Source: Marinifilum sp. N1E240 | GTDB lineage: Bacteria; Bacteroidota; Bacteroidia; Bacteroidales; Marinifilaceae | Direction: 5' to 3' | Length of the DNA stretch: 64,000 bases | Assembly (NCBI RefSeq): GCF_009295825.1 | Contig: NZ_WHKF01000003.1 | Location: forward strand, 1-64,000 | Shown here: piece by piece, positions 1-64,000 of the stretch | Numbering within the stretch: the first letter of the stretch is position 1 | Layout of the letters: every line of letters begins with the position of its first letter | The notes under the pieces: generated by a model | The model's database searches: none | What the model saw: the letters and a program-made list of their open reading frames with translations, nothing else | What the model was told of the DNA's origin: nothing | Made by a program: the position numbers and the translations under genes

Positions 1-640
1 TCGCTGAACAGCCATTTGCATCAGTTACTACTACTGAATAATTTCCTGTTGTTGATACTGTGATCGTTTGAGTCGTTTCACCTGTACTCCATAAATAACT
101 TGATCCTGCATTACCTGCATCCAATGTTATGGTATTTCCATTACAAGTTTCCTGGTCGGATCCTAAATCTACTGTTGGATTCGGGTGAACGGTTACATTT
201 ACATCATCATTCGCTGAACAGCCATTAATATCGGTTAAAGTAACGGAATAGTTTCCTGTTGTATTCACTAAGATAGCTTGTAAGGTTTCTCCCGTACTCC
301 ATAAATATGTTGATCCTGGCAGACCCGCATCTAACATTACATCAACACCTTCGCAGGTTTCTTGATCTGCACCCAAATCGAATACAGGATTTGAATAAAC
401 TATTAGATTCATTTCATCGGAACCTGAACATCCATAAATATCTGTTACAATAACATTATAAATTCCTGAAACAGCAACAGTTATTGATTGAGTTGTTTCG
501 CCAGTACTCCATAAATATGAGCCACCAGAATAATTTGCATTTAAGACAACCGAATTCCCATCACATATTTCTTTATCTGGTCCAATATCTATAGCTAGAT
601 TACTACTAATATCAATTCGCATAGTATCTGCATCAGGAAC
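1..640 (-). repeat. Tandem 210-bp (70-aa) PKD-like repeats, first block
   Basis: The plus-strand marker TACTCCATAAATA recurs at about 85, 295 and 505, an exact 210-bp period. Each unit encodes a segment beginning LGxDqetCnG and containing YLWSTGET and a GCSA-type end. It is coding repeat structure inside the large surface protein and continues past the window start. Confidence 0.8.
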
Positions 641-3298
641 AAGACAAGGTGCTATAGGCTGTGCACTTAATTCTAAATCAACAAATCCATTCGCAATATC
701 TGTAACGCCAGGAGTATAAGTTGCAGTTAGCAATCCTGAATTGTCAAATGTTCCATCTCCTAAACTTTTCCAGATGTATGATGATGCATTTGTTACAACA
801 CCATTTAAACCTGCAGTTCCCGATTCGCAAATAACCAGATCATTTCCTGCATCCGCAGTAACATGCTGAACCACCTCTACAGTAACATCTAAAGGAATTT
901 CTGAAAGTTTAAACATACTAATAGCATCTAGAGCAAATGCATTATCTACACCAGTAGTATTCGTATTGTTAATTTGTATGTTTAATTGATTTGATGAATC
1001 AGAATACAAAAGTGTTTTGTATTCATTCCAATCACATGGTGAAGCTGTAGAAAAACTCAACACCACTTTACCATCAATTACTAAATCAAAATCATCAGAA
1101 CTACTTCCTTTAAGATTGGTAATATTTAATGAGAATACGTAATAACTATCTGGATCAACACTAATATCCTGTTCCCAAACAGTACTATTTACTTGATCCC
1201 CCTCAACAATCAACATATTATCATTAGAATTCCCCGTTACTCCGGAACAATTACTCTTATCATTACCAAATATTCTCGTATAATCATCTACTCCATATTT
1301 ACTTGACCTGTTACGACAAGATCGAGCCCACGGATTCGAGCAATAATAGTAATCACTCTGAAAACCAATATTTCCTAAAGTGAAATGTCCATTATTGACA
1401 AGTTCTAGAGTATTATCAATATAAAATAATCGAAGATTGTAAGTGGCGGTTGAATCGGGAGCAACAACAACTCTTGAAGATAAACCATCAACATCCCAAT
1501 TGAATAAAAAATCGTTTCCAGCATACAATTCAACAGATTCCCCTCTACATATAATTGTATCATTCAATGTCACATCAGGCACATTTCCCGATGCACTGGT
1601 AATATTAACCATATCCATTGCCGAGCATCCATTCATATCGTAAACACGAACCGAATACAATCCAGGTTTATCAACATTTAAATATCTTCCTCTAGACCCA
1701 TCATCCCATACATACATAAATTGAGAACCTGCATCCAAAGTAATAACATCACCATCATTCAGAACCTGATCAGGACCTAAATCAACAGTTGGAGGAGGAA
1801 CTAAATTAACATTAATATCATCTGTTGCTGTACAGCCATTTGAATCGGTTACGGTAACTGAATAATTACCTTGCGTATACACTATTATCTCTTGGGTTGT
1901 TTCTCCTGTACTCCATAAATAAGTACCTCCAGATATGCCAGCATTCAAAACAACCGGATTACCAGTACAAACCGTACGATCAGCACCTAAATCAATTGTC
2001 AATTCCGGATAAAACCCCACATAAACAGATTCAGATTCAACACATCCGAACGAATTTGTAATTTCAACAGTATAATTTCCTGCTGTTGACACATCAATAG
2101 TTTGCGATGTTTCACCAGTACTCCATAAATAAGTAGAACCTGGATTTCCAGCATCTAAAGTATAATCACCGCCTCCGCAAGAAGCTTGATTTCCTCCAAA
2201 GTCAATAAACGGAACTGGATTTAGTGTCAATAGTAAATCATCAACTACCTGTCCACATGGATTATTAGAATCAGCAGTTGCTAATAAAATAACAGATCCA
2301 TTCAATCTATCATTCGCCCCTGGTGTATAATTAGAATTAAAGTTCGATGCATCTGAAAATGTACCATCTCCTAAAGTAGACCATAAAAATCCTGTATGAT
2401 TTGATGCACTTGCCGACAATATTGCCGTTTCATTTCCACAAATTGTTTGATCAGGACCTGCATTTACAATTGCTGGATCAACAACGGTTACCGTTCTAGT
2501 ATCCGGAACTTCAACCAAAGGATTAAATGAAATACCATCCAAAGCATAATCATTTCCACTACGAATCAAATTTTTATTTACTATGGAGATTACAATTGAT
2601 GTTTTTGTTCCTGAGTGCCACAATGAATAAAACTCTTCCCATGCACAAGTTGAACCTGAACTAGGTTCAATATAATCTCCCATTAAGACTCCATCAATCA
2701 TAAACTCGAGGCGAGCAGGATTGGTAGGGTGTACATTACAAGCCCATGTAGAAAAAGCATAATATTGATTTGGATTTACGTTAATGGTTTGACTCCAAAC
2801 CACAACATTTTCATCAGGTGCTCCATTTACAATCAGGTAATTATCAGGATTATTTCCTGTATGACCTCCACAAGCTGAAAAATTCGCATGATATTCATTA
2901 GGATTATCATCTACAGCATATCTTCCTTCTTGCCAAAGCGAAGCATAATGCGAATGATTAGAAGAAGAAACGCCTGCATCTGGACAATAAACGTATTCAC
3001 TATAAAACCCCATATTACCCAAATCAAAATCACCATTAGTGATCAGTTCTGTTCCAGTATCAGGAATAAATACACGTAGGTTATACGAAGTTGTAACAAG
3101 CGGTGAAACAGTTATTGTTTTTGATAAATCACCTGTACTCCAATTGTACATATATGATCCTGGCTTTGCTTCAAGAATCACAGACTCACCTGCACAAATT
3201 GTTGTATCATTTACAGGTCGAACAATCTGAGCATATCCCAAATTACAACCAAATGTAAAAAACAGCGTAAAACAAAACAGCCGTAGAAGTTTATCCAT
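1..3298 (-). CDS. Giant secreted repeat protein (adhesin-like), 3' end beyond window
   Basis: The minus-strand frame is open from an ATG at 3298-3296 to the window edge, giving about 1,099 residues without a stop. It starts with a signal peptide (MDKLLRLFCFTLFF..., ending near GYAQ). The protein then alternates an Ig/PKD-like segment (NDTTICAGESV), a jellyroll-like segment beginning ITNGDFDLGNMGF, a further PKD-like segment (SLGDGTF) and several 70-residue repeats with the signature YLWSTGETTQ...GCSA. This whole set recurs about 548 residues later. Such proteins in Bacteroidota are cell-surface adhesins or gliding-associated proteins, usually exported by type IX secretion through a C-terminal domain. 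That C-terminus is not in the window, so the export route is inferred. Ligand and function are unknown. Confidence 0.85.
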   Translation of the reverse strand, partial: MDKLLRLFCFTLFFTFGCNLGYAQIVRPVNDTTICAGESVILEAKPGSYMYNWSTGDLSKTITVSPLVTTSYNLRVFIPDTGTELITNGDFDLGNMGFYSEYVYCPDAGVSSSNHSHYASLWQEGRYAVDDNPNEYHANFSACGGHTGNNPDNYLIVNGAPDENVVVWSQTINVNPNQYYAFSTWACNVHPTNPARLEFMIDGVLMGDYIEPSSGSTCAWEEFYSLWHSGTKTSIVISIVNKNLIRSGNDYALDGISFNPLVEVPDTRTVTVVDPAIVNAGPDQTICGNETAILSASASNHTGFLWSTLGDGTFSDASNFNSNYTPGANDRLNGSVILLATADSNNPCGQVVDDLLLTLNPVPFIDFGGNQASCGGGDYTLDAGNPGSTYLWSTGETSQTIDVSTAGNYTVEITNSFGCVESESVYVGFYPELTIDLGADRTVCTGNPVVLNAGISGGTYLWSTGETTQEIIVYTQGNYSVTVTDSNGCTATDDINVNLVPPPTVDLGPDQVLNDGDVITLDAGSQFMYVWDDGSRGRYLNVDKPGLYSVRVYDMNGCSAMDMVNITSASGNVPDVTLNDTIICRGESVELYAGNDFLFNWDVDGLSSRVVVAPDSTATYNLRLFYIDNTLELVNNGHFTLGNIGFQSDYYYCSNPWARSCRNRSSKYGVDDYTRIFGNDKSNCSGVTGNSNDNMLIVEGDQVNSTVWEQDISVDPDSYYVFSLNITNLKGSSSDDFDLVIDGKVVLSFSTASPCDWNEYKTLLYSDSSNQLNIQINNTNTTGVDNAFALDAISMFKLSEIPLDVTVEVVQHVTADAGNDLVICESGTAGLNGVVTNASSYIWKSLGDGTFDNSGLLTATYTPGVTDIANGFVDLELSAQPIAPCLVPDADTMRIDISSNLAIDIGPDKEICDGNSVVLNANYSGGSYLWSTGETTQSITVAVSGIYNVIVTDIYGCSGSDEMNLIVYSNPVFDLGADQETCEGVDVMLDAGLPGSTYLWSTGETLQAILVNTTGNYSVTLTDINGCSANDDVNVTVHPNPTVDLGSDQETCNGNTITLDAGNAGSSYLWSTGETTQTITVSTTGNYSVVVTDANGCSA
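1800..2230 (-). repeat. Tandem 210-bp (70-aa) PKD-like repeats, second block
   Basis: The same marker occurs at 1909 and 2119, again exactly 210 bp apart. A third, diverged unit lies near 1640-1800 and encodes LGPDQVLNDGD and YVWDDGSRGR, having lost the cysteine and the WSTGET signature. Confidence 0.75.
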
Positions 3299-3635
3299 TT
3301 ATTCTCCTTTTAAAACGTCATCACTACAATCCTCAAACACACATCATTTTTGACGAAAGACTTATTTTATTCTCTTAAATACGTAAATCTAATGATTAAA
3401 GTTCTATAAATCATTGTCAATATATTAATAATTCTTAAACAAAATTACAAGTAGGTGACTATAAGGCACTTCTGAAGAGGAGAGCTTTTTATTAAAAATG
3501 AGATTAAATAAGCAACACTGATGTGTAACTTTATGAATATAAGATTAAATAAAAGAAGGTATCACTCTCATTCAATGAAAGGATGAAAATCTAATAAGAA
3601 GAATTAATACTGAGAATAAAAATGTATAATTAAAG
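3299..3635. other. Gene-free stretch upstream of the surface protein
   Basis: This 337-bp AT-rich stretch lies between the surface protein start and rluF. On the minus strand a TAATTTTG box (3440-3447) resembles the Bacteroidota -7 element, but no matching -33 box was found 19 bp away. No ORF or RNA gene is evident. Confidence 0.5.
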
Positions 3636-4361
3636 TTAAAATCCATCATGAGTTTTGCGCGAATCCTCACAAAGGTTTAACAGATCTTTTAACTCCTTTT
3701 TGGTGAAAGAACGATATTTTCCTGGCTTTATATTACCAAGTGAAATATTCATGATCCGAAGTCGTTTAAGTGAGGTAACATCATATCTTAGATACTCACA
3801 CATTCTTCTAATTTGTCGATTTAAACCTTGTGTAAGTACAATTTTGAAGGTATAGTTATTTACCTTGGTAACACGACATTTTTTAGTAACAGTGTCAAGA
3901 ATAGGAATCCCATTTCCCATTCTCTTGATAAAATCAGAGGTGATTTTTTTATTTACCGTAACGATGTATTCTTTTTCGTGATTGTTTCTCGAGCGAAGAA
4001 TTTTATTCACAATATCACCATCATTGGTCATAAAGATTAAACCTTCACTAGGTTTATCCAATCTACCAATTGGGAAAATACGCTCAGGATAATTGATGTA
4101 AGAAATAATATTTCCTTTAATTCTAAGATCGGTAGTACAAGTAATTCCAACTGGTTTGTGAAATGCTAAATAAATACTTTTTACAGTTTTAGTAACAACT
4201 TGTCCTTTAACAGATATTTCATCCTCTCTGGTAACCTTTACACCCATTTCAGCTTTTTTACCGTTCACCTTCACTTTACCTGATTCAATTAATTTATCCG
4301 CCTCGCGACGTGAACAGTATCCGGTTTCCGCTATTGCCTTATTTAATCTGGTGTATTCCAT
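3636..4361 (-). CDS. rluF: 23S rRNA pseudouridine synthase RluF
   Basis: This predicted pseudouridine synthase (241 aa) isomerises uridine in the 23S rRNA peptidyl-transferase region. An S4 RNA-binding domain covers about residues 4-60 (LNKAIAETGYCSRREADKLI). The catalytic domain has the family motif GRLDKPSEGL with Asp102 as nucleophile. RluF-type signatures are VNKILRSRNNHEKEY, the GIPILDTVTKKC segment and GLNRQIRRMCEYL. The RluF and RluB/E groups are close, but the NHEKEY and QIRRMCE stretches favour RluF. The gene stands alone between the surface protein and a DUF2007 gene. The ATG start gives a full S4 domain. Confidence 0.9.
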   Translation of the reverse strand: MEYTRLNKAIAETGYCSRREADKLIESGKVKVNGKKAEMGVKVTREDEISVKGQVVTKTVKSIYLAFHKPVGITCTTDLRIKGNIISYINYPERIFPIGRLDKPSEGLIFMTNDGDIVNKILRSRNNHEKEYIVTVNKKITSDFIKRMGNGIPILDTVTKKCRVTKVNNYTFKIVLTQGLNRQIRRMCEYLRYDVTSLKRLRIMNISLGNIKPGKYRSFTKKELKDLLNLCEDSRKTHDGF

Positions 4362-4447
4362 TGCTATCTTAGTTAAAAATCTTTCTGAGAAGAATTAAAT
4401 TGTCGCAAAAATACAGGAATATTTTAAATATGGTACTTTCAAAAAAA

Positions 4448-4891
4448 TTACTTAATAAACTTCCACTCCTTATCACATTCAAAACATTTATAACTCCTCT
4501 TAAATAAAGGGAAAAGAATACCCAACAGAAAGAATGTTATCAAAATAAGAAAGTTTGGCTCGCGAACCTTACCAATATTTTTGGATTTACAAAATGGACA
4601 AACAGTCTTATCCATATTCTTTGCGAATTTAACTTTTTGAATATCCCTCTCCACCAATAAATCAGCCTCTGTAATATAACCTCCACTTTTCAGATACTCA
4701 ATACTTTTATCAAAATCAGATTCGTGTACTAATAATTTAACACCGCCAATTGCATTTGAACAGAAGTTATCTACTTGTGCTGTTAATTCATCTCTAATAA
4801 AAACATCAATTCCAAATGATTCTAGATAAGTCTTTGCCATATGCGCTTCCTGAGGAAGGACGGTAGTTAATACAATAATCCAATTGCTCAT
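4448..4891 (-). CDS. DUF2007-type protein with zinc ribbon and membrane segment
   Basis: This is a 147-aa protein of unknown function. The N-terminal half (about residues 5-70) matches the DUF2007 putative signal-transducing fold, with a TVLPQEAHMAKTYLESFGID pattern. A split zinc-binding set follows: Cys98 and Cys101, then Cys136 and Cys139. A hydrophobic stretch (about 113-130) lies between the pairs, so the ribbon may straddle a membrane segment or hairpin. A promoter-like CAAATTTA/CAA pair lies just upstream (4911-4941). Its physiological role is unknown. Confidence 0.75.
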   Translation of the reverse strand: MSNWIIVLTTVLPQEAHMAKTYLESFGIDVFIRDELTAQVDNFCSNAIGGVKLLVHESDFDKSIEYLKSGGYITEADLLVERDIQKVKFAKNMDKTVCPFCKSKNIGKVREPNFLILITFFLLGILFPLFKRSYKCFECDKEWKFIK

Positions 4892-4910
4892 AAATATTTA
4901 CACTTTACTG

Positions 4911-4941
4911 CAAATTTAATAAAACAATATAAATTACTCAA
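4911..4941 (-). promoter_or_regulatory. Bacteroidota-type promoter for the DUF2007 gene
   Basis: On the minus strand a TTG box (4941-4939) is followed after 20 bp by TAAATTTG (4918-4911), close to the TTTG-N19-TAnnTTTG consensus and 20 bp upstream of the start codon. Confidence 0.45.
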
Positions 4942-4946
4942 CCAAG

Positions 4947-5486
4947 TTATTCCTTTATCATATACAATTTATTATCATCTACATTGTAAAACAATGGAGC
5001 TACAACAATTTTAGGATATTTAATTCTCAAACGTTTGGCTTCGTAAGCTACAAATTCCATGGCATTACCAACTTCAAACATGGGTGCAAAATTGTTAAAG
5101 TGTTCTTCCGCTCTAACTTGAGACCAGCCTCCTTCTTTGACCAATCCGCTAATAAATTGATCCTTTTTAGAATTCAAATTCACCATGCCACAATTATTGT
5201 GACCGATAAGTGCGATATGCTTGATTCCTCCTACCGAAATAGCATAGGAAACTTTAAATTCGCTGTATCTAAGATTAGCACCACCGGTTCTAATGATATA
5301 AGAAAAATTCTCCGGAATATGGAGATGTTTTCTGTGGTCCATGCACATTCCGACCAACAATTGTGCTTGTTTATAATCTTCAAAAGATCTATTCAAATTG
5401 TGAAATTCAAGAAGCAATCCTATTGGTGTGTTCTGGTATTCTGGTAAAATATCTTTTGTACTGTTGATTTCAATTAATTGGCTCAT
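4947..5486 (-). CDS. Beta-class carbonic anhydrase-like protein
   Basis: This 179-aa protein probably interconverts CO2 and bicarbonate. The beta-carbonic anhydrase landmarks are present: CMDHR with zinc ligand Cys48 and the Asp50-Arg52 dyad, the GGAN loop (68-71), and GHNNCGM with ligands His96 and Cys99. It is slightly shorter than the usual 190-220 residues, lying close to the small clade with a reduced C-terminus. No signal peptide is seen, so it is cytoplasmic. It lies downstream of glsA with a 75-bp gap but has its own promoter-like sequence, so cotranscription is uncertain. Activity is inferred from the conserved ligands. Confidence 0.8.
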   Translation of the reverse strand: MSQLIEINSTKDILPEYQNTPIGLLLEFHNLNRSFEDYKQAQLLVGMCMDHRKHLHIPENFSYIIRTGGANLRYSEFKVSYAISVGGIKHIALIGHNNCGMVNLNSKKDQFISGLVKEGGWSQVRAEEHFNNFAPMFEVGNAMEFVAYEAKRLRIKYPKIVVAPLFYNVDDNKLYMIKE

Positions 5487-5517
5487 AGTTTTTAATAATC
5501 GTGGTTTAGAATGATTC

Positions 5518-5548
5518 TAAAGATAGACAATTGAACGATTATTGCAAA
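5518..5548 (-). promoter_or_regulatory. Promoter of the carbonic anhydrase-like gene
   Basis: The minus strand carries TTTG (5548-5545), exactly 19 bp, then TATCTTTA (5525-5518). Only the last base departs from TAnnTTTG. It sits 32 bp upstream of the start codon. Confidence 0.55.
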
Positions 5549-5561
5549 TTGAAAACAAGCA

Positions 5562-6485
5562 CTAAAAAATTGAAGATTCTGTAGCTGTAGTGAATTCCTC
5601 TAAAAATTTCATTCCTTTATTCGAATTTCCTTTTTTATTTAAGCGAGGGCTCCAAACTGCAATACTGTATTTCCCAGGATGTACAGCTACAATACCGCCC
5701 CCAACACCACTTTTTCCAGGTAATCCTACTTTAAACGAGAATTCTCCAGCCTCATCATATAAACCACATAATTGCATTACGGCATTGATTCTTTTCGATT
5801 TACTTGTACTTATTATCTTATCACCAGTAATTGAATTCTTACCATAGTTAGCTAAGAATAAAAAGGTCTTTGCCAATTCATCACATGTCATTTCAATAGA
5901 ACACAAATTGAAGTAGAAATCCAAAACTACATCGATATCATTTTTAATGTTACCAAATGACTTCATTAGATTACACAAAGCAGCATTTCGATAGCCTGTA
6001 GATTTTTCAGATTCTGCAATTATATCTGAATAAGTAATTGTAGAATTGCCTGATAACTTTCTAACAAATTCAAGAAACTCTTTTTTAGGATTTTGAAGAT
6101 GACTGACTAAAATATCAGCAACAACGATCGCTCCAGCATTGATAAATGGATTCCTGGGTATTCCCTCATCATGTTCTAACTGAATTAAAGAATTGAATGG
6201 AGTCCCTGATGGCTCAACACCAACTCTTTTCCATAAATTCTCCTCCTCTATTTCAAAGGCTAATGTAAGTGATAGTACTTTTGAAATACTCTGAATAGAA
6301 AATTTTTCTGCCGAATCTCCTAAATTATAATTACTATTTTCTATCGTAACCAAATGAACTCCGAACTTTTGAGGACTAACATTACCCAATTCAGGTATAT
6401 AGTTAGCCAAATTGCCAGAATCCTTAAAACTCTGCATTTGCGATACAATGTTTGAAAATATTTTCTGATAATCCATGATGTACAT
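5562..6485 (-). CDS. glsA: Glutaminase A
   Basis: This enzyme hydrolyses glutamine to glutamate and ammonia. The 307-aa length is typical for bacterial glutaminase A. The serine-dependent beta-lactamase-like fold is marked by FSIQSISKV, with the S-x-x-K pair Ser66/Lys69. Other conserved segments are EGIPRNPFINAGAI, YRNAALCNLMKSFGN and GLPGKSGVGGGI near the C-terminus. Two starts are possible: Met1 and Met4 (6476). A TACCTTTG box at 6498-6505 would put the transcript start near 6491, which leaves very little leader for Met1 and favours Met4. Confidence 0.92.
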   Translation of the reverse strand: MYIMDYQKIFSNIVSQMQSFKDSGNLANYIPELGNVSPQKFGVHLVTIENSNYNLGDSAEKFSIQSISKVLSLTLAFEIEEENLWKRVGVEPSGTPFNSLIQLEHDEGIPRNPFINAGAIVVADILVSHLQNPKKEFLEFVRKLSGNSTITYSDIIAESEKSTGYRNAALCNLMKSFGNIKNDIDVVLDFYFNLCSIEMTCDELAKTFLFLANYGKNSITGDKIISTSKSKRINAVMQLCGLYDEAGEFSFKVGLPGKSGVGGGIVAVHPGKYSIAVWSPRLNKKGNSNKGMKFLEEFTTATESSIF

Positions 6486-6552
6486 ATTAAGAATTCACAA
6501 AGGTACACCTTAGAATAAAACGGTGAATCTAACTAATTAGAAAATTTGCAGA

Positions 6553-7923
6553 TCATTTTTTTTGATATTTTCGAATCATTGATAAAACCTCATTTTTCCT
6601 AAATGGTTTCGCAATATAATCCGTACATCCTGCTTCCAGAGCCTTTAACCGTTCATCGCTCATTGCAAAAGCTGTTTGAGCAATTATCGGTATATCAGAA
6701 TCAAATTCTCTTATTTTATGTGTTGCATTATACCCATCTAATACAGGCATTTTTATATCCATTAAAATGAGACTAATCTTCTTATTCTCTTTGTAAATTT
6801 CAATTGCCTCTTGCCCATTAATTGCTCTAAAAATTTCCAGATTAGACTCTTCTAAAATTTCACTTATATAAAGAAAATTACTCTCCTCGTCTTCTGCAAT
6901 AAGAATGCAATTATTATTTGCAATAGGCTCATCAGTATCAATATTAATAGGAATATTTTTATCACTTATCTGAATATTAACAGGAATAGTAAAATAAAAA
7001 CTCGAACCCAATCCAGGAGTTGAATCAACCCAAATTTTACCACCAAGTAAATTGGTATTCCCCCTGCAAATTGCCAATCCTAAACCTGCTCCTCCTATTG
7101 TTTTTGTGGTTTCAATCTCTGCTCTTCTAAAGCGATCAAATATCCCGTCATGCATTTTCGAATCAATACCAATTCCACTATCTTTTACAAAAAATTGTAT
7201 CTGAGATTGTTTGTATTCATATCCAAATTCTATTGACCCATTTTCGGTAAATTTCTGTGCATTACTTAACAAATTATTTACAATTTGTCTAAACTTTACT
7301 TCATCTGTTACAATAACAGAATCTTCTTCGCTCAATCCCTTTACCAATTTCAACGATATTCCCTCATTTAATGTCGCCGAATACGTATTGTAATAGTCAT
7401 CAAGTATTTTATTAATACTCACCGAATTTCTTGCAGCTTCAATATTTCCGGTTTCTATTAACGACAAATCCAAAACATCGTTAACAACATTCAACAGCTG
7501 ATCAGAGCATTGTGTAATAATACTCAAATATTTTTCCTTTTGTGATATTGATAAATCATCATCTTTTAAAAGTCCTGCAAAACCAACAATTCCATTCATT
7601 GGAGTCCGGATTTCATGAGACATATTCTGCAAAAAGGCTGATTTTAATCTGTCACTTTCCTTAGCTTTTGATTCCGCATTTCTAATTTTCAGCAAATGCT
7701 TTTTCAATAAAAAAAAGAAAAGTATACCTGTCATCAATACATAAAACCACCCTTTATAGGTTTGTATTGAAGTTAAGTGATCAACATCATGAATTAGAGT
7801 TTTTACAATTCTATCTGAGAATAAAATCCATGCTCCACCTATTAATAGATATGCAAGGAAAAACTGATATTCGAATTTCAAAAAGAATCTTTTCACGTAT
7901 ATTGACTTTAAACTTATTACCAA
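6553..7923 (-). CDS. Membrane hybrid histidine kinase with C-terminal receiver
   Basis: This 456-aa sensor kinase has two membrane segments (about 18-36 and 58-75) flanking a loop of about 20 residues. This matches a short N-terminal module common in PAS-type kinases, but no PAS domain follows. The HisKA domain has phospho-acceptor His103 in SHEIRTPMNG. The HATPase domain has N and G boxes (NNLLSNAQKF, VKDSGIGID, GGAGLGLAI). The receiver domain has Asp389 in LMDIKMPVLDGYN and Lys439 in AKPF. With no DNA-binding output, it probably passes phosphate to another protein or acts as an orphan. The input signal is unknown. Confidence 0.88.
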   Translation of the reverse strand: MVISLKSIYVKRFFLKFEYQFFLAYLLIGGAWILFSDRIVKTLIHDVDHLTSIQTYKGWFYVLMTGILFFFLLKKHLLKIRNAESKAKESDRLKSAFLQNMSHEIRTPMNGIVGFAGLLKDDDLSISQKEKYLSIITQCSDQLLNVVNDVLDLSLIETGNIEAARNSVSINKILDDYYNTYSATLNEGISLKLVKGLSEEDSVIVTDEVKFRQIVNNLLSNAQKFTENGSIEFGYEYKQSQIQFFVKDSGIGIDSKMHDGIFDRFRRAEIETTKTIGGAGLGLAICRGNTNLLGGKIWVDSTPGLGSSFYFTIPVNIQISDKNIPINIDTDEPIANNNCILIAEDEESNFLYISEILEESNLEIFRAINGQEAIEIYKENKKISLILMDIKMPVLDGYNATHKIREFDSDIPIIAQTAFAMSDERLKALEAGCTDYIAKPFRKNEVLSMIRKYQKK

Positions 7924-8041
7924 TTCTAACCCGTTTTAAACGAGGCAATAAAATTAATTATTTTAATATTATCTGCAAATATTAAATTCAGCTTAACTAA
8001 CAATAAAACAATCCATTAAAAGATTCTATTTTTAAAACCCT

Positions 8042-9088
8042 TTAATCATCAAAAACATTGTACTTGGCTTGTCTTTCTTTCCATCTTTCGCGGGCATATT
8101 GCTGCATGTCCACGACCTTATCATGCTCATCAACAATTTCAAGCCCTAATAAAGTTTCAATAATATCTTCCATGGTAACGATTCCATCCATTCCTCCATA
8201 CTCATCAACAACAAGGGCAATATGTTCCTTATTATTTAACAATTTATCCCAGGTATTTAGTAGGGTTTGAAATTCTGATATTATGACAATTTCGCGAGAT
8301 ATTTCCTTTAATAAAACATCATTCTTTCCTTCAGCCAATTCCTCAAAAATCTTCTGGCGAAATACATAACCGGTAATATTGTCCTTATTACCAGAATAAA
8401 TTGGAATTCGTGAATAATACAAATACTCTTTATTTTTCAAAAACTCCTTTAAACTCATATTCTCATCAGCAACTGTAACCACTACCCTAGGTGTCATTAT
8501 ATCCGTTACATTTATCGATTTTAAGCGAATAAGATTCTGTATAATTCTATTCTCTTTCTCTTCAAATACACCTTCTTCGGTTCCAATTTTTGCCATTGCC
8601 GATATTTCTTCTCTACTAATCGAAGCCTCTTCTTGCTTACTTGCAATTATCTTAGAGAGATAAGTAGTAAACAACACCAACGGATAAGTTAATATCACCA
8701 TTGACTGAATTACAATCCCAGATAAGATGGCTAACTTTCTCCAATATATAGCCCCAATTGTTTTTGGTATTATTTCAGAAAATATTAAAATCAACAAGGT
8801 AAGTACCGCAGATACAACACCAAAATAAACCTCCCCAAACAATTTCGTAGCCTCAGCTCCAACTCCCGCAGCTCCTATTGTATGAGCAATTGTGTTTAAA
8901 GATAAAATCGCTGCAAGTGGTCGCTCAACATTGTCTTTTAATTTCAAAAATACAGATGCTTTTTTTGATCCTTCATCAATTTTAACATTCAAAAAAGATA
9001 TTGGCGTAGAAAGCAAAACCGATTCAAGAATTGAACACAAAAAGGAAATAAAAAGTGCTATAAATAAATAGAAAAATAAAAGAAACAT
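8042..9088 (-). CDS. CNNM/CorC-type membrane protein with CBS domains
   Basis: This 348-aa protein has an N-terminal DUF21/CNNM membrane domain (about 1-170, three or four helices, beginning FLLFFYLFIALF). A CBS pair follows, with the typical MTPRVVVTVAD start and the ALVVDEYGGMDGIVTMEDIIETLLG signature in the second repeat. The C-terminal CorC/HlyC transporter-associated domain is missing or very short. Relatives export magnesium or influence cobalt resistance, and older annotations call them hemolysins. Its ion specificity cannot be read from sequence. The gene is monocistronic here. Confidence 0.85.
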   Translation of the reverse strand: MFLLFFYLFIALFISFLCSILESVLLSTPISFLNVKIDEGSKKASVFLKLKDNVERPLAAILSLNTIAHTIGAAGVGAEATKLFGEVYFGVVSAVLTLLILIFSEIIPKTIGAIYWRKLAILSGIVIQSMVILTYPLVLFTTYLSKIIASKQEEASISREEISAMAKIGTEEGVFEEKENRIIQNLIRLKSINVTDIMTPRVVVTVADENMSLKEFLKNKEYLYYSRIPIYSGNKDNITGYVFRQKIFEELAEGKNDVLLKEISREIVIISEFQTLLNTWDKLLNNKEHIALVVDEYGGMDGIVTMEDIIETLLGLEIVDEHDKVVDMQQYARERWKERQAKYNVFDD

Positions 9089-9157
9089 AAATTTTATGGA
9101 TATTAGTTATTTGGTGTAATTTACCAATTTTCAGAACGAATAAAAATAGGATTAGCC

Positions 9158-11551
9158 CTAATTATCTATACTGGTCTTGTGTTCATTTTTACCTACAACA
9201 CTAAACTTTTTATACAACGTAACCCCCTGTTCATCAACTAAAGTAAGTAAATGCTCCCCTTCAGCAGGACTCAATTCCTTTTGATGAGACTGAGACGTAG
9301 TGCCAATAAATTCTCCATCCAAATGCCAATAAACAGTCATTTCCGGATCATGGTGAGCCATCTCAAAGACCACACTTCCTCTCATTCCATCCAAATCAAT
9401 TGGTACAAACAATCGATCATTTCCTTTCGGATAAATCAATTCCATTACTTTTGAGTCTCCAGTTCCTATACAATCATCACGAAAAGTTGGTAAGGGACGA
9501 TACAAAGGATTTCTTTTCTTATAGTACCATTCGATTGCAGGTGGCAAAACAAACCACGATTGATGAACCATATTACTAACATTCTCACAATCTGAATTTA
9601 CACGATATCGTTTCGACTGGTCTAAATGTACCAATTTGTGATAAGGACATACTTCTGTTTCTAAACCAGATTTACTAATCCACATTGAATCTACCTCTTC
9701 ACACCACCTTCCTGCTCTATGTCCGCTATTTCGACAAATTGGAACTAAGTCCATTTCCTCATAAGGTTGCTCGAACCACTCCGTTTTCGGGAGCAAATCA
9801 AAAACATCAAACATTACGGGTGCAGCAACACTAACACCTGTTAATCCTGGTCTACCTTCTCCATCAGCATTACCAACCCAAACACCAACAACATATTTCG
9901 GTGTTGTACCAATTGCCCATGCATCGCGAAAGCCAAAACTTGTACCTGTTTTCCATGCTACTTTCTGAGACGAAGAAAATGATTTCCAACCGTTCTCACC
10001 ATCTGGTCTATTCACTTCTAATAAAGCCTCAAAGGTCTGATAAATAGCTGAAGCTTTCATAATTGGCTGAGAATCTTCTCTCTTTAATTTATTCTTCTGT
10101 ATTGTATAGCTAGCCTTTCTGATATCATTGGTGTAATAAGTTCCATCATAACTATTGTAGTGATTTAAAATTCGAGACATACTGGCATACATGCCACATA
10201 GCTCCCACATTCTACCTTCAGCTCCTCCCAAAATCAGAGATAATCCATAATGTCCTGCTGGTCTATTCAAAGTATTCATGCCCATTTTTCTAAGCAAAAA
10301 ATGAAAACGCTCCACTCCATAACCTCTTAACATTCTAACTGAAGGAACATTTAAAGAGCGTGCCAAGGCATTTTTTGCCGGAACAGCACCATCATATCTC
10401 AAATTAAAATTCTTAGGTGAATAACCTGCTATCTGAGTTGGAATATCTGGCACCAAAGTATTGGATAAAATTTCTCCTTCATTAATCATACTAGCAAACA
10501 AAAATGGCTTTAAAACACTACCTGTACTTCTCGCCGATCGTATAATATCCACCTGATTTCCATGATTATTAAATCCAGTCCTCTCTGAATTTCCTACATA
10601 TGATAATGCTTGCCCCGTTTCTGTACTTAGAACCAAAACAGCAATATTATGAATCTCATTTGCCTCAAGATGCTTCTGATGTTTTCTGACAATGCTATTA
10701 ACTCGTTCCTGTAAACCATAATTTATAGTGCTTATTACCTTTTCTCCACGATGCTCCTTATGAGCTCTATCCAGTAAATGAGGAGCAATTCTTGGTAAGT
10801 GATGAATTTTTTGAGGAATCTCTTCCTGTTTTGCCAACTCACAAGTAGTCGAATCAATCTCTCCTTTTTGCAGCAACCTATCCAATAGTCGATTTCGTTT
10901 TAATCGTAATTTTTCACTGTTCTTACCAGGATAAATCAGTGATGGAGCATTAGGTAAGACTGCTAAAGTTGTCGCCTCTGACCAGGAAAGTTCATTTACA
11001 TTTCTACCAAAGAATCGCCAGGCTGCAGCATCCAATCCTACTACATTTCCGCCAAAAGGCGCATGCGAGGCATATTTAGCTAAGATCTCTTCCTTTGAGT
11101 AGCTTAATTCCAGCCTCAGAGCAAGAAGCATTTCTACCAATTTCTGATAAACCGATCGTGATTTTCCTTTCCGAGAAATTCGAATCAACTGCATACTAAT
11201 GGTGCTTCCTCCACTAACTATTCTCCCTGATTTTAAGTTTTGAATTACCGCTCTACCAACTGCAACGGGATTAACACCTGGATGCCAGTAAAAATATTGA
11301 TCCTCGAATGTTAAAAGAGATTTCTCGAACTTATTAGGAGTCTCTACCAAATCAGGAAATCTCCACTGACCATCATCTGCAATTCTGGCTCCCAACAAGC
11401 TTCCTTCCCTACTATACAAAATGGTAGAAGTAGGATCTTGAAATAGGTTTGATGGCAATGAGAACCAAAAAATAATAGACAATAGCAAAAATGCCAACAT
11501 AAACATGCGGTATTTTCCTGATTTACAATATTTAAATCTATTAAATTTCAT
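9158..11551 (-). CDS. pbpC: Penicillin-binding protein 1C
   Basis: This is a bifunctional peptidoglycan synthase of the 1C class (797 aa). A membrane anchor lies at about 16-35. The GT51 glycosyltransferase domain has TFEDQYFYWHPG, with the catalytic Glu, and GGSTISMQL. The transpeptidase domain carries STGSVLKPFLF (S-x-x-K) and KTGTSFGFRDAWAIG. A C-terminal BiPBP_C domain (about 700-790) is typical of PBP1C. It lies 44 bp downstream of the alpha-2-macroglobulin gene, the same pairing known as pbpC-yfhM in Escherichia coli. A strong hairpin sits immediately upstream of its start codon. Confidence 0.92.
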   Translation of the reverse strand: MKFNRFKYCKSGKYRMFMLAFLLLSIIFWFSLPSNLFQDPTSTILYSREGSLLGARIADDGQWRFPDLVETPNKFEKSLLTFEDQYFYWHPGVNPVAVGRAVIQNLKSGRIVSGGSTISMQLIRISRKGKSRSVYQKLVEMLLALRLELSYSKEEILAKYASHAPFGGNVVGLDAAAWRFFGRNVNELSWSEATTLAVLPNAPSLIYPGKNSEKLRLKRNRLLDRLLQKGEIDSTTCELAKQEEIPQKIHHLPRIAPHLLDRAHKEHRGEKVISTINYGLQERVNSIVRKHQKHLEANEIHNIAVLVLSTETGQALSYVGNSERTGFNNHGNQVDIIRSARSTGSVLKPFLFASMINEGEILSNTLVPDIPTQIAGYSPKNFNLRYDGAVPAKNALARSLNVPSVRMLRGYGVERFHFLLRKMGMNTLNRPAGHYGLSLILGGAEGRMWELCGMYASMSRILNHYNSYDGTYYTNDIRKASYTIQKNKLKREDSQPIMKASAIYQTFEALLEVNRPDGENGWKSFSSSQKVAWKTGTSFGFRDAWAIGTTPKYVVGVWVGNADGEGRPGLTGVSVAAPVMFDVFDLLPKTEWFEQPYEEMDLVPICRNSGHRAGRWCEEVDSMWISKSGLETEVCPYHKLVHLDQSKRYRVNSDCENVSNMVHQSWFVLPPAIEWYYKKRNPLYRPLPTFRDDCIGTGDSKVMELIYPKGNDRLFVPIDLDGMRGSVVFEMAHHDPEMTVYWHLDGEFIGTTSQSHQKELSPAEGEHLLTLVDEQGVTLYKKFSVVGKNEHKTSIDN

Positions 11552-11557
11552 ATGAAT

Positions 11558-11587
11558 TCCCCGATAGATTTTGAGAACTATCGGGGA
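11558..11587 (-). promoter_or_regulatory. Intercistronic hairpin before pbpC
   Basis: Perfect 10-bp arms TCCCCGATAG and CTATCGGGGA enclose a 10-nt loop between the stop of the macroglobulin gene and the ATG of pbpC. No U-run follows on the minus strand, and the 3' arm ends only about 6 nt before the start codon. It could attenuate, stabilise the mRNA end, or hide the pbpC ribosome binding site. Confidence 0.6.
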
Positions 11588-11595
11588 TATTTTAT

Positions 11596-14500
11596 TTATT
11601 TCACAACTTCAATCCATCTACCAGGTTTTCTGGCATTCACCTTATCATCGTACATCGCTTCACAACTAACCGTTGGCAAATAAAACTTACCAACATAAGC
11701 CGCTGTTAAAGTAATGGTAAAAGTTTTACTCTTACTTTTTTCCAAGTCGAAATATGAATAAACACGATCATCGCGAATATCCTGATAATCTGGTTGATCT
11801 CCAACATTATTTTCGTCAACTTCTCCAAAACGTGTATTTAATATTTCCCAACCAGAAGGAAATATCTGCGTTAAAGCCATTTGCTCATAATTATTAACTA
11901 CGCCAGGATTCGTAATCTTCACTTCAGCTTTAAAATCTGTTCCTTGTTGCAATTTACTAACGTCAATAGTATTCCCTTGCATATCCTTATAAGCAATATT
12001 CAGCTTCAAGTTCATTTCTGATGAAGATTGATCACCTGTTTCAGGGATTCCATTCATACTCAATCTTGCATACAATATTCCATCAGCTAAATTGGTTAAT
12101 TTCAATTTAGGAGCACCTTTACTAAGATCAATTGGAATTTGTGTTACAGGTCGGTTACTTGTCAATTCTTCCTCATTTTGTCCATTAATTGAATACGAGA
12201 AAGTCATTTTGCCACTCTCTCCTTTTCCTGCAAATTCTGCCATTGCAATTAGACAATAAGCGGTAGTTTGAGTACTCATCCATGAATCACTCGATAACTT
12301 ATTCGAAATTTCCTTAACCAATGGAAATGCCTTTGTTTTTTGATCTAATAAACTTAGAGTTTCTAAAATCATTGCCTTATCTCGAGTTGAAGAACCAAAA
12401 CTTCCTGAATGTTCTCTGTAAGCTGGAATCTCAGTACTTAAACCATCAATCAACTCCTCTGCAACCTCTTTCTTTCCAATAATACGATAAGTCGCAGCCA
12501 ATCTCCACTTCGCATCATCTGATAGTTTCGATTGCTCTCTCATTCTATTCATCGATGCCAAGTCAGCATTATCAGCCAGAGCCAAAGTATATAATCGGTA
12601 GGCTTGTATCAAATCATTTCTTCGATAATAGTAACCATTATAAGAGCTCTGTTTCCATGATTTAGCTGCCGATTTTTGATATTTTATCCATGATGATTTT
12701 AAACCAACAGGTAAAGTATATCCCAATTCTTCAGCTTTTAAAATAAAGTGACCACCATAACTGGTTCCCCATGCATCTGCATAACCTCCGCCTGGCCAGT
12801 AACTAAATCCACCATTTGCCAATTGGAAACTTAACAAACGAGTTAAGCCTGCACGCACGTTATCTTCAATTCTTAGCTTTTGATTCGCAGTTAAATCCAC
12901 AACAGTTTCCAAAAACAATTGTGGTAATACCGCAGAAGTAGTTTGCTCTATACATCCGTGAGGATAATCAATCAAATACTCCAAACGACGACCAAAATCA
13001 ATTGGTGGGATATTCGAAAGTTCCAAAATTGCTTTATTGGTTCCTTCCATACCAGGCAGATTAGCCAAATATTCCCAGCTTTGATCTTTCTTCAGTAAAG
13101 TATCACTTACATTTGTAACTCTTGGATTGGGATTGCGAACATCCAATTCGATATCGTAAGTAGCTTTATTATTCCCACTTTCTGCAATCACTTTCACTTT
13201 TGCAATACCCAATTTCGAAGCAACTTTCAAGTCAAAATCAACTACTTGTTCCCCAACTTTATCAAAACTTATATTTTTCTCTTTCTCAGCAAGAGGTAAC
13301 AAATATTCGTTTGGTTCAATTCTTAGCTTTACATTTTTAACCTTAGGATCCATAGCAAAAACAGTAACCAGAAGTTTAACTGTTTCACCCGGACCGACCA
13401 CTCTTGGCAATGTTGCCAAAACCATTAATGGTTTACGAACCTGACACGTTTTCTCTGCCGATCCATACGCACCCTTATTACCTGCAACCACCATTGTTCT
13501 TACCGATCCCACATAATTAGGCATAGTAATTTTGTGCATTTTGGTATCGCCTGCATACAATGTAAACGGACCATAGAACATTACAACAGGTTTGAATCTA
13601 TTGGCTTTGGCTTGCTTCTTCCCTTTCAAATCCTCATCACCACCAATGGCAAATGCTTTCTCTAATCTTGCACCAAAAGCACCCATTACCATATCGTACA
13701 TATCCCAGGTTTTAACTCCTAAGGCTTCGCGAGCATAAAATGTAGACCATGGATTAGGAGTTTTAAATCTGGTCAAATCCAATAATCCGTCATCAACAAC
13801 AGCAATCGTATAAGTCATTGCATTGCCATTTTTCTCTGAAACTTCAACCTCAAATTCTTTTTCAGGTTCCAAGATTTCTGGCATTTCAATTTCAGGATTC
13901 AATCTTGTATTCGGATCTTCAACCAATAGTGGAATTACACCGTACATTCTAATTGGCAAGTCGTTTTCAACTTGTCCGTGAGGCTGAATTAAGCTCACAT
14001 GCACATAAGCATTTGGTGCCATTTCCGGAGTCACCTCAAAAGAGAATTCTGATTCTCTTGAACCTGTTTCCACCCAAAATGCATCCAATACTTTAGCACC
14101 TGTTTCGATACTTACCAGTGCTTTTCCTGATTTTGAGGATGGAATTGTAATTTTCGCTTCTTCGCCCACTTTGTATTTATCCTTATCGGATACAAATGAC
14201 AGTAAGCTTGCATTCCCCGGCATTCCTTCTGGAGTTCTGCCATACCATTTCGAGAAATATGCAGTTAGACCAGCAGAATGACCACTTTCCTTATCGAATA
14301 CCTGGATAAGATACCTTCCATAATCTTGCCATGAATGATATGGAATATTCAACTTATAAGTTCCAACCCCATTTTTGGTTGAAATTGTTTTACGATCCAC
14401 AATTCTGGTTGAGCTTCTTCCAATATAAGAAGCTAAATTCTCCTCATCGGAATCCCACCACCAGCGCCAGCCAATCTTATATGTTTTAATTACAATTTTA

Positions 14501-17157
14501 TCTCGGCTTACCGGATTGCCATCAGCATCCAGAGTTGCAATTTTCAATTCATGATCTGTATCCGTAAGGTACCATCCTCTTTCCGATTCAGGCATTTGCA
14601 ATCCAACAAACGAATTGTAAGGAGCAAATTTCACTCTTTGCATATCAATACTAAAATCACCACCTTCTTCAAATACTCGGGTAATGAAATTGGCATTCAA
14701 CATACCAGGAGCTGATTTGTTTCCTTTCAGTTTTAAATCAATTTTGGCTTCTCCATTCTGATCAACCTTTCCATCAAATATAACTTGCTCATCAGCATAG
14801 AAATCTTTTGCAGGATCATCAAAAATGTATCCTTTATGATCCTTAAAAGAAGTTTTAGTAGGTGAAAATCTCAAACTAATGTTCGATTTCAAGTTTCTGG
14901 CAGTAGCACCATGCAGCCATTTCACTTCCATGTCAGCCTTTTGACCTTCCACTTTCGATTTTAAAACCTTCGTTCCAAAATCAAGTTTTATCTTCAGTCT
15001 ATTTGGCTTTACCGTTTCAATTTTAATGGTTTTACTAAAGGTAGCTCCACCAACCTTTATTCTTGCAGACCAATTGCCCGTAGGAGCATCAGCTTCGGTT
15101 GAACAGGTAAATGAATAAAAACCATTTACTCCTGCTGTACTTACTCTGTGTACAACTGTCTGTCCTTCCGGATTAATCAATTCAAAAATTACAGGATGAT
15201 TATCAGGCAATACTTTGCTTGCATCTTCCAAAACAAAATTCAAATATAGATTATCACCAGGACGCCAAACGCCACGCTCTCCATAAATATATCCTTTAAT
15301 ACCTTTTTGAATGGTTTTTCCACCTACATCGAAACTACTCAAGGAAAGTGCCGAACCATCATCTAAACGCAAATATCCTCTTTGATTTCCTTTTTTTGCA
15401 ATCAGTAGAAACGGTTTACGATCCAGCTGCACTTTAGCCAAACCTTCATTATCTGTTTTTATTCTTGCCATCAATTGTTTCTGATAATTGTAAATTTCCA
15501 GATCAACTCCGGATTCAGGATTAGCAGTTAGCAAATTTGAAACGACAAAAATGATGGACTTATCATTCCCAGCCTTTGCAATCAAACCTAAATCTGAGGC
15601 AAAAACATTTCTTTTTATAAATTTTCCAGATCTGTAGTAAGAAACATGACAAGGATTTTCTTTTTCGTTCCAATCATATCCTGATGGATAGTAGTAATCA
15701 TCGTACCATCCAGGATTATCCCAAGATTTCATTTCACGCTCCAGTTCCTGTTCAGCTACAATTTCATCAACACTTGCCAAACCATCTTCTTTCTCTTCCT
15801 CATCTTCACATCCGTAAAGCGCATACTCTTTTCTAAATCGCAACTCAATACGATAAATCGATCCTGGATTCACATCAACAAAATCAGCAATATCAATGGT
15901 ATATGCATTCCATTTTCTAAGATCAACTGCTCTATTGGTTCCCAAATCAACACGTTTTTGCAATATTAAACGAGCTACACGCTTAAGATTACTCGTTTGA
16001 TTCATTCGATTGTCTTGCAGAAACTGATGTACATTATTCTCAAATACTTCAATCACTCGCAAATCAACCGATTTAAGACTTACCGCCTCAAAAGGCATAA
16101 TCAAACCTTGCGACGAAGGAGAAATAATTCCTTTTCCAAGCAAACGAACAGCTGGCTTTATGTTCTCGAATACCAACTCAATTTTACGACTATCTTTTAA
16201 GGAGTAATCGAGAGCATTCTTAATTCCCTCTTCAAGGCGAATTACTTTTTTACCCGAAAGGCGATACTTTAAGTAAGCTCTTACCTCATTGCCATCAATT
16301 ATAAATTTAAAACCTGATTGTCCTTCAATTCGAATCAGTCCTTTTAAATTTTGATCCTTCTTCAATGGATCGGTAAAACGAATGGAAACATATTGTTCAG
16401 GCTGTTGAATCACAACAGCACTAATCACTTTAAATACATTTAAAGCAGGAATCTCAACTTCTTCTTCTCCACTTTCTTTAACCTTAATCAAAGAACCATC
16501 CCACTCAATCAGCAATTCTCCCTTATCTTCTTGTCTGATTAAACTATCAACCACAAAATGGTGCAATTTACCATCTCCTGAATGTGACCATGAAATAGGC
16601 TTAGAATCTCCATTTAAACTTGCCTTTAGAACCGACTCTATTTCATCATCAGTAATTACATCGGCAGTTGTAAGATATCCCTTGTACTTTTGGGTCAGCA
16701 TATCCGTTTTATCGTAAGACTGCAAGCCTTCACCAGAAAAGCTAAAGCTCTGTTTAATGGTCTGGAAATTAAATTTAAGAGTCGTATATTTCTCAGGCAC
16801 TTCCAATATTTTTTTCAGATTAACCTTAACCTGATATACTTGACCGGATGCCATTCTATTGTCTGGACGAAACTCCAGAGTTCTTGGATCTTTCCAATAT
16901 GCCTTTCCTTTAATTTTAGGGCTAATATTAACAATACCAGACTCTAACTCCTGACCTGGCTCAATCTTCTGTTCCACATCCTTCACCAAACGAATTTGAA
17001 TCGCCGATTCCACCGAAACTACTCCTGAGGTAAAAGCTGAAACATATTGTCCAAAACCCGGATCAACCTTTCTTCTAACTTGCTTTTTGTCCTTGCAGGA
17101 AAATACAGCCGAAAGTAGCATCAACGGCACAATTAATAGGCAGAAAATCTTTCTCAT
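11596..17157 (-). CDS. yfhM: Bacterial alpha-2-macroglobulin lipoprotein (YfhM-like)
   Basis: This 1,853-aa protein is predicted to be a periplasmic or outer-membrane lipoprotein that traps proteases reaching the envelope. The N-terminus has a lipobox ending at Cys21 (SAVFSC). MG-type beta domains follow; one acidic stretch (EDEEEKEDG, near residue 455) and a Tyr/Asp-rich stretch are inserted. The thioester-type motif is CIEQ at residues 1402-1405 (codons at 12943-12954), followed by an alpha-alpha toroid-like domain rich in Tyr and Trp. Its partner PBP1C lies directly downstream, fitting the known idea that one repairs the wall while the other inhibits the attacker. Confidence 0.9.
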   Translation of the reverse strand: MRKIFCLLIVPLMLLSAVFSCKDKKQVRRKVDPGFGQYVSAFTSGVVSVESAIQIRLVKDVEQKIEPGQELESGIVNISPKIKGKAYWKDPRTLEFRPDNRMASGQVYQVKVNLKKILEVPEKYTTLKFNFQTIKQSFSFSGEGLQSYDKTDMLTQKYKGYLTTADVITDDEIESVLKASLNGDSKPISWSHSGDGKLHHFVVDSLIRQEDKGELLIEWDGSLIKVKESGEEEVEIPALNVFKVISAVVIQQPEQYVSIRFTDPLKKDQNLKGLIRIEGQSGFKFIIDGNEVRAYLKYRLSGKKVIRLEEGIKNALDYSLKDSRKIELVFENIKPAVRLLGKGIISPSSQGLIMPFEAVSLKSVDLRVIEVFENNVHQFLQDNRMNQTSNLKRVARLILQKRVDLGTNRAVDLRKWNAYTIDIADFVDVNPGSIYRIELRFRKEYALYGCEDEEEKEDGLASVDEIVAEQELEREMKSWDNPGWYDDYYYPSGYDWNEKENPCHVSYYRSGKFIKRNVFASDLGLIAKAGNDKSIIFVVSNLLTANPESGVDLEIYNYQKQLMARIKTDNEGLAKVQLDRKPFLLIAKKGNQRGYLRLDDGSALSLSSFDVGGKTIQKGIKGYIYGERGVWRPGDNLYLNFVLEDASKVLPDNHPVIFELINPEGQTVVHRVSTAGVNGFYSFTCSTEADAPTGNWSARIKVGGATFSKTIKIETVKPNRLKIKLDFGTKVLKSKVEGQKADMEVKWLHGATARNLKSNISLRFSPTKTSFKDHKGYIFDDPAKDFYADEQVIFDGKVDQNGEAKIDLKLKGNKSAPGMLNANFITRVFEEGGDFSIDMQRVKFAPYNSFVGLQMPESERGWYLTDTDHELKIATLDADGNPVSRDKIVIKTYKIGWRWWWDSDEENLASYIGRSSTRIVDRKTISTKNGVGTYKLNIPYHSWQDYGRYLIQVFDKESGHSAGLTAYFSKWYGRTPEGMPGNASLLSFVSDKDKYKVGEEAKITIPSSKSGKALVSIETGAKVLDAFWVETGSRESEFSFEVTPEMAPNAYVHVSLIQPHGQVENDLPIRMYGVIPLLVEDPNTRLNPEIEMPEILEPEKEFEVEVSEKNGNAMTYTIAVVDDGLLDLTRFKTPNPWSTFYAREALGVKTWDMYDMVMGAFGARLEKAFAIGGDEDLKGKKQAKANRFKPVVMFYGPFTLYAGDTKMHKITMPNYVGSVRTMVVAGNKGAYGSAEKTCQVRKPLMVLATLPRVVGPGETVKLLVTVFAMDPKVKNVKLRIEPNEYLLPLAEKEKNISFDKVGEQVVDFDLKVASKLGIAKVKVIAESGNNKATYDIELDVRNPNPRVTNVSDTLLKKDQSWEYLANLPGMEGTNKAILELSNIPPIDFGRRLEYLIDYPHGCIEQTTSAVLPQLFLETVVDLTANQKLRIEDNVRAGLTRLLSFQLANGGFSYWPGGGYADAWGTSYGGHFILKAEELGYTLPVGLKSSWIKYQKSAAKSWKQSSYNGYYYRRNDLIQAYRLYTLALADNADLASMNRMREQSKLSDDAKWRLAATYRIIGKKEVAEELIDGLSTEIPAYREHSGSFGSSTRDKAMILETLSLLDQKTKAFPLVKEISNKLSSDSWMSTQTTAYCLIAMAEFAGKGESGKMTFSYSINGQNEEELTSNRPVTQIPIDLSKGAPKLKLTNLADGILYARLSMNGIPETGDQSSSEMNLKLNIAYKDMQGNTIDVSKLQQGTDFKAEVKITNPGVVNNYEQMALTQIFPSGWEILNTRFGEVDENNVGDQPDYQDIRDDRVYSYFDLEKSKSKTFTITLTAAYVGKFYLPTVSCEAMYDDKVNARKPGRWIEVVK

Positions 17158-17449
17158 TTTGTTCTATAGATTGGTGTATAATAAATCAGCATAATATTAG
17201 CTATTGAAAATGACTATTCAAATAAAAAAGCCATCATAATGATTCTAAAATAAAGTGCATATTACAATTCATTTCGTAAATTCACCATTGTAAATATTCT
17301 AAAATTTCTAAAGTATCAAATCCATTCATTATCTGAACAATACACTGCGAAATCAAATTTTAATTCATTTTTCCTCTTTAACTCAGACAACCAAATGTAT
17401 AAAATCTGCATTCTAATGGATGTAAAACAATAAATGATTCGATCAATTT

Positions 17450-17992
17450 GTGAAAAACCTTATTAAATCACTTAAAAGGAATAAACCGAAAGCACAACAA
17501 AAAGCATTCAATCTATTTGCAGATTATCTGTTCAGGGTTTGCTATCGCTATTTGAATAATCGGGAGCGAACCGAAGAGGTTCTATCTCAAACATTCCTGA
17601 ATATTTTTAATGAGATTCACAAAACAGATATTACGGAAGAGGCGCCTTTAAAAGCCTGGATGAAAAAGATTGCCATCAATCAATCTCTCATGGAAATACG
17701 AAAACGAGTTCAGTTTTCACAAACTCTTGAACTGATTGAGGAAATTGAAGAATCAGAAATTACAAGTGATGAACATTTGCTCGAAAATGATTTGATTCAA
17801 ATGGTATTGGATCTGCCAGAAGGCTATCGAACTATTTTTAGTTTGTATGCAATAGAAGGATACAAACACGAAGAAATTGCAAAGAAACTCAGCATTTCAG
17901 TAGGCACATCGAAATCGCAGTTGAGTAAAGCAAGAAAATTATTAAAAGTAATGATTAGTAAAACAGAGATAAGACATGAAGCAATCCGTTGA
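17450..17992 (+). CDS. ECF-family RNA polymerase sigma factor
   Basis: This 180-aa sigma factor has the two-domain ECF layout. Region 2 (about 15-85) includes FADYLFRVCYRYLNNRE and a WMKKIAINQSL helix. Region 4 (about 125-175) includes LPEGYRTIFSLYAIEGYKHEEIA and an HTH with SVGTSKSQLSKARKLL. The only start in frame that gives a full region 2 is GTG at 17450; the nearby ATG at 17434 is in another frame. It overlaps the next gene by 17 bp, so the two are translationally coupled and the partner may control it. Its target promoters are unknown. Confidence 0.88.
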   Translation: MKNLIKSLKRNKPKAQQKAFNLFADYLFRVCYRYLNNRERTEEVLSQTFLNIFNEIHKTDITEEAPLKAWMKKIAINQSLMEIRKRVQFSQTLELIEEIEESEITSDEHLLENDLIQMVLDLPEGYRTIFSLYAIEGYKHEEIAKKLSISVGTSKSQLSKARKLLKVMISKTEIRHEAIR

Positions 17993-18680
17993 AAAACAAA
18001 TAAAAAATGCATTTGATAATTGGGATCACCAATCTCAAACCATCGGCTTTAATAAAAGTAGCTTGTGGAATTCTATGCAAGCATCAAAACAGGTGAGTAT
18101 TTTTCCATGGTTTAAGGTGGCTGCAATTGCTATAATCATTTTACTTACTGGAGCTTTAAGCTATAATATCTACGAAAGTAACGATCTTAAGAACAAGCAA
18201 CAATTACTTCTATCAGATATGGAAATTCTGAAAAATAGTTTTACCACTGAACCTATGGTAAAAAAGGAGATTGAAATAAAATACAAAACTCAAATAAAAG
18301 AAGTTGTTTCTCCTGAAATAAAAGTCCGAATTTCACAGCTAGAAACGAACTATTCTAATTTGTTGAATGAAAATAAAAGCCTAAAAGAAAACATTAAGCA
18401 ATATGCAAATAGCAACTATATCCTTCATGATAGCTTACTAAATCTGAGAAGAGATAAAGAATATTTGCAAGAAGTGTATGCACAGCAAATGGAATATTTA
18501 AAAGAGCAGGAACAATCTGGTTTTTCAATTGATATCAACGAAGAAGCTCTGGCAGCACTTACTGAAACTTTAAAGCCAGATACAAAAGAACAAAACAATA
18601 AACTAAAATTCAGAATTAAAAAAAACCGGAATATCAATGAAACATCGGCGCCAATTTTCAGGGACATTACCATTAAATAA
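17976..18680 (+). CDS. Membrane coiled-coil protein, possible anti-sigma factor
   Basis: No family was recognised in this 234-aa protein. Residues 1-40 would be cytoplasmic, one membrane helix follows at about 45-63 (WFKVAAIAIIILLTGALSY), and the rest is charged, with heptad-like coiled coil at about 65-175. The overlap with the sigma gene and the single-span topology are what one expects of a membrane anti-sigma factor, but the N-terminus lacks a clear zinc-binding ZAS motif. The role is therefore inferred from position and topology only. Confidence 0.6.
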   Translation: MKQSVEKQIKNAFDNWDHQSQTIGFNKSSLWNSMQASKQVSIFPWFKVAAIAIIILLTGALSYNIYESNDLKNKQQLLLSDMEILKNSFTTEPMVKKEIEIKYKTQIKEVVSPEIKVRISQLETNYSNLLNENKSLKENIKQYANSNYILHDSLLNLRRDKEYLQEVYAQQMEYLKEQEQSGFSIDINEEALAALTETLKPDTKEQNNKLKFRIKKNRNINETSAPIFRDITIK

Positions 18681-18705
18681 ACTGACATAATAAAATCAAT
18701 TTCCA

Positions 18706-19737
18706 ATGACACATATAAATAAAATTATTGGAGTATTCCTACTCTTCATTTCATTCTCATTCAATGCATTCTCATCAAATGATAAATATTTTCATCCGGA
18801 TACTATTCGTTTACAAATGCCTAATGAAAGTACTATAGAATTTAGAGGCACTTATACTAAAGAATCTGAAATTGAAAAAAATATCGATTTCAAAAACACA
18901 TTAGGCAGTTTCCTTAAACGCTGGGAGGTTTTAAACATTAAGAATCTGGATTCAAACACGCCAATAAAAATTACTTGTACAAAATTGAAGCATTTTCAGG
19001 TTGAAAAACAAATAGTAATCACTATCGAGGAAAAATCTAAAAAACAACAAATTACTTTCCCTTTAGACAATCCTGTAGCCCTAACCATAAAGGGAAAACA
19101 TACTCTGGAGTTGAACTCAGAACTTGCCATTTATTTCGATAAAATTGAACAATTACAAGAGCTAGCTAATACAGATCTCAGCAAAACATTTGAAAATATA
19201 GACAAGCAATTGCATCAAACTGGAGAATATCAATTATCAGAAATGCCATTTTCTGCATGGCTAAAAATAAAAAACGATAATTCAGCTAAATTACTCAACA
19301 AACAAAACCTTATTCCTCAATCAATCGATCAGATTATTTTGTCAGGTGGAACTTCACTTGAAAATGTAAAAGGAGACTGGAACGGAGGTTTTTACGCTAA
19401 TATGTCATTCCAATTGGGACGTAAATCTACACCAAAGCATGCATTAAAATTAGAATATGAATGGATGTATGATTTCTCATCAGATGAAAAAAACATCAAT
19501 CATTGGATTAGTTTGGGTTATGCTCATAACCAATCAAGAAATCCAAATAAAACAAATTGGGTGGAAATTACCACTGGATATTTGATTAAGCGTAAAGGAG
19601 ACCTATTTGATAAAGATACATTCCGACTTGGTGTAAACAAAAGAATCCATAAAAATGTGAGTGTAGAACCTCAAATCTACTTCAATGATTTCTTTGAAGA
19701 TGTTTACCCTGGATTCAAAATCAAAATACACTTGTAA
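18706..19737 (+). CDS. Secreted protein with barrel-like C-terminus
   Basis: No family was recognised in this 343-aa protein. It has a signal peptide ending near FNAFSSN (about residue 24). The middle is mixed alpha/beta. The C-terminal third (about 225-343) alternates aromatic and polar residues in strand-length runs (GGFYANMSFQLG, HALKLEYEWMYDF, WISLGYAH, WVEITTGYLI) and ends in a hydrophobic residue after KIKIH. That suggests an outer-membrane beta-barrel of about eight strands. It lies 25 bp after the coiled-coil gene, so it is probably part of the sigma-factor operon. Confidence 0.6.
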   Translation: MTHINKIIGVFLLFISFSFNAFSSNDKYFHPDTIRLQMPNESTIEFRGTYTKESEIEKNIDFKNTLGSFLKRWEVLNIKNLDSNTPIKITCTKLKHFQVEKQIVITIEEKSKKQQITFPLDNPVALTIKGKHTLELNSELAIYFDKIEQLQELANTDLSKTFENIDKQLHQTGEYQLSEMPFSAWLKIKNDNSAKLLNKQNLIPQSIDQIILSGGTSLENVKGDWNGGFYANMSFQLGRKSTPKHALKLEYEWMYDFSSDEKNINHWISLGYAHNQSRNPNKTNWVEITTGYLIKRKGDLFDKDTFRLGVNKRIHKNVSVEPQIYFNDFFEDVYPGFKIKIHL

Positions 19738-19876
19738 AAATACAAAACACTGTTGTCTATAGATTTTCTAACCCAATTAATCTATGAATGTAGAGTATGG
19801 CTTATCCTAACAATAAGCCATGCTTTACTCTACTACACCCCAAACCGGACAAGTCACACAAACTCAAATCACAAAA

Positions 19877-21238
19877 ATGAACAAGTATTGCGCTATTCTA
19901 CTAATATCAATTCTATTTGCTAGCTGCCAATCTATCAAAATCACTGAAAGTACAGATTACTCTACTTATCTAAGAAATGGCAAATTGATCATCTCAACAG
20001 ACAGTCTTCTGAAAACAAAAGAGATCATCAAGAAATACCATCCCAATCCTTTTAATTCAATTTCTGAAGCTGATTTTGACGCCCATATTAAACAGGTTGC
20101 AAAATCCTTTCCTAGCGATCCAATTTCTGAAACAGAATATCTTTATCAACATCGAAAAGCCTTTGATACCCTAACCTATGGCGATCCTCATTTTCTAATT
20201 TTACCACAATTAAGAAGATATCCTGAATATAAACTTAAGGGAAAGCACATAAAGGTTTGGCCATTCAAGATGATTTGTATTAACGATTCTTTAATCGTGA
20301 GCGAAAGTCTAAATCCGCAATTACAAAAAGGAGATTTACTCTTGTCTATCAATAACCGATCTACCAAAGAAATTGTAAAATACACTTACCATCACCGGTT
20401 TATGGAGGCTACTTTTACACAGGCACAAAATCATTTTTGTTTTGCTCCCAACTACAATATTGAATTCTTGAGAAAAGGCAATAAGTACAAAATAAAAGTG
20501 GCAGGAGTTCCTTTGCACAAATATCATTTTAAGGGAGAATATTTTCCTGAAAAAATTTACGACGCCTATCAAACGGGATATTTTGGTATTCACAATTTCA
20601 ACAACAACAAATACATGATCAAAAAGCTTTCTAAATATATTAAGAAGCTTCAAGCCAAAGGATATCAAAACCTTGTAATTGATATTCGAAAAAATCCAGG
20701 TGGAAGAGGTGATCGTTTCGATGAACTGATTTCTTTGTTTTGTGATAAAGATACTATTGATTATCAGAGTGAATGTAGAGTTAAAGTTTCAAAGACTACT
20801 CTGGATTATGGTTTCCCAGAAGATTCATTGGGAAAAGTTTGCAGTATTCCAGAAAGTGAATTGATACGAAAATGCCCATTACAACCAGAAAATTATCCTG
20901 GAAAAATGAACGTTTATGTATTGGTAAGTAAGTTCACTGCATCAACAGCATCTACTTTTGCCAATATCATTCAATACAACAAACTAGGCACTTTGGTTGG
21001 TGAACCTTTAGCTCATAATGCTCTGCGATATGGTGAGATTACAACCGCCAAATTAAGCCATTCTCTAATGGTTCTTTCAACCATGGAAATGGATGAATAC
21101 AGTAATCAAATCAATGGAATTATTCAACCTGAAATTCTGATTCCTTACAAAGCAGATGAATACATGAATGGTGGTGATCCAATTTTGAAACACACTTTAG
21201 AACACATAAAATCAACATCAGGTTTATCCGCTAACTAA
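19877..21238 (+). CDS. S41-family serine protease, lipoprotein
   Basis: This is a tail-specific-protease-like hydrolase of 453 aa from the ATG at 19877. The start was chosen because MNKYCAILLISILFASC is a clean lipoprotein signal; an ORF beginning further upstream at 19820 would add 19 residues with no signal character. The S41 core includes IDIRKNPGGRGDRFDELISLF and the nucleophile region SKFTASTASTFANI. A PDZ-like LQKGDLLLSINNRS segment precedes it. It probably acts in the periplasm or on the outer membrane on unknown peptides. A terminator follows at 21250-21287. Confidence 0.8.
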   Translation: MNKYCAILLISILFASCQSIKITESTDYSTYLRNGKLIISTDSLLKTKEIIKKYHPNPFNSISEADFDAHIKQVAKSFPSDPISETEYLYQHRKAFDTLTYGDPHFLILPQLRRYPEYKLKGKHIKVWPFKMICINDSLIVSESLNPQLQKGDLLLSINNRSTKEIVKYTYHHRFMEATFTQAQNHFCFAPNYNIEFLRKGNKYKIKVAGVPLHKYHFKGEYFPEKIYDAYQTGYFGIHNFNNNKYMIKKLSKYIKKLQAKGYQNLVIDIRKNPGGRGDRFDELISLFCDKDTIDYQSECRVKVSKTTLDYGFPEDSLGKVCSIPESELIRKCPLQPENYPGKMNVYVLVSKFTASTASTFANIIQYNKLGTLVGEPLAHNALRYGEITTAKLSHSLMVLSTMEMDEYSNQINGIIQPEILIPYKADEYMNGGDPILKHTLEHIKSTSGLSAN

Positions 21239-21249
21239 ATCAAAAAACA

Positions 21250-21287
21250 AATCCCCTTTACAGCATTTATTAGCTATAAAGGGGATT
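21250..21287 (+). terminator. Terminator after the S41 peptidase gene
   Basis: Eleven-base arms AATCCCCTTTA and TAAAGGGGATT flank a 16-nt loop and are followed by a T-rich run. It could also stop transcription arriving from the minus-strand HTH gene. Confidence 0.7.
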
Positions 21288-21315
21288 CTTTATATTTTAA
21301 AGACATTGAAAAGTC

Positions 21316-21531
21316 CTAAGATTTCTTCTTAATCTTCGTCAGTTCCATCTTACGAATTCTAGCGCGAACGGCTCCTTTTGTTCTTTCGAGCTTAATAGCC
21401 ATATCACCTACACTTAAGCCTTCAAAAAACATGTTGATTAACGCATCATCATCCTCTCTGTTCCAATCTTTGTAGGCTTCTTTGTGTTCCTTTTTTATCT
21501 TTCTAATCTTGTCAAAATCCTTTTGATCCAT
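21316..21531 (-). CDS. Small helix-turn-helix protein
   Basis: This 71-aa basic protein has a homeodomain/SANT-like helical pattern: NREDDDALINMFFEGLSVGDMAIKLERTKGAVRARIRKM, cited here only in part. Similar segments occur at the ends of Bacteroidota DNA-binding or helicase-associated proteins. It starts 10 bp after the rhlE stop, so it is probably cotranscribed with the helicase. Function is unknown; binding of DNA or RNA is inferred from the HTH pattern. Confidence 0.65.
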   Translation of the reverse strand: MDQKDFDKIRKIKKEHKEAYKDWNREDDDALINMFFEGLSVGDMAIKLERTKGAVRARIRKMELTKIKKKS

Positions 21532-21541
21532 GACTTTCTAA

Positions 21542-22828
21542 TTATGCTCTTTTTTTCCTTCTATTATTATTCGAAGAACCTGATCTTCCTCTTCTCCAAT
21601 CCTTATTTCCTGAATTATTCGGTTTAGATGATCTTGATTTAGGTCTACTTCCTCTAGTTTTCAAAGGTTCTTCTTTTGGCAATTCTGCAATTTCATCAAC
21701 CGAAAATGGATGATCTTTAACAGCAGGAATCGTCTGTTTGATTAACTTCTGAATGTCTTTAAGGTAAGGCAATTCATCCTCACTACAAAACGAAATAGCA
21801 GTACCACTGGCGTTTGCTCTACCGGTCCTACCAATACGGTGAACGTAGGATTCCGGAATATTTGGCAAATCGTAATTCACTACCAAAGCCAAACCAGCAA
21901 CATCAATACCACGAGCAGCAATATCGGTTGCAACCAATACTTTTGTAGTTCCTTCCTTAAAGTTACTTAAGGCTTTTTGTCGGGCATTCTGAGATTTATT
22001 ACCATGAATAGCCTCAGTATGAATATCTGCCTTCTTAAGAATTCGGGTCACCTTATCGGCACCATGCTTAGTTCTTGAAAAAACCAAAGTAGAACCCAAC
22101 TCCCTCGATTTTAAAAGGTGAGTCAACAATTTGGCTTTCGATTTTTTACTTGTATAATAAATCGACTGTTCTACCCTTTCTGCAGTAGTCTGTTGTGGCT
22201 TAATTGTTACTTTCTCTGGATTCCCTAGAATTTGCTTCGAAAGACTTACAATTTTAGGAGGCATAGTAGCCGAAAAGAACAAGGATTGTCTTCGCTTAGG
22301 CAATTGATCAATAATTCTACGGATATCGTATATGAAACCCATATCGAGCATTTGATCTGCTTCGTCCAGAACAAAATACCTAACATCGCGAAGAGAAATA
22401 TATCCCTGGTTGATTAAATCCAAAAGTCTACCTGGAGTAGCGATCAACACATCAACACCTTTTGCCAAAGCCTGAGTTTGTGCGCCCTGCTTTACACCAC
22501 CAAATATTACAGTATTTTCCAATCCTGTATATAATCCGTATTCGCTAAAACTTTCCTTTATCTGAATTGCCAACTCCCTTGTTGGAGTAACTACTAATGC
22601 CTTAATTCTGCGCTTGCCTTTGGCTTGTTGCTCTTCATACAAATGCTGAAGAATAGGTATTGCAAAAGCAGCTGTTTTACCTGTTCCTGTTTGAGCACAA
22701 CCCAATAAATCTTTTTTTCTCAATAAAATTGGAATCGATTCTGCCTGAATTGGAGTTGGATTTGTGTAACCTTTCGCCTCAATCGCTCTTAATATAGGAT
22801 CAGCTATATCTAAATTGTCAAATGTCAT
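21542..22828 (-). CDS. rhlE: DEAD-box RNA helicase RhlE
   Basis: This 428-aa ATP-dependent RNA helicase probably acts in ribosome assembly or RNA turnover. The core motifs are in order: Q motif (PTPIQAESIP), Walker A AQTGTGKT with Lys51, PTRELA, DEAD in VLDEADQML, SAT in FFSATMP, ARGIDVAG, and HRIGRTGR. The C-terminal tail (about 375-428) is basic and rich in Arg, Ser and Asn (SGNKDWRRGRSGSSNNN), as in RhlE proteins that bind structured RNA. A TACCTTTG box (22849-22856) lies upstream. Confidence 0.92.
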   Translation of the reverse strand: MTFDNLDIADPILRAIEAKGYTNPTPIQAESIPILLRKKDLLGCAQTGTGKTAAFAIPILQHLYEEQQAKGKRRIKALVVTPTRELAIQIKESFSEYGLYTGLENTVIFGGVKQGAQTQALAKGVDVLIATPGRLLDLINQGYISLRDVRYFVLDEADQMLDMGFIYDIRRIIDQLPKRRQSLFFSATMPPKIVSLSKQILGNPEKVTIKPQQTTAERVEQSIYYTSKKSKAKLLTHLLKSRELGSTLVFSRTKHGADKVTRILKKADIHTEAIHGNKSQNARQKALSNFKEGTTKVLVATDIAARGIDVAGLALVVNYDLPNIPESYVHRIGRTGRANASGTAISFCSEDELPYLKDIQKLIKQTIPAVKDHPFSVDEIAELPKEEPLKTRGSRPKSRSSKPNNSGNKDWRRGRSGSSNNNRRKKRA

Positions 22829-22848
22829 AATCTAATAAAAGTGATCGG

Positions 22849-22856
22849 CAAAGGTA
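22849..22856 (-). promoter_or_regulatory. -7 box of the rhlE promoter
   Basis: TACCTTTG on the minus strand matches TAnnTTTG and lies 20 bp upstream of the rhlE start. The -33 position holds CTGTTA rather than a clear TTTG, so the match is partial. Confidence 0.45.
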
Positions 22857-22939
22857 ATCTAATAGTTTGGATTAACAGCACACATCAAGATATTAATTGT
22901 AAATCAAACAATTAGATCAATCAGAAAGTTCGTTCACTA

Positions 22940-23515
22940 TCATTTATAAGTATAGTGTCCAATAATTATATAACGATTTAGTAGATCCTCCACTACCTGA
23001 CCAGCACCTATGTTGTGAACAAATAGTGGGCGTTTACCATCTTTCGATTTTTGATCGATTACAATTCCTATGTGAATAATTCCTCCACCCAAATCCCAAC
23101 AAACAATATCTCCAGGCAAATAATCCTCTGCCTTTCTGCTCTTTATCTTAATGGTTCCCTTGCGTTCAAAAAAAGTCATAAGGTTGGGAACTCTTCTGTG
23201 ATCAATATTTCTATCAGTCGATTTCAATCCCCAATTATTAGGATATAAAGAAAAGTTTGCCTTCATATCTTCATGCACTTCTTTTTGCAAATCAATACCC
23301 AACATTCTGTAGGCACGAATTACCACATCGGTGCAAACTCCTCTACCTGCTGGCACATCACCATTCGGGTAGTCAATCGAAAAATACGATGGATCGTAAA
23401 TCACCTTTTGCTCTGTTAGTTTGATCGCTGCTTTCGATAGTTTATTGGAAAAAGTTTGGGCATAACCAAGAAAGAAAAACCAACAAAAAAAAAGGCTCAA
23501 TACAAATCTTCTCAT
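22940..23515 (-). CDS. DUF1287 secreted protein, NlpC/P60-like fold
   Basis: This 191-aa protein has a signal peptide ending at GYAQ (about residue 19). DUF1287 landmarks are GRGVCTDVVIRAYRMLGIDLQ, the DRNIDHRRVPNLMTFF segment, and PGDIVCWDLGGGIIHIGIV. The Cys in GVCTD and the His in IIHIGIV suit a papain-like Cys/His pair, so a cell-wall amidase or peptidase function is possible. No substrate is known for this family. The gene stands alone between rhlE and aqpZ. Confidence 0.8.
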   Translation of the reverse strand: MRRFVLSLFFCWFFFLGYAQTFSNKLSKAAIKLTEQKVIYDPSYFSIDYPNGDVPAGRGVCTDVVIRAYRMLGIDLQKEVHEDMKANFSLYPNNWGLKSTDRNIDHRRVPNLMTFFERKGTIKIKSRKAEDYLPGDIVCWDLGGGIIHIGIVIDQKSKDGKRPLFVHNIGAGQVVEDLLNRYIIIGHYTYK

Positions 23516-23621
23516 AACTCTAGTTTAAAATTGAAAATATTGCATTCACAGACAACAATTATTCCAAACAACAAAAAAAGTACATCCAATTAATGCACTT
23601 TTTTTTATACGAATGTAATCA

Positions 23622-24305
23622 CTACTTCTCTGGTGAGATATATTTGTAGACCAATCCAGCCAAAATAGCTCCAACAATTGGCGCTAACCAAAACAACCAC
23701 AATTGCCCCATTGCCCAATCACCTACAAATAGTGCCTGACTTGTACTTCTCGCAGGATTAACAGAGGTATTGGTTACAGGAATACTAATTAAATGAATTA
23801 AGGTTAAACCCAAACCAATTGCTAAACCAGCAAAACCTGCAGATGCTTTTGAGTGAGTGGCTCCTAAAATAATTAGTAAAAACATAAATGTCATAACTAC
23901 TTCACAAATTAAAGCAGCAAGCATTCCATATCCACCAGGCGAATGTTCTCCATAACCATTAGCTGCAAAACCTCCAAGTTCAAAACCTGATTTACCACTA
24001 GCAATCATATATAAAATTCCAGCACCAGCTATTCCTCCCAACACCTGTGAAATAATATATGGCATTAGCTCCTTTCCGTCGAAACGTCCACCAGCCCATA
24101 AACCTATTGAGACTGCCGGATTTAAATGACAACCCGAAATGTGTCCTATGGCGTACGCCATTGTAAGTACGGTTAAACCAAAAGCTATGGCAACTCCAAC
24201 AAATCCAATTCCCAATTCGGGATAAGCCGCTGCCAAAACAGCACTACCACATCCCCCTAATACCAACCAAAGGGTTCCTAAAAATTCTGCAACCAATTTT
24301 TTCAT
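23622..24305 (-). CDS. aqpZ: Aquaporin Z
   Basis: This 227-aa water channel of the inner membrane has six membrane helices and two half-helices carrying the NPA boxes HLNPAVSIG (Asn62) and SVNPARS (Asn183). The pore-lining residues after the second box (NPARS) and the GGCGSAVLA helix-1 motif agree with AqpZ rather than a glycerol facilitator. A perfect 9-bp inverted repeat (24353-24372) lies upstream and may be an operator. Confidence 0.93.
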
Positions 24306-24352
24306 TTCAATTTAATTAAGGTTAATAATTAGATGTCAATTCAGATGTCAAC

Positions 24353-24372
24353 AACATCTTTACAAAGATGTT
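24353..24372. promoter_or_regulatory. Palindromic operator candidate upstream of aqpZ
   Basis: AACATCTTT and AAAGATGTT form perfect arms around a 2-bp centre, 48 bp upstream of the aqpZ start. Two further GATGTCAA half-site-like copies lie between it and the gene (near 24332 and 24343). Confidence 0.45.
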
Positions 24373-24589
24373 CCACCTGCTTTGTAGAATAATAAATATA
24401 ATCAATTTAATCCACATGACCACCTACTAATCAAACAGATAAGAAAATCAAAAACAAACTAACAACTAAAATATTTACCTTAACAAATCAATTCGAAACT
24501 ATATGAGCACATCATTTCAGCTCTAAACTTTACTCTCACACAGATTCATTATTAAATTGAAAATCTTACTAGAAGAGATAATGCATAAT

Positions 24590-24627
24590 AAAAAAATCTC
24601 CCTATTCAAAATGAACAAGGAGATTTT
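24590..24627 (-). terminator. Terminator of the TonB receptor gene
   Basis: On the minus strand AAAATCTCC and GGAGATTTT form a stem followed by a T-run (complement of aaaaaa at 24590-24595), 34 bp after the receptor stop codon. Confidence 0.65.
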
Positions 24628-24660
24628 AAGTTAACTAATTATATGTAGCTGATTTTAATT

Positions 24661-27132
24661 CTACATGAAACCACCACCACCTTGAGTCTCGCGACTGTCT
24701 CTGCGTTTTCTTTGTTTGGCTTTGTTTTTACCACTACCAAATCTGTACGAGAAACCAAGGTAAGCCGTTCTGCTTTCCCAATGGAATTCACCCGTTTGCT
24801 TATATGGCACTTCGGATTTAAACTTAAATTTCATTCCTTCAAAAATATCGTTTACTCTAAAGGTTAAAGTTCCTTTTCCTTTAAGAATTCTATAGCTTGC
24901 TCCAGTATTGATCATCCACATTGGATCCACTTCAAATTGCAAATCTTCTCCACCTCCACGATACATAGCGAACAACTGGAATCTCAGCTTCTTGGTTGCA
25001 GTAAAACTATTCGATACTCTAACATTAAAGGAATTATTTGTGATCTCAAGATTTTCGCCGTTAGATACACCTGTCTCTTTTTGGATATACAAATCGGAAC
25101 TGGCATTCATCGACCACCATTTAACAAATCGGTAATTTGCTGACAATTCTAGTCCATAACGATCGTTGCTATCAGTATTATAATATGACATCTCTACCTT
25201 TTCAACATCCAATGGATCCTTGTTTAAAACTCTTGAAATGTTATCATTCACTCTTCGGTAAAATACACCAATTGTGGCTGATCCTTTTTTCAATCCTTTT
25301 GTATAGTTAAACTCAAACGAATTGGTATACTGCGGGTCAAGCTCCGGATTTCCAAAAGAACTAATAAGTGGCGTACTCCACTCTCTAATTGGGTTAACTT
25401 GTTGAATAGATGGTCTGTCTACTCTTCTACTGTAACTTAACTGCAGCTGATTTTTTTCACTCGGTGTAAATGTAAAAAACACCGAAGGATAAACAGTAAA
25501 TCGACTATCGGTATACTTAGCCTTTTCATCACCTTTAATAAACTTTCCATCTACCTCATATTGCTCAAATCGAGCACCCAATTGCATTGAAAGATTATTA
25601 ATCTTATGATTCAAGTTTACATATCCAGAATAGATACTTCTATCATAAGTAAATGCCGAATTAGGTTTCTGCTCAGTTACAAACCAATCTCCATCAGGAA
25701 CCGTATTTCCATCAACATAAACAAAATCGTGCTGATTTGTCACTCTAGAATTCTCAGTATCATTTAATCTAAACTCCAATCCCAGTTCTAATTTCGTATT
25801 TTCCGATAATGGATTGGTATAATCCAAATTTAAAAGTGTATTTGAATAATCATTATCAACATCATCCATGTAGTTCGAAGTCAAGTCGATCGGATTCAAT
25901 AATTCTGTATAAACGGCATCTTCAGGAGAATCACTCTCACTATAAGTTGCTTCAAACTCCAAATTGTGTCCTTCTTTTTCAAAGTCTATCTTATAATTAA
26001 GATTATAAGTTCCCGTAGAATTATCCGTTTCAGATTTCATCAAACTATTATAGTCGAGCTCTGTTCCTCTATAAATCTTAGTTACACCATTAAATTCACC
26101 TTCTCTAAAATTCTGCGTAGTATAAAATGAAAGTGTATTCTTTTTATTCAGATAGATATCGGCTCCTACTTTTAACAATTGAGAATTGTTATCGCTTTTA
26201 AATTTAAATTTCTGTAAAATATCATTATCCAAAATTACATTTCCATTCTCATCTTTCGCGCTTCTTAAAACATCTCCATAATTGTCTCTTTTTCCATCAT
26301 TCGCACCAAAGTTTAAGAAAAAGTTCACCTTACCGGTTTTGTAATTCATATCTAATGAACCGTTCATACGAGTATTTTCGCCTCGTGTCAAGCCCATATT
26401 TACATTTCCGTTAAAGCCAATATTGGCATTCTTGTTTAGCACGATATTAATAATCCCACTCATTCCCTCAGGATTGTACTTAGCAGATGGATTTGTAATT
26501 AACTCAATACTTTTTATTGAAGTAGAAGGAATCTGCTGTAGCAATTGAGCTGCACTAATATTAGTAGGTTTACCATCAACCAATATTCTTACATTCTCGT
26601 TTCCTCTAAGGCTAACCGATCCTGTCTGGCTATCAACGCTTACTGATTGTACGTTATTCAATACCTCTGAAGCATTTGCTCCTGCAGCCGTTAAGTCTTT
26701 CCCAACATTAATCACTTTTCGGTCAATTTTTTGAGTTACGGTAGACAGTTCTGCTCTTACAGTAACTTCACCAAGAACTTCGGTGTCCTCCTCTAATCGA
26801 ACAGTTCCCAATTTATGAGCTGATAGTTTAGATGAAAATTCCAGCTCTCTCACAAACGGCTTGTAACCCATATATTGAATTTCAACTTTATTTTTTCCTT
26901 TAGGAATTTTCTTAATCGTAAACTTACCGTCATTATCGGTAATTCCTCCTGTTAATATTTTATTATTTGCATCGCGTATCACAACATTTACATACGGAAG
27001 AGGCTCTTGAGTTTTAACATCAACAATAACACCTGTTAATGATCCATTTTTATCTCCCACTGGCATATCTGTCTCTGCAAAAACAGTAAAACTAAACAAC
27101 AGTAAAATGGCTATTAGTAATCTTTCTTTCAT
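24661..27132 (-). CDS. TonB-dependent outer-membrane receptor family protein
   Basis: This 823-aa outer-membrane protein has a signal peptide (to about residue 19). A carboxypeptidase-regulatory-like domain follows (about 30-115, beginning GSLTGVIVDVKTQEPLPYVN). Next come a plug-like domain (about 125-235, with RVLVDGKP-type and VLNNVQSVSVD segments) and a large barrel of the OMP_b-brl_3 type. There is no SusD partner next to it, so it belongs to the family of generic outer-membrane receptors rather than glycan SusC proteins. The C-terminus is unusually basic and Gly-rich (KQRKRRDSRETQGGGGFM). Ligand unknown. Confidence 0.85.
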   Translation of the reverse strand: MKERLLIAILLLFSFTVFAETDMPVGDKNGSLTGVIVDVKTQEPLPYVNVVIRDANNKILTGGITDNDGKFTIKKIPKGKNKVEIQYMGYKPFVRELEFSSKLSAHKLGTVRLEEDTEVLGEVTVRAELSTVTQKIDRKVINVGKDLTAAGANASEVLNNVQSVSVDSQTGSVSLRGNENVRILVDGKPTNISAAQLLQQIPSTSIKSIELITNPSAKYNPEGMSGIINIVLNKNANIGFNGNVNMGLTRGENTRMNGSLDMNYKTGKVNFFLNFGANDGKRDNYGDVLRSAKDENGNVILDNDILQKFKFKSDNNSQLLKVGADIYLNKKNTLSFYTTQNFREGEFNGVTKIYRGTELDYNSLMKSETDNSTGTYNLNYKIDFEKEGHNLEFEATYSESDSPEDAVYTELLNPIDLTSNYMDDVDNDYSNTLLNLDYTNPLSENTKLELGLEFRLNDTENSRVTNQHDFVYVDGNTVPDGDWFVTEQKPNSAFTYDRSIYSGYVNLNHKINNLSMQLGARFEQYEVDGKFIKGDEKAKYTDSRFTVYPSVFFTFTPSEKNQLQLSYSRRVDRPSIQQVNPIREWSTPLISSFGNPELDPQYTNSFEFNYTKGLKKGSATIGVFYRRVNDNISRVLNKDPLDVEKVEMSYYNTDSNDRYGLELSANYRFVKWWSMNASSDLYIQKETGVSNGENLEITNNSFNVRVSNSFTATKKLRFQLFAMYRGGGEDLQFEVDPMWMINTGASYRILKGKGTLTFRVNDIFEGMKFKFKSEVPYKQTGEFHWESRTAYLGFSYRFGSGKNKAKQRKRRDSRETQGGGGFM

Positions 27133-27424
27133 CGTTTAAATTTTTAAGGTTAGCTTAGTAGTATGACTACATTTTAAATTAAATGGTTACAAATCGTTCC
27201 TTCAGACCTCTTCTATCAACACACACTAGATTCGACAGTTTTGCAGAATTCTTTAAAAACCATTACGCCACTCCTCTATCACACACAATGCCAAAAAATA
27301 CATTATTCAGATTATCAACAATTAACAGAATATAAACATTTTTCACCATGTTCGATATCGAACAATTCGTGTACGGTTTGAAACTCACATAAACAAGGAT
27401 AGGTATAGGAAAAAGGAAGAGAAT
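27133..27424. other. Upstream region of the TonB receptor gene
   Basis: About 290 bp without a credible ORF. It carries a 16-bp perfect palindrome (27349-27364) and is bordered by the tRNA-Arg terminator. Confidence 0.55.
27349..27364. promoter_or_regulatory. 16-bp perfect palindrome upstream of the TonB receptor gene
   Basis: TGTTCGATATCGAACA reads the same on both strands, a typical dimeric-regulator site. It lies 217 bp upstream of the receptor start and 60 bp beyond the end of the tRNA transcription terminator. Confidence 0.4.
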
Positions 27425-27459
27425 AAAAACAAAAAAGGGTAGCAAATTGCTACCCTTTC
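27425..27459 (-). terminator. Terminator of the tRNA-Arg pair
   Basis: Minus-strand AAAGGGTAGCAA/TTGCTACCCTTT stem followed by a T-rich tract, directly after the second tRNA-Arg. Confidence 0.75.
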
Positions 27460-27460
27460 G

Positions 27461-27535
27461 TGATCCAGCCAGGATTCGAACCTGGGACCCACAGCTTAGA
27501 AGGCTGTTGCTCTAATCCAACTGAGCTACTAGACC
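27461..27535 (-). tRNA. tRNA-Arg (anticodon TCT), copy 2
   Basis: A 75-nt cloverleaf. The acceptor is GGTCTAG with CTGGATC and discriminator A, the anticodon loop is CTTCTAA, and the T arm is GGTTCGAATCC. The CCA end is not encoded. It is identical to the copy at 27575-27649. Confidence 0.95.
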
Positions 27536-27574
27536 GTCCTTATGAAATTATTTTTACCTTAAAAAAAGAAAGAG

Positions 27575-27649
27575 TGATCCAGCCAGGATTCGAACCTGGG
27601 ACCCACAGCTTAGAAGGCTGTTGCTCTAATCCAACTGAGCTACTAGACC
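27575..27649 (-). tRNA. tRNA-Arg (anticodon TCT), copy 1
   Basis: This 75-nt gene is identical to the copy at 27461-27535 and lies 39 bp from it. It is the promoter-proximal gene of the pair. Confidence 0.95.
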
Positions 27650-27668
27650 ATTCCCTTAAAAGGCGATG

Positions 27669-27700
27669 CAAATATAGGGATTTATTACTTTCCGAAACAA
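27669..27700 (-). promoter_or_regulatory. Promoter of the tRNA-Arg pair
   Basis: TATATTTG on the minus strand (27676-27669) lies 19 bp before the tRNA start, with a TTG box 21 bp further upstream (27700-27698). Confidence 0.5.
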
Positions 27701-27750
27701 ATATTTTTGTGTTTTTTTTCAGTAAAATTAGCACTTACATCAGTAAGGGT

Positions 27751-29538
27751 TTAGGATTCAGAGCGTATCCAATTCACCAAACCTTTACTTTTTATAATTT
27801 GTCTTAGCTTATCGGGCAAAACTGGTATCTCAAATTGCTTTTCATCTACCATTAGAGTGCCAGAATTGAAGTCAATTTCTATTTTATCTCCTTTTTGATA
27901 AGCTTCCACTATCTCTCGATTTACGATCAACAACAAGCCCTGATTTATAGCAGAACGATAAAAAATTCGATTTACCGATTTTACTATTACTGCTTGCACA
28001 CCGGCATAAGCCAAACCGACTGCCGGATGTTCCCGAGAACTGCCACAACCAAAATTCTCACCTGCTACTATAATATCTCCTTCACGCAGTTTATCTGCAA
28101 AATTATCATCAAAATCTTTAAACAAATGTGGACGAATGCCTTTAGCATCCGAGCTCAACACCTCATAAGTTAAGTTTCCTGCAAACATTTGGTCCGTGTT
28201 CAGATGATTGATATCGGAATAGTCCCAAACTCCAGCAGTTTTTCTATTTTCATCCCGAGCAATTAAATTTACATGAGTATGTAATTTTCGATACGGATAA
28301 GAGCCTCGCTGCTGCTTCTTATCTCTGGGATCAGTAATTTTACCATTTAATGCAGAATGTGCCACTGTTGCTGGTGACGCCAGATAAATTTCAACATTCT
28401 TGTTCCCCATTCGACCTAAAAAATTCCGATTGGCAGTTGACACAACTGTCGTTCCATCTGCAGGAATTCCCTGACCCGTTCCCAAACATGGTCCACAGGA
28501 TGTTCCAAGCAGAATGGCTCCCGATTTCAATAAACTGGAAATAATCCCTTCATCAATCGCTTCCAAATAGATTTCTTTTGAAGCTGGTGCAATCATCAAT
28601 TGGAATCCATCTGAAACTTTCTTTCCTTTTAAAATATCAGCTGCAATTCGTAAATCTTCCAAGCGTCCATTGGTACATGTTCCAATCAAAGCTTGTTGCA
28701 CTTGAATTTCACTTACATCGCTTACTGTCTTCACATTATCGACATGATGTGGTGCAGCAACCAATGGCAATAAATCATCCAAATTAATTAAATATTCCTT
28801 GAAATATTCAGCTCCTGGATCAGCCCAAACACCTTTGATTTTTTCCCCGTAGTAATTTTCCAAAATCTCATCGGGAGGAAAAACAGCATTCTTAGCTCCC
28901 ATTTCCGAAGCCAAATTCGCAAGAGTCATTCGTTCTGCAACCGACAAATGCTTCACTGCTGAACCATGATATTCAATCGACATATAATTGGCTCCCGCAG
29001 AACCAATCATTCCAATAATCCATAAGGAAAGATCTTTGGCATAAACTCCTTCGGGTAACTTTCCATTTAACGTAATTTTAATGGATTCCGGTACACGAAA
29101 CCAGGTCTCTCCCCTTTTCCATAAGCCAGCTGCTTCAGTTCTATCTATCCCTACCGCCATAGCATTAAACGCTCCAGCCGTACAAGTATGGCTATCGCTA
29201 CCAACAATCAACATACCTGGTTTAGCATGATATGACATTATTTGGTGACAAATACCTGAGCCTGAATCGTAAAACTTTTTCACATTCTGTTCCTTTACCA
29301 GTTCACGTACAGCTTGATAATCTGTAGCAAGTTTAGCATTTGTGGGTGGTGCGTTATGATCTAATACAACCATCAACTGATTGGGATTATATACCTTTTC
29401 ACCTCCCATTTTTTCAAATGTTTTGCGAATGCTAGCTGTATTGTCATGAGTTAAAACAATATCGGGCTTTTTAAACACAATACTTCCTGATTTAGCCCAG
29501 AAAATTTTCTCAACAAAAGTTAGGTTTTGCATGAACAT
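27751..29538 (-). CDS. Fused aconitase/LeuCD-type Fe-S hydro-lyase, conserved active site
   Basis: This 595-aa hydro-lyase joins the LeuC-like catalytic part (about 1-410) and the LeuD-like swivel domain (about 430-590) in one chain. The [4Fe-4S] ligands are Cys288 (TCTNGR), Cys348 and Cys351 (SCGPCLG). Active-site features of the superfamily are intact: Asp60-His61, GICHQ with His98, SDSHT with His117, and GSSREH in the swivel domain. It is far shorter than AcnA (about 890 aa) and resembles the roughly 600-aa aconitase/homoaconitase-like proteins. The substrate (citrate, isopropylmalate, homocitrate or other) cannot be decided. It lies 58 bp after its divergent paralogue. Confidence 0.8.
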   Translation of the reverse strand: MFMQNLTFVEKIFWAKSGSIVFKKPDIVLTHDNTASIRKTFEKMGGEKVYNPNQLMVVLDHNAPPTNAKLATDYQAVRELVKEQNVKKFYDSGSGICHQIMSYHAKPGMLIVGSDSHTCTAGAFNAMAVGIDRTEAAGLWKRGETWFRVPESIKITLNGKLPEGVYAKDLSLWIIGMIGSAGANYMSIEYHGSAVKHLSVAERMTLANLASEMGAKNAVFPPDEILENYYGEKIKGVWADPGAEYFKEYLINLDDLLPLVAAPHHVDNVKTVSDVSEIQVQQALIGTCTNGRLEDLRIAADILKGKKVSDGFQLMIAPASKEIYLEAIDEGIISSLLKSGAILLGTSCGPCLGTGQGIPADGTTVVSTANRNFLGRMGNKNVEIYLASPATVAHSALNGKITDPRDKKQQRGSYPYRKLHTHVNLIARDENRKTAGVWDYSDINHLNTDQMFAGNLTYEVLSSDAKGIRPHLFKDFDDNFADKLREGDIIVAGENFGCGSSREHPAVGLAYAGVQAVIVKSVNRIFYRSAINQGLLLIVNREIVEAYQKGDKIEIDFNSGTLMVDEKQFEIPVLPDKLRQIIKSKGLVNWIRSES

Positions 29539-29596
29539 CTACCTTTAAATCATATAGAAATTCTCAAAAAGATATAAGCTTTATTGCTATTCAATA

Positions 29597-31408
29597 TTAG
29601 AACAATCCGCCATTCTGGTAGATCTCGAGTTGCACTTCGGAAAACTTATCGCCGAAAACACTTATTTTTTTACTTAAATTAATAATTTCTCCTGTTTCAA
29701 AATTTACATGAACTTGATCTCCATCAGATAATTTAAGTTTTAGAATATCAATACACGAAACAATTGGGAAAGCAGCATTAATGGCATTTCGCTCATAAAT
29801 AGCACCATAAGACTCAGCAATGATAGCCTGTATTCCTAATGCCTTGAAACAATCCACAGCCTGTTGGCGCGAGCTACCACTTCCAAAATTTTTGTGAACT
29901 ACAACAATATCTCCTGGCTTTGCTTTCCTTGCAAACTCTTCATACCCTTTAAGATTATCAAAAGTATATTGTCCCATTGCAGTAGTATCAGTTATGGTAA
30001 GATAACGATTGTGGTAAATCATATCTGTATCAACATTGTCCATCGGAATGTACCAAACTCTCCCCTCAACTACTTTAGGTCTTTCCTCCTTCTGAAAATC
30101 ATTTTCCGATATATCCGTTAATACCTGTTTTCTTTCCACATAATTGTGCACAATTGGAGATTCTGGAATTTCATCGTGAGGAACAATACATCCTGCGATA
30201 GCCGAAGCTGCTACTGTAGCAGGAGATGCCAAATACACCTCTCCTTTTCCCTGTTTTCCAGGAAAATTTCTATTACCAGTACTTATGGTAACCTCTCCTT
30301 CACCGTTTTGACCAACCTGTCCAGCTGCACAACCAGCACAACCGGCATTGGATACCATGGCTCCAGCTTCTTTAAAAATATTAATCAGTCCTTCCTTTAA
30401 GCATTCATTCCAAATTTCGTCGGTAGCAGGAACCAATTTAAAAACAACACCGGGAGCCACTTTTTTGCCTTTTAAAATTCTACCTGCAATGCGAAAATCT
30501 TCCATTCTACCATTCGTACAACTACCTATTAAAGCAGAATCTATAGGAACACCTTTGGCTTTTATAACGGGAACCGTATTGTGCGGCTCACCAGGCAAAG
30601 CTATTCGAGGAACAAAATCATTCAAATTTAAATCAATAACTTTTTCATAAACGGCATCGGGATCTGCTTTTATCACCTCTAATTTTTCAGTTCTCCTAAA
30701 TTGACTAAATTCCATTATTGCCTCATTCGGCGTAAATAAAATAATAATACAACCCATTTCCGTTGCCATTGATGAAATGGTAATTCTTTCGTCCAAAGTT
30801 AATTTATCAACCTCTTCTCCATAAATCTCCAATGAATAACCTAAAAGTGAATTTGCTCCAAATTCATTCAAAAGACCCAAGACAATATCCTTAGCAAATA
30901 CTCCCTTGGCTCGCTTTCCGTTCAAGTTTAACTTAATTGACTTTGGCACTTTGAACCAAATTTTACCATTATGAATTGCTGATGCGATATCTTTATCACC
31001 CATTCCCTGACCAAAAGCACCAACTGCCCCTAAAATATTAGCATGAGAATCGGTTGTAACAGCTGTAGATCCGGAATAAGCCAAACCTTGCTCGATTAAT
31101 GTATGAGTTCCGATCCCAGAATTTATATCGAACACCTTAAGGTCATTATCACGAGCAAATAACCTGCATATTTGTTGATTAATAGCATATTTTTGATCCG
31201 AGCCAGTTGGATTGCAATCGAAAGTGAAAAATGTTTTCTCAGGATCATCAATTTGAAGATTGTATTCATGAATATTTTTAACAACATTGGCACCACCGAA
31301 ATCTCGCGCAGCACGAACATCAATTTCAATGTCTACAATTTCGCCAGGTTTGACAACATTCTCCTTAGAGTGATTCGCCAATATCTTTTCGATTAGTGTC
31401 ATTCCCAT
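29597..31408 (-). CDS. Fused aconitase/LeuCD-type hydro-lyase with altered active site
   Basis: This 603-aa paralogue has the same fused layout and retains the cluster ligands Cys297 (SCTNGR), Cys357 and Cys360 (GCAGC). Several active-site positions differ: Asp64-Cys65 stands where the superfamily has Asp-His; GIGTH replaces GICHQ; DSHAN replaces DSHT; GSSRQQ replaces GSSREH; and CLG after the last cluster Cys is CAA. The protein is probably still a folded Fe-S enzyme but with a different substrate or a changed mechanism. Met1 and Met3 are both possible starts; MTLIEKILA from Met3 matches LeuC N-termini. It is the promoter-proximal gene of the pair. Confidence 0.78.
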   Translation of the reverse strand: MGMTLIEKILANHSKENVVKPGEIVDIEIDVRAARDFGGANVVKNIHEYNLQIDDPEKTFFTFDCNPTGSDQKYAINQQICRLFARDNDLKVFDINSGIGTHTLIEQGLAYSGSTAVTTDSHANILGAVGAFGQGMGDKDIASAIHNGKIWFKVPKSIKLNLNGKRAKGVFAKDIVLGLLNEFGANSLLGYSLEIYGEEVDKLTLDERITISSMATEMGCIIILFTPNEAIMEFSQFRRTEKLEVIKADPDAVYEKVIDLNLNDFVPRIALPGEPHNTVPVIKAKGVPIDSALIGSCTNGRMEDFRIAGRILKGKKVAPGVVFKLVPATDEIWNECLKEGLINIFKEAGAMVSNAGCAGCAAGQVGQNGEGEVTISTGNRNFPGKQGKGEVYLASPATVAASAIAGCIVPHDEIPESPIVHNYVERKQVLTDISENDFQKEERPKVVEGRVWYIPMDNVDTDMIYHNRYLTITDTTAMGQYTFDNLKGYEEFARKAKPGDIVVVHKNFGSGSSRQQAVDCFKALGIQAIIAESYGAIYERNAINAAFPIVSCIDILKLKLSDGDQVHVNFETGEIINLSKKISVFGDKFSEVQLEIYQNGGLF

Positions 31409-31610
31409 GTTTCAAATTATTTTTGAGTTAGAAGAATTCCGTCGCTTATCTGCTATAAAATAGTAATACCACAAATAAAACTCTACACAAAATCAAGCTC
31501 TTATCTCTTAAATTTACGGAAAAAATATTCCTCAGCATCAAAAACAGGTAGGAATATTCCCCATTTTTTAAAGCTTTTTATCAGAAATTTTTCGGTTTCA
31601 TTAGAGAAGT

Positions 31611-31618
31611 TATCTTTG
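31611..31618 (+). promoter_or_regulatory. -7 box upstream of the MFS gene
   Basis: TATCTTTG matches TAnnTTTG, 17 bp before the ATG at 31636. The expected start of transcription leaves a leader of only about 10 nt. Confidence 0.45.
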
Positions 31619-31635
31619 CAATTCAATTGAAAAAA

Positions 31636-32808
31636 ATGAACAGAACTTACGCTGGAAATATCCCAAAACTTTATGCAATTAAAATTGCGAAATGGTTCAT
31701 GCTAACCATGCCTATAATTGTTCTGTTCTATCAAGAAAATGGGCTTAGCATGCAGGACGTTCTTACCCTAAAAGGGATTTACTCCGTAGCAGTAGTAATT
31801 CTAGAGATTCCTTCAGGATATCTTGCTGATGTTTGGGGAAGAAAAAAATCATTGATTTTAGGAGCCATATTGGGCTGTTTAGGCTTTGTAATTTACTCGT
31901 TTAGTGATGGATTTACCGGATTTCTTATTGCAGAGTTAATACTTGGAATTGGGAGTAGTTTCATATCAGGATCCGACTCGGCAATGCTATATGACAGTCT
32001 TTTAAAAATGAACAGAGAAAAAGAATATCTGAAACAAGAAAGCAGGGTAATGTCGCTTGGAAATTTTGCTGAAGCATTAGCTGGAATTGCAGGAGGAAGC
32101 TTGGCACTGATAAGTCTTAGAACTCCATTTATTTTTCAATCTTTCATTGCTTTTATTGCCGTTCCTGCAGCTTTTCTATTGCTTGATCCTAATCAAAACA
32201 TGCCAAAATCAAAAGCTGGCTTTAAGCACATTTTATCCATCGTAAAATTCTCTCTTTGGGATAGTGCCAAACTAAGGTGGAATATTGTATTATCATCGGT
32301 AATTGGATGTGCAACTTTAACTTTAGCGTGGTTCATTCAGCCTTATCTAAGAGATTTGGACATGGAAGTAAGCACCATTGGCGTAATCTGGACAATGCTT
32401 AATTTAACTGTAGGTGCAGTAGCATTATTAGCTCATAGAGTTGAAGGCTATTTAGGTAAAATAGGAACCTCCATTTTTATTGTAGTCGGCATTTCAGGCA
32501 GTTTTATTCTGAGCGGATGGTTTCATTCTTTAATAGGCGTAGGAATTCTCTTTTTCTTTTATTTTGTAAGAGGAATAGCAACGCCCGTTTTGAAAGATTA
32601 TATCAATAGAATTACTGAATCAGATATGAGAGCAACTGTACTTTCTGTTCGTAATTTTATAATCCGAATTTGCTTTGCTATTATTGGTCCATTTTTAGGT
32701 TGGTACACCGATCATTTTAGCATTTCATCTGCTTTAATTCTTGCGGGTAGTATTTTCTTTGTGCTAGGCGGAATAAGTGTTTTATTTTTAAGAAAAGTAG
32801 AAGCCTAA
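31636..32808 (+). CDS. Major facilitator superfamily transporter
   Basis: This is a 390-aa inner-membrane transporter with about 12 hydrophobic helices. The MFS loop 2-3 signature is present as GYLADVWGRKKSL (about residues 60-72). The ATG at 31636 is preferred to the upstream TTG at 31627, which would add three residues. The substrate is unknown; relatives include drug and sugar exporters. It converges with the MBL hydrolase gene, the stops being 10 bp apart. Confidence 0.85.
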   Translation: MNRTYAGNIPKLYAIKIAKWFMLTMPIIVLFYQENGLSMQDVLTLKGIYSVAVVILEIPSGYLADVWGRKKSLILGAILGCLGFVIYSFSDGFTGFLIAELILGIGSSFISGSDSAMLYDSLLKMNREKEYLKQESRVMSLGNFAEALAGIAGGSLALISLRTPFIFQSFIAFIAVPAAFLLLDPNQNMPKSKAGFKHILSIVKFSLWDSAKLRWNIVLSSVIGCATLTLAWFIQPYLRDLDMEVSTIGVIWTMLNLTVGAVALLAHRVEGYLGKIGTSIFIVVGISGSFILSGWFHSLIGVGILFFFYFVRGIATPVLKDYINRITESDMRATVLSVRNFIIRICFAIIGPFLGWYTDHFSISSALILAGSIFFVLGGISVLFLRKVEA

Positions 32809-32818
32809 ACTCAAATTA

Positions 32819-33583
32819 TTAAACCTCTATTTCTAACTTATCGTAAGCCAAAAATACATTCTCCGGCAATTCTAATTCAACTTCATCATGAAATCCCATT
32901 TGATGGCTAATGTGTGTAAAATAAGCTTTTTCAGGTTTCAACTCCTTCACCAGTTCCAATGCCTCAGGTAAGTTAAAATGAGAAATGTGTTTTTCTTTGC
33001 GTAGCGCATTTACGACTAAAACCTTAGCCCCTTTCATTTTCTCTTTCTCCTCTGGCGAAATATAATTTGCATCGGTAAGATAAACCACATCACCAATTCG
33101 ATAGCCATAAACTGGCAGTTTTAAATGCATGGCTCTTATTGGAATAATCTTCGTTCCATTAATACAAATTGGAGAACCATCAACATCTATCAAGTTCATT
33201 TGTGGTATTCCAGGATACTTAAACTCTGCAAAAACATAAGAAAACTCTTTCATTAAAGAGTTCTGCACTCGTTTTTCCGCATAAATATTTACGGCTTCTT
33301 TATTCACCCAGTTAAAAGCTCTAATATCATCCAATCCTGCCGTATGATCCTTGTGTTCATGAGTAAAAAGAATGGCTGATATATTCTCAACTCCAGCTCT
33401 TAGCATTTGATAACGAAAATCAGGACCACTATCAATTACCAAATTCTGCCCATCGACATAAATTAAGACTGAAGAACGCAATCTCTTATCCCTAAAATCA
33501 TGAGACTTGCAAACAGCACATTTACAAGCAATAATTGGAACACCTTGGGAAGTTCCCGTTCCAAGAAAAGTTAGTTTCACCAT
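32819..33583 (-). CDS. MBL-fold hydrolase, PhnP-like
   Basis: This 254-aa metallo-beta-lactamase-fold phosphodiesterase has the metal motif HEHKDH (His75, His77, Asp79, His80) followed by TAGLDDIR. It also has the PhnP-type Cys cluster CKCAVCKSH (Cys20, 22, 25), which in PhnP relatives binds a structural zinc. PhnP cleaves cyclic phosphodiesters, but no other phosphonate genes are nearby. Many Bacteroidota carry this protein alone, so the real substrate is uncertain. It lies 30 bp after the BASS-like transporter gene and probably shares its transcript. Confidence 0.82.
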   Translation of the reverse strand: MVKLTFLGTGTSQGVPIIACKCAVCKSHDFRDKRLRSSVLIYVDGQNLVIDSGPDFRYQMLRAGVENISAILFTHEHKDHTAGLDDIRAFNWVNKEAVNIYAEKRVQNSLMKEFSYVFAEFKYPGIPQMNLIDVDGSPICINGTKIIPIRAMHLKLPVYGYRIGDVVYLTDANYISPEEKEKMKGAKVLVVNALRKEKHISHFNLPEALELVKELKPEKAYFTHISHQMGFHDEVELELPENVFLAYDKLEIEV

Positions 33584-33613
33584 AGAAATGCATTTTCATC
33601 TGGTCGATCAAGA

Positions 33614-34540
33614 TTATTTTCTTGAATCTTTAAATTCTTTTCGGATAGATAAGAAAAGTAAATAAGCAAGTACCACAACAGCCAATACTGCTGATGGAAT
33701 TGCAGCTTCTTCACCAAACAATGTAAGTGCAGTTACTACAGCAAAGCCTGAACTTTTTATGGTTACCAATAAGTTCTGTGTAATTGCTACCGGAGTTTTC
33801 ACTCCAATTTTTCGGCAAAACTGTTCAAATACCAATCCTAATCCGAATGTCCCTAATATCAAAACCAGGGAAACCAGCAAGAGTACTTCAAAATTAGAAA
33901 AAAATACTTGCCTATTTAAACCTACAGCCGTAAAAATTATCAAAGCAAAACCCCAATCAACAATTCTACCTCTTACCTTTTCAACTGTTGGCTTTATAGG
34001 CTTCCACAATAGTAATCTTGATATTAATAAAGGAACAAGAACCAATTGAATCATTGCTACAAACAAATTCATTGGATCGATACCTCCATCGATATTCGAA
34101 AATAAACCCACAATTAAGGGTGCAAAAAATATTGAGGAAAGAAATGCACCCAATGTTCCAACAATTGCATACTTTAAATCACCTTCGAGTATATGAGAAA
34201 AAGGAATAACTGCAACGCCCGGCGGAGTTGATGCAATGACCACAAAACCTAAAAATAATTCTGGCGTTGGCATCAACCAATAGGATAAACCAATAATTAC
34301 CGCTCCGAAAACCACGTAATTCAAAAGCGAACCAATAATCATTGGTTTAATCATCTCTTTTAAGGGAAACATTGCTTTTGTTGAAATTCCCGTTGTCGAA
34401 AATGTCATTACAACAGCTAGTACATAAAAAGTATAGCTCTTAAAAAATGAAGCATATTGACCAATTAGTAAGCCGAGAATCACTGCAAGCACTAAAATAA
34501 AGTTTCGATTTAAAAGGACTTTGACTGCTAATTGTTTCAT
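33614..34540 (-). CDS. BASS-like membrane transporter
   Basis: This 308-aa integral membrane protein has about 9-10 helices. A conserved stretch with STPPGVAVIPFSHILEGD resembles the helix-break region of the bile acid:sodium symporter superfamily, and the length fits. The transported substrate is unknown; small organic anions are typical. The ORF starts at ATG with a well-placed TTTG-N19-CATCTTTG promoter upstream. Family assignment is moderate, and membership of the related AEC transporters is the alternative. Confidence 0.65.
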   Translation of the reverse strand: MKQLAVKVLLNRNFILVLAVILGLLIGQYASFFKSYTFYVLAVVMTFSTTGISTKAMFPLKEMIKPMIIGSLLNYVVFGAVIIGLSYWLMPTPELFLGFVVIASTPPGVAVIPFSHILEGDLKYAIVGTLGAFLSSIFFAPLIVGLFSNIDGGIDPMNLFVAMIQLVLVPLLISRLLLWKPIKPTVEKVRGRIVDWGFALIIFTAVGLNRQVFFSNFEVLLLVSLVLILGTFGLGLVFEQFCRKIGVKTPVAITQNLLVTIKSSGFAVVTALTLFGEEAAIPSAVLAVVVLAYLLFLSIRKEFKDSRK

Positions 34541-34568
34541 TTTGCAATTTAATTCGATGGATTACATA

Positions 34569-34599
34569 CAAAGATGAAACAATTTTACAGTTATTCAAA
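34569..34599 (-). promoter_or_regulatory. Promoter of the BASS-like transporter/MBL operon
   Basis: The minus strand has TTTG (34599-34596), exactly 19 bp, then CATCTTTG (34576-34569), 28 bp upstream of the start codon. Confidence 0.55.
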
Positions 34600-34725
34600 A
34601 ATTATTCAGAATGAATACAAATTAAAAATTCACAGACATAAATAATCATTTTAAAAATTCTTCCACAAGAACAAAAAGAGCATGCAATCAACTTATTTTG
34701 TACATTTGCCGAAAATTAAAGCACA

Positions 34726-35433
34726 ATGAAAGGCAAACTATATCTTATCCCAACAACTTTAGGTGATACGTCAATTAATCAGGTAATCCCACAAGATATT
34801 CAAGAATTAATTCCAACGATAAAGCATTTTATTGTTGAAAATATACGAACTGCACGCAGATATCTTAAAAAGGTAAACTCGGAGATTATTATTGATGACC
34901 TTAACTTCTATGAGTTGAATAAACATAGTTCGCCAAATGCCATATCAGGATATCTTAATGCTATTAAAGATTTTGATATAGGTATTATTTCTGAAGCTGG
35001 TTGTCCAGGTGTTGCTGACCCTGGCGCTGATGTTGTAAAATTGGCTCACGAAAAAAATATTGAAGTTGTTCCTTTGGTTGGTCCATCATCTATTTTAATG
35101 TCATTAATGGCTTCTGGATTTAACGGTCAGAATTTTGCCTTTAACGGATACTTGCCAATAAAATCAGATGAAAGAGCAAAAAAAATAAAACAGTTAGATA
35201 CAAGATCATTAAGTGAAAATCAGACTCAAATTTTTATTGAAGCTCCATACCGTAACAACAAATTGGTGGAAGATTTAATAGCTAATTGTAGTACTGGAAC
35301 CAAACTTTGTATAGCTGTTGATATTACTATGGAAAGTGAATTTATTAAAACATTACCAATAAAAGCATGGAAAAATAAAGATATTGACCTGCATAAGAAA
35401 CCTGCAATTTTCCTATTACACCGAGAAAAGTAA
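34726..35433 (+). CDS. RsmI-like SAM-dependent methyltransferase
   Basis: This 235-aa tetrapyrrole-methylase-fold protein belongs to the group near RsmI, which 2'-O-methylates 16S rRNA C1402. Conserved stretches are LYLIPTTLGD, ISEAGCPGVADPGA (the SAM pocket) and VPLVGPSSILMSLMASGF. Residues 40-75 (ENIRTARRYL, DLNFYELNKHS) and IEAPYRNNKL also match. The C-terminal RsmI extension is missing, so this is the short Bacteroidota paralogue and may not be the true RsmI. A TACATTTG box lies 17 bp upstream (34701-34708). Confidence 0.8.
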   Translation: MKGKLYLIPTTLGDTSINQVIPQDIQELIPTIKHFIVENIRTARRYLKKVNSEIIIDDLNFYELNKHSSPNAISGYLNAIKDFDIGIISEAGCPGVADPGADVVKLAHEKNIEVVPLVGPSSILMSLMASGFNGQNFAFNGYLPIKSDERAKKIKQLDTRSLSENQTQIFIEAPYRNNKLVEDLIANCSTGTKLCIAVDITMESEFIKTLPIKAWKNKDIDLHKKPAIFLLHREK

Positions 35434-35450
35434 AACAAACCAATACAAAA

Positions 35451-35477
35451 GCAGCACAGACTGAGAATCTGCGCTGC
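35451..35477 (-). terminator. Weak terminator candidate for nrnA
   Basis: Ten-base arms with one mismatch (GCAGCGCAGA and TCTGTGCTGC on the minus strand) are followed by TTTT. It lies 170 bp after the nrnA stop. Confidence 0.35.
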
Positions 35478-35648
35478 GGGTATCATAGTTAAAAATTCAG
35501 GTATAATTCTGACCGCCTAAAATCAGAACTAAATCTTGACTCAGTCTTTTTTATCTCATAACTTTCATATCCAACTAGACTTTCGTCGGGTAGAAAATCG
35601 CAAATACCATACCAAGAGGTCCGAATTACACTCTAAATTACATTTCCT

Positions 35649-36707
35649 CTACTTCTCTAAACTTTCAATAAAAGCAGGAAGTACACTTTTAAACTGATTA
35701 ATTGCATCACCTAACTTTTCTGTTGTTCTTCCACCAGCAGCATTCATGTGACCTCCACCACTGAAGTGTTCCGCAGCAACAGCATTAATTGGCACATTAC
35801 CTTTCGAACGGAAAGAGATCTTTACCATATCATCTTTTTCAATAAAAATAACCGATACTTGCATTCCCTGAATGGAAAGTGGATAATTCACAAAACCTTC
35901 GGTATCGCCATCCTTATAGTTGAATTTCACTAAATCCTCTTTTGTTAGAGTGATGATTGCGGTATTGTACTCGCTCAATACTTCTAATCCCTGATCCAAA
36001 CAATGTCCTAATAATTTCATTCTATCCGTAGAAAAATTATCATACACATTGGAATGAATTTTACTTTTATCGATACCTCGACGCAACAATTCACCAACAA
36101 TTTGATAGGTCCTAGGGTTTGACGAGTTGTAACTCAATCCGCCAGTATCCGTCACAATTCCTGTATAAAGACACTCCGCCATATGCTCATCAATTAAATC
36201 TTCACCACCAAGTGCCTCGATAAACTCATACATAAACTCGCAAGTTGAACACATACTGGTATCAGAAAACATAACATCAACAATATTCTCTGGCTCAGGA
36301 TGATGATCAATCATAATTTTTTTAGCAGGCAAATCCGTCAGAATTTTCTCTAAATCACCAGATCTTTTAAAAGAATTGTGATCTACAATAAAAACCAAAT
36401 CGGACGATTTCAGATAATCCTTAGCTTTTTTCTTATTGGAAGGATAAAGCAAAACTTCTGAATTAAGAGGTAACCAATTCAAAAATATAGGATAATCACT
36501 CGGACTTACAATTTGGGATTTTATTCCTTTTTTCTTTAAATATTGATATAATGCCAATGATGATCCTATAGCATCTCCATCAGGACCTGAGTGAGGTATA
36601 ATTGAAATTTGCTTGGATTGTTGCAATAAAATCTCAGCTTCTTTTATCAGTTTATCATTAATTCTGTTCTGCAAACTATTCATTATATATTGGGTGTAAT
36701 GATTCAA
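35649..36707 (-). CDS. nrnA: DHH/DHHA1 phosphoesterase, NrnA-like
   Basis: This 352-aa DHH-family enzyme probably degrades nanoRNA and dephosphorylates pAp. DHH motifs are in order: IIPHSGPDGDAIGSS, VDHNSFKRSGD, and MIDHHPEPEN (the DHH motif), then TDTGGLSYNSSN. The DHHA1 domain has FSGGGHMNAAGG near the C-terminus. Two starts are possible: MNHYTQYI at 36707 and MNSLQNRI at 36683. The second is closer to the family start, but the sequence does not decide. Confidence 0.88.
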   Translation of the reverse strand: MNHYTQYIMNSLQNRINDKLIKEAEILLQQSKQISIIPHSGPDGDAIGSSLALYQYLKKKGIKSQIVSPSDYPIFLNWLPLNSEVLLYPSNKKKAKDYLKSSDLVFIVDHNSFKRSGDLEKILTDLPAKKIMIDHHPEPENIVDVMFSDTSMCSTCEFMYEFIEALGGEDLIDEHMAECLYTGIVTDTGGLSYNSSNPRTYQIVGELLRRGIDKSKIHSNVYDNFSTDRMKLLGHCLDQGLEVLSEYNTAIITLTKEDLVKFNYKDGDTEGFVNYPLSIQGMQVSVIFIEKDDMVKISFRSKGNVPINAVAAEHFSGGGHMNAAGGRTTEKLGDAINQFKSVLPAFIESLEK

Positions 36708-36879
36708 AAAATTAAGGCGTAAAGATAAAGAGAGATCCTCATATTTTTATCATTCTTATGAAAATTGCTTTTAAAAATAAAAAAAAAACGAAAAAAAATA
36801 ATCCGCCCAAACTGCACGTTATTAGCGAGATTTATTTTGAATCAATCCAAATAAACAAGCTGTAAACTTCCTATTGGTC

Positions 36880-36909
36880 TTGCATGACTGAACGGAAATA
36901 TTATTTTTG
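36880..36909 (+). promoter_or_regulatory. Promoter of ndk
   Basis: TTG (36880-36882), exactly 19 bp, then TATTTTTG (36902-36909), 35 bp before the ndk start. It is one of the best matches to the Bacteroidota consensus in the window. Confidence 0.65.
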
Positions 36910-36944
36910 TATACCAAACGTTAAACTTACACACTTATTAAAGA

Positions 36945-37364
36945 ATGAGAAGCGATAGAACATTTACAATGATTAAGCCGGATGCTGTTGCAGCTGGAAA
37001 CATCGGAGCAATTTTAGCAAAAATCAACGAAGGAGGATTTCGAATTGCTGCTATGAAATACACACAAATCACAAAAGAACAAGCAAAGAAATTTTACGAA
37101 GTACATAAGGATCGTCCGTTTTATGACGAACTAACTGATTTTATGAGCTCGGGACCAATTGTAGCTGCCATCATAGAAAAAGAAGATGCTGTGGCTTCAT
37201 TCAGAAAATTAATTGGTGCAACCAATCCTGCCGAAGCGGCTGAAGGAACTATTCGCAAAGAATTCGCAGAATCGATGTCGAAAAATGCAGTTCACGGTTC
37301 GGATAGTGACGAAAATGCTTGCATTGAAGGTGCATTCTATTTTTCGCAGACTGAAATAATTTAA
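36945..37364 (+). CDS. ndk: Nucleoside diphosphate kinase
   Basis: This enzyme transfers the gamma phosphate of ATP to other nucleoside diphosphates through a phospho-histidine. The 139-aa length is standard. Landmarks are [11 protein letters not shown] at the N-terminus, the phospho-acceptor His117 in NAVHGSDS, and the [12 protein letters not shown]-terminal segment. It is transcribed alone from the promoter at 36880-36909 and converges on the DciA-like gene. Confidence 0.96.
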
Positions 37365-37416
37365 GAAAAGCAAAATAGAAGGAGAGCGCATCAAAAGAAA
37401 TTTTGCTGCGTTTTTT

Positions 37417-37707
37417 TTATCTCACAACAATATCATCAATAATATTAGCCTGAACTTCTCGGTTTAAAGCCTTAATCAAACCTTCACGAATCATCATCAA
37501 CTCGTTACGAATAACCGAAGAGCGTACTTGCACAAATAGTTTTCTATTTCGAATGTAAATATCCGTAGTGGCATTGGCAACAGTTTTACCTATCACTTTT
37601 TCCCAGGAATTTACCAATTCGTATTCCTTTAACTTTCCATCCAATTTTGTCTCCTTTAAAACCTGACGGATCAGTTCATCTATTTTTTGAGTATTACTTC
37701 TTCTCAT
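37417..37707 (-). CDS. DUF721/DciA-like protein
   Basis: This 96-aa protein has the DUF721 fold (RSNTQKIDELIRQVLKET, then YELVNSWEKVIGKTVANAT). The family includes DciA, the ancestral replicative-helicase operator in bacteria lacking DnaC/DnaI. It starts 2 bp after the recF stop, so the two are cotranscribed. A helicase-loading role is inferred from the family and from the DNA-repair partner. Confidence 0.85.
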   Translation of the reverse strand: MRRSNTQKIDELIRQVLKETKLDGKLKEYELVNSWEKVIGKTVANATTDIYIRNRKLFVQVRSSVIRNELMMIREGLIKALNREVQANIIDDIVVR

Positions 37708-37709
37708 AA

Positions 37710-38813
37710 CTACGAATTTACAATTCCACCATTATCAATTACAAACAATTGATACTCTAAAGCCGAACCAGAAAGAATCTCATCTAAATGATCGCGATTG
37801 GTATCGGATATAAATATTTGGCCGAATCTTTCTTCGGAAACCAAACGAACAATTTGCTCTACTCTGTTGGAATCCAACTTGTCAAAAATATCATCGAGCA
37901 ATAATATTGGATTAAAACCAGCTATTTGCTTAATAAATTCAAACTGAGCCAATTTTAAAGCTATTAGATATGATTTTTTTTGTCCCTGTGAACCCATTTT
38001 TTTGATAGGGTAATTTCCTAAGTTCAATACCAAATCATCTTTATGAATCCCCACTGTTGTGTATTGCACCACCTGATCTTTCCAACGAGCGTTTCCTAAC
38101 AAATCACGCATTGAATGATCGTGAAGTTGTGATTTATACTCCAAACTCACAATTTCGTTACCTTGAGATATCGTATTGTAATACTCCTGAAAAACTGGCA
38201 TTAACTTATGCAGAAAATTCTTCCTCTTCTCATAAATTTCAGCACCCAATATCACCAACTGGTCATCCCAAATACTTAAAGTATCCTCGTCGTACTTCAG
38301 ACCCGAAGCAAAATCTTTAAGCAACTTATTTCTTTGCTGAATAACCCGATTGTAACGAATTAAATCATCCAAATACTTTCTATCGTACTGGGAGATAACA
38401 CTATCCATGTATTTCCTTCTCTCCTCGCTACCATCAGTAATTAATCTATCATCAGCCGGAGAAACCATTACAATAGGTAGCAATCCGATATGCTCCGATA
38501 ATTTCTTATATTCTTTTTTATTGCGCTTAAAATTTTTCTTTTGTCCTCGTTTTACGCCACAATAAATTACTTCATCCAAATCTGCTCGTTTATATTTTCC
38601 TTCCAAAACCATGAATTGTTCATCATGATTTATATTCATTTGATCAGTCGAAGAAAAATAACTTTTACAAAAGCTCAAATAGTAAACGGCATCAAGTAAA
38701 TTTGTTTTCCCAACTCCATTATTCCCGATAAAACAGTTTATTCGATGTGAAAAACTGACTTCCAATTCGTGAATATTTTTATAATTAATGAGAGATAATT
38801 TTTCCAGATGCAT
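37710..38813 (-). CDS. recF: DNA replication and repair protein RecF
   Basis: This 367-aa SMC-like ATPase loads RecA at gapped DNA together with RecO and RecR. Walker A is GNNGVGKTNLLDAV (Lys36 from this start). The signature is GSQGQKKSYLIALKLAQ. Walker B is LLLDDIFDKLDSNR. The start was moved to the ATG at 38813 because MHLEKLSLINYKNI is the standard RecF N-terminus; the ORF extends eight residues further to 38837. The DUF721 gene follows directly, a common arrangement in this phylum. Confidence 0.93.
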   Translation of the reverse strand: MHLEKLSLINYKNIHELEVSFSHRINCFIGNNGVGKTNLLDAVYYLSFCKSYFSSTDQMNINHDEQFMVLEGKYKRADLDEVIYCGVKRGQKKNFKRNKKEYKKLSEHIGLLPIVMVSPADDRLITDGSEERRKYMDSVISQYDRKYLDDLIRYNRVIQQRNKLLKDFASGLKYDEDTLSIWDDQLVILGAEIYEKRKNFLHKLMPVFQEYYNTISQGNEIVSLEYKSQLHDHSMRDLLGNARWKDQVVQYTTVGIHKDDLVLNLGNYPIKKMGSQGQKKSYLIALKLAQFEFIKQIAGFNPILLLDDIFDKLDSNRVEQIVRLVSEERFGQIFISDTNRDHLDEILSGSALEYQLFVIDNGGIVNS

Positions 38814-38947
38814 GTACAAAGTATTAGATAACGTCACAAAATTACGAATTTAAATCAATTAAAAACCTGCTTTCAATGGTGATAATTTAAGTTCACACTC
38901 ATTATCATTTTTTAAAGAAAACATGCCTTATATTTGGTAAAAAAAAT

Positions 38948-38955
38948 TACATTTG
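38948..38955 (+). promoter_or_regulatory. -7 box upstream of the TPR gene
   Basis: TACATTTG fits TAnnTTTG, 35 bp before the ATG at 38990. A second match, TATATTTG, lies at 38929-38936. Neither has a clear TTTG 19 bp upstream. Confidence 0.4.
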
Positions 38956-38989
38956 CGTTAGAAAAAATGAAACTAATAATTATTTGAGT

Positions 38990-39682
38990 ATGTCGAAGAA
39001 TAAAAACAATCAGGTATCTGAAGATAATTTTGAAAATTTAGAAGAGGCGTTAAGTAAGACTGAACAATATATAGAAAAGAATCAAAAGAAATTAACCAGC
39101 ATCGCATTTGCTGTTATTTTGGTTGCTGTAGCTATTTTTGCTTACCAAAAGTATTACAAGACTCCACTTGAGATAAAAGCTCAAAATCAAATGTTCCAGG
39201 CTCAAAGATACTTTGAACAAGATTCGTTCAAATTAGCTTTAAACGGAGATGAAAACTACCCTGGATTTCTTCAAATTGTTGATGAATTTGGTTCAACTAC
39301 TGCAGGTAACCTATCAGAATACTATGCAGGTATTTCATATTTAAGAATTGGCGAATTCCAAAATGCAATTGATCACCTTAACTCGTTCAGCTCAGATGAT
39401 TTTATTCTTAGCTCTTTAGCTAAAGCTGCAACCGGTGATGCATATATGGAATTAGGTGATAACAATAAGGCTGCTTCTAATTATATGAATGCAAGTTCTA
39501 TTAACACCAATGAATTTACAACTCCTATCTATCTTCAAAAAGCTGGTTTAGCTTACGAAATGATTGGTGACTATAAAAAAGCATTAGCTGCTTACGAAAA
39601 GATTGAAAAAGATTTTGGAAAATCTGCTGAGGCACGTGACGTTGAAAAATACATCACTCGCGCTAAGTCGATGATCAAATAA
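38990..39682 (+). CDS. Membrane-anchored TPR protein
   Basis: This protein has 230 aa from the ATG at 38990; a TTG six bases upstream is also in frame. One membrane helix (about 36-54, LTSIAFAVILVAVAIFAY) follows a charged N-terminal coil. At least three TPR-like repeats follow: LSEYYAGISYLRIGEFQNAI, AKAATGDAYMELGDNNKA and LQKAGLAYEMIGDYKKAL. The layout resembles the YfgM/Tol-associated TPR proteins that work as periplasmic scaffolds, although YfgM-specific residues were not checked. A strong terminator follows. Confidence 0.8.
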   Translation: MSKNKNNQVSEDNFENLEEALSKTEQYIEKNQKKLTSIAFAVILVAVAIFAYQKYYKTPLEIKAQNQMFQAQRYFEQDSFKLALNGDENYPGFLQIVDEFGSTTAGNLSEYYAGISYLRIGEFQNAIDHLNSFSSDDFILSSLAKAATGDAYMELGDNNKAASNYMNASSINTNEFTTPIYLQKAGLAYEMIGDYKKALAAYEKIEKDFGKSAEARDVEKYITRAKSMIK

Positions 39683-39699
39683 AATATTAAGTATCTTTT

Positions 39700-39734
39700 A
39701 AAAAAGACGAGCCAATTGGTTCGTCTTTTTTTTG
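39700..39734 (+). terminator. Terminator of the TPR gene
   Basis: Arms AAAAAGACGAGCC and GGTTCGTCTTTTT (one G-T pair) with a 4-nt loop, followed by a T-run. Confidence 0.8.
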
Positions 39735-40175
39735 CGCTTTACTCTAACATCATTTTAATAAAGATACATCTCCTAAGGTCACCTATGAGTCATTTAAATC
39801 GTATAGAACTCCTAAACCTAGTTTTAATTATACGCCAAATGCTATGCTTTATTAAATTTAACTTTTCAAAAAAAGTGTTTCATTCCATGTCTCTACTTAA
39901 AGTAAACAAACACAATTCAAGCATATTTTGAAATTAAGTTTTTTCTTGACACTCTTTTTAAAAAACCATAGCAACTATTTTTCAACAACTTACAGAGTAT
40001 TCACTTTAGTAAAAACACTTAAAAAAAGCAAGCTAAACCATTAATTATATTACAGATACAAACGTCAGTATTATTATCAAAAAGATTAAATAAAAAAACA
40101 ACAAAAATATTTACTAGTAAATCAAACACTTACATAAAAAACTTCATTTTTTTCAAAAAAAACATTCCAGACCCC

Positions 40176-40205
40176 TTGTATATTCTGACAAAGCCCCTAT
40201 ATTTG
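40176..40205 (+). promoter_or_regulatory. Promoter of tRNA array 1
   Basis: TTG (40176-40178), exactly 19 bp, then TATATTTG (40198-40205), 43 bp before the first tRNA-Tyr. A full consensus match. Confidence 0.7.
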
Positions 40206-40247
40206 CAACCGCAATACAGAAACAAAGTTCTTTAAATAATTGCATTT

Positions 40248-40329
40248 GGGGAGATACCAAAGTGGCCAACTGGGGCGGACTGTAACTCCGCTGACTTCGT
40301 CTTCGTAGGTTCGAATCCTGCTCTCCCCA
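40248..40329 (+). tRNA. tRNA-Tyr (GTA), copy 1
   Basis: Class II tRNA of 82 nt. Acceptor GGGGAGA/TCTCCCC with discriminator A, anticodon loop CTGTAAC, long variable arm, T arm GGTTCGAATCC. The next bases are CCA, so the 3' CCA is genome-encoded here (to 40332). Confidence 0.95.
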
Positions 40330-40368
40330 CCATTAGATTGAAAACGTTCAATCTTTAAACATATTTCT

Positions 40369-40441
40369 GCGGGAATAGCTCAGTTGATAGAGCATCAGCC
40401 TTCCAAGCTGAGGGTCGCGAGTTTGAGTCTCGTTTCCCGCT
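40369..40441 (+). tRNA. tRNA-Gly (TCC), copy 1
   Basis: 73-nt cloverleaf. Acceptor GCGGGAA/TTCCCGC with discriminator T, anticodon loop CTTCCAA. The T arm reads GAGTTTGAGTCTC, so TTTGAGT takes the place of the usual TTCGAAT. No encoded CCA. Confidence 0.95.
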
Positions 40442-40464
40442 CAACTTTTTGATAATTTTATTTT

Positions 40465-40546
40465 GGGGAGATACCAAAGTGGCCAACTGGGGCGGACTGT
40501 AACTCCGCTGACTTCGTCTTCGTAGGTTCGAATCCTGCTCTCCCCA
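40465..40546 (+). tRNA. tRNA-Tyr (GTA), copy 2
   Basis: Identical to copy 1, offset by 217 bp; also followed by CCA. Confidence 0.95.
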
Positions 40547-40585
40547 CCATTAGATTGAAAACGTTCAATCTTTAAACATATTTCT

Positions 40586-40658
40586 GCGGGAATAGCTCAG
40601 TTGATAGAGCATCAGCCTTCCAAGCTGAGGGTCGCGAGTTTGAGTCTCGTTTCCCGCT
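40586..40658 (+). tRNA. tRNA-Gly (TCC), copy 2
   Basis: Identical to copy 1, offset by 217 bp. Confidence 0.95.
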
Positions 40659-40668
40659 CAATTATTTT

Positions 40669-40753
40669 GGAGAGATGGCAGAGTGGTCGAATGCGGTGGT
40701 CTTGAAAACCATTGTGCGGCAACGTACCGGGGGTTCGAATCCCTCTCTCTCCG
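40669..40753 (+). tRNA. tRNA-Ser (TGA), copy 1
   Basis: Class II tRNA of 85 nt. Acceptor GGAGAGA/TCTCTCC with discriminator G, anticodon loop CTTGAAA, long variable arm GTGCGGCAACGTACC. It lies 10 bp after tRNA-Gly copy 2. Confidence 0.95.
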
Positions 40754-40762
40754 CTGATTAAT

Positions 40763-40795
40763 GCATCAAGGTTTAAAAACTTTGATGCTTTTTTT
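40763..40795 (+). terminator. Terminator of tRNA array 1
   Basis: GCATCAAGGTT and AACTTTGATGC arms, with one mismatch, followed by seven T. Confidence 0.75.
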
Positions 40796-41265
40796 ATGCA
40801 ATAATATTTCTCAGAAATTATTTCGTATCGAAATAAAAAAAAGCTGTTATCAAAAATGACAATAGTTTTAATCCTTACTGATTTATCAAAGTGTAATTTC
40901 TTAACGATTAATCCTACAATTAATTTAAATTCAACATATCCCTAATTCCAAAACAATTAAATACTCGCCCGTTCAATATCGAAAAGGAATTTAAATTATC
41001 ATTTTCGAAATATTCATTCAACTCTTTCCAATTGATAAAACAATGGGCATCGAAAGCTTTGGCAGAATTAATGAGAAATAGTTAGAATTCATATACAATT
41101 ATATAAACGATAATTAATTTACTTTTTAAAAAAAAACTAACACCCTGGCTACCAACAACTACTATCGACTCGCAAAATTAATTTTAAATTACGTTCGAAT
41201 AATCTTTTGAAATTAACTTATTTCTTCTACTTTTGCAGCCGATTCAATAAGAATTAACAGCATTT
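40796..41265. other. Gene-free spacer between the two tRNA arrays
   Basis: 470 bp, AT-rich. The first 70 bp match the sequence following array 2, including ATTTCG/CGAAAT arms at 40820-40834 and a decayed copy of the hairpin at 41660-41691. The end holds the promoter of array 2. No ORF is credible. Confidence 0.65.
41206..41235 (+). promoter_or_regulatory. Promoter of tRNA array 2
   Basis: TTTG (41206-41209), 18 bp, then TACTTTTG (41228-41235), 31 bp before tRNA-Tyr copy 3. Confidence 0.6.
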
Positions 41266-41347
41266 GGGGAGATACCAAAGTGGCCAACTGGGGCGGACTG
41301 TAACTCCGCTGACTTCGTCTTCGTAGGTTCGAATCCTGCTCTCCCCA
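41266..41347 (+). tRNA. tRNA-Tyr (GTA), copy 3
   Basis: Identical in the mature region to the other two, but the discriminator A is followed by CTA, so CCA is not encoded here. Confidence 0.95.
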
Positions 41348-41386
41348 CTACTAGATTGAAAATGTTCAATCTTTAAAAATTTTCTT

Positions 41387-41459
41387 GCGGGAATAGCTCA
41401 GTTGATAGAGCATCAGCCTTCCAAGCTGAGGGTCGCGAGTTTGAGTCTCGTTTCCCGCT
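41387..41459 (+). tRNA. tRNA-Gly (TCC), copy 3
   Basis: Identical to copies 1 and 2; offset by 801 bp from copy 2. Confidence 0.95.
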
Positions 41460-41468
41460 CAATTTTTT

Positions 41469-41553
41469 GGAGAGATGGCAGAGTGGTCGAATGCGGTGGT
41501 CTTGAAAACCATTGTGCGGCAACGTACCGGGGGTTCGAATCCCTCTCTCTCCG
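41469..41553 (+). tRNA. tRNA-Ser (TGA), copy 2
   Basis: Identical to tRNA-Ser copy 1, offset by 800 bp, and again 10 bp after tRNA-Gly. Confidence 0.95.
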
Positions 41554-41562
41554 CTGATTAAA

Positions 41563-41595
41563 GCATCAAGGTTTAAAAACTTTGATGCTTTTTTT
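41563..41595 (+). terminator. Terminator of tRNA array 2
   Basis: Same GCATCAAGGTT/AACTTTGATGC hairpin and T-run as after array 1. Confidence 0.75.
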
Positions 41596-41655
41596 ATACA
41601 ATAATATTTCTCAGAAATTATTTCGTATCGAAATAAAAAAAATACTTCTTCATTA

Positions 41656-41691
41656 CAAAAAAGGCTGTTATCAACAATGACAACAGCCTTT
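41656..41691 (-). terminator. Terminator of the small minus-strand gene
   Basis: Ten-base perfect arms AAAGGCTGTT and AACAGCCTTT; on the minus strand the stem is followed by a T-run. It lies 30 bp after the stop of the ORF at 41721-41939. Confidence 0.7.
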
Positions 41692-41720
41692 AATATCTAA
41701 AATTTTTCAAGATCAATATC

Positions 41721-41939
41721 CTAATTTTTCACAAAAGCATTGTGGGTACTTCCACCTTGTTGAACTTCCATTTGTTTTTGCATTTGCATCTTTTGTGCTA
41801 TCCAATTTCGTCCCATTTTCTGAAGTTGAATATATACGTGAGCAAAAAACATCTTGTAAGAAGCACAGAAACGCGGCATACCATTATCCATCCGATCTTT
41901 CCAAGCCCAATAAAGAAGGTTCTCCTGCTTGCCAGCCAA
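41721..41939 (-). CDS. Small uncharacterised protein or gene remnant
   Basis: 72 aa from the first ATG, with no family recognised. It is rich in Trp, Met and Gln (LLYWAWKDRMDNG, IAQKMQMQKQMEVQQ). The frame stays open for about 13 more residues upstream of that ATG without another start, so it may be the 3' end of a broken, longer gene. A proper terminator directly downstream on the same strand shows that a minus-strand transcript ends here. It sits between the tRNA arrays and the sulfatase locus, where insertions and deletions are common. Confidence 0.4.
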   Translation of the reverse strand: MAGKQENLLYWAWKDRMDNGMPRFCASYKMFFAHVYIQLQKMGRNWIAQKMQMQKQMEVQQGGSTHNAFVKN

Positions 41940-42039
41940 AAGAAACTTCAGGTCCCGATGGCTTTCCCAATACCGAACTTAGTTATTTTTTTTCATACTC
42001 CTCAATCACATTTCAATTACTCATACAACTTTCAATTGC

Positions 42040-42084
42040 AAGTATAGCTATACTTACTGCAACAGCACTTCGTTGCAGTAAGTA
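42040..42084. repeat. Compound inverted repeat beside the sulfatase gene
   Basis: A 13-bp perfect stem TACTTACTGCAAC/GTTGCAGTAAGTA (42051-42063 and 42072-42084) has an 8-nt loop. It overlaps a 16-bp palindrome, AAGTATAGCTATACTT, at 42040-42055. It lies 11 bp after the sulfatase stop but has no T-run on either strand. Confidence 0.6.
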
Positions 42085-42095
42085 TGAGTTTGAAT

Positions 42096-43688
42096 TTATC
42101 TTAGATATTGAGGCATAGATGCAGGATCTTTTGTCCATCGTTTCACACGATTGTTTATCATGTGAAACTCCTTATTTCTATCGGTAGGCTGATAAATATC
42201 TACAGGCAAATGCTTTTTCAGTTCTGTAATCACATCCTTATACTCAGAATTGTTTGCTAAATTTACGTGTTCACCAAAATCTTTCACTTCATCGTACAGC
42301 TCCTCTGATCCATCATTGTATCGAATGTATCTCCATTGGTCACGACGAACCGAATGAGATCCATAAGTCCAACTGCTAATTACAGGATTTTTTCTCTTCA
42401 CATCCATATCGGTCAATAATGGCAAAAGACTTTCTCCATCTTGCTGTTCATTCCTTTCCAAGCCACACAAATCGGTTAAGGTAGGATATACATCCAATAA
42501 GCTTACAGCACTTTTATTGATTTGCCCTTTAGTTGTCACACCTGGAGCAACCCATAACATTGGCGCCACAGTAGCTTCGTTCCACAAGTTATTTTTACGC
42601 CAATTTCTCTTTTCTCCGAAACACTGTCCATGATCAGACCAAAGTACAATAATTGTATTTTTTCCATACTGACTGCTATCTAAGGCGTCTAACAAGCGTC
42701 CCAATTGAGCATCCATAAAAGTGATTGCAGCGAGATAACCTTGAACCAACTCTTTACGATAAGATGGACTAATCTTATTCACTATCGCTTCTGCACCAGG
42801 CTCCGTTATTCCTTCTGCCATCGCCTTTCCATAAATAGAAATATCAGCAAATTCATTCTCCAAGGCAGTTGGAATCTTGATTTTATCCAAAGGATACATA
42901 TCAAAATACTCGCGAGGAGCAGTGTAAGGAACATGAGGTCGTAAAAATCCAACTCCCAACAAAAATGGTTTATCATGATCCTTTTGCAATCGTTCAATCG
43001 CCCATTCTACATTTTGCTCATCAGGCATTTTGCCTTCTGGTAGATATTCTCTATCAATAGGTCCAGCACAAAGAGAAAATCCTGGATAATTGGTTCCTTT
43101 TTTTTTATTATAATTTGTTGTACCCGAACCGCCCATTGGGAAAGGATAGAAATCAGGTGCACCATAACGATTTCCATCTTTCATCAATTTTTCAGTTAGT
43201 GCATAAGCTCTAGGTTTTCGCTCATCCCAGAGTTTTTGATTCTGAAAATCATCTTCAATTGCCCAACATGCATGCCCTTCAATCTTTCCGCATCCCATGG
43301 TTTCATAACCATTCTGTCTGAAAAAGGCTGGCAACAAACTTACACCATCCCAAATTTCCTGATTTGGTGTACCACTTTTATTCGTATAACATCCCGTAGT
43401 TGTAGGACTCAAAGAGGATAAAACGGATAATCGAGATGGCGTGCAAACTGCCACAGCAGCATGCGCATTGTTAAAATATACACCACGTTTTGCCAATCGA
43501 TCTAAATTTGGTGTTTTCACATCTGGATGTCCCTTAGACATTCCTGTCCAATCATTCAAATCATCAACAGAAATGAACAGAACATTTGATTTAGTCTGTT
43601 CTACTTCTTTCTTTTCAATTCCTCCTCCGCATGATTGCACTAGCAGCGCACCAGCGCCTAAAAGCAACGAGTTTCTTATCATGTTCAT
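42096..43688 (-). CDS. S1-family sulfatase, iduronate-2-sulfatase-like
   Basis: This 530-aa formylglycine-dependent sulfatase lipoprotein has lipobox Cys20 (LLVQSC). Metal-binding VDDLNDW (about 41-47) and the sulfatase motif CTPSR (Cys82, converted to formylglycine) are present, then LSPTTTGCY. The DDL...VKTPNLDRLAKRGV start, the HAAVAVCTPSR context and SDHGQCFGEKRNWRKNNLW resemble iduronate-2-sulfatases, so 2-O-desulfation of a uronate is the best guess. It is transcribed away from the other lyase genes. Subfamily assignment rests on motif similarity only. Confidence 0.85.
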   Translation of the reverse strand: MNMIRNSLLLGAGALLVQSCGGGIEKKEVEQTKSNVLFISVDDLNDWTGMSKGHPDVKTPNLDRLAKRGVYFNNAHAAVAVCTPSRLSVLSSLSPTTTGCYTNKSGTPNQEIWDGVSLLPAFFRQNGYETMGCGKIEGHACWAIEDDFQNQKLWDERKPRAYALTEKLMKDGNRYGAPDFYPFPMGGSGTTNYNKKKGTNYPGFSLCAGPIDREYLPEGKMPDEQNVEWAIERLQKDHDKPFLLGVGFLRPHVPYTAPREYFDMYPLDKIKIPTALENEFADISIYGKAMAEGITEPGAEAIVNKISPSYRKELVQGYLAAITFMDAQLGRLLDALDSSQYGKNTIIVLWSDHGQCFGEKRNWRKNNLWNEATVAPMLWVAPGVTTKGQINKSAVSLLDVYPTLTDLCGLERNEQQDGESLLPLLTDMDVKRKNPVISSWTYGSHSVRRDQWRYIRYNDGSEELYDEVKDFGEHVNLANNSEYKDVITELKKHLPVDIYQPTDRNKEFHMINNRVKRWTKDPASMPQYLR

Positions 43689-43923
43689 ATTGCTGTTATC
43701 TTGAAAGCTCGATTAATATATTTCTAATATTCCATTTGACCAAGTCTAACACCTTTTACCAAATTGTTCCAATTCAGATCTGCTATCAAAAATATTTGAA
43801 AAATCAATATTAGACACATTCTATTAATCTCAGTTTTACTATTCCATTATTCACTTTTAATTTTGTTGAAAATCTACTTTTTTGAGATAAAATCCTCAAT
43901 TCAACTTGTCCTTTAGTCTAGTT

Positions 43924-45498
43924 TTATGATTTAGGCAACAACTTTTCCCAAGTTTGTTCATTCCATTCAACGGGCTTATCCATATTTATAATCCAACCAT
44001 CAAATGCAGATTTTAACCTCTTCACTAGTTCTGAATTCTGAGCTGCAATATTGTTTTTTTCTCCCGGATCTTGTCTGATGTTGAAAAGTTCATATCTATC
44101 TCCTATCGGATAATAATGCATCATAAAATCACCTTCCAAAACTGTTCCTGCCGGATCGGACAAATGCTCACGATACTGACTAACTGGAAATGCTGTCACC
44201 TCCTTGCTTCCTTTCACATATTGTTCGTATCCTGCCCAAAAATCCAAATTTTTATCACTCCAGTGATAAGCCTGACAACCCGCCCAAAACAATTGTCTTT
44301 TCTGATTTTCTTCTCCCTTAATCACATTTTGCAAAGCAATACCATCAACCGATTTTGAAACATCAATTCCTGCTGATGCCAATGCTGTTGGCAATAAATC
44401 CATGGCAGATACATTTTCTGTTATCACTTTTCCTTCATCAATCAATCCAGGACACCAGGCAAACATCGGAACATGAATTCCTCCTTGAAACATCAAGCCT
44501 TTGTTTCCTTTAAAAGCACCATTCAAAGGAAGTGGCGAATCAATTACCGCACCATTATCGCTCACAAAAAGAATAATTGTATTCTTATCAATTTTCAATT
44601 CTTTTAGCTTAGATACAATTTGTCCGATTCCATCATCAACGGCAGCCAAGGTTGCATAGTAATTATCTACCTCAGTATTTCCTGTATTGAATCTTTGGTA
44701 TTTACGTGGAGCTTGCTCTTCCAAAGGAATATGTGGCGCATTATAAGATAAAAACATGAAAAAAGGATTTTTCTGATTCTTCTCAATGTACTGTAAAGCC
44801 TCATCGGTAAATTCATCGGTAATATACCCCTGGGATTTCACATGCTCATAATTTCTGAACAAGCTAGTCGCATTATAATAATTACTTCCGTGATAATTAA
44901 AGCCATAGTAATAATCGAAGCCTTTACTTAAAGGATGCTGATCTTTCACACAACCATAAATCGCATCACGATGATAATCTCTTGTTTTCTCAACCAGCGA
45001 ATCAATAGTTAATTCACCCAAATGCCATTTTCCAATCATTGCGGTTTTGTAGCCATTCTCCTGAAAGGTTTCTGATAAGAACTTCTCTTGCGGGCGAACA
45101 CCTGCCTCTGCATCGTAATTGTTGTAGATACCAAAACGCTGCGTATATTTTCCAGTCAGAAGTGCTGCTCTGGATGGAGCACAGGTTGTTGATGCCACAA
45201 AAGCATTGGTAAACTTCACCCCTTCGTTCGCTAACTTTGATGTATTTGGCATTGCAGTTTGAGCTGCATGATAAGCTGCCTCTACTGCCGTTGTATATCT
45301 TTTGGTAACCTGTGTATTTTTCAAGCCGTCCTCATTATAGGAACCCGGATCGAAATTTAATTGACCATATCCCTGATCATCGGTTACAACCAAAATAACA
45401 TTCGGCTGAACAGTTTCAGAAACCTGATTGATGGTTCCTGTTGAACAAGCACCCATAAGAACGGGCAACATTGCATGTATTGGTTTTGATAATTTCAC
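43924..45498 (-). CDS. S1-family sulfatase, lipoprotein
   Basis: This 524-aa sulfatase has a GTG start at 45498. It was chosen because MKLSKPIHAMLPVLMGAC is a clean lipoprotein signal (Cys18); the open frame extends 66 residues upstream without signal character. Metal motif VVTDDQGYGQ and sulfatase motif CAPSR (Cys106), followed by ALLTGKYTQRFG, are present, with the GKWHLGE motif further on. The C-terminal half has FVSDNGAVID and FKGNKGLMFQGGIHVP. Desulfation position is unknown. It diverges from the next sulfatase gene across a 240-bp shared control region. Confidence 0.85.
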   Translation of the reverse strand: MKLSKPIHAMLPVLMGACSTGTINQVSETVQPNVILVVTDDQGYGQLNFDPGSYNEDGLKNTQVTKRYTTAVEAAYHAAQTAMPNTSKLANEGVKFTNAFVASTTCAPSRAALLTGKYTQRFGIYNNYDAEAGVRPQEKFLSETFQENGYKTAMIGKWHLGELTIDSLVEKTRDYHRDAIYGCVKDQHPLSKGFDYYYGFNYHGSNYYNATSLFRNYEHVKSQGYITDEFTDEALQYIEKNQKNPFFMFLSYNAPHIPLEEQAPRKYQRFNTGNTEVDNYYATLAAVDDGIGQIVSKLKELKIDKNTIILFVSDNGAVIDSPLPLNGAFKGNKGLMFQGGIHVPMFAWCPGLIDEGKVITENVSAMDLLPTALASAGIDVSKSVDGIALQNVIKGEENQKRQLFWAGCQAYHWSDKNLDFWAGYEQYVKGSKEVTAFPVSQYREHLSDPAGTVLEGDFMMHYYPIGDRYELFNIRQDPGEKNNIAAQNSELVKRLKSAFDGWIINMDKPVEWNEQTWEKLLPKS

Positions 45499-45529
45499 GT
45501 TATTAAATTTTAATTCTATTGTAATATTC

Positions 45530-45558
45530 CAAAGATCATCATTCAACATGGTTACAAA
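45530..45558 (-). promoter_or_regulatory. Promoter candidate of the GTG-start sulfatase
   Basis: Minus-strand TTTG (45558-45555) and TGATCTTTG (45538-45530), about 31 bp before the GTG. The -7 box has G at the second position and spacing is short, so the match is weak. Confidence 0.3.
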
Positions 45559-45738
45559 GGCTAAGATCATTCGAATGAACTCCAAAATCATACGGCTTAA
45601 AGGTTCACAATACATCAACAGAACTAAATACCAGGCTTTTAAAATTTGGGACATCTTCCTAAAATGTTCAGTTTCATAATAATTGTAATTCATCAAATAG
45701 TTCTACAACTTTAAATCAGAAATCAATAAAATGTAAAC

Positions 45739-47262
45739 ATGATAAAGCGTTTAAATACAAAATTAAGTGGAGCTTTGGGGTTTTTAGCTTGTACCAGCAC
45801 TCTACTTACTTCTTCTTGTAGCAGTCAAATTGAAAAGCAATCGCAACCCAATATTATCCTCTTTTTAGTTGACGATATGGGATGGACAGATACCTCCGTT
45901 CACTTAGGTTCAGAAATGACATCGAACAATCGGTATCAAAAAACTCCAAACATGGAATTGTTGGCACAGCAAGGAATTAAATTTACAAATGCCTATGCTG
46001 CAAGTCCGGTTTGTTCTCCTACCCGATGTAGCATTCTTACGGGAAAAAATCCTGCCAGAAGCCAAATCACCAACTGGATTCCAGGGCAAGGAAATGACCT
46101 TCACGAATCGGAACAGAAATTATTCATTCCTGATTGGAATATAAATGGATTAAATGCCAAGGATATCACCATTCCTAAGATTCTTAAGAAACATGGATAT
46201 GTAACAGCACATATCGGAAAAGCCCATTTTGGAAAGGCTGAAACAAGTGGTGCCGATCCCAAAAACTTAGGATTCGATTACAATATTGCAGGGCATCACG
46301 CAGGTCATCCAGCTTCTTACTATTATCCTTATGGTGAAGAAAATAGTAACTACAAAGTACCTAGCCTTGAGGAATTTGAAAAAGACAGCTTATATCTCAC
46401 AGACGCACTGACGGTAAAAGCCACTCAGTTAATTGAACAATTTTCGACTGATAAAAAACCGTTTTTTCTGAACCTTGCGCATTATGCAGTTCATACACCA
46501 ATTCAGGAACATAAAGAATTGGTTCAGCAATTCATGCAAGAAGGAAAAACAGAAACTGAAGCCAAATATGCATCCATGGTGGCAAGTATGGATAACAGCT
46601 TGGGAAATATCATGAGCAAACTTAATGATCTTAAAATTGCAGATAATACCATTATCATATTCATGTCGGATAATGGAGGATTGGTAACTCATGCAGGTCA
46701 TCCAACTACCAATGCTCCACTTAGCGATGGCAAAGGAACTTGCCGCGAAGGTGGAATTAGAGTTCCTATGATAGTGAAATGGGCTGGAAAAGCAGAGGCA
46801 GGAACACAATGTGACGAGCCTGTAAGCAGCGATGACTTTTTTCCAACCATTTTACAGATGGCAGGAATATCTCCAAATGCTTATTTATCTGATATTGATG
46901 GTAAAGATTTAACTCCTCTTCTTACAGGTACTGGTAGTTTTAATCGTCCCGAAGGACTCTGCTTTCACTATCCTCACTATTGGGCATGGAAAGGCTTACG
47001 CGATGAATATCCTAGTATCAAACCCTTTAGTTCTATTAGAATGGGAAAATGGAAACTGTGCTATGGATATGAAGACGAAAATGTGGAATTATTCAATTTG
47101 GAAAATGATATTTCAGAGAGGGTCAATTTAGTGAAAGAACATCCTGATGTTGCTAAAAAACTATGCTCCCAATTAAAATCGTATCTGCAAAAAGTTAATG
47201 CACAAACTCCTGTAGACAGACATAGTGGTAAATCATTGCCATATCCGGATATCAAGCAATAA
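45739..47262 (+). CDS. S1-family sulfatase, lipoprotein
   Basis: This 507-aa sulfatase has lipobox Cys27 (LLTSSC). Metal motif FLVDDMGWTD and sulfatase motif CSPTR (Cys92) with CSILTGKNPARSQ are present. The later elements are GKAHFGKAE, FMSDNGGL and GKGTCREGGIRVPM. This pattern resembles the S1_16-type group, but the subfamily was not tested. It faces the DUF4861 gene tail to tail over a shared terminator. Confidence 0.86.
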   Translation: MIKRLNTKLSGALGFLACTSTLLTSSCSSQIEKQSQPNIILFLVDDMGWTDTSVHLGSEMTSNNRYQKTPNMELLAQQGIKFTNAYAASPVCSPTRCSILTGKNPARSQITNWIPGQGNDLHESEQKLFIPDWNINGLNAKDITIPKILKKHGYVTAHIGKAHFGKAETSGADPKNLGFDYNIAGHHAGHPASYYYPYGEENSNYKVPSLEEFEKDSLYLTDALTVKATQLIEQFSTDKKPFFLNLAHYAVHTPIQEHKELVQQFMQEGKTETEAKYASMVASMDNSLGNIMSKLNDLKIADNTIIIFMSDNGGLVTHAGHPTTNAPLSDGKGTCREGGIRVPMIVKWAGKAEAGTQCDEPVSSDDFFPTILQMAGISPNAYLSDIDGKDLTPLLTGTGSFNRPEGLCFHYPHYWAWKGLRDEYPSIKPFSSIRMGKWKLCYGYEDENVELFNLENDISERVNLVKEHPDVAKKLCSQLKSYLQKVNAQTPVDRHSGKSLPYPDIKQ

Positions 47263-47286
47263 TACACCAAAAATAAGACAAAACCA

Positions 47287-47322
47287 AAAGACCTGATTTA
47301 AAATATAAATCAGGTCTTTTTT
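47287..47322. terminator. Bidirectional terminator between sulfatase and DUF4861 genes
   Basis: AAAAGACCTGATTT and AAATCAGGTCTTTTTT arms with a short AT loop; A and T runs on both sides serve both converging genes. Confidence 0.8.
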
Positions 47323-47324
47323 CA

Positions 47325-48566
47325 TTAATATTCTATTGCAATTGGATGATTTACATCTAAAGATAAATCTCTTAAAAACAACTCCATTTCATCGGCTGAT
47401 GCTATTCCATTTTTTTGTTGATTCCAGGCTGCCACCACATGGTATTCCATAAAATTATCTCTTGGTGTTACTCCAATCAGGTGATTGAATTCATCCTCTG
47501 CTAATAAATCCGTCTGATATTGTTTTGGAACCAAAACACCTAAACCAACTGTAACCTTTGGGTATTTTTCATGATCAATTCTGGGAAAATCTGTTCCCCA
47601 CAAAGATATGTATCCTGCCTTTTTATTGATTTTAAGCTCTGCTCCATCCATTTTTCGAACTCCTGTACAAAAGTCTATGTCCATTTCTCCATTTATGAAC
47701 GATCTGTAAATCATCTCTCTGTGTCCTGCATAAATAATCATTCTAGAAAGTAGTTCATTCTCTCCATTTACACCTTTTGCGCACATATCGATTACCGAGC
47801 GAACCGGACCACTTGATCTGACCACGGCATATCGCCCTTTGGTTGTTTTAATGATCTGAGCTTCTTTTCCATTCCAAGTTCGCAAAGATCCAACTCCTAT
47901 AGTATTGCTAACAAACAAGATATCTCCACCATACTCATTAGCAATAAATCCATCATTAGAATACCACTTGGTTGTATCTAATTCCAGACGAGAATGAATT
48001 TTCCCATAAATATCAATACTAGAACGATCATCGAAATACATTCGGTAAGCCATTTGATCTGATTCCAGCGCCGGACCATGATGCATCGTTTCCTTATACA
48101 AATCTCCTTTTTCACTGAAAATACTGTCCTTAATAATAAATGGATTCTTCCCATTTTTAAAACCCAACTGAGCATGAGTTCCTTTCTTAAATTGGAACTT
48201 TTCAGCAACACTTTTACCAATTCTAAAAATGGTAAGTTCCGAATCCGAATTCGCACCTATTCGTACTTGACAAACCAACTGATCAGCTTTGCCATCATTA
48301 TCTAAATCATCCAATTGAGAAGAAATGATTGTATTATTCTGGCTTACCAACAGGCTGGTATTAGCATCCAGTTGCATATCCTCTTTTAGATCTGATAAAT
48401 TGATTTCTACAGGCACCAACACTCTATCCTTATTTAAAAGATTATGCAGATTAATGGTTTGATTGGCTATAACTTCTCCTTGCTTGAAAATCTGATTCTT
48501 CTGATTACTAGCACATGCACTAGTAATCAGAAGAATCAGTAAAATATATAATGGATAGTTTTTCAT
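47325..48566 (-). CDS. DUF4861-type secreted lipoprotein
   Basis: This 413-aa protein has lipobox Cys18 (LLITSAC). The sequence has the DUF4861 pattern: an LDDLDNDGKADQLVCQVRI segment near 85-105, ESDQMAYRMYFDDRSSIDIYGK, and the GPVRSVID and LGVLVPKQY stretches toward the end. The family is common in marine polysaccharide loci but its activity is unknown to me. It starts 2 bp after the PL8 gene, so it is the last gene of the minus-arm operon and shares its substrate context. Confidence 0.78.
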   Translation of the reverse strand: MKNYPLYILLILLITSACASNQKNQIFKQGEVIANQTINLHNLLNKDRVLVPVEINLSDLKEDMQLDANTSLLVSQNNTIISSQLDDLDNDGKADQLVCQVRIGANSDSELTIFRIGKSVAEKFQFKKGTHAQLGFKNGKNPFIIKDSIFSEKGDLYKETMHHGPALESDQMAYRMYFDDRSSIDIYGKIHSRLELDTTKWYSNDGFIANEYGGDILFVSNTIGVGSLRTWNGKEAQIIKTTKGRYAVVRSSGPVRSVIDMCAKGVNGENELLSRMIIYAGHREMIYRSFINGEMDIDFCTGVRKMDGAELKINKKAGYISLWGTDFPRIDHEKYPKVTVGLGVLVPKQYQTDLLAEDEFNHLIGVTPRDNFMEYHVVAAWNQQKNGIASADEMELFLRDLSLDVNHPIAIEY

Positions 48567-48568
48567 TT

Positions 48569-51481
48569 CTATTTTTTCAGTTTAATTTCCAATGGTTGTC
48601 CATCTTTTAAATGAAATGTAAGTTGTGTATTATCAGACGCACGTTCCATTTCCACATTAGATTCTTCCTCATCCAATTCCCAGATTCCATTTAATTCGAC
48701 TTGAATACTAATTATCTGGCTTTCTTTACGAGTGGTATAAGCCGATTCTTCCAAGTGCAAATCAGGATCACATATACTTAAAATCAATTCATCACCATTC
48801 TCCTTAATCATTAACAATGAGGAAGAGCTAACTCGTCTAACAAGTTGATGATTAACTTGCTTTTTTTTCTCAAAGAAAACAAAGCCTGTTGTATTGCTCT
48901 CCCTATCCCAAACAATGTGATTGATACTATCCTGTGCCAAAATTTTATATGCCGCACTCTTCGTATTCATTCCATTAGAAAAACTGGCTAAATCATCTTG
49001 AGTAATCGATGGCAACAAAACATATTCGTAAGACTGATTCCTTGGAGCTACACCATGATTAATCCAGGCTGAAGCAAAATCACCTTTCGTCTTTTTTCGG
49101 GTTTTATTGTGACATGATTCCTGATATTGCCTGACAATCTTAATATTACTTCCTTTTCTTATCCAATATCCATTGCCATAGGCATCCATCAAAGAATGAT
49201 TTTTTTTATCTGATAAAGATTGATCAAATGGAAAGTCCACGTTCGACTCACCATCAACAAAAACAGGATCTGCCTGATTATTCAAAAACCCCTGAAACAT
49301 GGTTGTTTCGGTAGGATATTCTTTGTTTGAATTGGAAATATTACTTCCCAAGCAAATGATTTTATCTCCAAAACAGAAAACCGATTTATTTGCCTGATGA
49401 TCTCCGGTGAAATTCGTTCGATTTTTTTCTCTCAATTTTATTCCAAAAATTCCATTTTCACCCAACAAATTAGATGCGCCCGCAAATCCCTCTTTCGATT
49501 TTTCCATCAAAGTTCTCTTTTCCGGACTATCTAATTTTTGTAAAGGAAGGTGAATGCTAGTTGCTCCCGGATATCTGTTCCAATCCCAACCTTCCTGAAC
49601 AAAACCACTACCATCAGAAGTTAAACTGTTCTTGTTACCAATCACCTGAACTGTTCCATAAGACTGATATCTGCCATAGCGATTGTCTTTCACATAAATT
49701 TCAGAACCCCAAACATTCTTGTTGTAACCTTTTACACTCACTGTCCAATTGCCACGGCGATGAATACCCAAAGCTCCGTAATTATATGTGTAATTCCCTT
49801 CGGGAGAAGCTTCAGCTTCGATTCCCAGTTTTACAAACTTCTTTTTTAAAGGATTATTCTTAATCTCCAAACGTAAAAATGCTTCAGCCATTTCTTTCCA
49901 AATCTTTTCGTCGGTAAATGGTTTTCCTGAATTGGCTAAATGAGCAAATGCATCTAATACTCCTTTACTCATAGATCCACTTAGAGGATGACGACCACAA
50001 ATTCCAAATCCCCAATCCAATTGATTGGAATAATTTCTCATGCACAAAAGAGCATTTCCAAAATTCAAACGAGCTTCATCAGACAAAGCAAAAGGAGTAT
50101 CATTTACCAAACTCAAAAACTCACCGATACCCGAATATCCTCCCTTACAATATGCAGGATAAAAACCACCATGATGAAATCCTGTTCCATCAGCTTTGAT
50201 TCCTCCCATTGTGCCAGGAACAATTTTTAAGGAAATATCCATCCATCTTTTTATAGCTCGAAGCTCCCTGATTTTTTCAGGAGAATCATCCATTGTCATA
50301 ATAGCTACCAAACGTGGAACTACCGATGTATTCCAGGAATCAACAACTCCCTGAAGTTCACCAACTATCGCTTTTTCTCTGTATTCCTGCACTCCAGTCC
50401 AATAATTTAGCATATCAGACACCATCTTAAGTTTCCCAGCTTTCTTTAACTCTTCTTTCATTAGATAGATGGCAGGAGGATACTCTCTAAATTGATATCC
50501 GTAATGATGGTTGGTTCCAAATCCACTTCCTAAAGCCAGACCTTGATCCATTGTGTAATCCAAAAGATCAATAAACTTTTCTTTTATATCGGCATTCTTA
50601 GTATGAAAATAACACTGTGCCAATTTTAGCAAAACTGGTCCAATATGATCCATTTTAACCTCACCAGCCTTTGCATCATATTCATCTTTACTCACAAAAG
50701 GTTTACCTGTAATTTGTCCCTTACTCCTTTCAATATCAAACTTCTTAAAGGACTTATTTATCTTTTCAATTTCCTTTTTTCCTGGTTTCTTTCCCTGATA
50801 CTTAGCAATAATTCTATCATGAATTAATAGCATTGCCTCTTTCTCCTCTGTTTGAATAGAAATTGGCAATGGCAGATCGTGTTGATAAGAGCTATACCAG
50901 TGCCACAAGGCTGTCCAATGATTATTTTTTGCTCGAGGATTAATGTATGGCAATTGAGCATCAGGAGTCATTCTTCTCTCCAAAGGTTCCGATGGAAATA
51001 TCATTCTATCGAAAAATAAGCTACCGCTTTTTACATTTTTAGGAGCATACACTTTCATAAAATTCAAATCCTCCATTCTATTACCAGTCATATCTGCAAA
51101 GCGAATCCAACAGGCACGCCACCCTTTAAAATTGATTCCATATTCGAATTGATAAGCAGATTCATCACCACATCCCAATTCAAATACAATTTTCTGATCA
51201 ATAGGATGCTCATTGTATATCCACAATCTCAAACCTCCGTTTTTTATTTCTTGAGCAATATTGATTCCTATTGGATTGTCAATTTTTAATTCACTATTGT
51301 TCTTCCAATCCCAACGAATGGATTGCTTTCCTTTTTTATAATGAGTTCCGCTAACGGAAAGTTTAGATTCCTTTGAGGTACTCCAATTGCCTGGTACTTG
51401 ATTTTCCAAATCAAAATATTGAGCATAACTCACAACACTTAAAGCAAATACAAGTAAGGAACAAAGTATTATTCTTTTCAT
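48569..51481 (-). CDS. PL8-family chondroitin-type lyase, first paralogue
   Basis: This 970-aa protein is a predicted secreted polysaccharide lyase that cuts the glycosidic bond next to a uronate by beta-elimination. A signal peptide (MKRIILCSLL... to SYAQ) follows the ATG at 51481; the ORF extends 18 residues further. An N-terminal beta-sandwich (about 20-180) precedes an alpha/alpha toroid and the C-terminal beta domains. The catalytic region has FHHGGFYPAYCKGGY (around residue 434-448) and GRHPLSG, matching the His, Tyr and Arg of chondroitinase ABC. Glu positions were not assigned. Chondroitin/dermatan is the likely substrate. Confidence 0.86.
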   Translation of the reverse strand: MKRIILCSLLVFALSVVSYAQYFDLENQVPGNWSTSKESKLSVSGTHYKKGKQSIRWDWKNNSELKIDNPIGINIAQEIKNGGLRLWIYNEHPIDQKIVFELGCGDESAYQFEYGINFKGWRACWIRFADMTGNRMEDLNFMKVYAPKNVKSGSLFFDRMIFPSEPLERRMTPDAQLPYINPRAKNNHWTALWHWYSSYQHDLPLPISIQTEEKEAMLLIHDRIIAKYQGKKPGKKEIEKINKSFKKFDIERSKGQITGKPFVSKDEYDAKAGEVKMDHIGPVLLKLAQCYFHTKNADIKEKFIDLLDYTMDQGLALGSGFGTNHHYGYQFREYPPAIYLMKEELKKAGKLKMVSDMLNYWTGVQEYREKAIVGELQGVVDSWNTSVVPRLVAIMTMDDSPEKIRELRAIKRWMDISLKIVPGTMGGIKADGTGFHHGGFYPAYCKGGYSGIGEFLSLVNDTPFALSDEARLNFGNALLCMRNYSNQLDWGFGICGRHPLSGSMSKGVLDAFAHLANSGKPFTDEKIWKEMAEAFLRLEIKNNPLKKKFVKLGIEAEASPEGNYTYNYGALGIHRRGNWTVSVKGYNKNVWGSEIYVKDNRYGRYQSYGTVQVIGNKNSLTSDGSGFVQEGWDWNRYPGATSIHLPLQKLDSPEKRTLMEKSKEGFAGASNLLGENGIFGIKLREKNRTNFTGDHQANKSVFCFGDKIICLGSNISNSNKEYPTETTMFQGFLNNQADPVFVDGESNVDFPFDQSLSDKKNHSLMDAYGNGYWIRKGSNIKIVRQYQESCHNKTRKKTKGDFASAWINHGVAPRNQSYEYVLLPSITQDDLASFSNGMNTKSAAYKILAQDSINHIVWDRESNTTGFVFFEKKKQVNHQLVRRVSSSSLLMIKENGDELILSICDPDLHLEESAYTTRKESQIISIQVELNGIWELDEEESNVEMERASDNTQLTFHLKDGQPLEIKLKK

Positions 51482-51503
51482 AGATTTTATCTTAAAATTA
51501 AAA

Positions 51504-51529
51504 AGGAGATTCTCAACAGAAAATCTCCT
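51504..51529 (-). promoter_or_regulatory. Intercistronic hairpin between lyase genes
   Basis: Perfect 8-bp arms AGGAGATT and AATCTCCT with a 10-nt loop, followed on the minus strand by a short T-run (TTTTTAATTTT). It sits between the heparinase-like and PL8 genes and may cause partial termination or protect the upstream mRNA. Confidence 0.5.
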
Positions 51530-51535
51530 AATCAA

Positions 51536-53926
51536 TTACAAATTCAACTTCAATATTTGAGATTCTCCCTTAGGTAAATTCACACTTAACCAGTTCTTTT
51601 TATAAGTATATTCTATAGGTTCTCCGTTTAGTTCAACTTCATTTGGAGCATCATTCAATTTTATCTGAATAGATGTTTCCTTTGAGCTATTCACATGAAT
51701 TGTCATCTCATTTTTACTACTATTTGTAAATACAGAAATTGGATTCTCAGCAAGGAATAAATCTTCTTTTCCATTGCCAATCACACGAACATCACGACCA
51801 AACCAAGCCTGTATCTTTTTATTTACAAAGGCAAGACCAGCCATTTCTCCTTTAAATCTCAATTGTTTTGTCTTGGCTTTTTCCGACCACGAAATCTCAG
51901 TATTTAGTTTCTCATTTTTGTAGATAGCCATTCCATCTCCATTTTTTAGAGATTTCACTTGTTTACCATCCAATTGATCTTCAAAACCAAAAAACAACAA
52001 CGAACTTGCAGAGGAAGCGTGTTGTTTTCTCTTCAGTACATTTCCCAACTGAACATGTCCTACTCCATTTTTCTTTCTTAAATAGTTATCGTAAAACCAG
52101 GCTTCATCTACTTTCTGATTCCAAGTCTGATTCGAAAGATCCTTCACTATAAGCAGTGGTGCTTTCCCTTTTCGAGGGTCAATCTTCCACTCATTTTCTC
52201 CGATGGCATTAAATGGATTTACATCTCTATCCTTCTCGTACACATAAGCATCCTTCTTTCCTTTTCTGCTCGTATATGAATGTAAAAGCAATTCAAAATC
52301 AACATCAGTATTGGCTTTCATTTCGTCTCTCATCAAAAATACACCATTGAAACCGATTACTTCACGATGCCAAAACTCCAATTCCTTTGATGGATACATG
52401 TTTGTAGGATCGCTAATCAAATTAAAGTAATCAACTCCATCCTGATTTCCAGTACTAAGGATAATATCTGTCTTCCCCCAAATGTTTTTATTAGCAGGAT
52501 ACTCTCCAAAATCACACCACACATCTCCATCGCCAACTTGTCCCTTTCCATTTACCAAAAGAACATTGTGCTCGTTGGTGTACTTTGGAACTGAATATCC
52601 CATATCAATAATGTAAGGAACTCCGGCTCGGTGAATCATGAACTGCCCATCATCTGGCTGTCCGTGTCCTTGATAATGCATCCCCGATTTAATGGTAAAA
52701 TAACTTGCATTATTCTCCCAGGAAGAACGCCAAACATACATGCCCGCATCTTCAAAAAAGCGCCAATTAGGTATGGTATTCAAATCTACCGTTGGAACAG
52801 TTCCATCTTTCCAAATGTATCTCCAAACATCAAAATTAGATTTCTGATTTTGATCCTTTTGGTTCTTTTTCTCTGCTCTCCACAATTCAACTTCCTGCAA
52901 ATCCAAATCATTTGACAACCATTGTGCAATCGGATCCTTTAGATTTTTAGCCAAAGCCGGAAATACAGAATAAGGGTTTCCCCAAAATCTTGGATTGGCA
53001 TCAGCATATCGTGCCAAACCACCAAAATTATCATCTCCTCCCGGCAGAATAGAGTACAAACAGTAAGCTGAAGCATTTTGAAACCATTGCAAATCTTCAT
53101 AAGGCTTTCCATATCCTTTTTCCAATGCATTTCTTCTAATCTCCATCCACTGTACATAAGTCTTTAATTGAAACATGAGATAAGTAGCACCCTCATCTGA
53201 AAAACCATCACTCATGTTAGAGTTCATCTGACTGGTCAATGTTTCATATTTGTGCTCTAAACTCTCAGTCCATTCTTTTTTATATTCTGATGGAATTCCA
53301 TCAATACCATACAAAATGGCACTCAATGCTGCATATACATTTGTACCATGATTGCAATTCATAATGGCAAAACTCTTCGTATGATATCGACTGTAATCCT
53401 TATAAAAATGATGAGAAATTCGAATTAATTTATCATTTATTAATTTACGCTCTTCGTCAGAAAAATTCTGATATTGCCAATCGTAACAAGCCGACAAGGC
53501 AATTAATGCCTGAGCAATTCCTAAATCTCCTCCAGGACCTTTACTTTTCCCTTCAATCCAGCTATCCCATTCTTTCCAATTTAAAATAGTCCAAAAATGC
53601 TTCTTAAAAGTTTCCTGATATGGCTGATTAGGATCCAACAACTGAACCAAGGCTACAGCAGCCAACTTCTCAGGAAAAGCAAATACCATTTTTGGTTTTG
53701 GCTTTAAAAAGACATCCTGCTTTTTCAGATTCTCACAAATACTTAATAAACTTGCCCACTCCTGTTTGTGTGTGGTATTTTTATAGTTCTTAAATGTTTC
53801 CAATTCATTAGCTTGAAAAAACAAACGTGGGTGAACCTGCGTTTCATTCTTTTTCTTACATGCATTTACAACAACTGAAAATGACAGAATTAGGACTATT
53901 AGAATTGTATATTTTACTCGCATCAT
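51536..53926 (-). CDS. Heparinase II/III-family polysaccharide lyase
   Basis: This 796-aa predicted lipoprotein lyase has lipobox Cys23 (VVNAC) after a hydrophobic segment. HPRLFF (about 32-37) opens the toroid domain, as in many lyases of this superfamily. NCNHGTNVYAALSAI lies in the middle. The later beta-sandwich has HYQGHGQPDDGQFMIHRAG, the region holding the catalytic His, then FWHREVIGFNGVFLMRDE. PL12, 15, 17, 21, 33 and 35 share this fold. Neighbours favour a glycosaminoglycan specificity, but the family number cannot be set without a profile search. Confidence 0.78.
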   Translation of the reverse strand: MMRVKYTILIVLILSFSVVVNACKKKNETQVHPRLFFQANELETFKNYKNTTHKQEWASLLSICENLKKQDVFLKPKPKMVFAFPEKLAAVALVQLLDPNQPYQETFKKHFWTILNWKEWDSWIEGKSKGPGGDLGIAQALIALSACYDWQYQNFSDEERKLINDKLIRISHHFYKDYSRYHTKSFAIMNCNHGTNVYAALSAILYGIDGIPSEYKKEWTESLEHKYETLTSQMNSNMSDGFSDEGATYLMFQLKTYVQWMEIRRNALEKGYGKPYEDLQWFQNASAYCLYSILPGGDDNFGGLARYADANPRFWGNPYSVFPALAKNLKDPIAQWLSNDLDLQEVELWRAEKKNQKDQNQKSNFDVWRYIWKDGTVPTVDLNTIPNWRFFEDAGMYVWRSSWENNASYFTIKSGMHYQGHGQPDDGQFMIHRAGVPYIIDMGYSVPKYTNEHNVLLVNGKGQVGDGDVWCDFGEYPANKNIWGKTDIILSTGNQDGVDYFNLISDPTNMYPSKELEFWHREVIGFNGVFLMRDEMKANTDVDFELLLHSYTSRKGKKDAYVYEKDRDVNPFNAIGENEWKIDPRKGKAPLLIVKDLSNQTWNQKVDEAWFYDNYLRKKNGVGHVQLGNVLKRKQHASSASSLLFFGFEDQLDGKQVKSLKNGDGMAIYKNEKLNTEISWSEKAKTKQLRFKGEMAGLAFVNKKIQAWFGRDVRVIGNGKEDLFLAENPISVFTNSSKNEMTIHVNSSKETSIQIKLNDAPNEVELNGEPIEYTYKKNWLSVNLPKGESQILKLNL

Positions 53927-53949
53927 TAATTTTTTTATATTGAAAATCC

Positions 53950-55392
53950 TTACTTCCAGCTTGGACCTACATCTTTTTTAGTTAAAACTTTCTGCAAACC
54001 TCCACGTTCACCCTCTGGAGCAAAATAAACACCTGCAGGAAGATTTTCTTTTACGCCAGCAAATTCAATTCTATCAATCATTTGCTTTGGTAAATAATCC
54101 ATCCAAGCTTTGCTTGCTTTACCTGATTTTTTAGGAACAAAAACATAGTTAGCTCTTTTCTCTAATTTAAATTTAGATTCCATCAAACCAACATTCTTTT
54201 CAATTCCTGTTTTTCCCTGATAGTAATTGTTATCCCAAACCATATGCTGCGGTTCTGAATGCAACTTTATAAATGGAATGGAACCGACCATCTGATTGTT
54301 AAAAAAGTACATGCTATCAGATGGAAAAATTTTATTTCTATGTCCCAAATCAGAAACCATATCAAATAGTTTTCCCTGATTGCGTACCAAAAGGTTGTGA
54401 GCTATTACATTCTCAGCAGTTTTAGGAAAATGTATGGCAATAATCCCTTGAGCAACTCTCTTTGGGTCTGGAGGAGAACCCGCACCAAAACCAATAACAG
54501 ATCCTTTCTTAGGAGACAATCCATAGAAATAGTTATTCAAAACAAGGTTTTGTCTATTTTTTACTCCCACTCCCGAACATCGGTTATTTTCTCCTTTGTT
54601 CGAAATGAAATAATTACTCTCAATTATCCCTTGTTCTCCCTGACGGAAACTTAATCCTCCTTTACAATTAAAAAAAGTATTGTAGCGAAACATGTTTCCA
54701 CAGCTCTTTGAACTCATTATTTCACTTTCCCCACTGCAATCATCAAACAAGTTAAATTCAACAACAGTATAACAAAAACGTGTCGCCATAGAGCCATGAC
54801 CAATTCTCAAAGCTGACCCTCCATTTCTTTTTAATGGCGGTCTTGCAAAAAAGTTGTGATCTACTAAATGATGGTTTCCACCCTTTTTAGGCACATCAAC
54901 ATTAACATAGCTAGCTCCTGATGTTTTTCCTTCGAACCAACAATGATCTACCCTGTTATATTGACCATTCAACTGAATCCAAACACCGCCTACTGTATTG
55001 TAATTTCGAAATCGAGTTTCGCTTACACGATTGTTTTTTCCTTCAATCATTATTAGAGCTTCGCTTTTTTGTCTTTTCCCATTGTCAAAATCAAAACCTA
55101 TTAATTGAATGTAATCCCCATTTACATCAATATGTGAATTTCCAATAATGACAACCTTTCCAGGATTCTGTGCTTCGATAACGACATTCTGTTTTTCCGT
55201 TCCTGAATAATTCAATGCTATTCGCAAATCAGTATAGTTTCCATCTGCCAATTGAATGTAATTAGATTCATTTTTAATGGCAGATTTCAATTCTTTTACG
55301 GATTTCACCAGCACAGCTTTATTTTTTGCAAAAAGCGATGTGCTTAAGCTAAAAACAAACAGGATTAGTACGATTTTCTTAAAGTAATTCAT
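53950..55392 (-). CDS. PL6-family lyase, chondroitinase-B-like
   Basis: This 480-aa secreted right-handed beta-helix lyase has a signal peptide to about residue 22. Catalytic residues fit chondroitinase B: Lys229 in SSKS and Arg250 in SFRQG, 21 residues apart as in chondroitinase B (Lys250/Arg271). Acidic calcium ligands lie in SGESEIM just before the Lys. PL6 members cleave dermatan sulfate or alginate; the GAG-type neighbours favour dermatan sulfate. It lies 8 bp after the DUF6250 gene and 23 bp before the heparinase-like gene. Confidence 0.88.
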   Translation of the reverse strand: MNYFKKIVLILFVFSLSTSLFAKNKAVLVKSVKELKSAIKNESNYIQLADGNYTDLRIALNYSGTEKQNVVIEAQNPGKVVIIGNSHIDVNGDYIQLIGFDFDNGKRQKSEALIMIEGKNNRVSETRFRNYNTVGGVWIQLNGQYNRVDHCWFEGKTSGASYVNVDVPKKGGNHHLVDHNFFARPPLKRNGGSALRIGHGSMATRFCYTVVEFNLFDDCSGESEIMSSKSCGNMFRYNTFFNCKGGLSFRQGEQGIIESNYFISNKGENNRCSGVGVKNRQNLVLNNYFYGLSPKKGSVIGFGAGSPPDPKRVAQGIIAIHFPKTAENVIAHNLLVRNQGKLFDMVSDLGHRNKIFPSDSMYFFNNQMVGSIPFIKLHSEPQHMVWDNNYYQGKTGIEKNVGLMESKFKLEKRANYVFVPKKSGKASKAWMDYLPKQMIDRIEFAGVKENLPAGVYFAPEGERGGLQKVLTKKDVGPSWK

Positions 55393-55400
55393 TCGTATTA

Positions 55401-56132
55401 TTATTTTGATTTAGGTTTCTTGATTCGATAAACTTTGTAATTATCCACACTCATATGATTATTGATCGTTCTAAATCCAAACCATCCTTTTTTATATGGA
55501 TTCTCGTCTTTAAAATCATAAATCAATTCATCATCTCTAAAAAATTGGACTGTATTCCCCATAGCAATCAGCTTGATTTTATAAGATTTGTTTGCTTCTA
55601 ACAATACTTTATCCCCAATTAAATCATGTTCAGGCAATAATGGCTTGCCACCATTTCCATCGTATCTTCGAAATCGGGTTTTCGTGTTATTATGCCCTCC
55701 CATTCCAACATAGTACAATTGCAAAGTATCGTAATCGTGAAACATACCAGATGGCTTGCGTGGAGAATTAAATATGTCTTTCCTATTTCGAGCATCCGTA
55801 GCCATCCAAAAACAATTCAAATCACTTACTCGATCGTTAGGACCGTTCTGATCAATTACTATTGCATCATATTCAATCAGGATATTCCCTTTTAATTTTT
55901 GTTTGAACCAAATAGTTGATCCCTTAGGAACATTTATATCCAATTTACCATTCTTCACTTCAACAATACTTGCTTCATCCTGTAGCTCCAAAATCCAATT
56001 CGCTAGAGTTACAGAATCAAAATTGTCCTCATAGAGTAATTTTACTTTCAAAAAATGATCTTGTGCAGAAAGTTTCACACTCGAAAATCCAAATGCAAAA
56101 ACTAGTAAGAGTGCTAAATGTAATTGTTTCAT
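55401..56132 (-). CDS. DUF6250-type secreted jellyroll protein
   Basis: This 243-aa protein has a signal peptide ending about residue 23 (LSAQD). The rest has a concanavalin-like sandwich pattern (YEDNFDSVTLANWILE, then DRVSDLNCFWMATDAR, TRFRRYDGNGG, TVQFFRDDELIYDF). It matches my recollection of DUF6250 proteins found beside polysaccharide lyases; that assignment needs a profile search. It may bind or cut a uronate-containing glycan. It is the first gene of the minus arm and starts at the 603-bp divergent region. Confidence 0.65.
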   Translation of the reverse strand: MKQLHLALLLVFAFGFSSVKLSAQDHFLKVKLLYEDNFDSVTLANWILELQDEASIVEVKNGKLDINVPKGSTIWFKQKLKGNILIEYDAIVIDQNGPNDRVSDLNCFWMATDARNRKDIFNSPRKPSGMFHDYDTLQLYYVGMGGHNNTKTRFRRYDGNGGKPLLPEHDLIGDKVLLEANKSYKIKLIAMGNTVQFFRDDELIYDFKDENPYKKGWFGFRTINNHMSVDNYKVYRIKKPKSK

Positions 56133-56735
56133 AGGTTCAATATCTATTCATTACTTCAATTATGTCATCAGGAAACGAGCGCTTTGTTCCTGAATTCATT
56201 TCCAATATAGAGCAAAGTGCTTTTCACTGCAATTCATGCCTGTCCCAAAACAAGGATTCGGAACCCAAACATACGCTTCTCCTCTGTTTTCCAGTTTATT
56301 TCAATATATTTTACAAAATTGTTCGTACAATTTTAGACCTACTCTATAGCTATTGCATTTGTCAAAAGGAAGTAGATTCAGTCAGTTTTCTTCGATAATG
56401 TAAGAATGCTTTTCATTACCGAATCCTGAAAATATATTGCACAGCCACAACAAACACCACAATTGTACGAACAGATTCACACAAGCAATACTGCTACTGT
56501 TACCAATTAAAAATAAAATTGGAACCAATAAATAAAATCCACTTCTGCCTGACTTACTGTAATTTAACAAAATTAAACCTCCGAAAACTCCCAAGTTTTA
56601 CGGACATCTGAATCCGTTTTAATTGTTTCAATAATTTAGAGTGTGACAAAAAGCTAGAACATTCAATAGAAAATTGCATGAAGTCGGCTAAGTGTGAGGT
56701 GAAACGTGAATAAAAACTAAATAAACAAAAGTAAA
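56133..56735. other. Divergent control region of the lyase locus
   Basis: 603 bp without a credible gene, between the first genes of the two arms. Two overlapping open frames (56162-56398 plus, 56382-56594 minus) have no start context or domain. It contains a 20-bp inverted repeat at 56315-56334 and a reverse copy of half of it at 56461-56472. Confidence 0.6.
56315..56334. promoter_or_regulatory. Inverted-repeat operator candidate in the divergent region
   Basis: AAAATTGT and ACAATTTT arms around a 4-bp centre. The 12-mer GTTCGTACAATT (56321-56332) reappears in reverse orientation as AATTGTACGAAC at 56461-56472, 128 bp away. Confidence 0.45.
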
Positions 56736-57947
56736 ATGAACCGAATCTTTAGATTTACGATTCTTATAGCCTGTGTGATCAGTATGCTGTCTTGTGGGAA
56801 TCAAAAAACTTCTTTAAAGGGAATTGTAGATGAGAATGTAGATTTCGCAACGAAACAAATTGGGCGTGAAATCGAGAGTATGAATGCAAAAGGAGAAACC
56901 CTTAACCCAAGAACAATTAACGAAGATGGAACAACCAGATACAATACGCCAGAGCTTTGGACCAGTGGTTTTTTCCCTGGATCTTTATGGTATTTGTATG
57001 AGCTAACTGGTGAACAAAAATGGAAAACAGAAGCTGAAAAAATTACAGAAACCTTAGATACAGTTCAATATTTAACCTGGCATCACGATGTTGGTTTCAT
57101 GGTGTACTGTAGCTATGGTAACGGATACAGATTGACAAAAAATCCTGCTTACAAAAAAGTAATTATTCAAGCTGCAAAATCACTAAGCACAAGATTTCGA
57201 CCAAATATTGGAGCCATTCAATCGTGGAATGTTCACCGAGGTTGGCAAGCTGAAAGAGGATGGCAATGCCCAGTTATCATAGATAATATGATGAATTTGG
57301 AATTGCTTTTTGAAGCTTCAAAACTAAGTGGAGACAGTAGTTTTAGAGATATCGCAATTAAGCATGCCGAAACAACATTAGAACATCATTTTCGCCCAGA
57401 TCACAGTAGTTATCATGTAATTGATTACGACACGATCAATGGGAATGTTCGAAACAAAGTAACCGCTCAAGGTTATGCTGATCATTCTGCCTGGTCCAGA
57501 GGACAAGGATGGGCTATCTATGGCTACACGGTGTGTTACAGAGAAACCAAAGACCCTAAATACTTAAAGCAAGCTGAAGAGATCGCTAAATACTTATTCA
57601 ATCATCCAAGAATGCCTGAAGATTTAGTTCCTTACTGGGATTATGACTGTAAGGATATTCCAAAAACATACAGAGATGCTTCCGCAGCCGCAGTTATTGC
57701 CTCGGCTCTATACGAAATGAGTACCTACAACATCACAAAAAGTTCTGAATACAAAAAATATGCAGACCAAATTGTAGAAAGTTTATCCTCATCAGCCTAT
57801 CGTGCAAAATTGGGTGAAAACAATAATTTTCTTTTAATGCATAGTGTAGGAAGTATTCCTCATGGTGCAGAAATTGATGTACCGTTAAACTATGCAGATT
57901 ATTACTTTTTGGAAGCACTTACCAGAAAAAAAGAGTTAGAAAAATAA
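56736..57947 (+). CDS. GH88 unsaturated glucuronyl hydrolase
   Basis: This 403-aa lipoprotein (lipobox Cys20, SMLSC) hydrates the unsaturated uronate left at the non-reducing end by lyases and so releases it. The GH88 alpha/alpha barrel is clear: ELWTSGFFPGSLWYLYEL, HHDVGFM with Asp118, IIDNMMNLELL with Asp183 (the catalytic pair), and WSRGQGWAIYG. It completes the lyase pathway in this locus. It is the first gene of the plus arm; a perfect hairpin follows its stop. Confidence 0.93.
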   Translation: MNRIFRFTILIACVISMLSCGNQKTSLKGIVDENVDFATKQIGREIESMNAKGETLNPRTINEDGTTRYNTPELWTSGFFPGSLWYLYELTGEQKWKTEAEKITETLDTVQYLTWHHDVGFMVYCSYGNGYRLTKNPAYKKVIIQAAKSLSTRFRPNIGAIQSWNVHRGWQAERGWQCPVIIDNMMNLELLFEASKLSGDSSFRDIAIKHAETTLEHHFRPDHSSYHVIDYDTINGNVRNKVTAQGYADHSAWSRGQGWAIYGYTVCYRETKDPKYLKQAEEIAKYLFNHPRMPEDLVPYWDYDCKDIPKTYRDASAAAVIASALYEMSTYNITKSSEYKKYADQIVESLSSSAYRAKLGENNNFLLMHSVGSIPHGAEIDVPLNYADYYFLEALTRKKELEK

Positions 57948-57956
57948 TGACATAAA

Positions 57957-57994
57957 CTGACAGGTTTATTGATGTAATACTATAAACCTGTCAG
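57957..57994 (+). promoter_or_regulatory. Intercistronic perfect hairpin after GH88
   Basis: Thirteen-bp perfect arms CTGACAGGTTTAT and ATAAACCTGTCAG with a 12-nt loop, starting 10 bp after the GH88 stop. There is no T-run, so it looks more like an mRNA-stabilising or processing element than a full terminator. Confidence 0.6.
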
Positions 57995-58105
57995 CACTAT
58001 AACCCATTTGAACTCCCAAATTCATAATCTGGCACCTTTGTATGCAGATGAAAACCCAAAAAATCAATAAGATTTATTTTATTGCAACCGATTAAAACGA
58101 TCAAA

Positions 58106-61100
58106 ATGAAAATATCACTACATTATAAATTAATACTGATTTTTCTGATATCATTCTTCAATAAAGTATCAGCACAGGATTTTTTCCATCCTGCCATTAT
58201 CTCTTTTGAAGAATCAAAAAATCAAAATTGGTCTACTCCATCCCCATCTAGCATTGCGACAAGCACAGCACACTACAAACATGGCAAACAAAGTTTGCAG
58301 TGGACATATTCACCAAATTCTGAATTGAAATTAAGTCAGAACATCAATTTCAAACCGTTCGATCCAAATGCTATTGACAAATCGATTCCAACTTTTTGTG
58401 TTTGGATTTACAATGAAACCCCTAAAGATGAGAAAATCAAATTTCAATTCTTAACAGATAAACAAGTCAATTGCGAATTCGAATTTGGAATTAATTTTAA
58501 AGGTTGGCGTGCAGCATGGGTTGCCTTTGAACGTGATATGAAGGGAAAACCAGTAACAAGTATGAACAATATGAAGATCATTGCTCCTGAGAATAATTCA
58601 GGAACATTATTTTTCGATCATATCATGCTTTGTACAAATGCTGATAGCAGATGGAATACACCTGATTATCAGATTCCTTTTGTGAATGCCCAAACTAAAA
58701 ATCATTGGTTAATTCTTTACAAGTCTAGTTTAAACAAGCCTTCTGAGAAACTTCAACCCATAACACAAAAACAGATCAAAGGCATTCAAACCATTAACAA
58801 AAGATACAGCAAGGATGTAATCAAAAAACTAAAAGTCAACTCAAAACTACTTAGCAAACTGAGAAAGGCTTATAGTCAATATGGTATTACTCGAAACAAT
58901 GAGCAAATATCCGGTAAGGTGATGTGGTTCTGTCGTTTTTCAGAAATTTATAAACCATACACTTCAAAATTTAAAAACTATCACAACAAAAACGGAAAAG
59001 GTTTTAAAGCTTATACAAAACTAATGTTCGAGTTGGCTTCAGCTTATAATCAAACCGACAATGCAGAATATAAAAAAGAATTGGAAGAACTCTTCTTCAA
59101 TATGTCCGATCATTTAATTGACCAGGGATGGGCTGAAGGAAGTGCAAACGGAACACTACATCATTTGGGTTATAGCATGAGAACCTACTATGCTGCTTAC
59201 TTTTTAATGCGCGAATCGTTAATTCGTACTCAGCGTGCCGAACAGGTTCAAAGAGCAATGGAATGGTATTCTGGCGCCAAAGAAGTCTTTGCTCCTATTC
59301 ACGAAAAAGGCATGAGTATCGATGCTTTCAATACTTCTGTTATGGGGCGCTTGGCAAGCATTTTAATGTTGGAAGATTCACCTGAAAAAGTTCGTTTTTT
59401 AAATGCCTACATTAAATGGATTGATAATGGTTTGGCTTACGCTCCCGGAGTGAAAGACTCTTTTAAAGTAGATGGTTCGGTTTTTCACCATGCCAATAAC
59501 TACCCTGCTTATGCCAACGGAGGTTACGATGGCGCAACAAAAATGGTCTATTTCTTTAGTAGAACTCCTTTTCATGTTTCTGAAGAAGGTCACAGAATCT
59601 TAAAGGAATCTTTACTAAAAACGCGCCTATTCTGTAATAAAAAAACCTGGCCTACCTCTATGTCTGGTCGTCATCCTAATGGAAAAGGAAAGCTTTCTGC
59701 AGATCATTATAAGTTTATGGCTTTATCAGGAACTCCTGATAGAAAAAATAAGATTGATGAAGAAATGGCCGCTGCTTATTTAAGGCTAATGCTTGATAAA
59801 AAAGAAAATAAAACAGTTAAGAGATTACAAAAGTTAGGCTATAAAGCAGAATCAGATCCCAATGGAAACTGGACCATGAATTATGCTGCATTAGGCATTC
59901 ATCGTAGAGATAATTGGTCGGCAACGGCACAAGGGCACAACCGCTATTTATGGGCTGCTGAGCACTATATTGGAGCTAATTATTACGGTCGTTACATGAA
60001 ACATGGTCAAGTTCAAATCATCTCAGGAGATAAGAACCCAAGCGTATTTACCTCAGGCTTTAATGTAAATGGATGGGATTGGGGACGTTTTGCGGGAACC
60101 ACCGCTATTCATCTTCCAATCGAAAAACTTCGCGCAAATATTCTTAATATTGATCAACTTACTGGTTATGAGGAAATGTTGATCTCCGATGAGATTTTTG
60201 CTGCTGCTATCTCTCTTGAAGGAAAAAATGGTGCATGGGCTATGAAATTGCACGAACATGACAAGTATAATGGTTCACATCATGCTACGAAATCTGTATT
60301 CTTTTTCGATAACAGAATCATTTGTTTGGGGAGTGATATTGAAAATACAAATACTGAATATGAAACCGAGACCACTCTTTTTCAAAACTATTTGAATGAG
60401 GAATCAGAAAGCATCACATTTAACAAAAATGAAATCAATCAGTTTCCTTTCAAGCAAGTAAGTCAAACTAAAAGAGCCAGTTTATTAACCGACAATGTTG
60501 GCAACAGCTTTTATATTCCCGCTAAGTATACTGTTGAAGTGGGTAAACAATTGCAACACTCAAAAGATCAGAAAAAAGAAACCCCAAATAAAGGAAACTT
60601 TACAACGGCTGTAATTAAACATGGGAAAGCACCTAAAAATGCTGACTATGAGTATGCGATTCTTGTGCAAAGCACACACAACGAACTCGTACAATTTGCC
60701 AAACAAATGAGCAAAAAGAAGAAAATGGCATATACTGTTCTTCAAAAAAATAAACAAGCTCATATTGTTAGAGATCATGCAACTGAAATAACTGCTTTTG
60801 CCTTATTCGAATCAAATTCCAATGTAAATCAATCAGACTTGATCTCGGTAAACGCACCTGCCTTAGTCATGATAAAAGACAAAGACAACACTAAAATAAT
60901 GAGTCTTTGCGATCCGGATCTTCATCTATATGAAGGAGAAGCTGATGTTGTTATGGAAAATGGTAAGCGAAAAGAAAGAAGTGTTTACTCGAGAGATTGG
61001 GTACGAAATGAAAGTAAGGTTTCAAAAATACAGCTTAGCATTAAAGGCAAATGGTCATTAAAATCAAATGAATATTGCAAGATAATAAGCAGCAATGCGA

Positions 61101-61171
61101 ATGTAACCATTCTCGAATTTTCTTGCCAACATGGGCTAACAAGAGAAGTTGAATTAATAGCAAATAATTAA
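58106..61171 (+). CDS. PL8-family chondroitin-type lyase, second paralogue
   Basis: This lyase (1,021 aa from the ATG at 58106) has a signal peptide ending VSAQ; an upstream in-frame TTG at 58082 would add eight residues. Its layout mirrors the first PL8 protein: N-terminal beta-sandwich (HYKHGKQSLQW against HYKKGKQSIRW), toroid, and C-terminal beta domains. The catalytic region has FHHANNYPAYANGGY (about 460-475) and GRHPNGKGKL. The C-terminal half shares LHEHDKYNGSHHATKSVFFF-type patterns with it. The two differ enough to act on different sulfation patterns. Confidence 0.87.
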   Translation: MKISLHYKLILIFLISFFNKVSAQDFFHPAIISFEESKNQNWSTPSPSSIATSTAHYKHGKQSLQWTYSPNSELKLSQNINFKPFDPNAIDKSIPTFCVWIYNETPKDEKIKFQFLTDKQVNCEFEFGINFKGWRAAWVAFERDMKGKPVTSMNNMKIIAPENNSGTLFFDHIMLCTNADSRWNTPDYQIPFVNAQTKNHWLILYKSSLNKPSEKLQPITQKQIKGIQTINKRYSKDVIKKLKVNSKLLSKLRKAYSQYGITRNNEQISGKVMWFCRFSEIYKPYTSKFKNYHNKNGKGFKAYTKLMFELASAYNQTDNAEYKKELEELFFNMSDHLIDQGWAEGSANGTLHHLGYSMRTYYAAYFLMRESLIRTQRAEQVQRAMEWYSGAKEVFAPIHEKGMSIDAFNTSVMGRLASILMLEDSPEKVRFLNAYIKWIDNGLAYAPGVKDSFKVDGSVFHHANNYPAYANGGYDGATKMVYFFSRTPFHVSEEGHRILKESLLKTRLFCNKKTWPTSMSGRHPNGKGKLSADHYKFMALSGTPDRKNKIDEEMAAAYLRLMLDKKENKTVKRLQKLGYKAESDPNGNWTMNYAALGIHRRDNWSATAQGHNRYLWAAEHYIGANYYGRYMKHGQVQIISGDKNPSVFTSGFNVNGWDWGRFAGTTAIHLPIEKLRANILNIDQLTGYEEMLISDEIFAAAISLEGKNGAWAMKLHEHDKYNGSHHATKSVFFFDNRIICLGSDIENTNTEYETETTLFQNYLNEESESITFNKNEINQFPFKQVSQTKRASLLTDNVGNSFYIPAKYTVEVGKQLQHSKDQKKETPNKGNFTTAVIKHGKAPKNADYEYAILVQSTHNELVQFAKQMSKKKKMAYTVLQKNKQAHIVRDHATEITAFALFESNSNVNQSDLISVNAPALVMIKDKDNTKIMSLCDPDLHLYEGEADVVMENGKRKERSVYSRDWVRNESKVSKIQLSIKGKWSLKSNEYCKIISSNANVTILEFSCQHGLTREVELIANN

Positions 61172-61176
61172 TAACT

Positions 61177-61230
61177 ATTATTGTGTGTCGACTGTATCTT
61201 ATAATGAGATCCTAGTCAACACACAATAAT
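61177..61230 (+). promoter_or_regulatory. Long intercistronic inverted repeat after the second PL8 gene
   Basis: Seventeen-base arms (ATTATTGTGTGTCGACT and its partner, one mismatch) with further ATCT/AGAT pairing inside the loop. It begins 6 bp after the PL8 stop and ends 31 bp before the sulfatase start. No T-run follows. Confidence 0.6.
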
Positions 61231-61261
61231 CCGATTAATTCGGAATAAAAAGTGACTTCAA

Positions 61262-62764
61262 ATGATTAAAAAAAATATATCCCGAAGAAATTTCTTAAAA
61301 AGTTCAGCTGCTGTTACAGCTGGTTTGACCTTGATTCCGCAAGGCTTCCTTACCTCTTGCATGAAGAATGGAAAAAAACCAAATTTACTTTTCATCTTTC
61401 CTGATCAATACAGAAAACAGGCTATGGGATTTATGAATCAAGATCCAGTTAGCACACCTAATATCGATGCGCTGTCAAAACAAGGGGTTGTATTTTCAAA
61501 TGCTGTAAGTAATCATCCACTTTGTAGCCCCTACCGAGGGATGCTTTTAACTGGTAAATATCCTTTATCAAACGGTGTTCTTTCAAATTGTCACTCAGGT
61601 CGTACAAAACATGGGAATTTTTTAAAGCCTGATGATGTTTGCTTCTCGGATGTGCTATCACAAAACAATTACAATGCAGGATACGTTGGTAAATGGCATT
61701 TAGACGGACCAGAACCTCCTGAAGATGGGAAAGCTAATGTTTGGGATTCGTATTGCAAACCTGGCAGATATCGTCACGGGTTCGATTTTTGGTATTCCTA
61801 CGGAGCTGATGACAACCATCTAACTCCGCATTATTGGATTAACGAAGCTAAGGAAGAAGAAGCGAAGTACTTTGAACAATGGTCTCCGGAGCATGAAGCC
61901 GAAGTTGTTCAAAAATACTTGCAAAATGCTGGTGATAAGTTTAGAGATGATGAAAAACCATTCGCTTTATTCTGGGGAATAAATCCTCCTCACCATCCAT
62001 TCAACCTGGTACCCGAGAAATACAAAAAAAACTTCGAAGGTAAAACTGAAAAAGATGTATTGAATAGACCTAACGTTCAGTTTAGCAATAATACTGAAAT
62101 GGGTGATCACGGATTTGGTGATATGTGGGTTGATGATCGAATTGATCAATCGACCGATTATTTTGCCATGTGTGAAGGTGTTGACGAACAAATTGGGAAA
62201 GTTTTACAAACTCTAAAAGAACAAGGATTGGATGATAATACTATTGTCATTTTCACTTCCGATCATGGCGAGATGCTAGGTAGTCATGGCATGATGCACA
62301 AGAACATCTGGTTTAGTGAAGCTTATGATATTCCGTTTATTATTCGTTGGCCTAAAAAGATAAAGCCTGGAACTGATGATCTTCTTTTGAGTGTTCCCGA
62401 CATTATGCCAACATTGCTAAGTTTAATGGGAATGAAAAAGGATATTCCTGCTGAAGTAGAAGGTAAAGATTACTCAGGAATATTTAAAAATGAGCCAGTG
62501 GAAAGACCTGAAGCTGCATTGTATTTCTTTGCAAAACCTGAGGATGAAACTGAAAAAAGAAGGGGTGTAAAAACCCATACTCATACCTATGTGATTGCCT
62601 ATGATAATAAAGGTGAAAAACATCAATTCTTATACGATGATGTAAATGATCCATATCAGATGAAAAACATTTATGGTGAAAATACAGAATTGGAACAGGA
62701 TTTAACCGAAAAATTACGTGAAATTCTTATCAGAACAAATGATCCATTTATCTCACTATTGTAA
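61262..62764 (+). CDS. Tat-exported S1-family sulfatase with CSPYR motif
   Basis: This 500-aa sulfatase has a twin-arginine-type start (ISRRNFLKSSA). The metal motif is FIFPDQYRKQ in place of the usual DD; the sulfatase motif is CSPYR (Cys88, Tyr91), followed by GMLLTGKYPLSNGV. FTSDHGEMLGSHGM and GKWHLDGPE complete the active site. Tyr in the fourth motif position is less common than Ser or Thr, but C-x-P-x-R is kept. Together with the lyases it probably removes sulfate from unsaturated disaccharides. Confidence 0.86.
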   Translation: MIKKNISRRNFLKSSAAVTAGLTLIPQGFLTSCMKNGKKPNLLFIFPDQYRKQAMGFMNQDPVSTPNIDALSKQGVVFSNAVSNHPLCSPYRGMLLTGKYPLSNGVLSNCHSGRTKHGNFLKPDDVCFSDVLSQNNYNAGYVGKWHLDGPEPPEDGKANVWDSYCKPGRYRHGFDFWYSYGADDNHLTPHYWINEAKEEEAKYFEQWSPEHEAEVVQKYLQNAGDKFRDDEKPFALFWGINPPHHPFNLVPEKYKKNFEGKTEKDVLNRPNVQFSNNTEMGDHGFGDMWVDDRIDQSTDYFAMCEGVDEQIGKVLQTLKEQGLDDNTIVIFTSDHGEMLGSHGMMHKNIWFSEAYDIPFIIRWPKKIKPGTDDLLLSVPDIMPTLLSLMGMKKDIPAEVEGKDYSGIFKNEPVERPEAALYFFAKPEDETEKRRGVKTHTHTYVIAYDNKGEKHQFLYDDVNDPYQMKNIYGENTELEQDLTEKLREILIRTNDPFISLL

Positions 62765-62880
62765 TAACTTTTAGCATATCGTGATAGGGAAAAGGAGTAG
62801 TATTGAGCAATTCTATTTTTTTTATTGAATTATCGCTTCATTTTGAATACTCAATACTCTCCTTTTCAATTTTAAAAATT

Positions 62881-63738
62881 ATGAAGATCAAACTGAAATA
62901 TTTATTAATAGTTGCTTGTATCTCTTATTCACAGTTAATTTTTGCCCAGGAATCATTAGAGATAGGTAAAAGTAAAACACTGGTATATGAGTGTAATTTC
63001 AACAATAAATCATCCTTAAACGATTGGGTAATGGAAGGTCCCGGAATTGCAAAAATCAACAAAGGGAGATTGGAATTGTATTCGCGATACCACAAAAAAG
63101 TAAACCGAAGAATGAAAAAAGGTGAACTGGTATTCGAAGAGAATTCTCCCAAATGGTACCAGTATTATGTGGATGGTTTAGCTAAGAAAGTTGAACCTGA
63201 AATATATCCTATTTACAAATCGGGAAAAAATTTCAGAGGCGGACATTTGGTCTATTGGAACAAAACCATTTCTCCAGAAAACTATGTAATTGAATTTGAC
63301 TTTCAGAGTCCAATTCCCTATCCATTGCACATGATCATGTTTTCTGCCACTGGTAAAAATGGTGAAAATGTATTCGATTCTAAACTAAAACCTCGCTGCG
63401 GTTTGGCAGGACAATACACCAAAGGGGATCTACACAACTATCGAATTTCTTTTCTTGCTCCAAAACGAGGAACTGCCAATATGCGCAAATGCCCGGGAAG
63501 AAGATTGGTCACAAAAGGAAGTGATCTTACATTAGATGATTTAACCGGAAAACATCACATGAAAGTAATCAAGTGGCAAGACCAGGTTGAGTTCAGAATT
63601 GATGGAAAATTGGTCTTTGTGTATACCGATGATGAAAAAGAAAAAGACAAAGCCTTTGGTGCCGGACAAACTGCCATTCGATTAATGGTTCCTGCAAGAG
63701 GTTTCTACGATAACTATAAAATTTACGAGTTAAAATAA
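62881..63738 (+). CDS. DUF1961-type secreted protein
   Basis: This protein (285 aa from the ATG at 62881) has a signal peptide (MKIKLKYLLIV... ending FAQ); an ORF beginning upstream at TTG 62803 adds 26 residues without signal character. It is a jellyroll-like protein of the DUF1961 type: VYECNFNNKSSLNDWVMEG, YPIYKSGKNFRGGHLVYWNK, FQSPIPYPLHMIMFSATGKNG and VEFRIDGKLVFVYTDD. DUF1961 members often sit beside polysaccharide lyases; their activity is unknown. A terminator follows. Confidence 0.75.
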   Translation: MKIKLKYLLIVACISYSQLIFAQESLEIGKSKTLVYECNFNNKSSLNDWVMEGPGIAKINKGRLELYSRYHKKVNRRMKKGELVFEENSPKWYQYYVDGLAKKVEPEIYPIYKSGKNFRGGHLVYWNKTISPENYVIEFDFQSPIPYPLHMIMFSATGKNGENVFDSKLKPRCGLAGQYTKGDLHNYRISFLAPKRGTANMRKCPGRRLVTKGSDLTLDDLTGKHHMKVIKWQDQVEFRIDGKLVFVYTDDEKEKDKAFGAGQTAIRLMVPARGFYDNYKIYELK

Positions 63739-63757
63739 TTGATCCGAAATCAATTTT

Positions 63758-63793
63758 AAATTCCCTTTCCAGAAATGTAAAGGGAATTTTTGT
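63758..63793 (+). terminator. Terminator of the plus arm
   Basis: AAATTCCCTTT and AAAGGGAATTT perfect arms with a 10-nt loop, followed by TTG. It ends the GH88-PL8-sulfatase-DUF1961 transcript. Confidence 0.75.
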
Positions 63794-63949
63794 TTCTATC
63801 AGGATCGTTGAATCTATTTTCATTTTATTACCCGAACCTATCCCAAATTTTAATTTTGGCACTCCCAGAAGCCTTTTATATAAGCAAAACTCAGCATAAT
63901 TCAATTATTTCGTGATTCAATAAAACTCACACCTAAGACTGAAAAAAAT

Positions 63950-64000
63950 ATGCGACTGCCACTTGTTCTTACCTCTCTTCTTTTCATTTTAAGCCTAACA
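63950..64000 (+). CDS. 5' end of a further secreted protein, cut by the window end
   Basis: An ATG at 63950 opens a frame that runs to the window edge: MRLPLVLTSLLFILSLT, a typical signal peptide core. The product cannot be named from 17 codons. In this position a hybrid two-component sensor, a SusC-like receptor or another hydrolase would all be plausible. Confidence 0.55.
   Translation, partial: MRLPLVLTSLLFILSLT

Follow-up and report, generated by a model that had tools for sequence, protein, structure and literature searches.

Gene content of the locus

We analyzed a window of 64,000 nucleotides (positions 1 to 64,000 of contig NZ_WHKF01000003.1 of Marinifilum sp. N1E240). The following genes and intergenic region lie at 42096-63738.

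42096-43688, minus strand: S1a, S1 sulfatase with a CTPSR motif (Pfam, PDB, motif)
43924-45696, minus strand: S1b, S1 sulfatase with a CAPSR motif (Pfam, PDB, motif)
45739-47262, plus strand, opposite to its neighbours: S1c, S1 sulfatase with a CSPTR motif (Pfam, PDB, motif)
47325-48566, minus strand: DUF4861a, DUF4861 protein with a lipobox-like N-terminus (Pfam; predicted mutarotase-like beta-supersandwich)
48569-51535, minus strand: PL8a, chondroitinase-ABC-type lyase (Pfam, solved-structure match)
51536-53926, minus strand: HEP, heparinase-like protein, DUF4962 plus Hepar_II_III_C (Pfam; His193, Tyr249, His421, Tyr444)
53950-55392, minus strand: PL6 lyase, Pfam Chondroitinas_B (PF14592, 185 bits)
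55401-56132, minus strand: DUF6250 protein (Pfam; weakly similar to the DUF1961 protein at 62803-63738)
56133-56735, no strand: divergent intergenic region, 603 bp
56736-57947, plus strand: GH88a, unsaturated glucuronyl hydrolase (Pfam)
58082-61171, plus strand: PL8b, chondroitinase-ABC-type lyase (Pfam, solved-structure match)
61262-62764, plus strand: S1d, S1 sulfatase with a Tat-type signal (Pfam, PDB)
62803-63738, plus strand: DUF1961 protein (Pfam)

Pfam confirmed, each in its place, the two PL8 lyases, PL6, the heparinase II/III-like protein, GH88 and the four sulfatases of the initial annotation, which had made no mention of the DUF4861, DUF6250 and DUF1961 genes. Its two arms diverging from 56133-56735 were retained in part: the gap is real, but the left arm is not a single unit, being split by S1c, with 47325-56132 as the tight block (gaps of 2, 0, 23 and 8 bp).

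Uptake, sensing and uronate genes beyond the window

As had been noted, no SusC, SusD or HTCS occurs among the 12 genes at 42096-63738, and a whole-genome SusD search gave none in 1-64000. However, a TonB-dependent receptor begins at 63950, and past the window end the locus runs on for 31 kb on the same contig.

63950-66283, plus strand, first bases in the window: TonB-dependent outer-membrane receptor, OMP_b-brl_3 (Pfam)
66618-69485, minus strand: propeller/AraC regulator without kinase
69668-70936, minus strand: GH88b
70983-72575, minus strand: SusD1
72629-75766, minus strand: SusC1
75856-77451, minus strand: SGBP, BT4661-like Pfam family
77831-79360, minus strand: SusD2
79415-82462, minus strand: SusC2
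82990-87078, minus strand: HTCS with HisKA, HATPase, receiver and AraC (Pfam)
87187-88506, minus strand: MFS transporter
88541-89209, minus strand: KDPG aldolase
89240-90280, minus strand: PfkB-family kinase
90304-91572, minus strand: second DUF4861 protein
91753-92544, minus strand: KduD-type SDR
92582-93469, minus strand: KduI
93740-94759, plus strand: LacI

The initial annotation had described the locus as having no SusCD in view, with uptake and sensing genes either downstream or absent, and had suggested extending the sequence past 64000. The extension found the regulator at 66.6, SusD at 71.0, SusC at 72.6 and HTCS at 83.0 kb; the genes are downstream, not absent, and the missing SusCD was an artefact of the window edge. 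Adjacent SusC and SusD genes, as expected of a PUL, occur as two pairs at 70983-82462, and lyases, GH88, sulfatases and an HTCS of its own are linked to them. SusC2 matches SusC1 at 34-36%; Pfam recognized CarboxypepD_reg and Plug in its N-terminal piece and nothing in its C-terminal piece taken by itself.

We also compared relatives. The gene order from DUF1961 to KduI is kept whole in one Marinifilaceae genome (G334) and without the TonB receptor in another (G332); in a third, G296, the second SusCD pair is missing as well. A locus without its own SusCD and sensor, relying on distant genes, would agree with the twelve-gene block described above and with two of the five relatives read beyond DUF1961 (G299 and G329), where the stretch read contains the enzyme block but no SusCD block. 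Nevertheless, two SusCD pairs, SGBP and HTCS follow at 7-23 kb along the contig, which refutes this reading for the gene content of this genome; G334 and G332 share the SusCD-bearing order, as does G296 with a single SusCD pair. Such a dependence is therefore extremely improbable, and the false lead of a PUL without uptake genes is replaced by a testable one.

PL8 lyases, GH88 and the divergent gap

PL8a and PL8b matched chondroitinase ABC structures over nearly their full length, with the active-site residues kept. The closest solved structure to PL8b was 2q1f (945 bits, residues 17-1025); PL8a scored 485 bits, and the catalytic-type His, His, Tyr, Arg and Glu were identical in the alignment, where we assume Arg and Glu to be among the catalytic-type residues of PL8. 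His345, His454 and Tyr461 are named in Table 4 of PMC12088678. PL8 chondroitin lyases, here two of the ABC type, are what a CS/DS/HA PUL of the Bacteroides thetaiotaomicron type would contain. The best solved match of GH88a was 3wiw, which we take to be heparin-type.

A third PL8 occupies the divergent gap in all eight relatives whose stretch covers it. Where whole, it has 750 aa, and the Marinifilum breve copy carries the AC-type N-domain model Lyase_8_N (Pfam). No remnant of it was detected in the gap here, the best tblastn match (E 0.025) falling inside the GH88 gene. The Bacteroidetes -33/-7 promoter pattern occurred three times in the window, compared with 3.5 expected, and not in the gap. 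An inverted operator candidate in the gap, TTGTTCGTACAA / TTGTACGAACAG, is not claimed, because the pattern was absent from all six relative sequences scanned with one substitution allowed.

Sulfatases

All four sulfatases carry a Cys-type motif; one sulfatase-maturing radical-SAM protein scored over the cut-off, elsewhere in the genome. Four of the six PF00884 matches in the 4.98-Mb genome fall inside the locus, indicating that the clustering is not due to chance. S1d scored 405 bits against the CS/DS 4-O-endosulfatase 6j66, its best match, and 342 bits against the endo-4-O-sulfatase 6s21, presumably BT3349; sequence comparison thus points to a GalNAc-4-sulfatase of the BT3349 kind. None of the four had an S1_15-labelled structure, our mark of a GalNAc-6-sulfatase, as its best match. 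The best solved matches were 6hhm arylsulfatase and human iduronate-2-sulfatase for S1a, and 6uss and 7oza for S1c, and S1b had no close relative among solved structures. The listed TTG start of S1b is probably too early; its full-length orthologs have 527 aa (two) and 529 aa (one).

Breakdown of a sulfated galactosaminoglycan, in line with the initial annotation, is well supported, since the PL8 lyases match chondroitinase ABC structures and S1d matches the CS/DS 4-O-endosulfatase. The annotation had named placement of the lyases in alginate families as evidence against this substrate; the PL8 enzymes do not fall there, but the best solved matches of PL6 are alginate lyases.

PL6 and the heparinase-like protein

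PL6 scored 166 bits against the alginate lyases 7o84/7o7a, 117 against the dermatan lyase Pedsa3807/7o78 and 108 against chondroitinase B 1dbg. The protein belongs to the PL6 fold family and is filed as PL6 only, because alginate lyases outscore dermatan lyases. With the PL6_1 dermatan-sulfate lyases (1dbg, 7o78) it shares Pfam family, single-domain size and a GAG-locus setting, and it differs from them in scoring higher against 7o84/7o7a. It has no NCBIfam family, and a literature search for 7O84 together with PL6 found nothing.

HEP exceeded the cut-off for PF16332, the DUF4962-type toroid domain (34.8 bits, cut-off 28.7), as expected of a DS-epi1 domain. Its best solved match with a single sequence was 6lja (30 bits), listed as an exo-heparinase in Table 4 of PMC12088678. 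With a profile, dermatan-sulfate epimerase, PL15 alginate lyase and PL35 scored above 6lja, the oligo-alginate lyase 3a0o being second-best, and the animal dermatan-sulfate epimerase scored at a level similar to GAG/alginate lyases. In the alignment with 3a0o, His193 pairs with the SHAVRS His, Tyr249 with the EGPHY Tyr, and His421 falls on the SHSHGD stretch, so the His(/Asn), Tyr, His set that the same Table 4 gives for PL15/PL35 is present. Tyr249 and Tyr444 align with the DS-epi1 Tyr of EGVAY and ALYG, with the His shifted by one column in the profile alignment; the DS-epi1 residues (His205, Tyr261 and Tyr473, from PMC8006597) were placed by motif, not by numbering.

The superfamily of PL15, PL21, PL35 and DS-epimerase 1 (6lja, 3a0o, 8khv, 9o3q, 6hzn) has the His/Tyr/His/second Tyr positions in common with HEP. 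Its helical N-terminal and beta C-terminal halves also appear in the predicted HEP model, an AlphaFold2 model of low confidence (4-row alignment, mean pLDDT 52) that is too poor for a fold search. HEP differs in having no NCBIfam model and only the 30-bit single-sequence match. HEP is 24-46% identical to three homologs outside Marinifilaceae-type genomes (G131, G094, L016). Order-wide, 19 of 295 genomes match, its own included; only its own is close, followed by G094 (28%) and G131 (26%). None of the genes around a homolog in a Prolixibacteraceae MAG is labelled as a PUL gene.

HEP is rare and unassigned, related to dermatan-sulfate epimerase, PL15 and PL35, and may be either a lyase or an epimerase. 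The narrower idea of a bacterial DS-epimerase-line enzyme in a catabolic locus, acting either as a new-family lyase directed at dermatan or as a C5-epimerase of uronates, is quite doubtful. If true, HEP as a C5-epimerase would flip iduronate/glucuronate in the polymer, letting the PL8 lyases finish the chain; we know of no described bacterial catabolic C5-epimerase that does so for lyases. The exact phrase "bacterial dermatan sulfate epimerase" was not found in open-licence literature, and section 17 of PMC11848413 calls the evolutionary relation between GAG/alginate lyases and the animal DS epimerase unclear.

A variable cassette around a PL8 core

Comparison of ten loci showed a PL8 core plus a variable cassette of PL6, HEP, S1a and S1c. 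Of nine assessable loci, six have S1a, always together with PL6, HEP or both; the three without S1a have neither. Among 56 family genomes, HEP matches of at least 67% and PL6 matches of at least 57% (five genomes each, own included) occurred only within the ten having a PL8b match of at least 75%, an association drawn from few, related genomes. One locus (G326) has S1a without S1c, and G332 lacks DUF4861a. We propose a dermatan (iduronate) cassette, based on the L-uronate chemistry of PL6, the HEP His/Tyr/His of iduronate-acting relatives and the resemblance of S1a to iduronate-2-sulfatase. Against this, dermatan may already be within reach of PL8 ABC enzymes by themselves. Cassette-plus and cassette-minus loci in one family offer a ready comparison of the gene needs for dermatan sulfate.

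Alternatively, the locus could serve two substrates, with PL6 and HEP targeting alginate or some other L-uronate polymer free of sulfate. The best solved matches of PL6 and the second rank of 3a0o for the HEP profile agree with this, as does PL6_1, which holds both alginate and dermatan lyases (PMC4954714). However, the cassette co-varies with S1a and mostly with S1c, and alginate needs no sulfatase; moreover, in the loci read from Marinifilaceae it sits within the PL8 core, and KduI/KduD-type genes are in the block, whereas the alginate route uses DEH reductase. We regard this possibility as unlikely.

A combined CS and HS locus, whose cassette would serve heparin/heparan sulfate with S1a as a 2-O-sulfatase and HEP as a PL15-like exo-heparinase, is likewise unlikely. 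The single-sequence match to 6lja, the similarity of S1a to iduronate-2-sulfatase, the SGBP in the BT4661-like family and the GH88a match to 3wiw are consistent with it; HEP Asn192-His193, Tyr249 and His421 also resemble the 6lja residues in order and spacing (PMC12088678, Table 4). In contrast, the genes scanned with Pfam showed no further lyase from another family, the HEP profile ranks three other groups over 6lja, and PL6 is among the families that, according to PMC11848413, target only CS/DS/HA of the GAGs.

DUF proteins

The DUF4861 model (pLDDT 89) gave VIA Z 16.6 against 7dd9, at 3.5 A for 252 residues, and Z 12.7 against PL26 5xqg, and Foldseek query TM was at most 0.45. The predicted fold is only a general mutarotase/GH38-C-terminal-like beta-supersandwich, so no function follows. 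In NCBIfam, DUF4861 matched only the BT3233 family, and weakly, at 46 bits against a cut-off of 320. In 8 of 23 stretches DUF4861 is the immediate neighbour of KduI/KduD-type genes, and we regard it as an unexplained part of uronate catabolism; a literature search for DUF4861 found nothing. DUF6250 and DUF1961 have no NCBIfam family; the literature mention retrieved for them was in one paper, on Fusarium.

Proposed working and comparison with known systems

We consider it likely that 42096-94759 (contig numbering) is a single ~52-kb chondroitin/dermatan sulfate PUL of a marine Marinifilaceae bacterium, with the window covering its enzyme half. Surface proteins would bind the polymer and SusC1D1/SusC2D2 would import it, as their families suggest. 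PL8a and PL8b, by strong homology, would use beta-elimination to cleave chains that contain GlcA and IdoA. S1d would take off the GalNAc 4-O-sulfate, by homology to tested enzymes, and S1a, S1b and S1c further sulfates, at positions predicted in part. GH88a/b would split the unsaturated disaccharides, and KduI, KduD, the KdgK-like kinase and KDPG aldolase would convert the unsaturated uronate to pyruvate and triose phosphate, following pathway knowledge. HTCS would sense disaccharides, by analogy with BT3334 of B. theta, and PL6, HEP, S1a and S1c may extend the core towards L-iduronate-rich dermatan blocks.

Instead of chondroitin/dermatan sulfate from animals, the natural substrate might be a sulfated GAG-like exopolymer made by bacteria or algae. 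Marine anaerobes (Pontiella) make such exopolymers, according to PMC7356697, and the closest named relatives, Marinifilum and Labilibaculum, are reported from marine sediments. Nevertheless, the enzymes closely match animal-GAG enzymes, with no sequence sign of a non-animal backbone, and we hold this to be rather improbable. A literature search for Marinifilum with chondroitin found nothing.

The locus is best read as a marine PUL related to the CS/DS/HA one of B. theta, its predicted substrate specificity being a matter of homology. As described in PMC6994673, the B. theta PUL (BT3324-BT3334 plus BT3348-BT3350) has in common with the present locus two PL8, GH88, a 4-O-sulfatase, SusCD, SGBP and HTCS. 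Beyond these, the present locus has PL6, HEP, two SusCD pairs, two GH88 and extra sulfatases, with DUF4861/6250/1961 and the Kdu/KDPG genes in the same block; no PL29 was identified in it by the general scans. PUL25 of Bacteroides caccae (PL35, GH88, GH109, GH154; PMC12269599) is similarly a chondroitin locus, pairing GH88 with PL35, a superfamily relative of HEP. PUL25 is without a chondroitin-sulfate sulfatase gene, whereas the Marinifilum locus combines four sulfatases with two PL8.

Gene content and arrangement of the locus

The stretch 42096–63738 was analyzed by Pfam scans, and the gene list of the initial annotation was borne out: four sulfatases of the S1 family, two PL8 lyases of the ABC type, single PL6-family and heparinase-II/III-like (HEP) proteins, and one GH88. 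DUF4861, DUF6250, and DUF1961 proteins are additionally encoded there. The contig, of which the window covers the first 64,000 bases, has 622,765 bases in a genome of 4.98 Mb, and four of the six PF00884 matches genome-wide lie in this locus.

Genes of the locus (contig numbering)
42096–43688, minus: sulfatase S1a
43924–45696, minus: sulfatase S1b
45739–47262, plus: sulfatase S1c
47325–48566, minus: DUF4861a
48569–51535, minus: PL8a
51536–53926, minus: HEP
53950–55392, minus: PL6
56736–57947, plus: GH88a
58082–61171, plus: PL8b
61262–62764, plus: sulfatase S1d
start 63950: TonB-dependent receptor
66618–69485 (L009 4619–7486): propeller/AraC regulator without kinase
69668–70936: GH88b, the second GH88
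70983–75766: SusD1/SusC1
75856–77451: SGBP, BT4661-like Pfam family
77831–82462: SusD2/SusC2
82990–87078: HTCS, complete
after the HTCS: MFS transporter
next: KDPG aldolase
next: PfkB-family kinase
L010 9304–10572: second DUF4861
next: KduD-type dehydrogenase
ends 93469: KduI
after KduI: LacI regulator

The proposed two-armed layout was retained as to its divergence, and the gap at 56133–56735 was exact to the base. Five minus-strand genes fill 47325–56132 with gaps of 2, 0, 23, and 8 bp. However, the left arm is not a single unit; the sulfatase at 45739–47262 lies on the opposite strand, indicating that this arm comprises more than one unit. The DUF6250 and DUF1961 proteins, one per arm, resemble each other weakly (pairwise E 5e-5). 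The divergent gap contains the near-palindrome TTGTTCGTACAA and an inverted near-copy, 144 bases apart (56319 and 56463), a pattern that was not found in the relatives scanned. A tRNA-Tyr/Gly/Ser array (40234–41642) adjoins the locus and carries recent tandem copies, three of a 218-nt unit (95% relative to the reference) and two of a 178-nt unit (99%), with a spacing of 800 bases.

The locus continues past position 64,000

The locus had been described as lacking SusCD. Extension past 64,000 showed SusC, SusD, and HTCS, with two SusCD pairs (70983–82462) and the HTCS following on the same contig. As these genes lie beyond the window, the notable half of the earlier finding was an artefact of where the window stopped, and the locus is an ordinary, complete GAG PUL severed by the window end. 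SusC2 straddles the border of two stretches and was domain-scanned in two pieces; the N-terminal piece matched CarboxypepD_reg and Plug, the C-terminal piece alone had no Pfam match, and the whole ortholog of the relative G334 also showed CarboxypepD_reg and Plug in Pfam.

The block past DUF1961 was read in five relatives. It was kept whole through LacI in G334 and, with the TonB receptor missing in both, through KduI in G332 and through LacI in G296, where there is a single SusCD pair; it was not in the stretches read of G299 and G329. The regulator at 66618–69485, which has an HTCS-like propeller and an AraC domain without a Pfam kinase or receiver domain, was kept in G334, G332, and G296.

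Two DUF4861 proteins are encoded in the locus (47325–48566 and L010 9304–10572). The family was found in 25 of 247 genomes of the class, own included, and adjoins KduI/KduD-type genes in other Bacteroidia. Among 23 stretches around DUF4861 genes, to which some genomes contributed two, a KduI or KduD/SDR-like ORF occurred in 10 and directly adjoined DUF4861 in 8; because SDRs are common, both counts may include chance neighbours, and KduI itself (5 of 23) is the safer count. The predicted DUF4861 structure is a mutarotase-like beta-supersandwich, and a 26-row alignment showed invariant Glu, Arg, Tyr, Asp, and Lys positions.

Identity of the lyases, GH88, and sulfatases

PL8b aligned to 2q1f, a chondroitinase structure, over residues 17–1025 with 945 bits, and PL8a scored 485 bits against it. 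In the PL8a alignment both His of the pair, the His-x6-Tyr motif, the Arg of GRHP, and the Glu preceding YGRY are identical, and these motifs are aligned in PL8b as well; the Arg and Glu belong to the PL8 active site. The C-x-P-x-R motif was present in all four sulfatases, and one sulfatase-maturing radical-SAM protein over the cut-off is encoded elsewhere in the genome. Table 4 of PMC12088678 lists the 2q1f residues His345, His454, and Tyr461. Among solved structures, S1d scored highest against a CS/DS 4-O-endosulfatase (405 bits); its score against the endo-4-O-sulfatase 6s21 was 342 bits. S1a best matched 6hhm (188 bits) and iduronate-2-sulfatase (157 bits), S1c matched 6uss (418 bits) and 7oza (399 bits), and GH88a matched 3wiw (396 bits). 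S1b was without a close solved relative, the top match being a carrageenan sulfatase (182 bits).

HEP exceeded the Pfam cut-offs for DUF4962 (34.8 against 28.7 bits) and Hepar_II_III_C (25.9 against 24) and had no match in NCBIfam. A single-sequence search of solved structures gave 6lja at 30 bits. With a six-row profile, which takes in one 24% homolog that may tilt the scores, human dermatan-sulfate epimerase 6hzn (100.6 bits) and oligo-alginate lyase 3a0o (96.4) scored nearly equally, and therefore no single family was favoured; the PL35-type lyases 8khv and 9o3q (68.7 bits) and 6lja (62.1) were lower. Every row of both the four-row and the six-row alignment carries His193, Tyr249, His421, and Tyr444. 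His193 aligned with a His of 3a0o, the one that acts as base against L-IdoA in PL15 (H311) and PL21 (H202) (PMC11848413, section 17), and in the alignment with dermatan-sulfate epimerase the His was displaced by one column. The excerpt of PMC12088678 lists only Tyr, one His, and Asn for the PL35 GAGases II and VII, and connects the ability of ABC lyase and heparinase II to act on GlcA as well as IdoA with an additional His.

A variable cassette beside the PL8 core

Homologs of HEP were found at three loci of named genomes, a scan that may omit records close to the own genome: Marinifilum breve, a member of the Marinifilaceae (71%), and MAGs of Labilibaculum (68%) and Prolixibacteraceae (45%). 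No labelled PUL gene surrounds the last (L016 9977–12274). Among 56 family genomes, own included, PL8b at ≥75% identity was found in 10 (13 with any match at 1e-20), HEP at ≥67% in 5, with two more matching over <180 residues, and PL6 at ≥57% in 5 (10 with any match at 1e-10). All HEP and PL6 holders at these thresholds were within the 10 PL8b genomes.

Ten loci were then compared: own, G334, G331, G332, G333, G299, G329, G296, G326 (two contigs), and M. breve from outside the 56, with G298 of the PL8b genomes left out. G326 and the Labilibaculum locus (L015) had identical ORF tables and were counted as one genome; as G326 is in the family searched, the own genome is probably a Marinifilaceae member too. 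PL8a was present in nine of ten loci; in G326 it was not between HEP and DUF4861a, and in G332 it is broken into three ORFs (L051, about 2348–5878), through either a frameshift in the gene or an error in the sequence. PL6 (own, G334, G331, M. breve, G333, G326) and HEP (own, G334, G331, M. breve, G332, G326) each occurred in six; thus G333 had PL6 without HEP, G332 had HEP without PL6, and G299, G329, and G296 had neither. DUF4861a was in six, being absent from G332, G299, G329, and G296. S1a was assessable in nine loci, the G334 contig stopping before its position, and was present in six (own, G331, G332, M. breve, G333, G326); it was missing from the stretches read in G299, G329, and G296. 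Its presence thus fully matched that of PL6 and/or HEP, which is suggestive and no statistical proof, several genomes being close kin. S1c was in five of these nine loci, G326 being the S1a holder without it. G326 and G329 belong to one genus, yet differ in the cassette. A third PL8 lay at the divergent junction in all eight loci covering it (G299, G329, G296, G326, G334, G331, G332, M. breve), the M. breve copy having Lyase_8 and Lyase_8_N domains; neither this gene nor a remnant was found at the junction in the own genome.

PL6 chemistry preserves the C5 configuration of the L-uronate at +1, according to the excerpt of PMC4954714. PL6 and HEP, the latter through its His193 set, are therefore two cassette members indicative of L-uronate, and the sulfatases linked to them point to iduronate, not guluronate. 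From these sequence features combined, the cassette may be directed at dermatan (iduronate), a reading to which we give an even chance. The modest interest of the locus rests on HEP, outside any assigned family, and on this iduronate-cassette hypothesis.

Comparison with known systems

The words chondroitin, PL8, and PL6 are absent from the main text of a 2025 Marinilabiliales PUL comparison (PMC12325347). A sulfated GAG-like polymer from a marine non-animal source exists, as stated in the excerpt of PMC7356697. The B. theta CS/DS/HA PUL comprises, in the excerpted part of PMC6994673, two PL8, PL29, GH88, S1_15 and S1_27 sulfatases, one SusCD, an HTCS, and two SGBPs. The present locus is of the same kind, with the extra parts on its own side.
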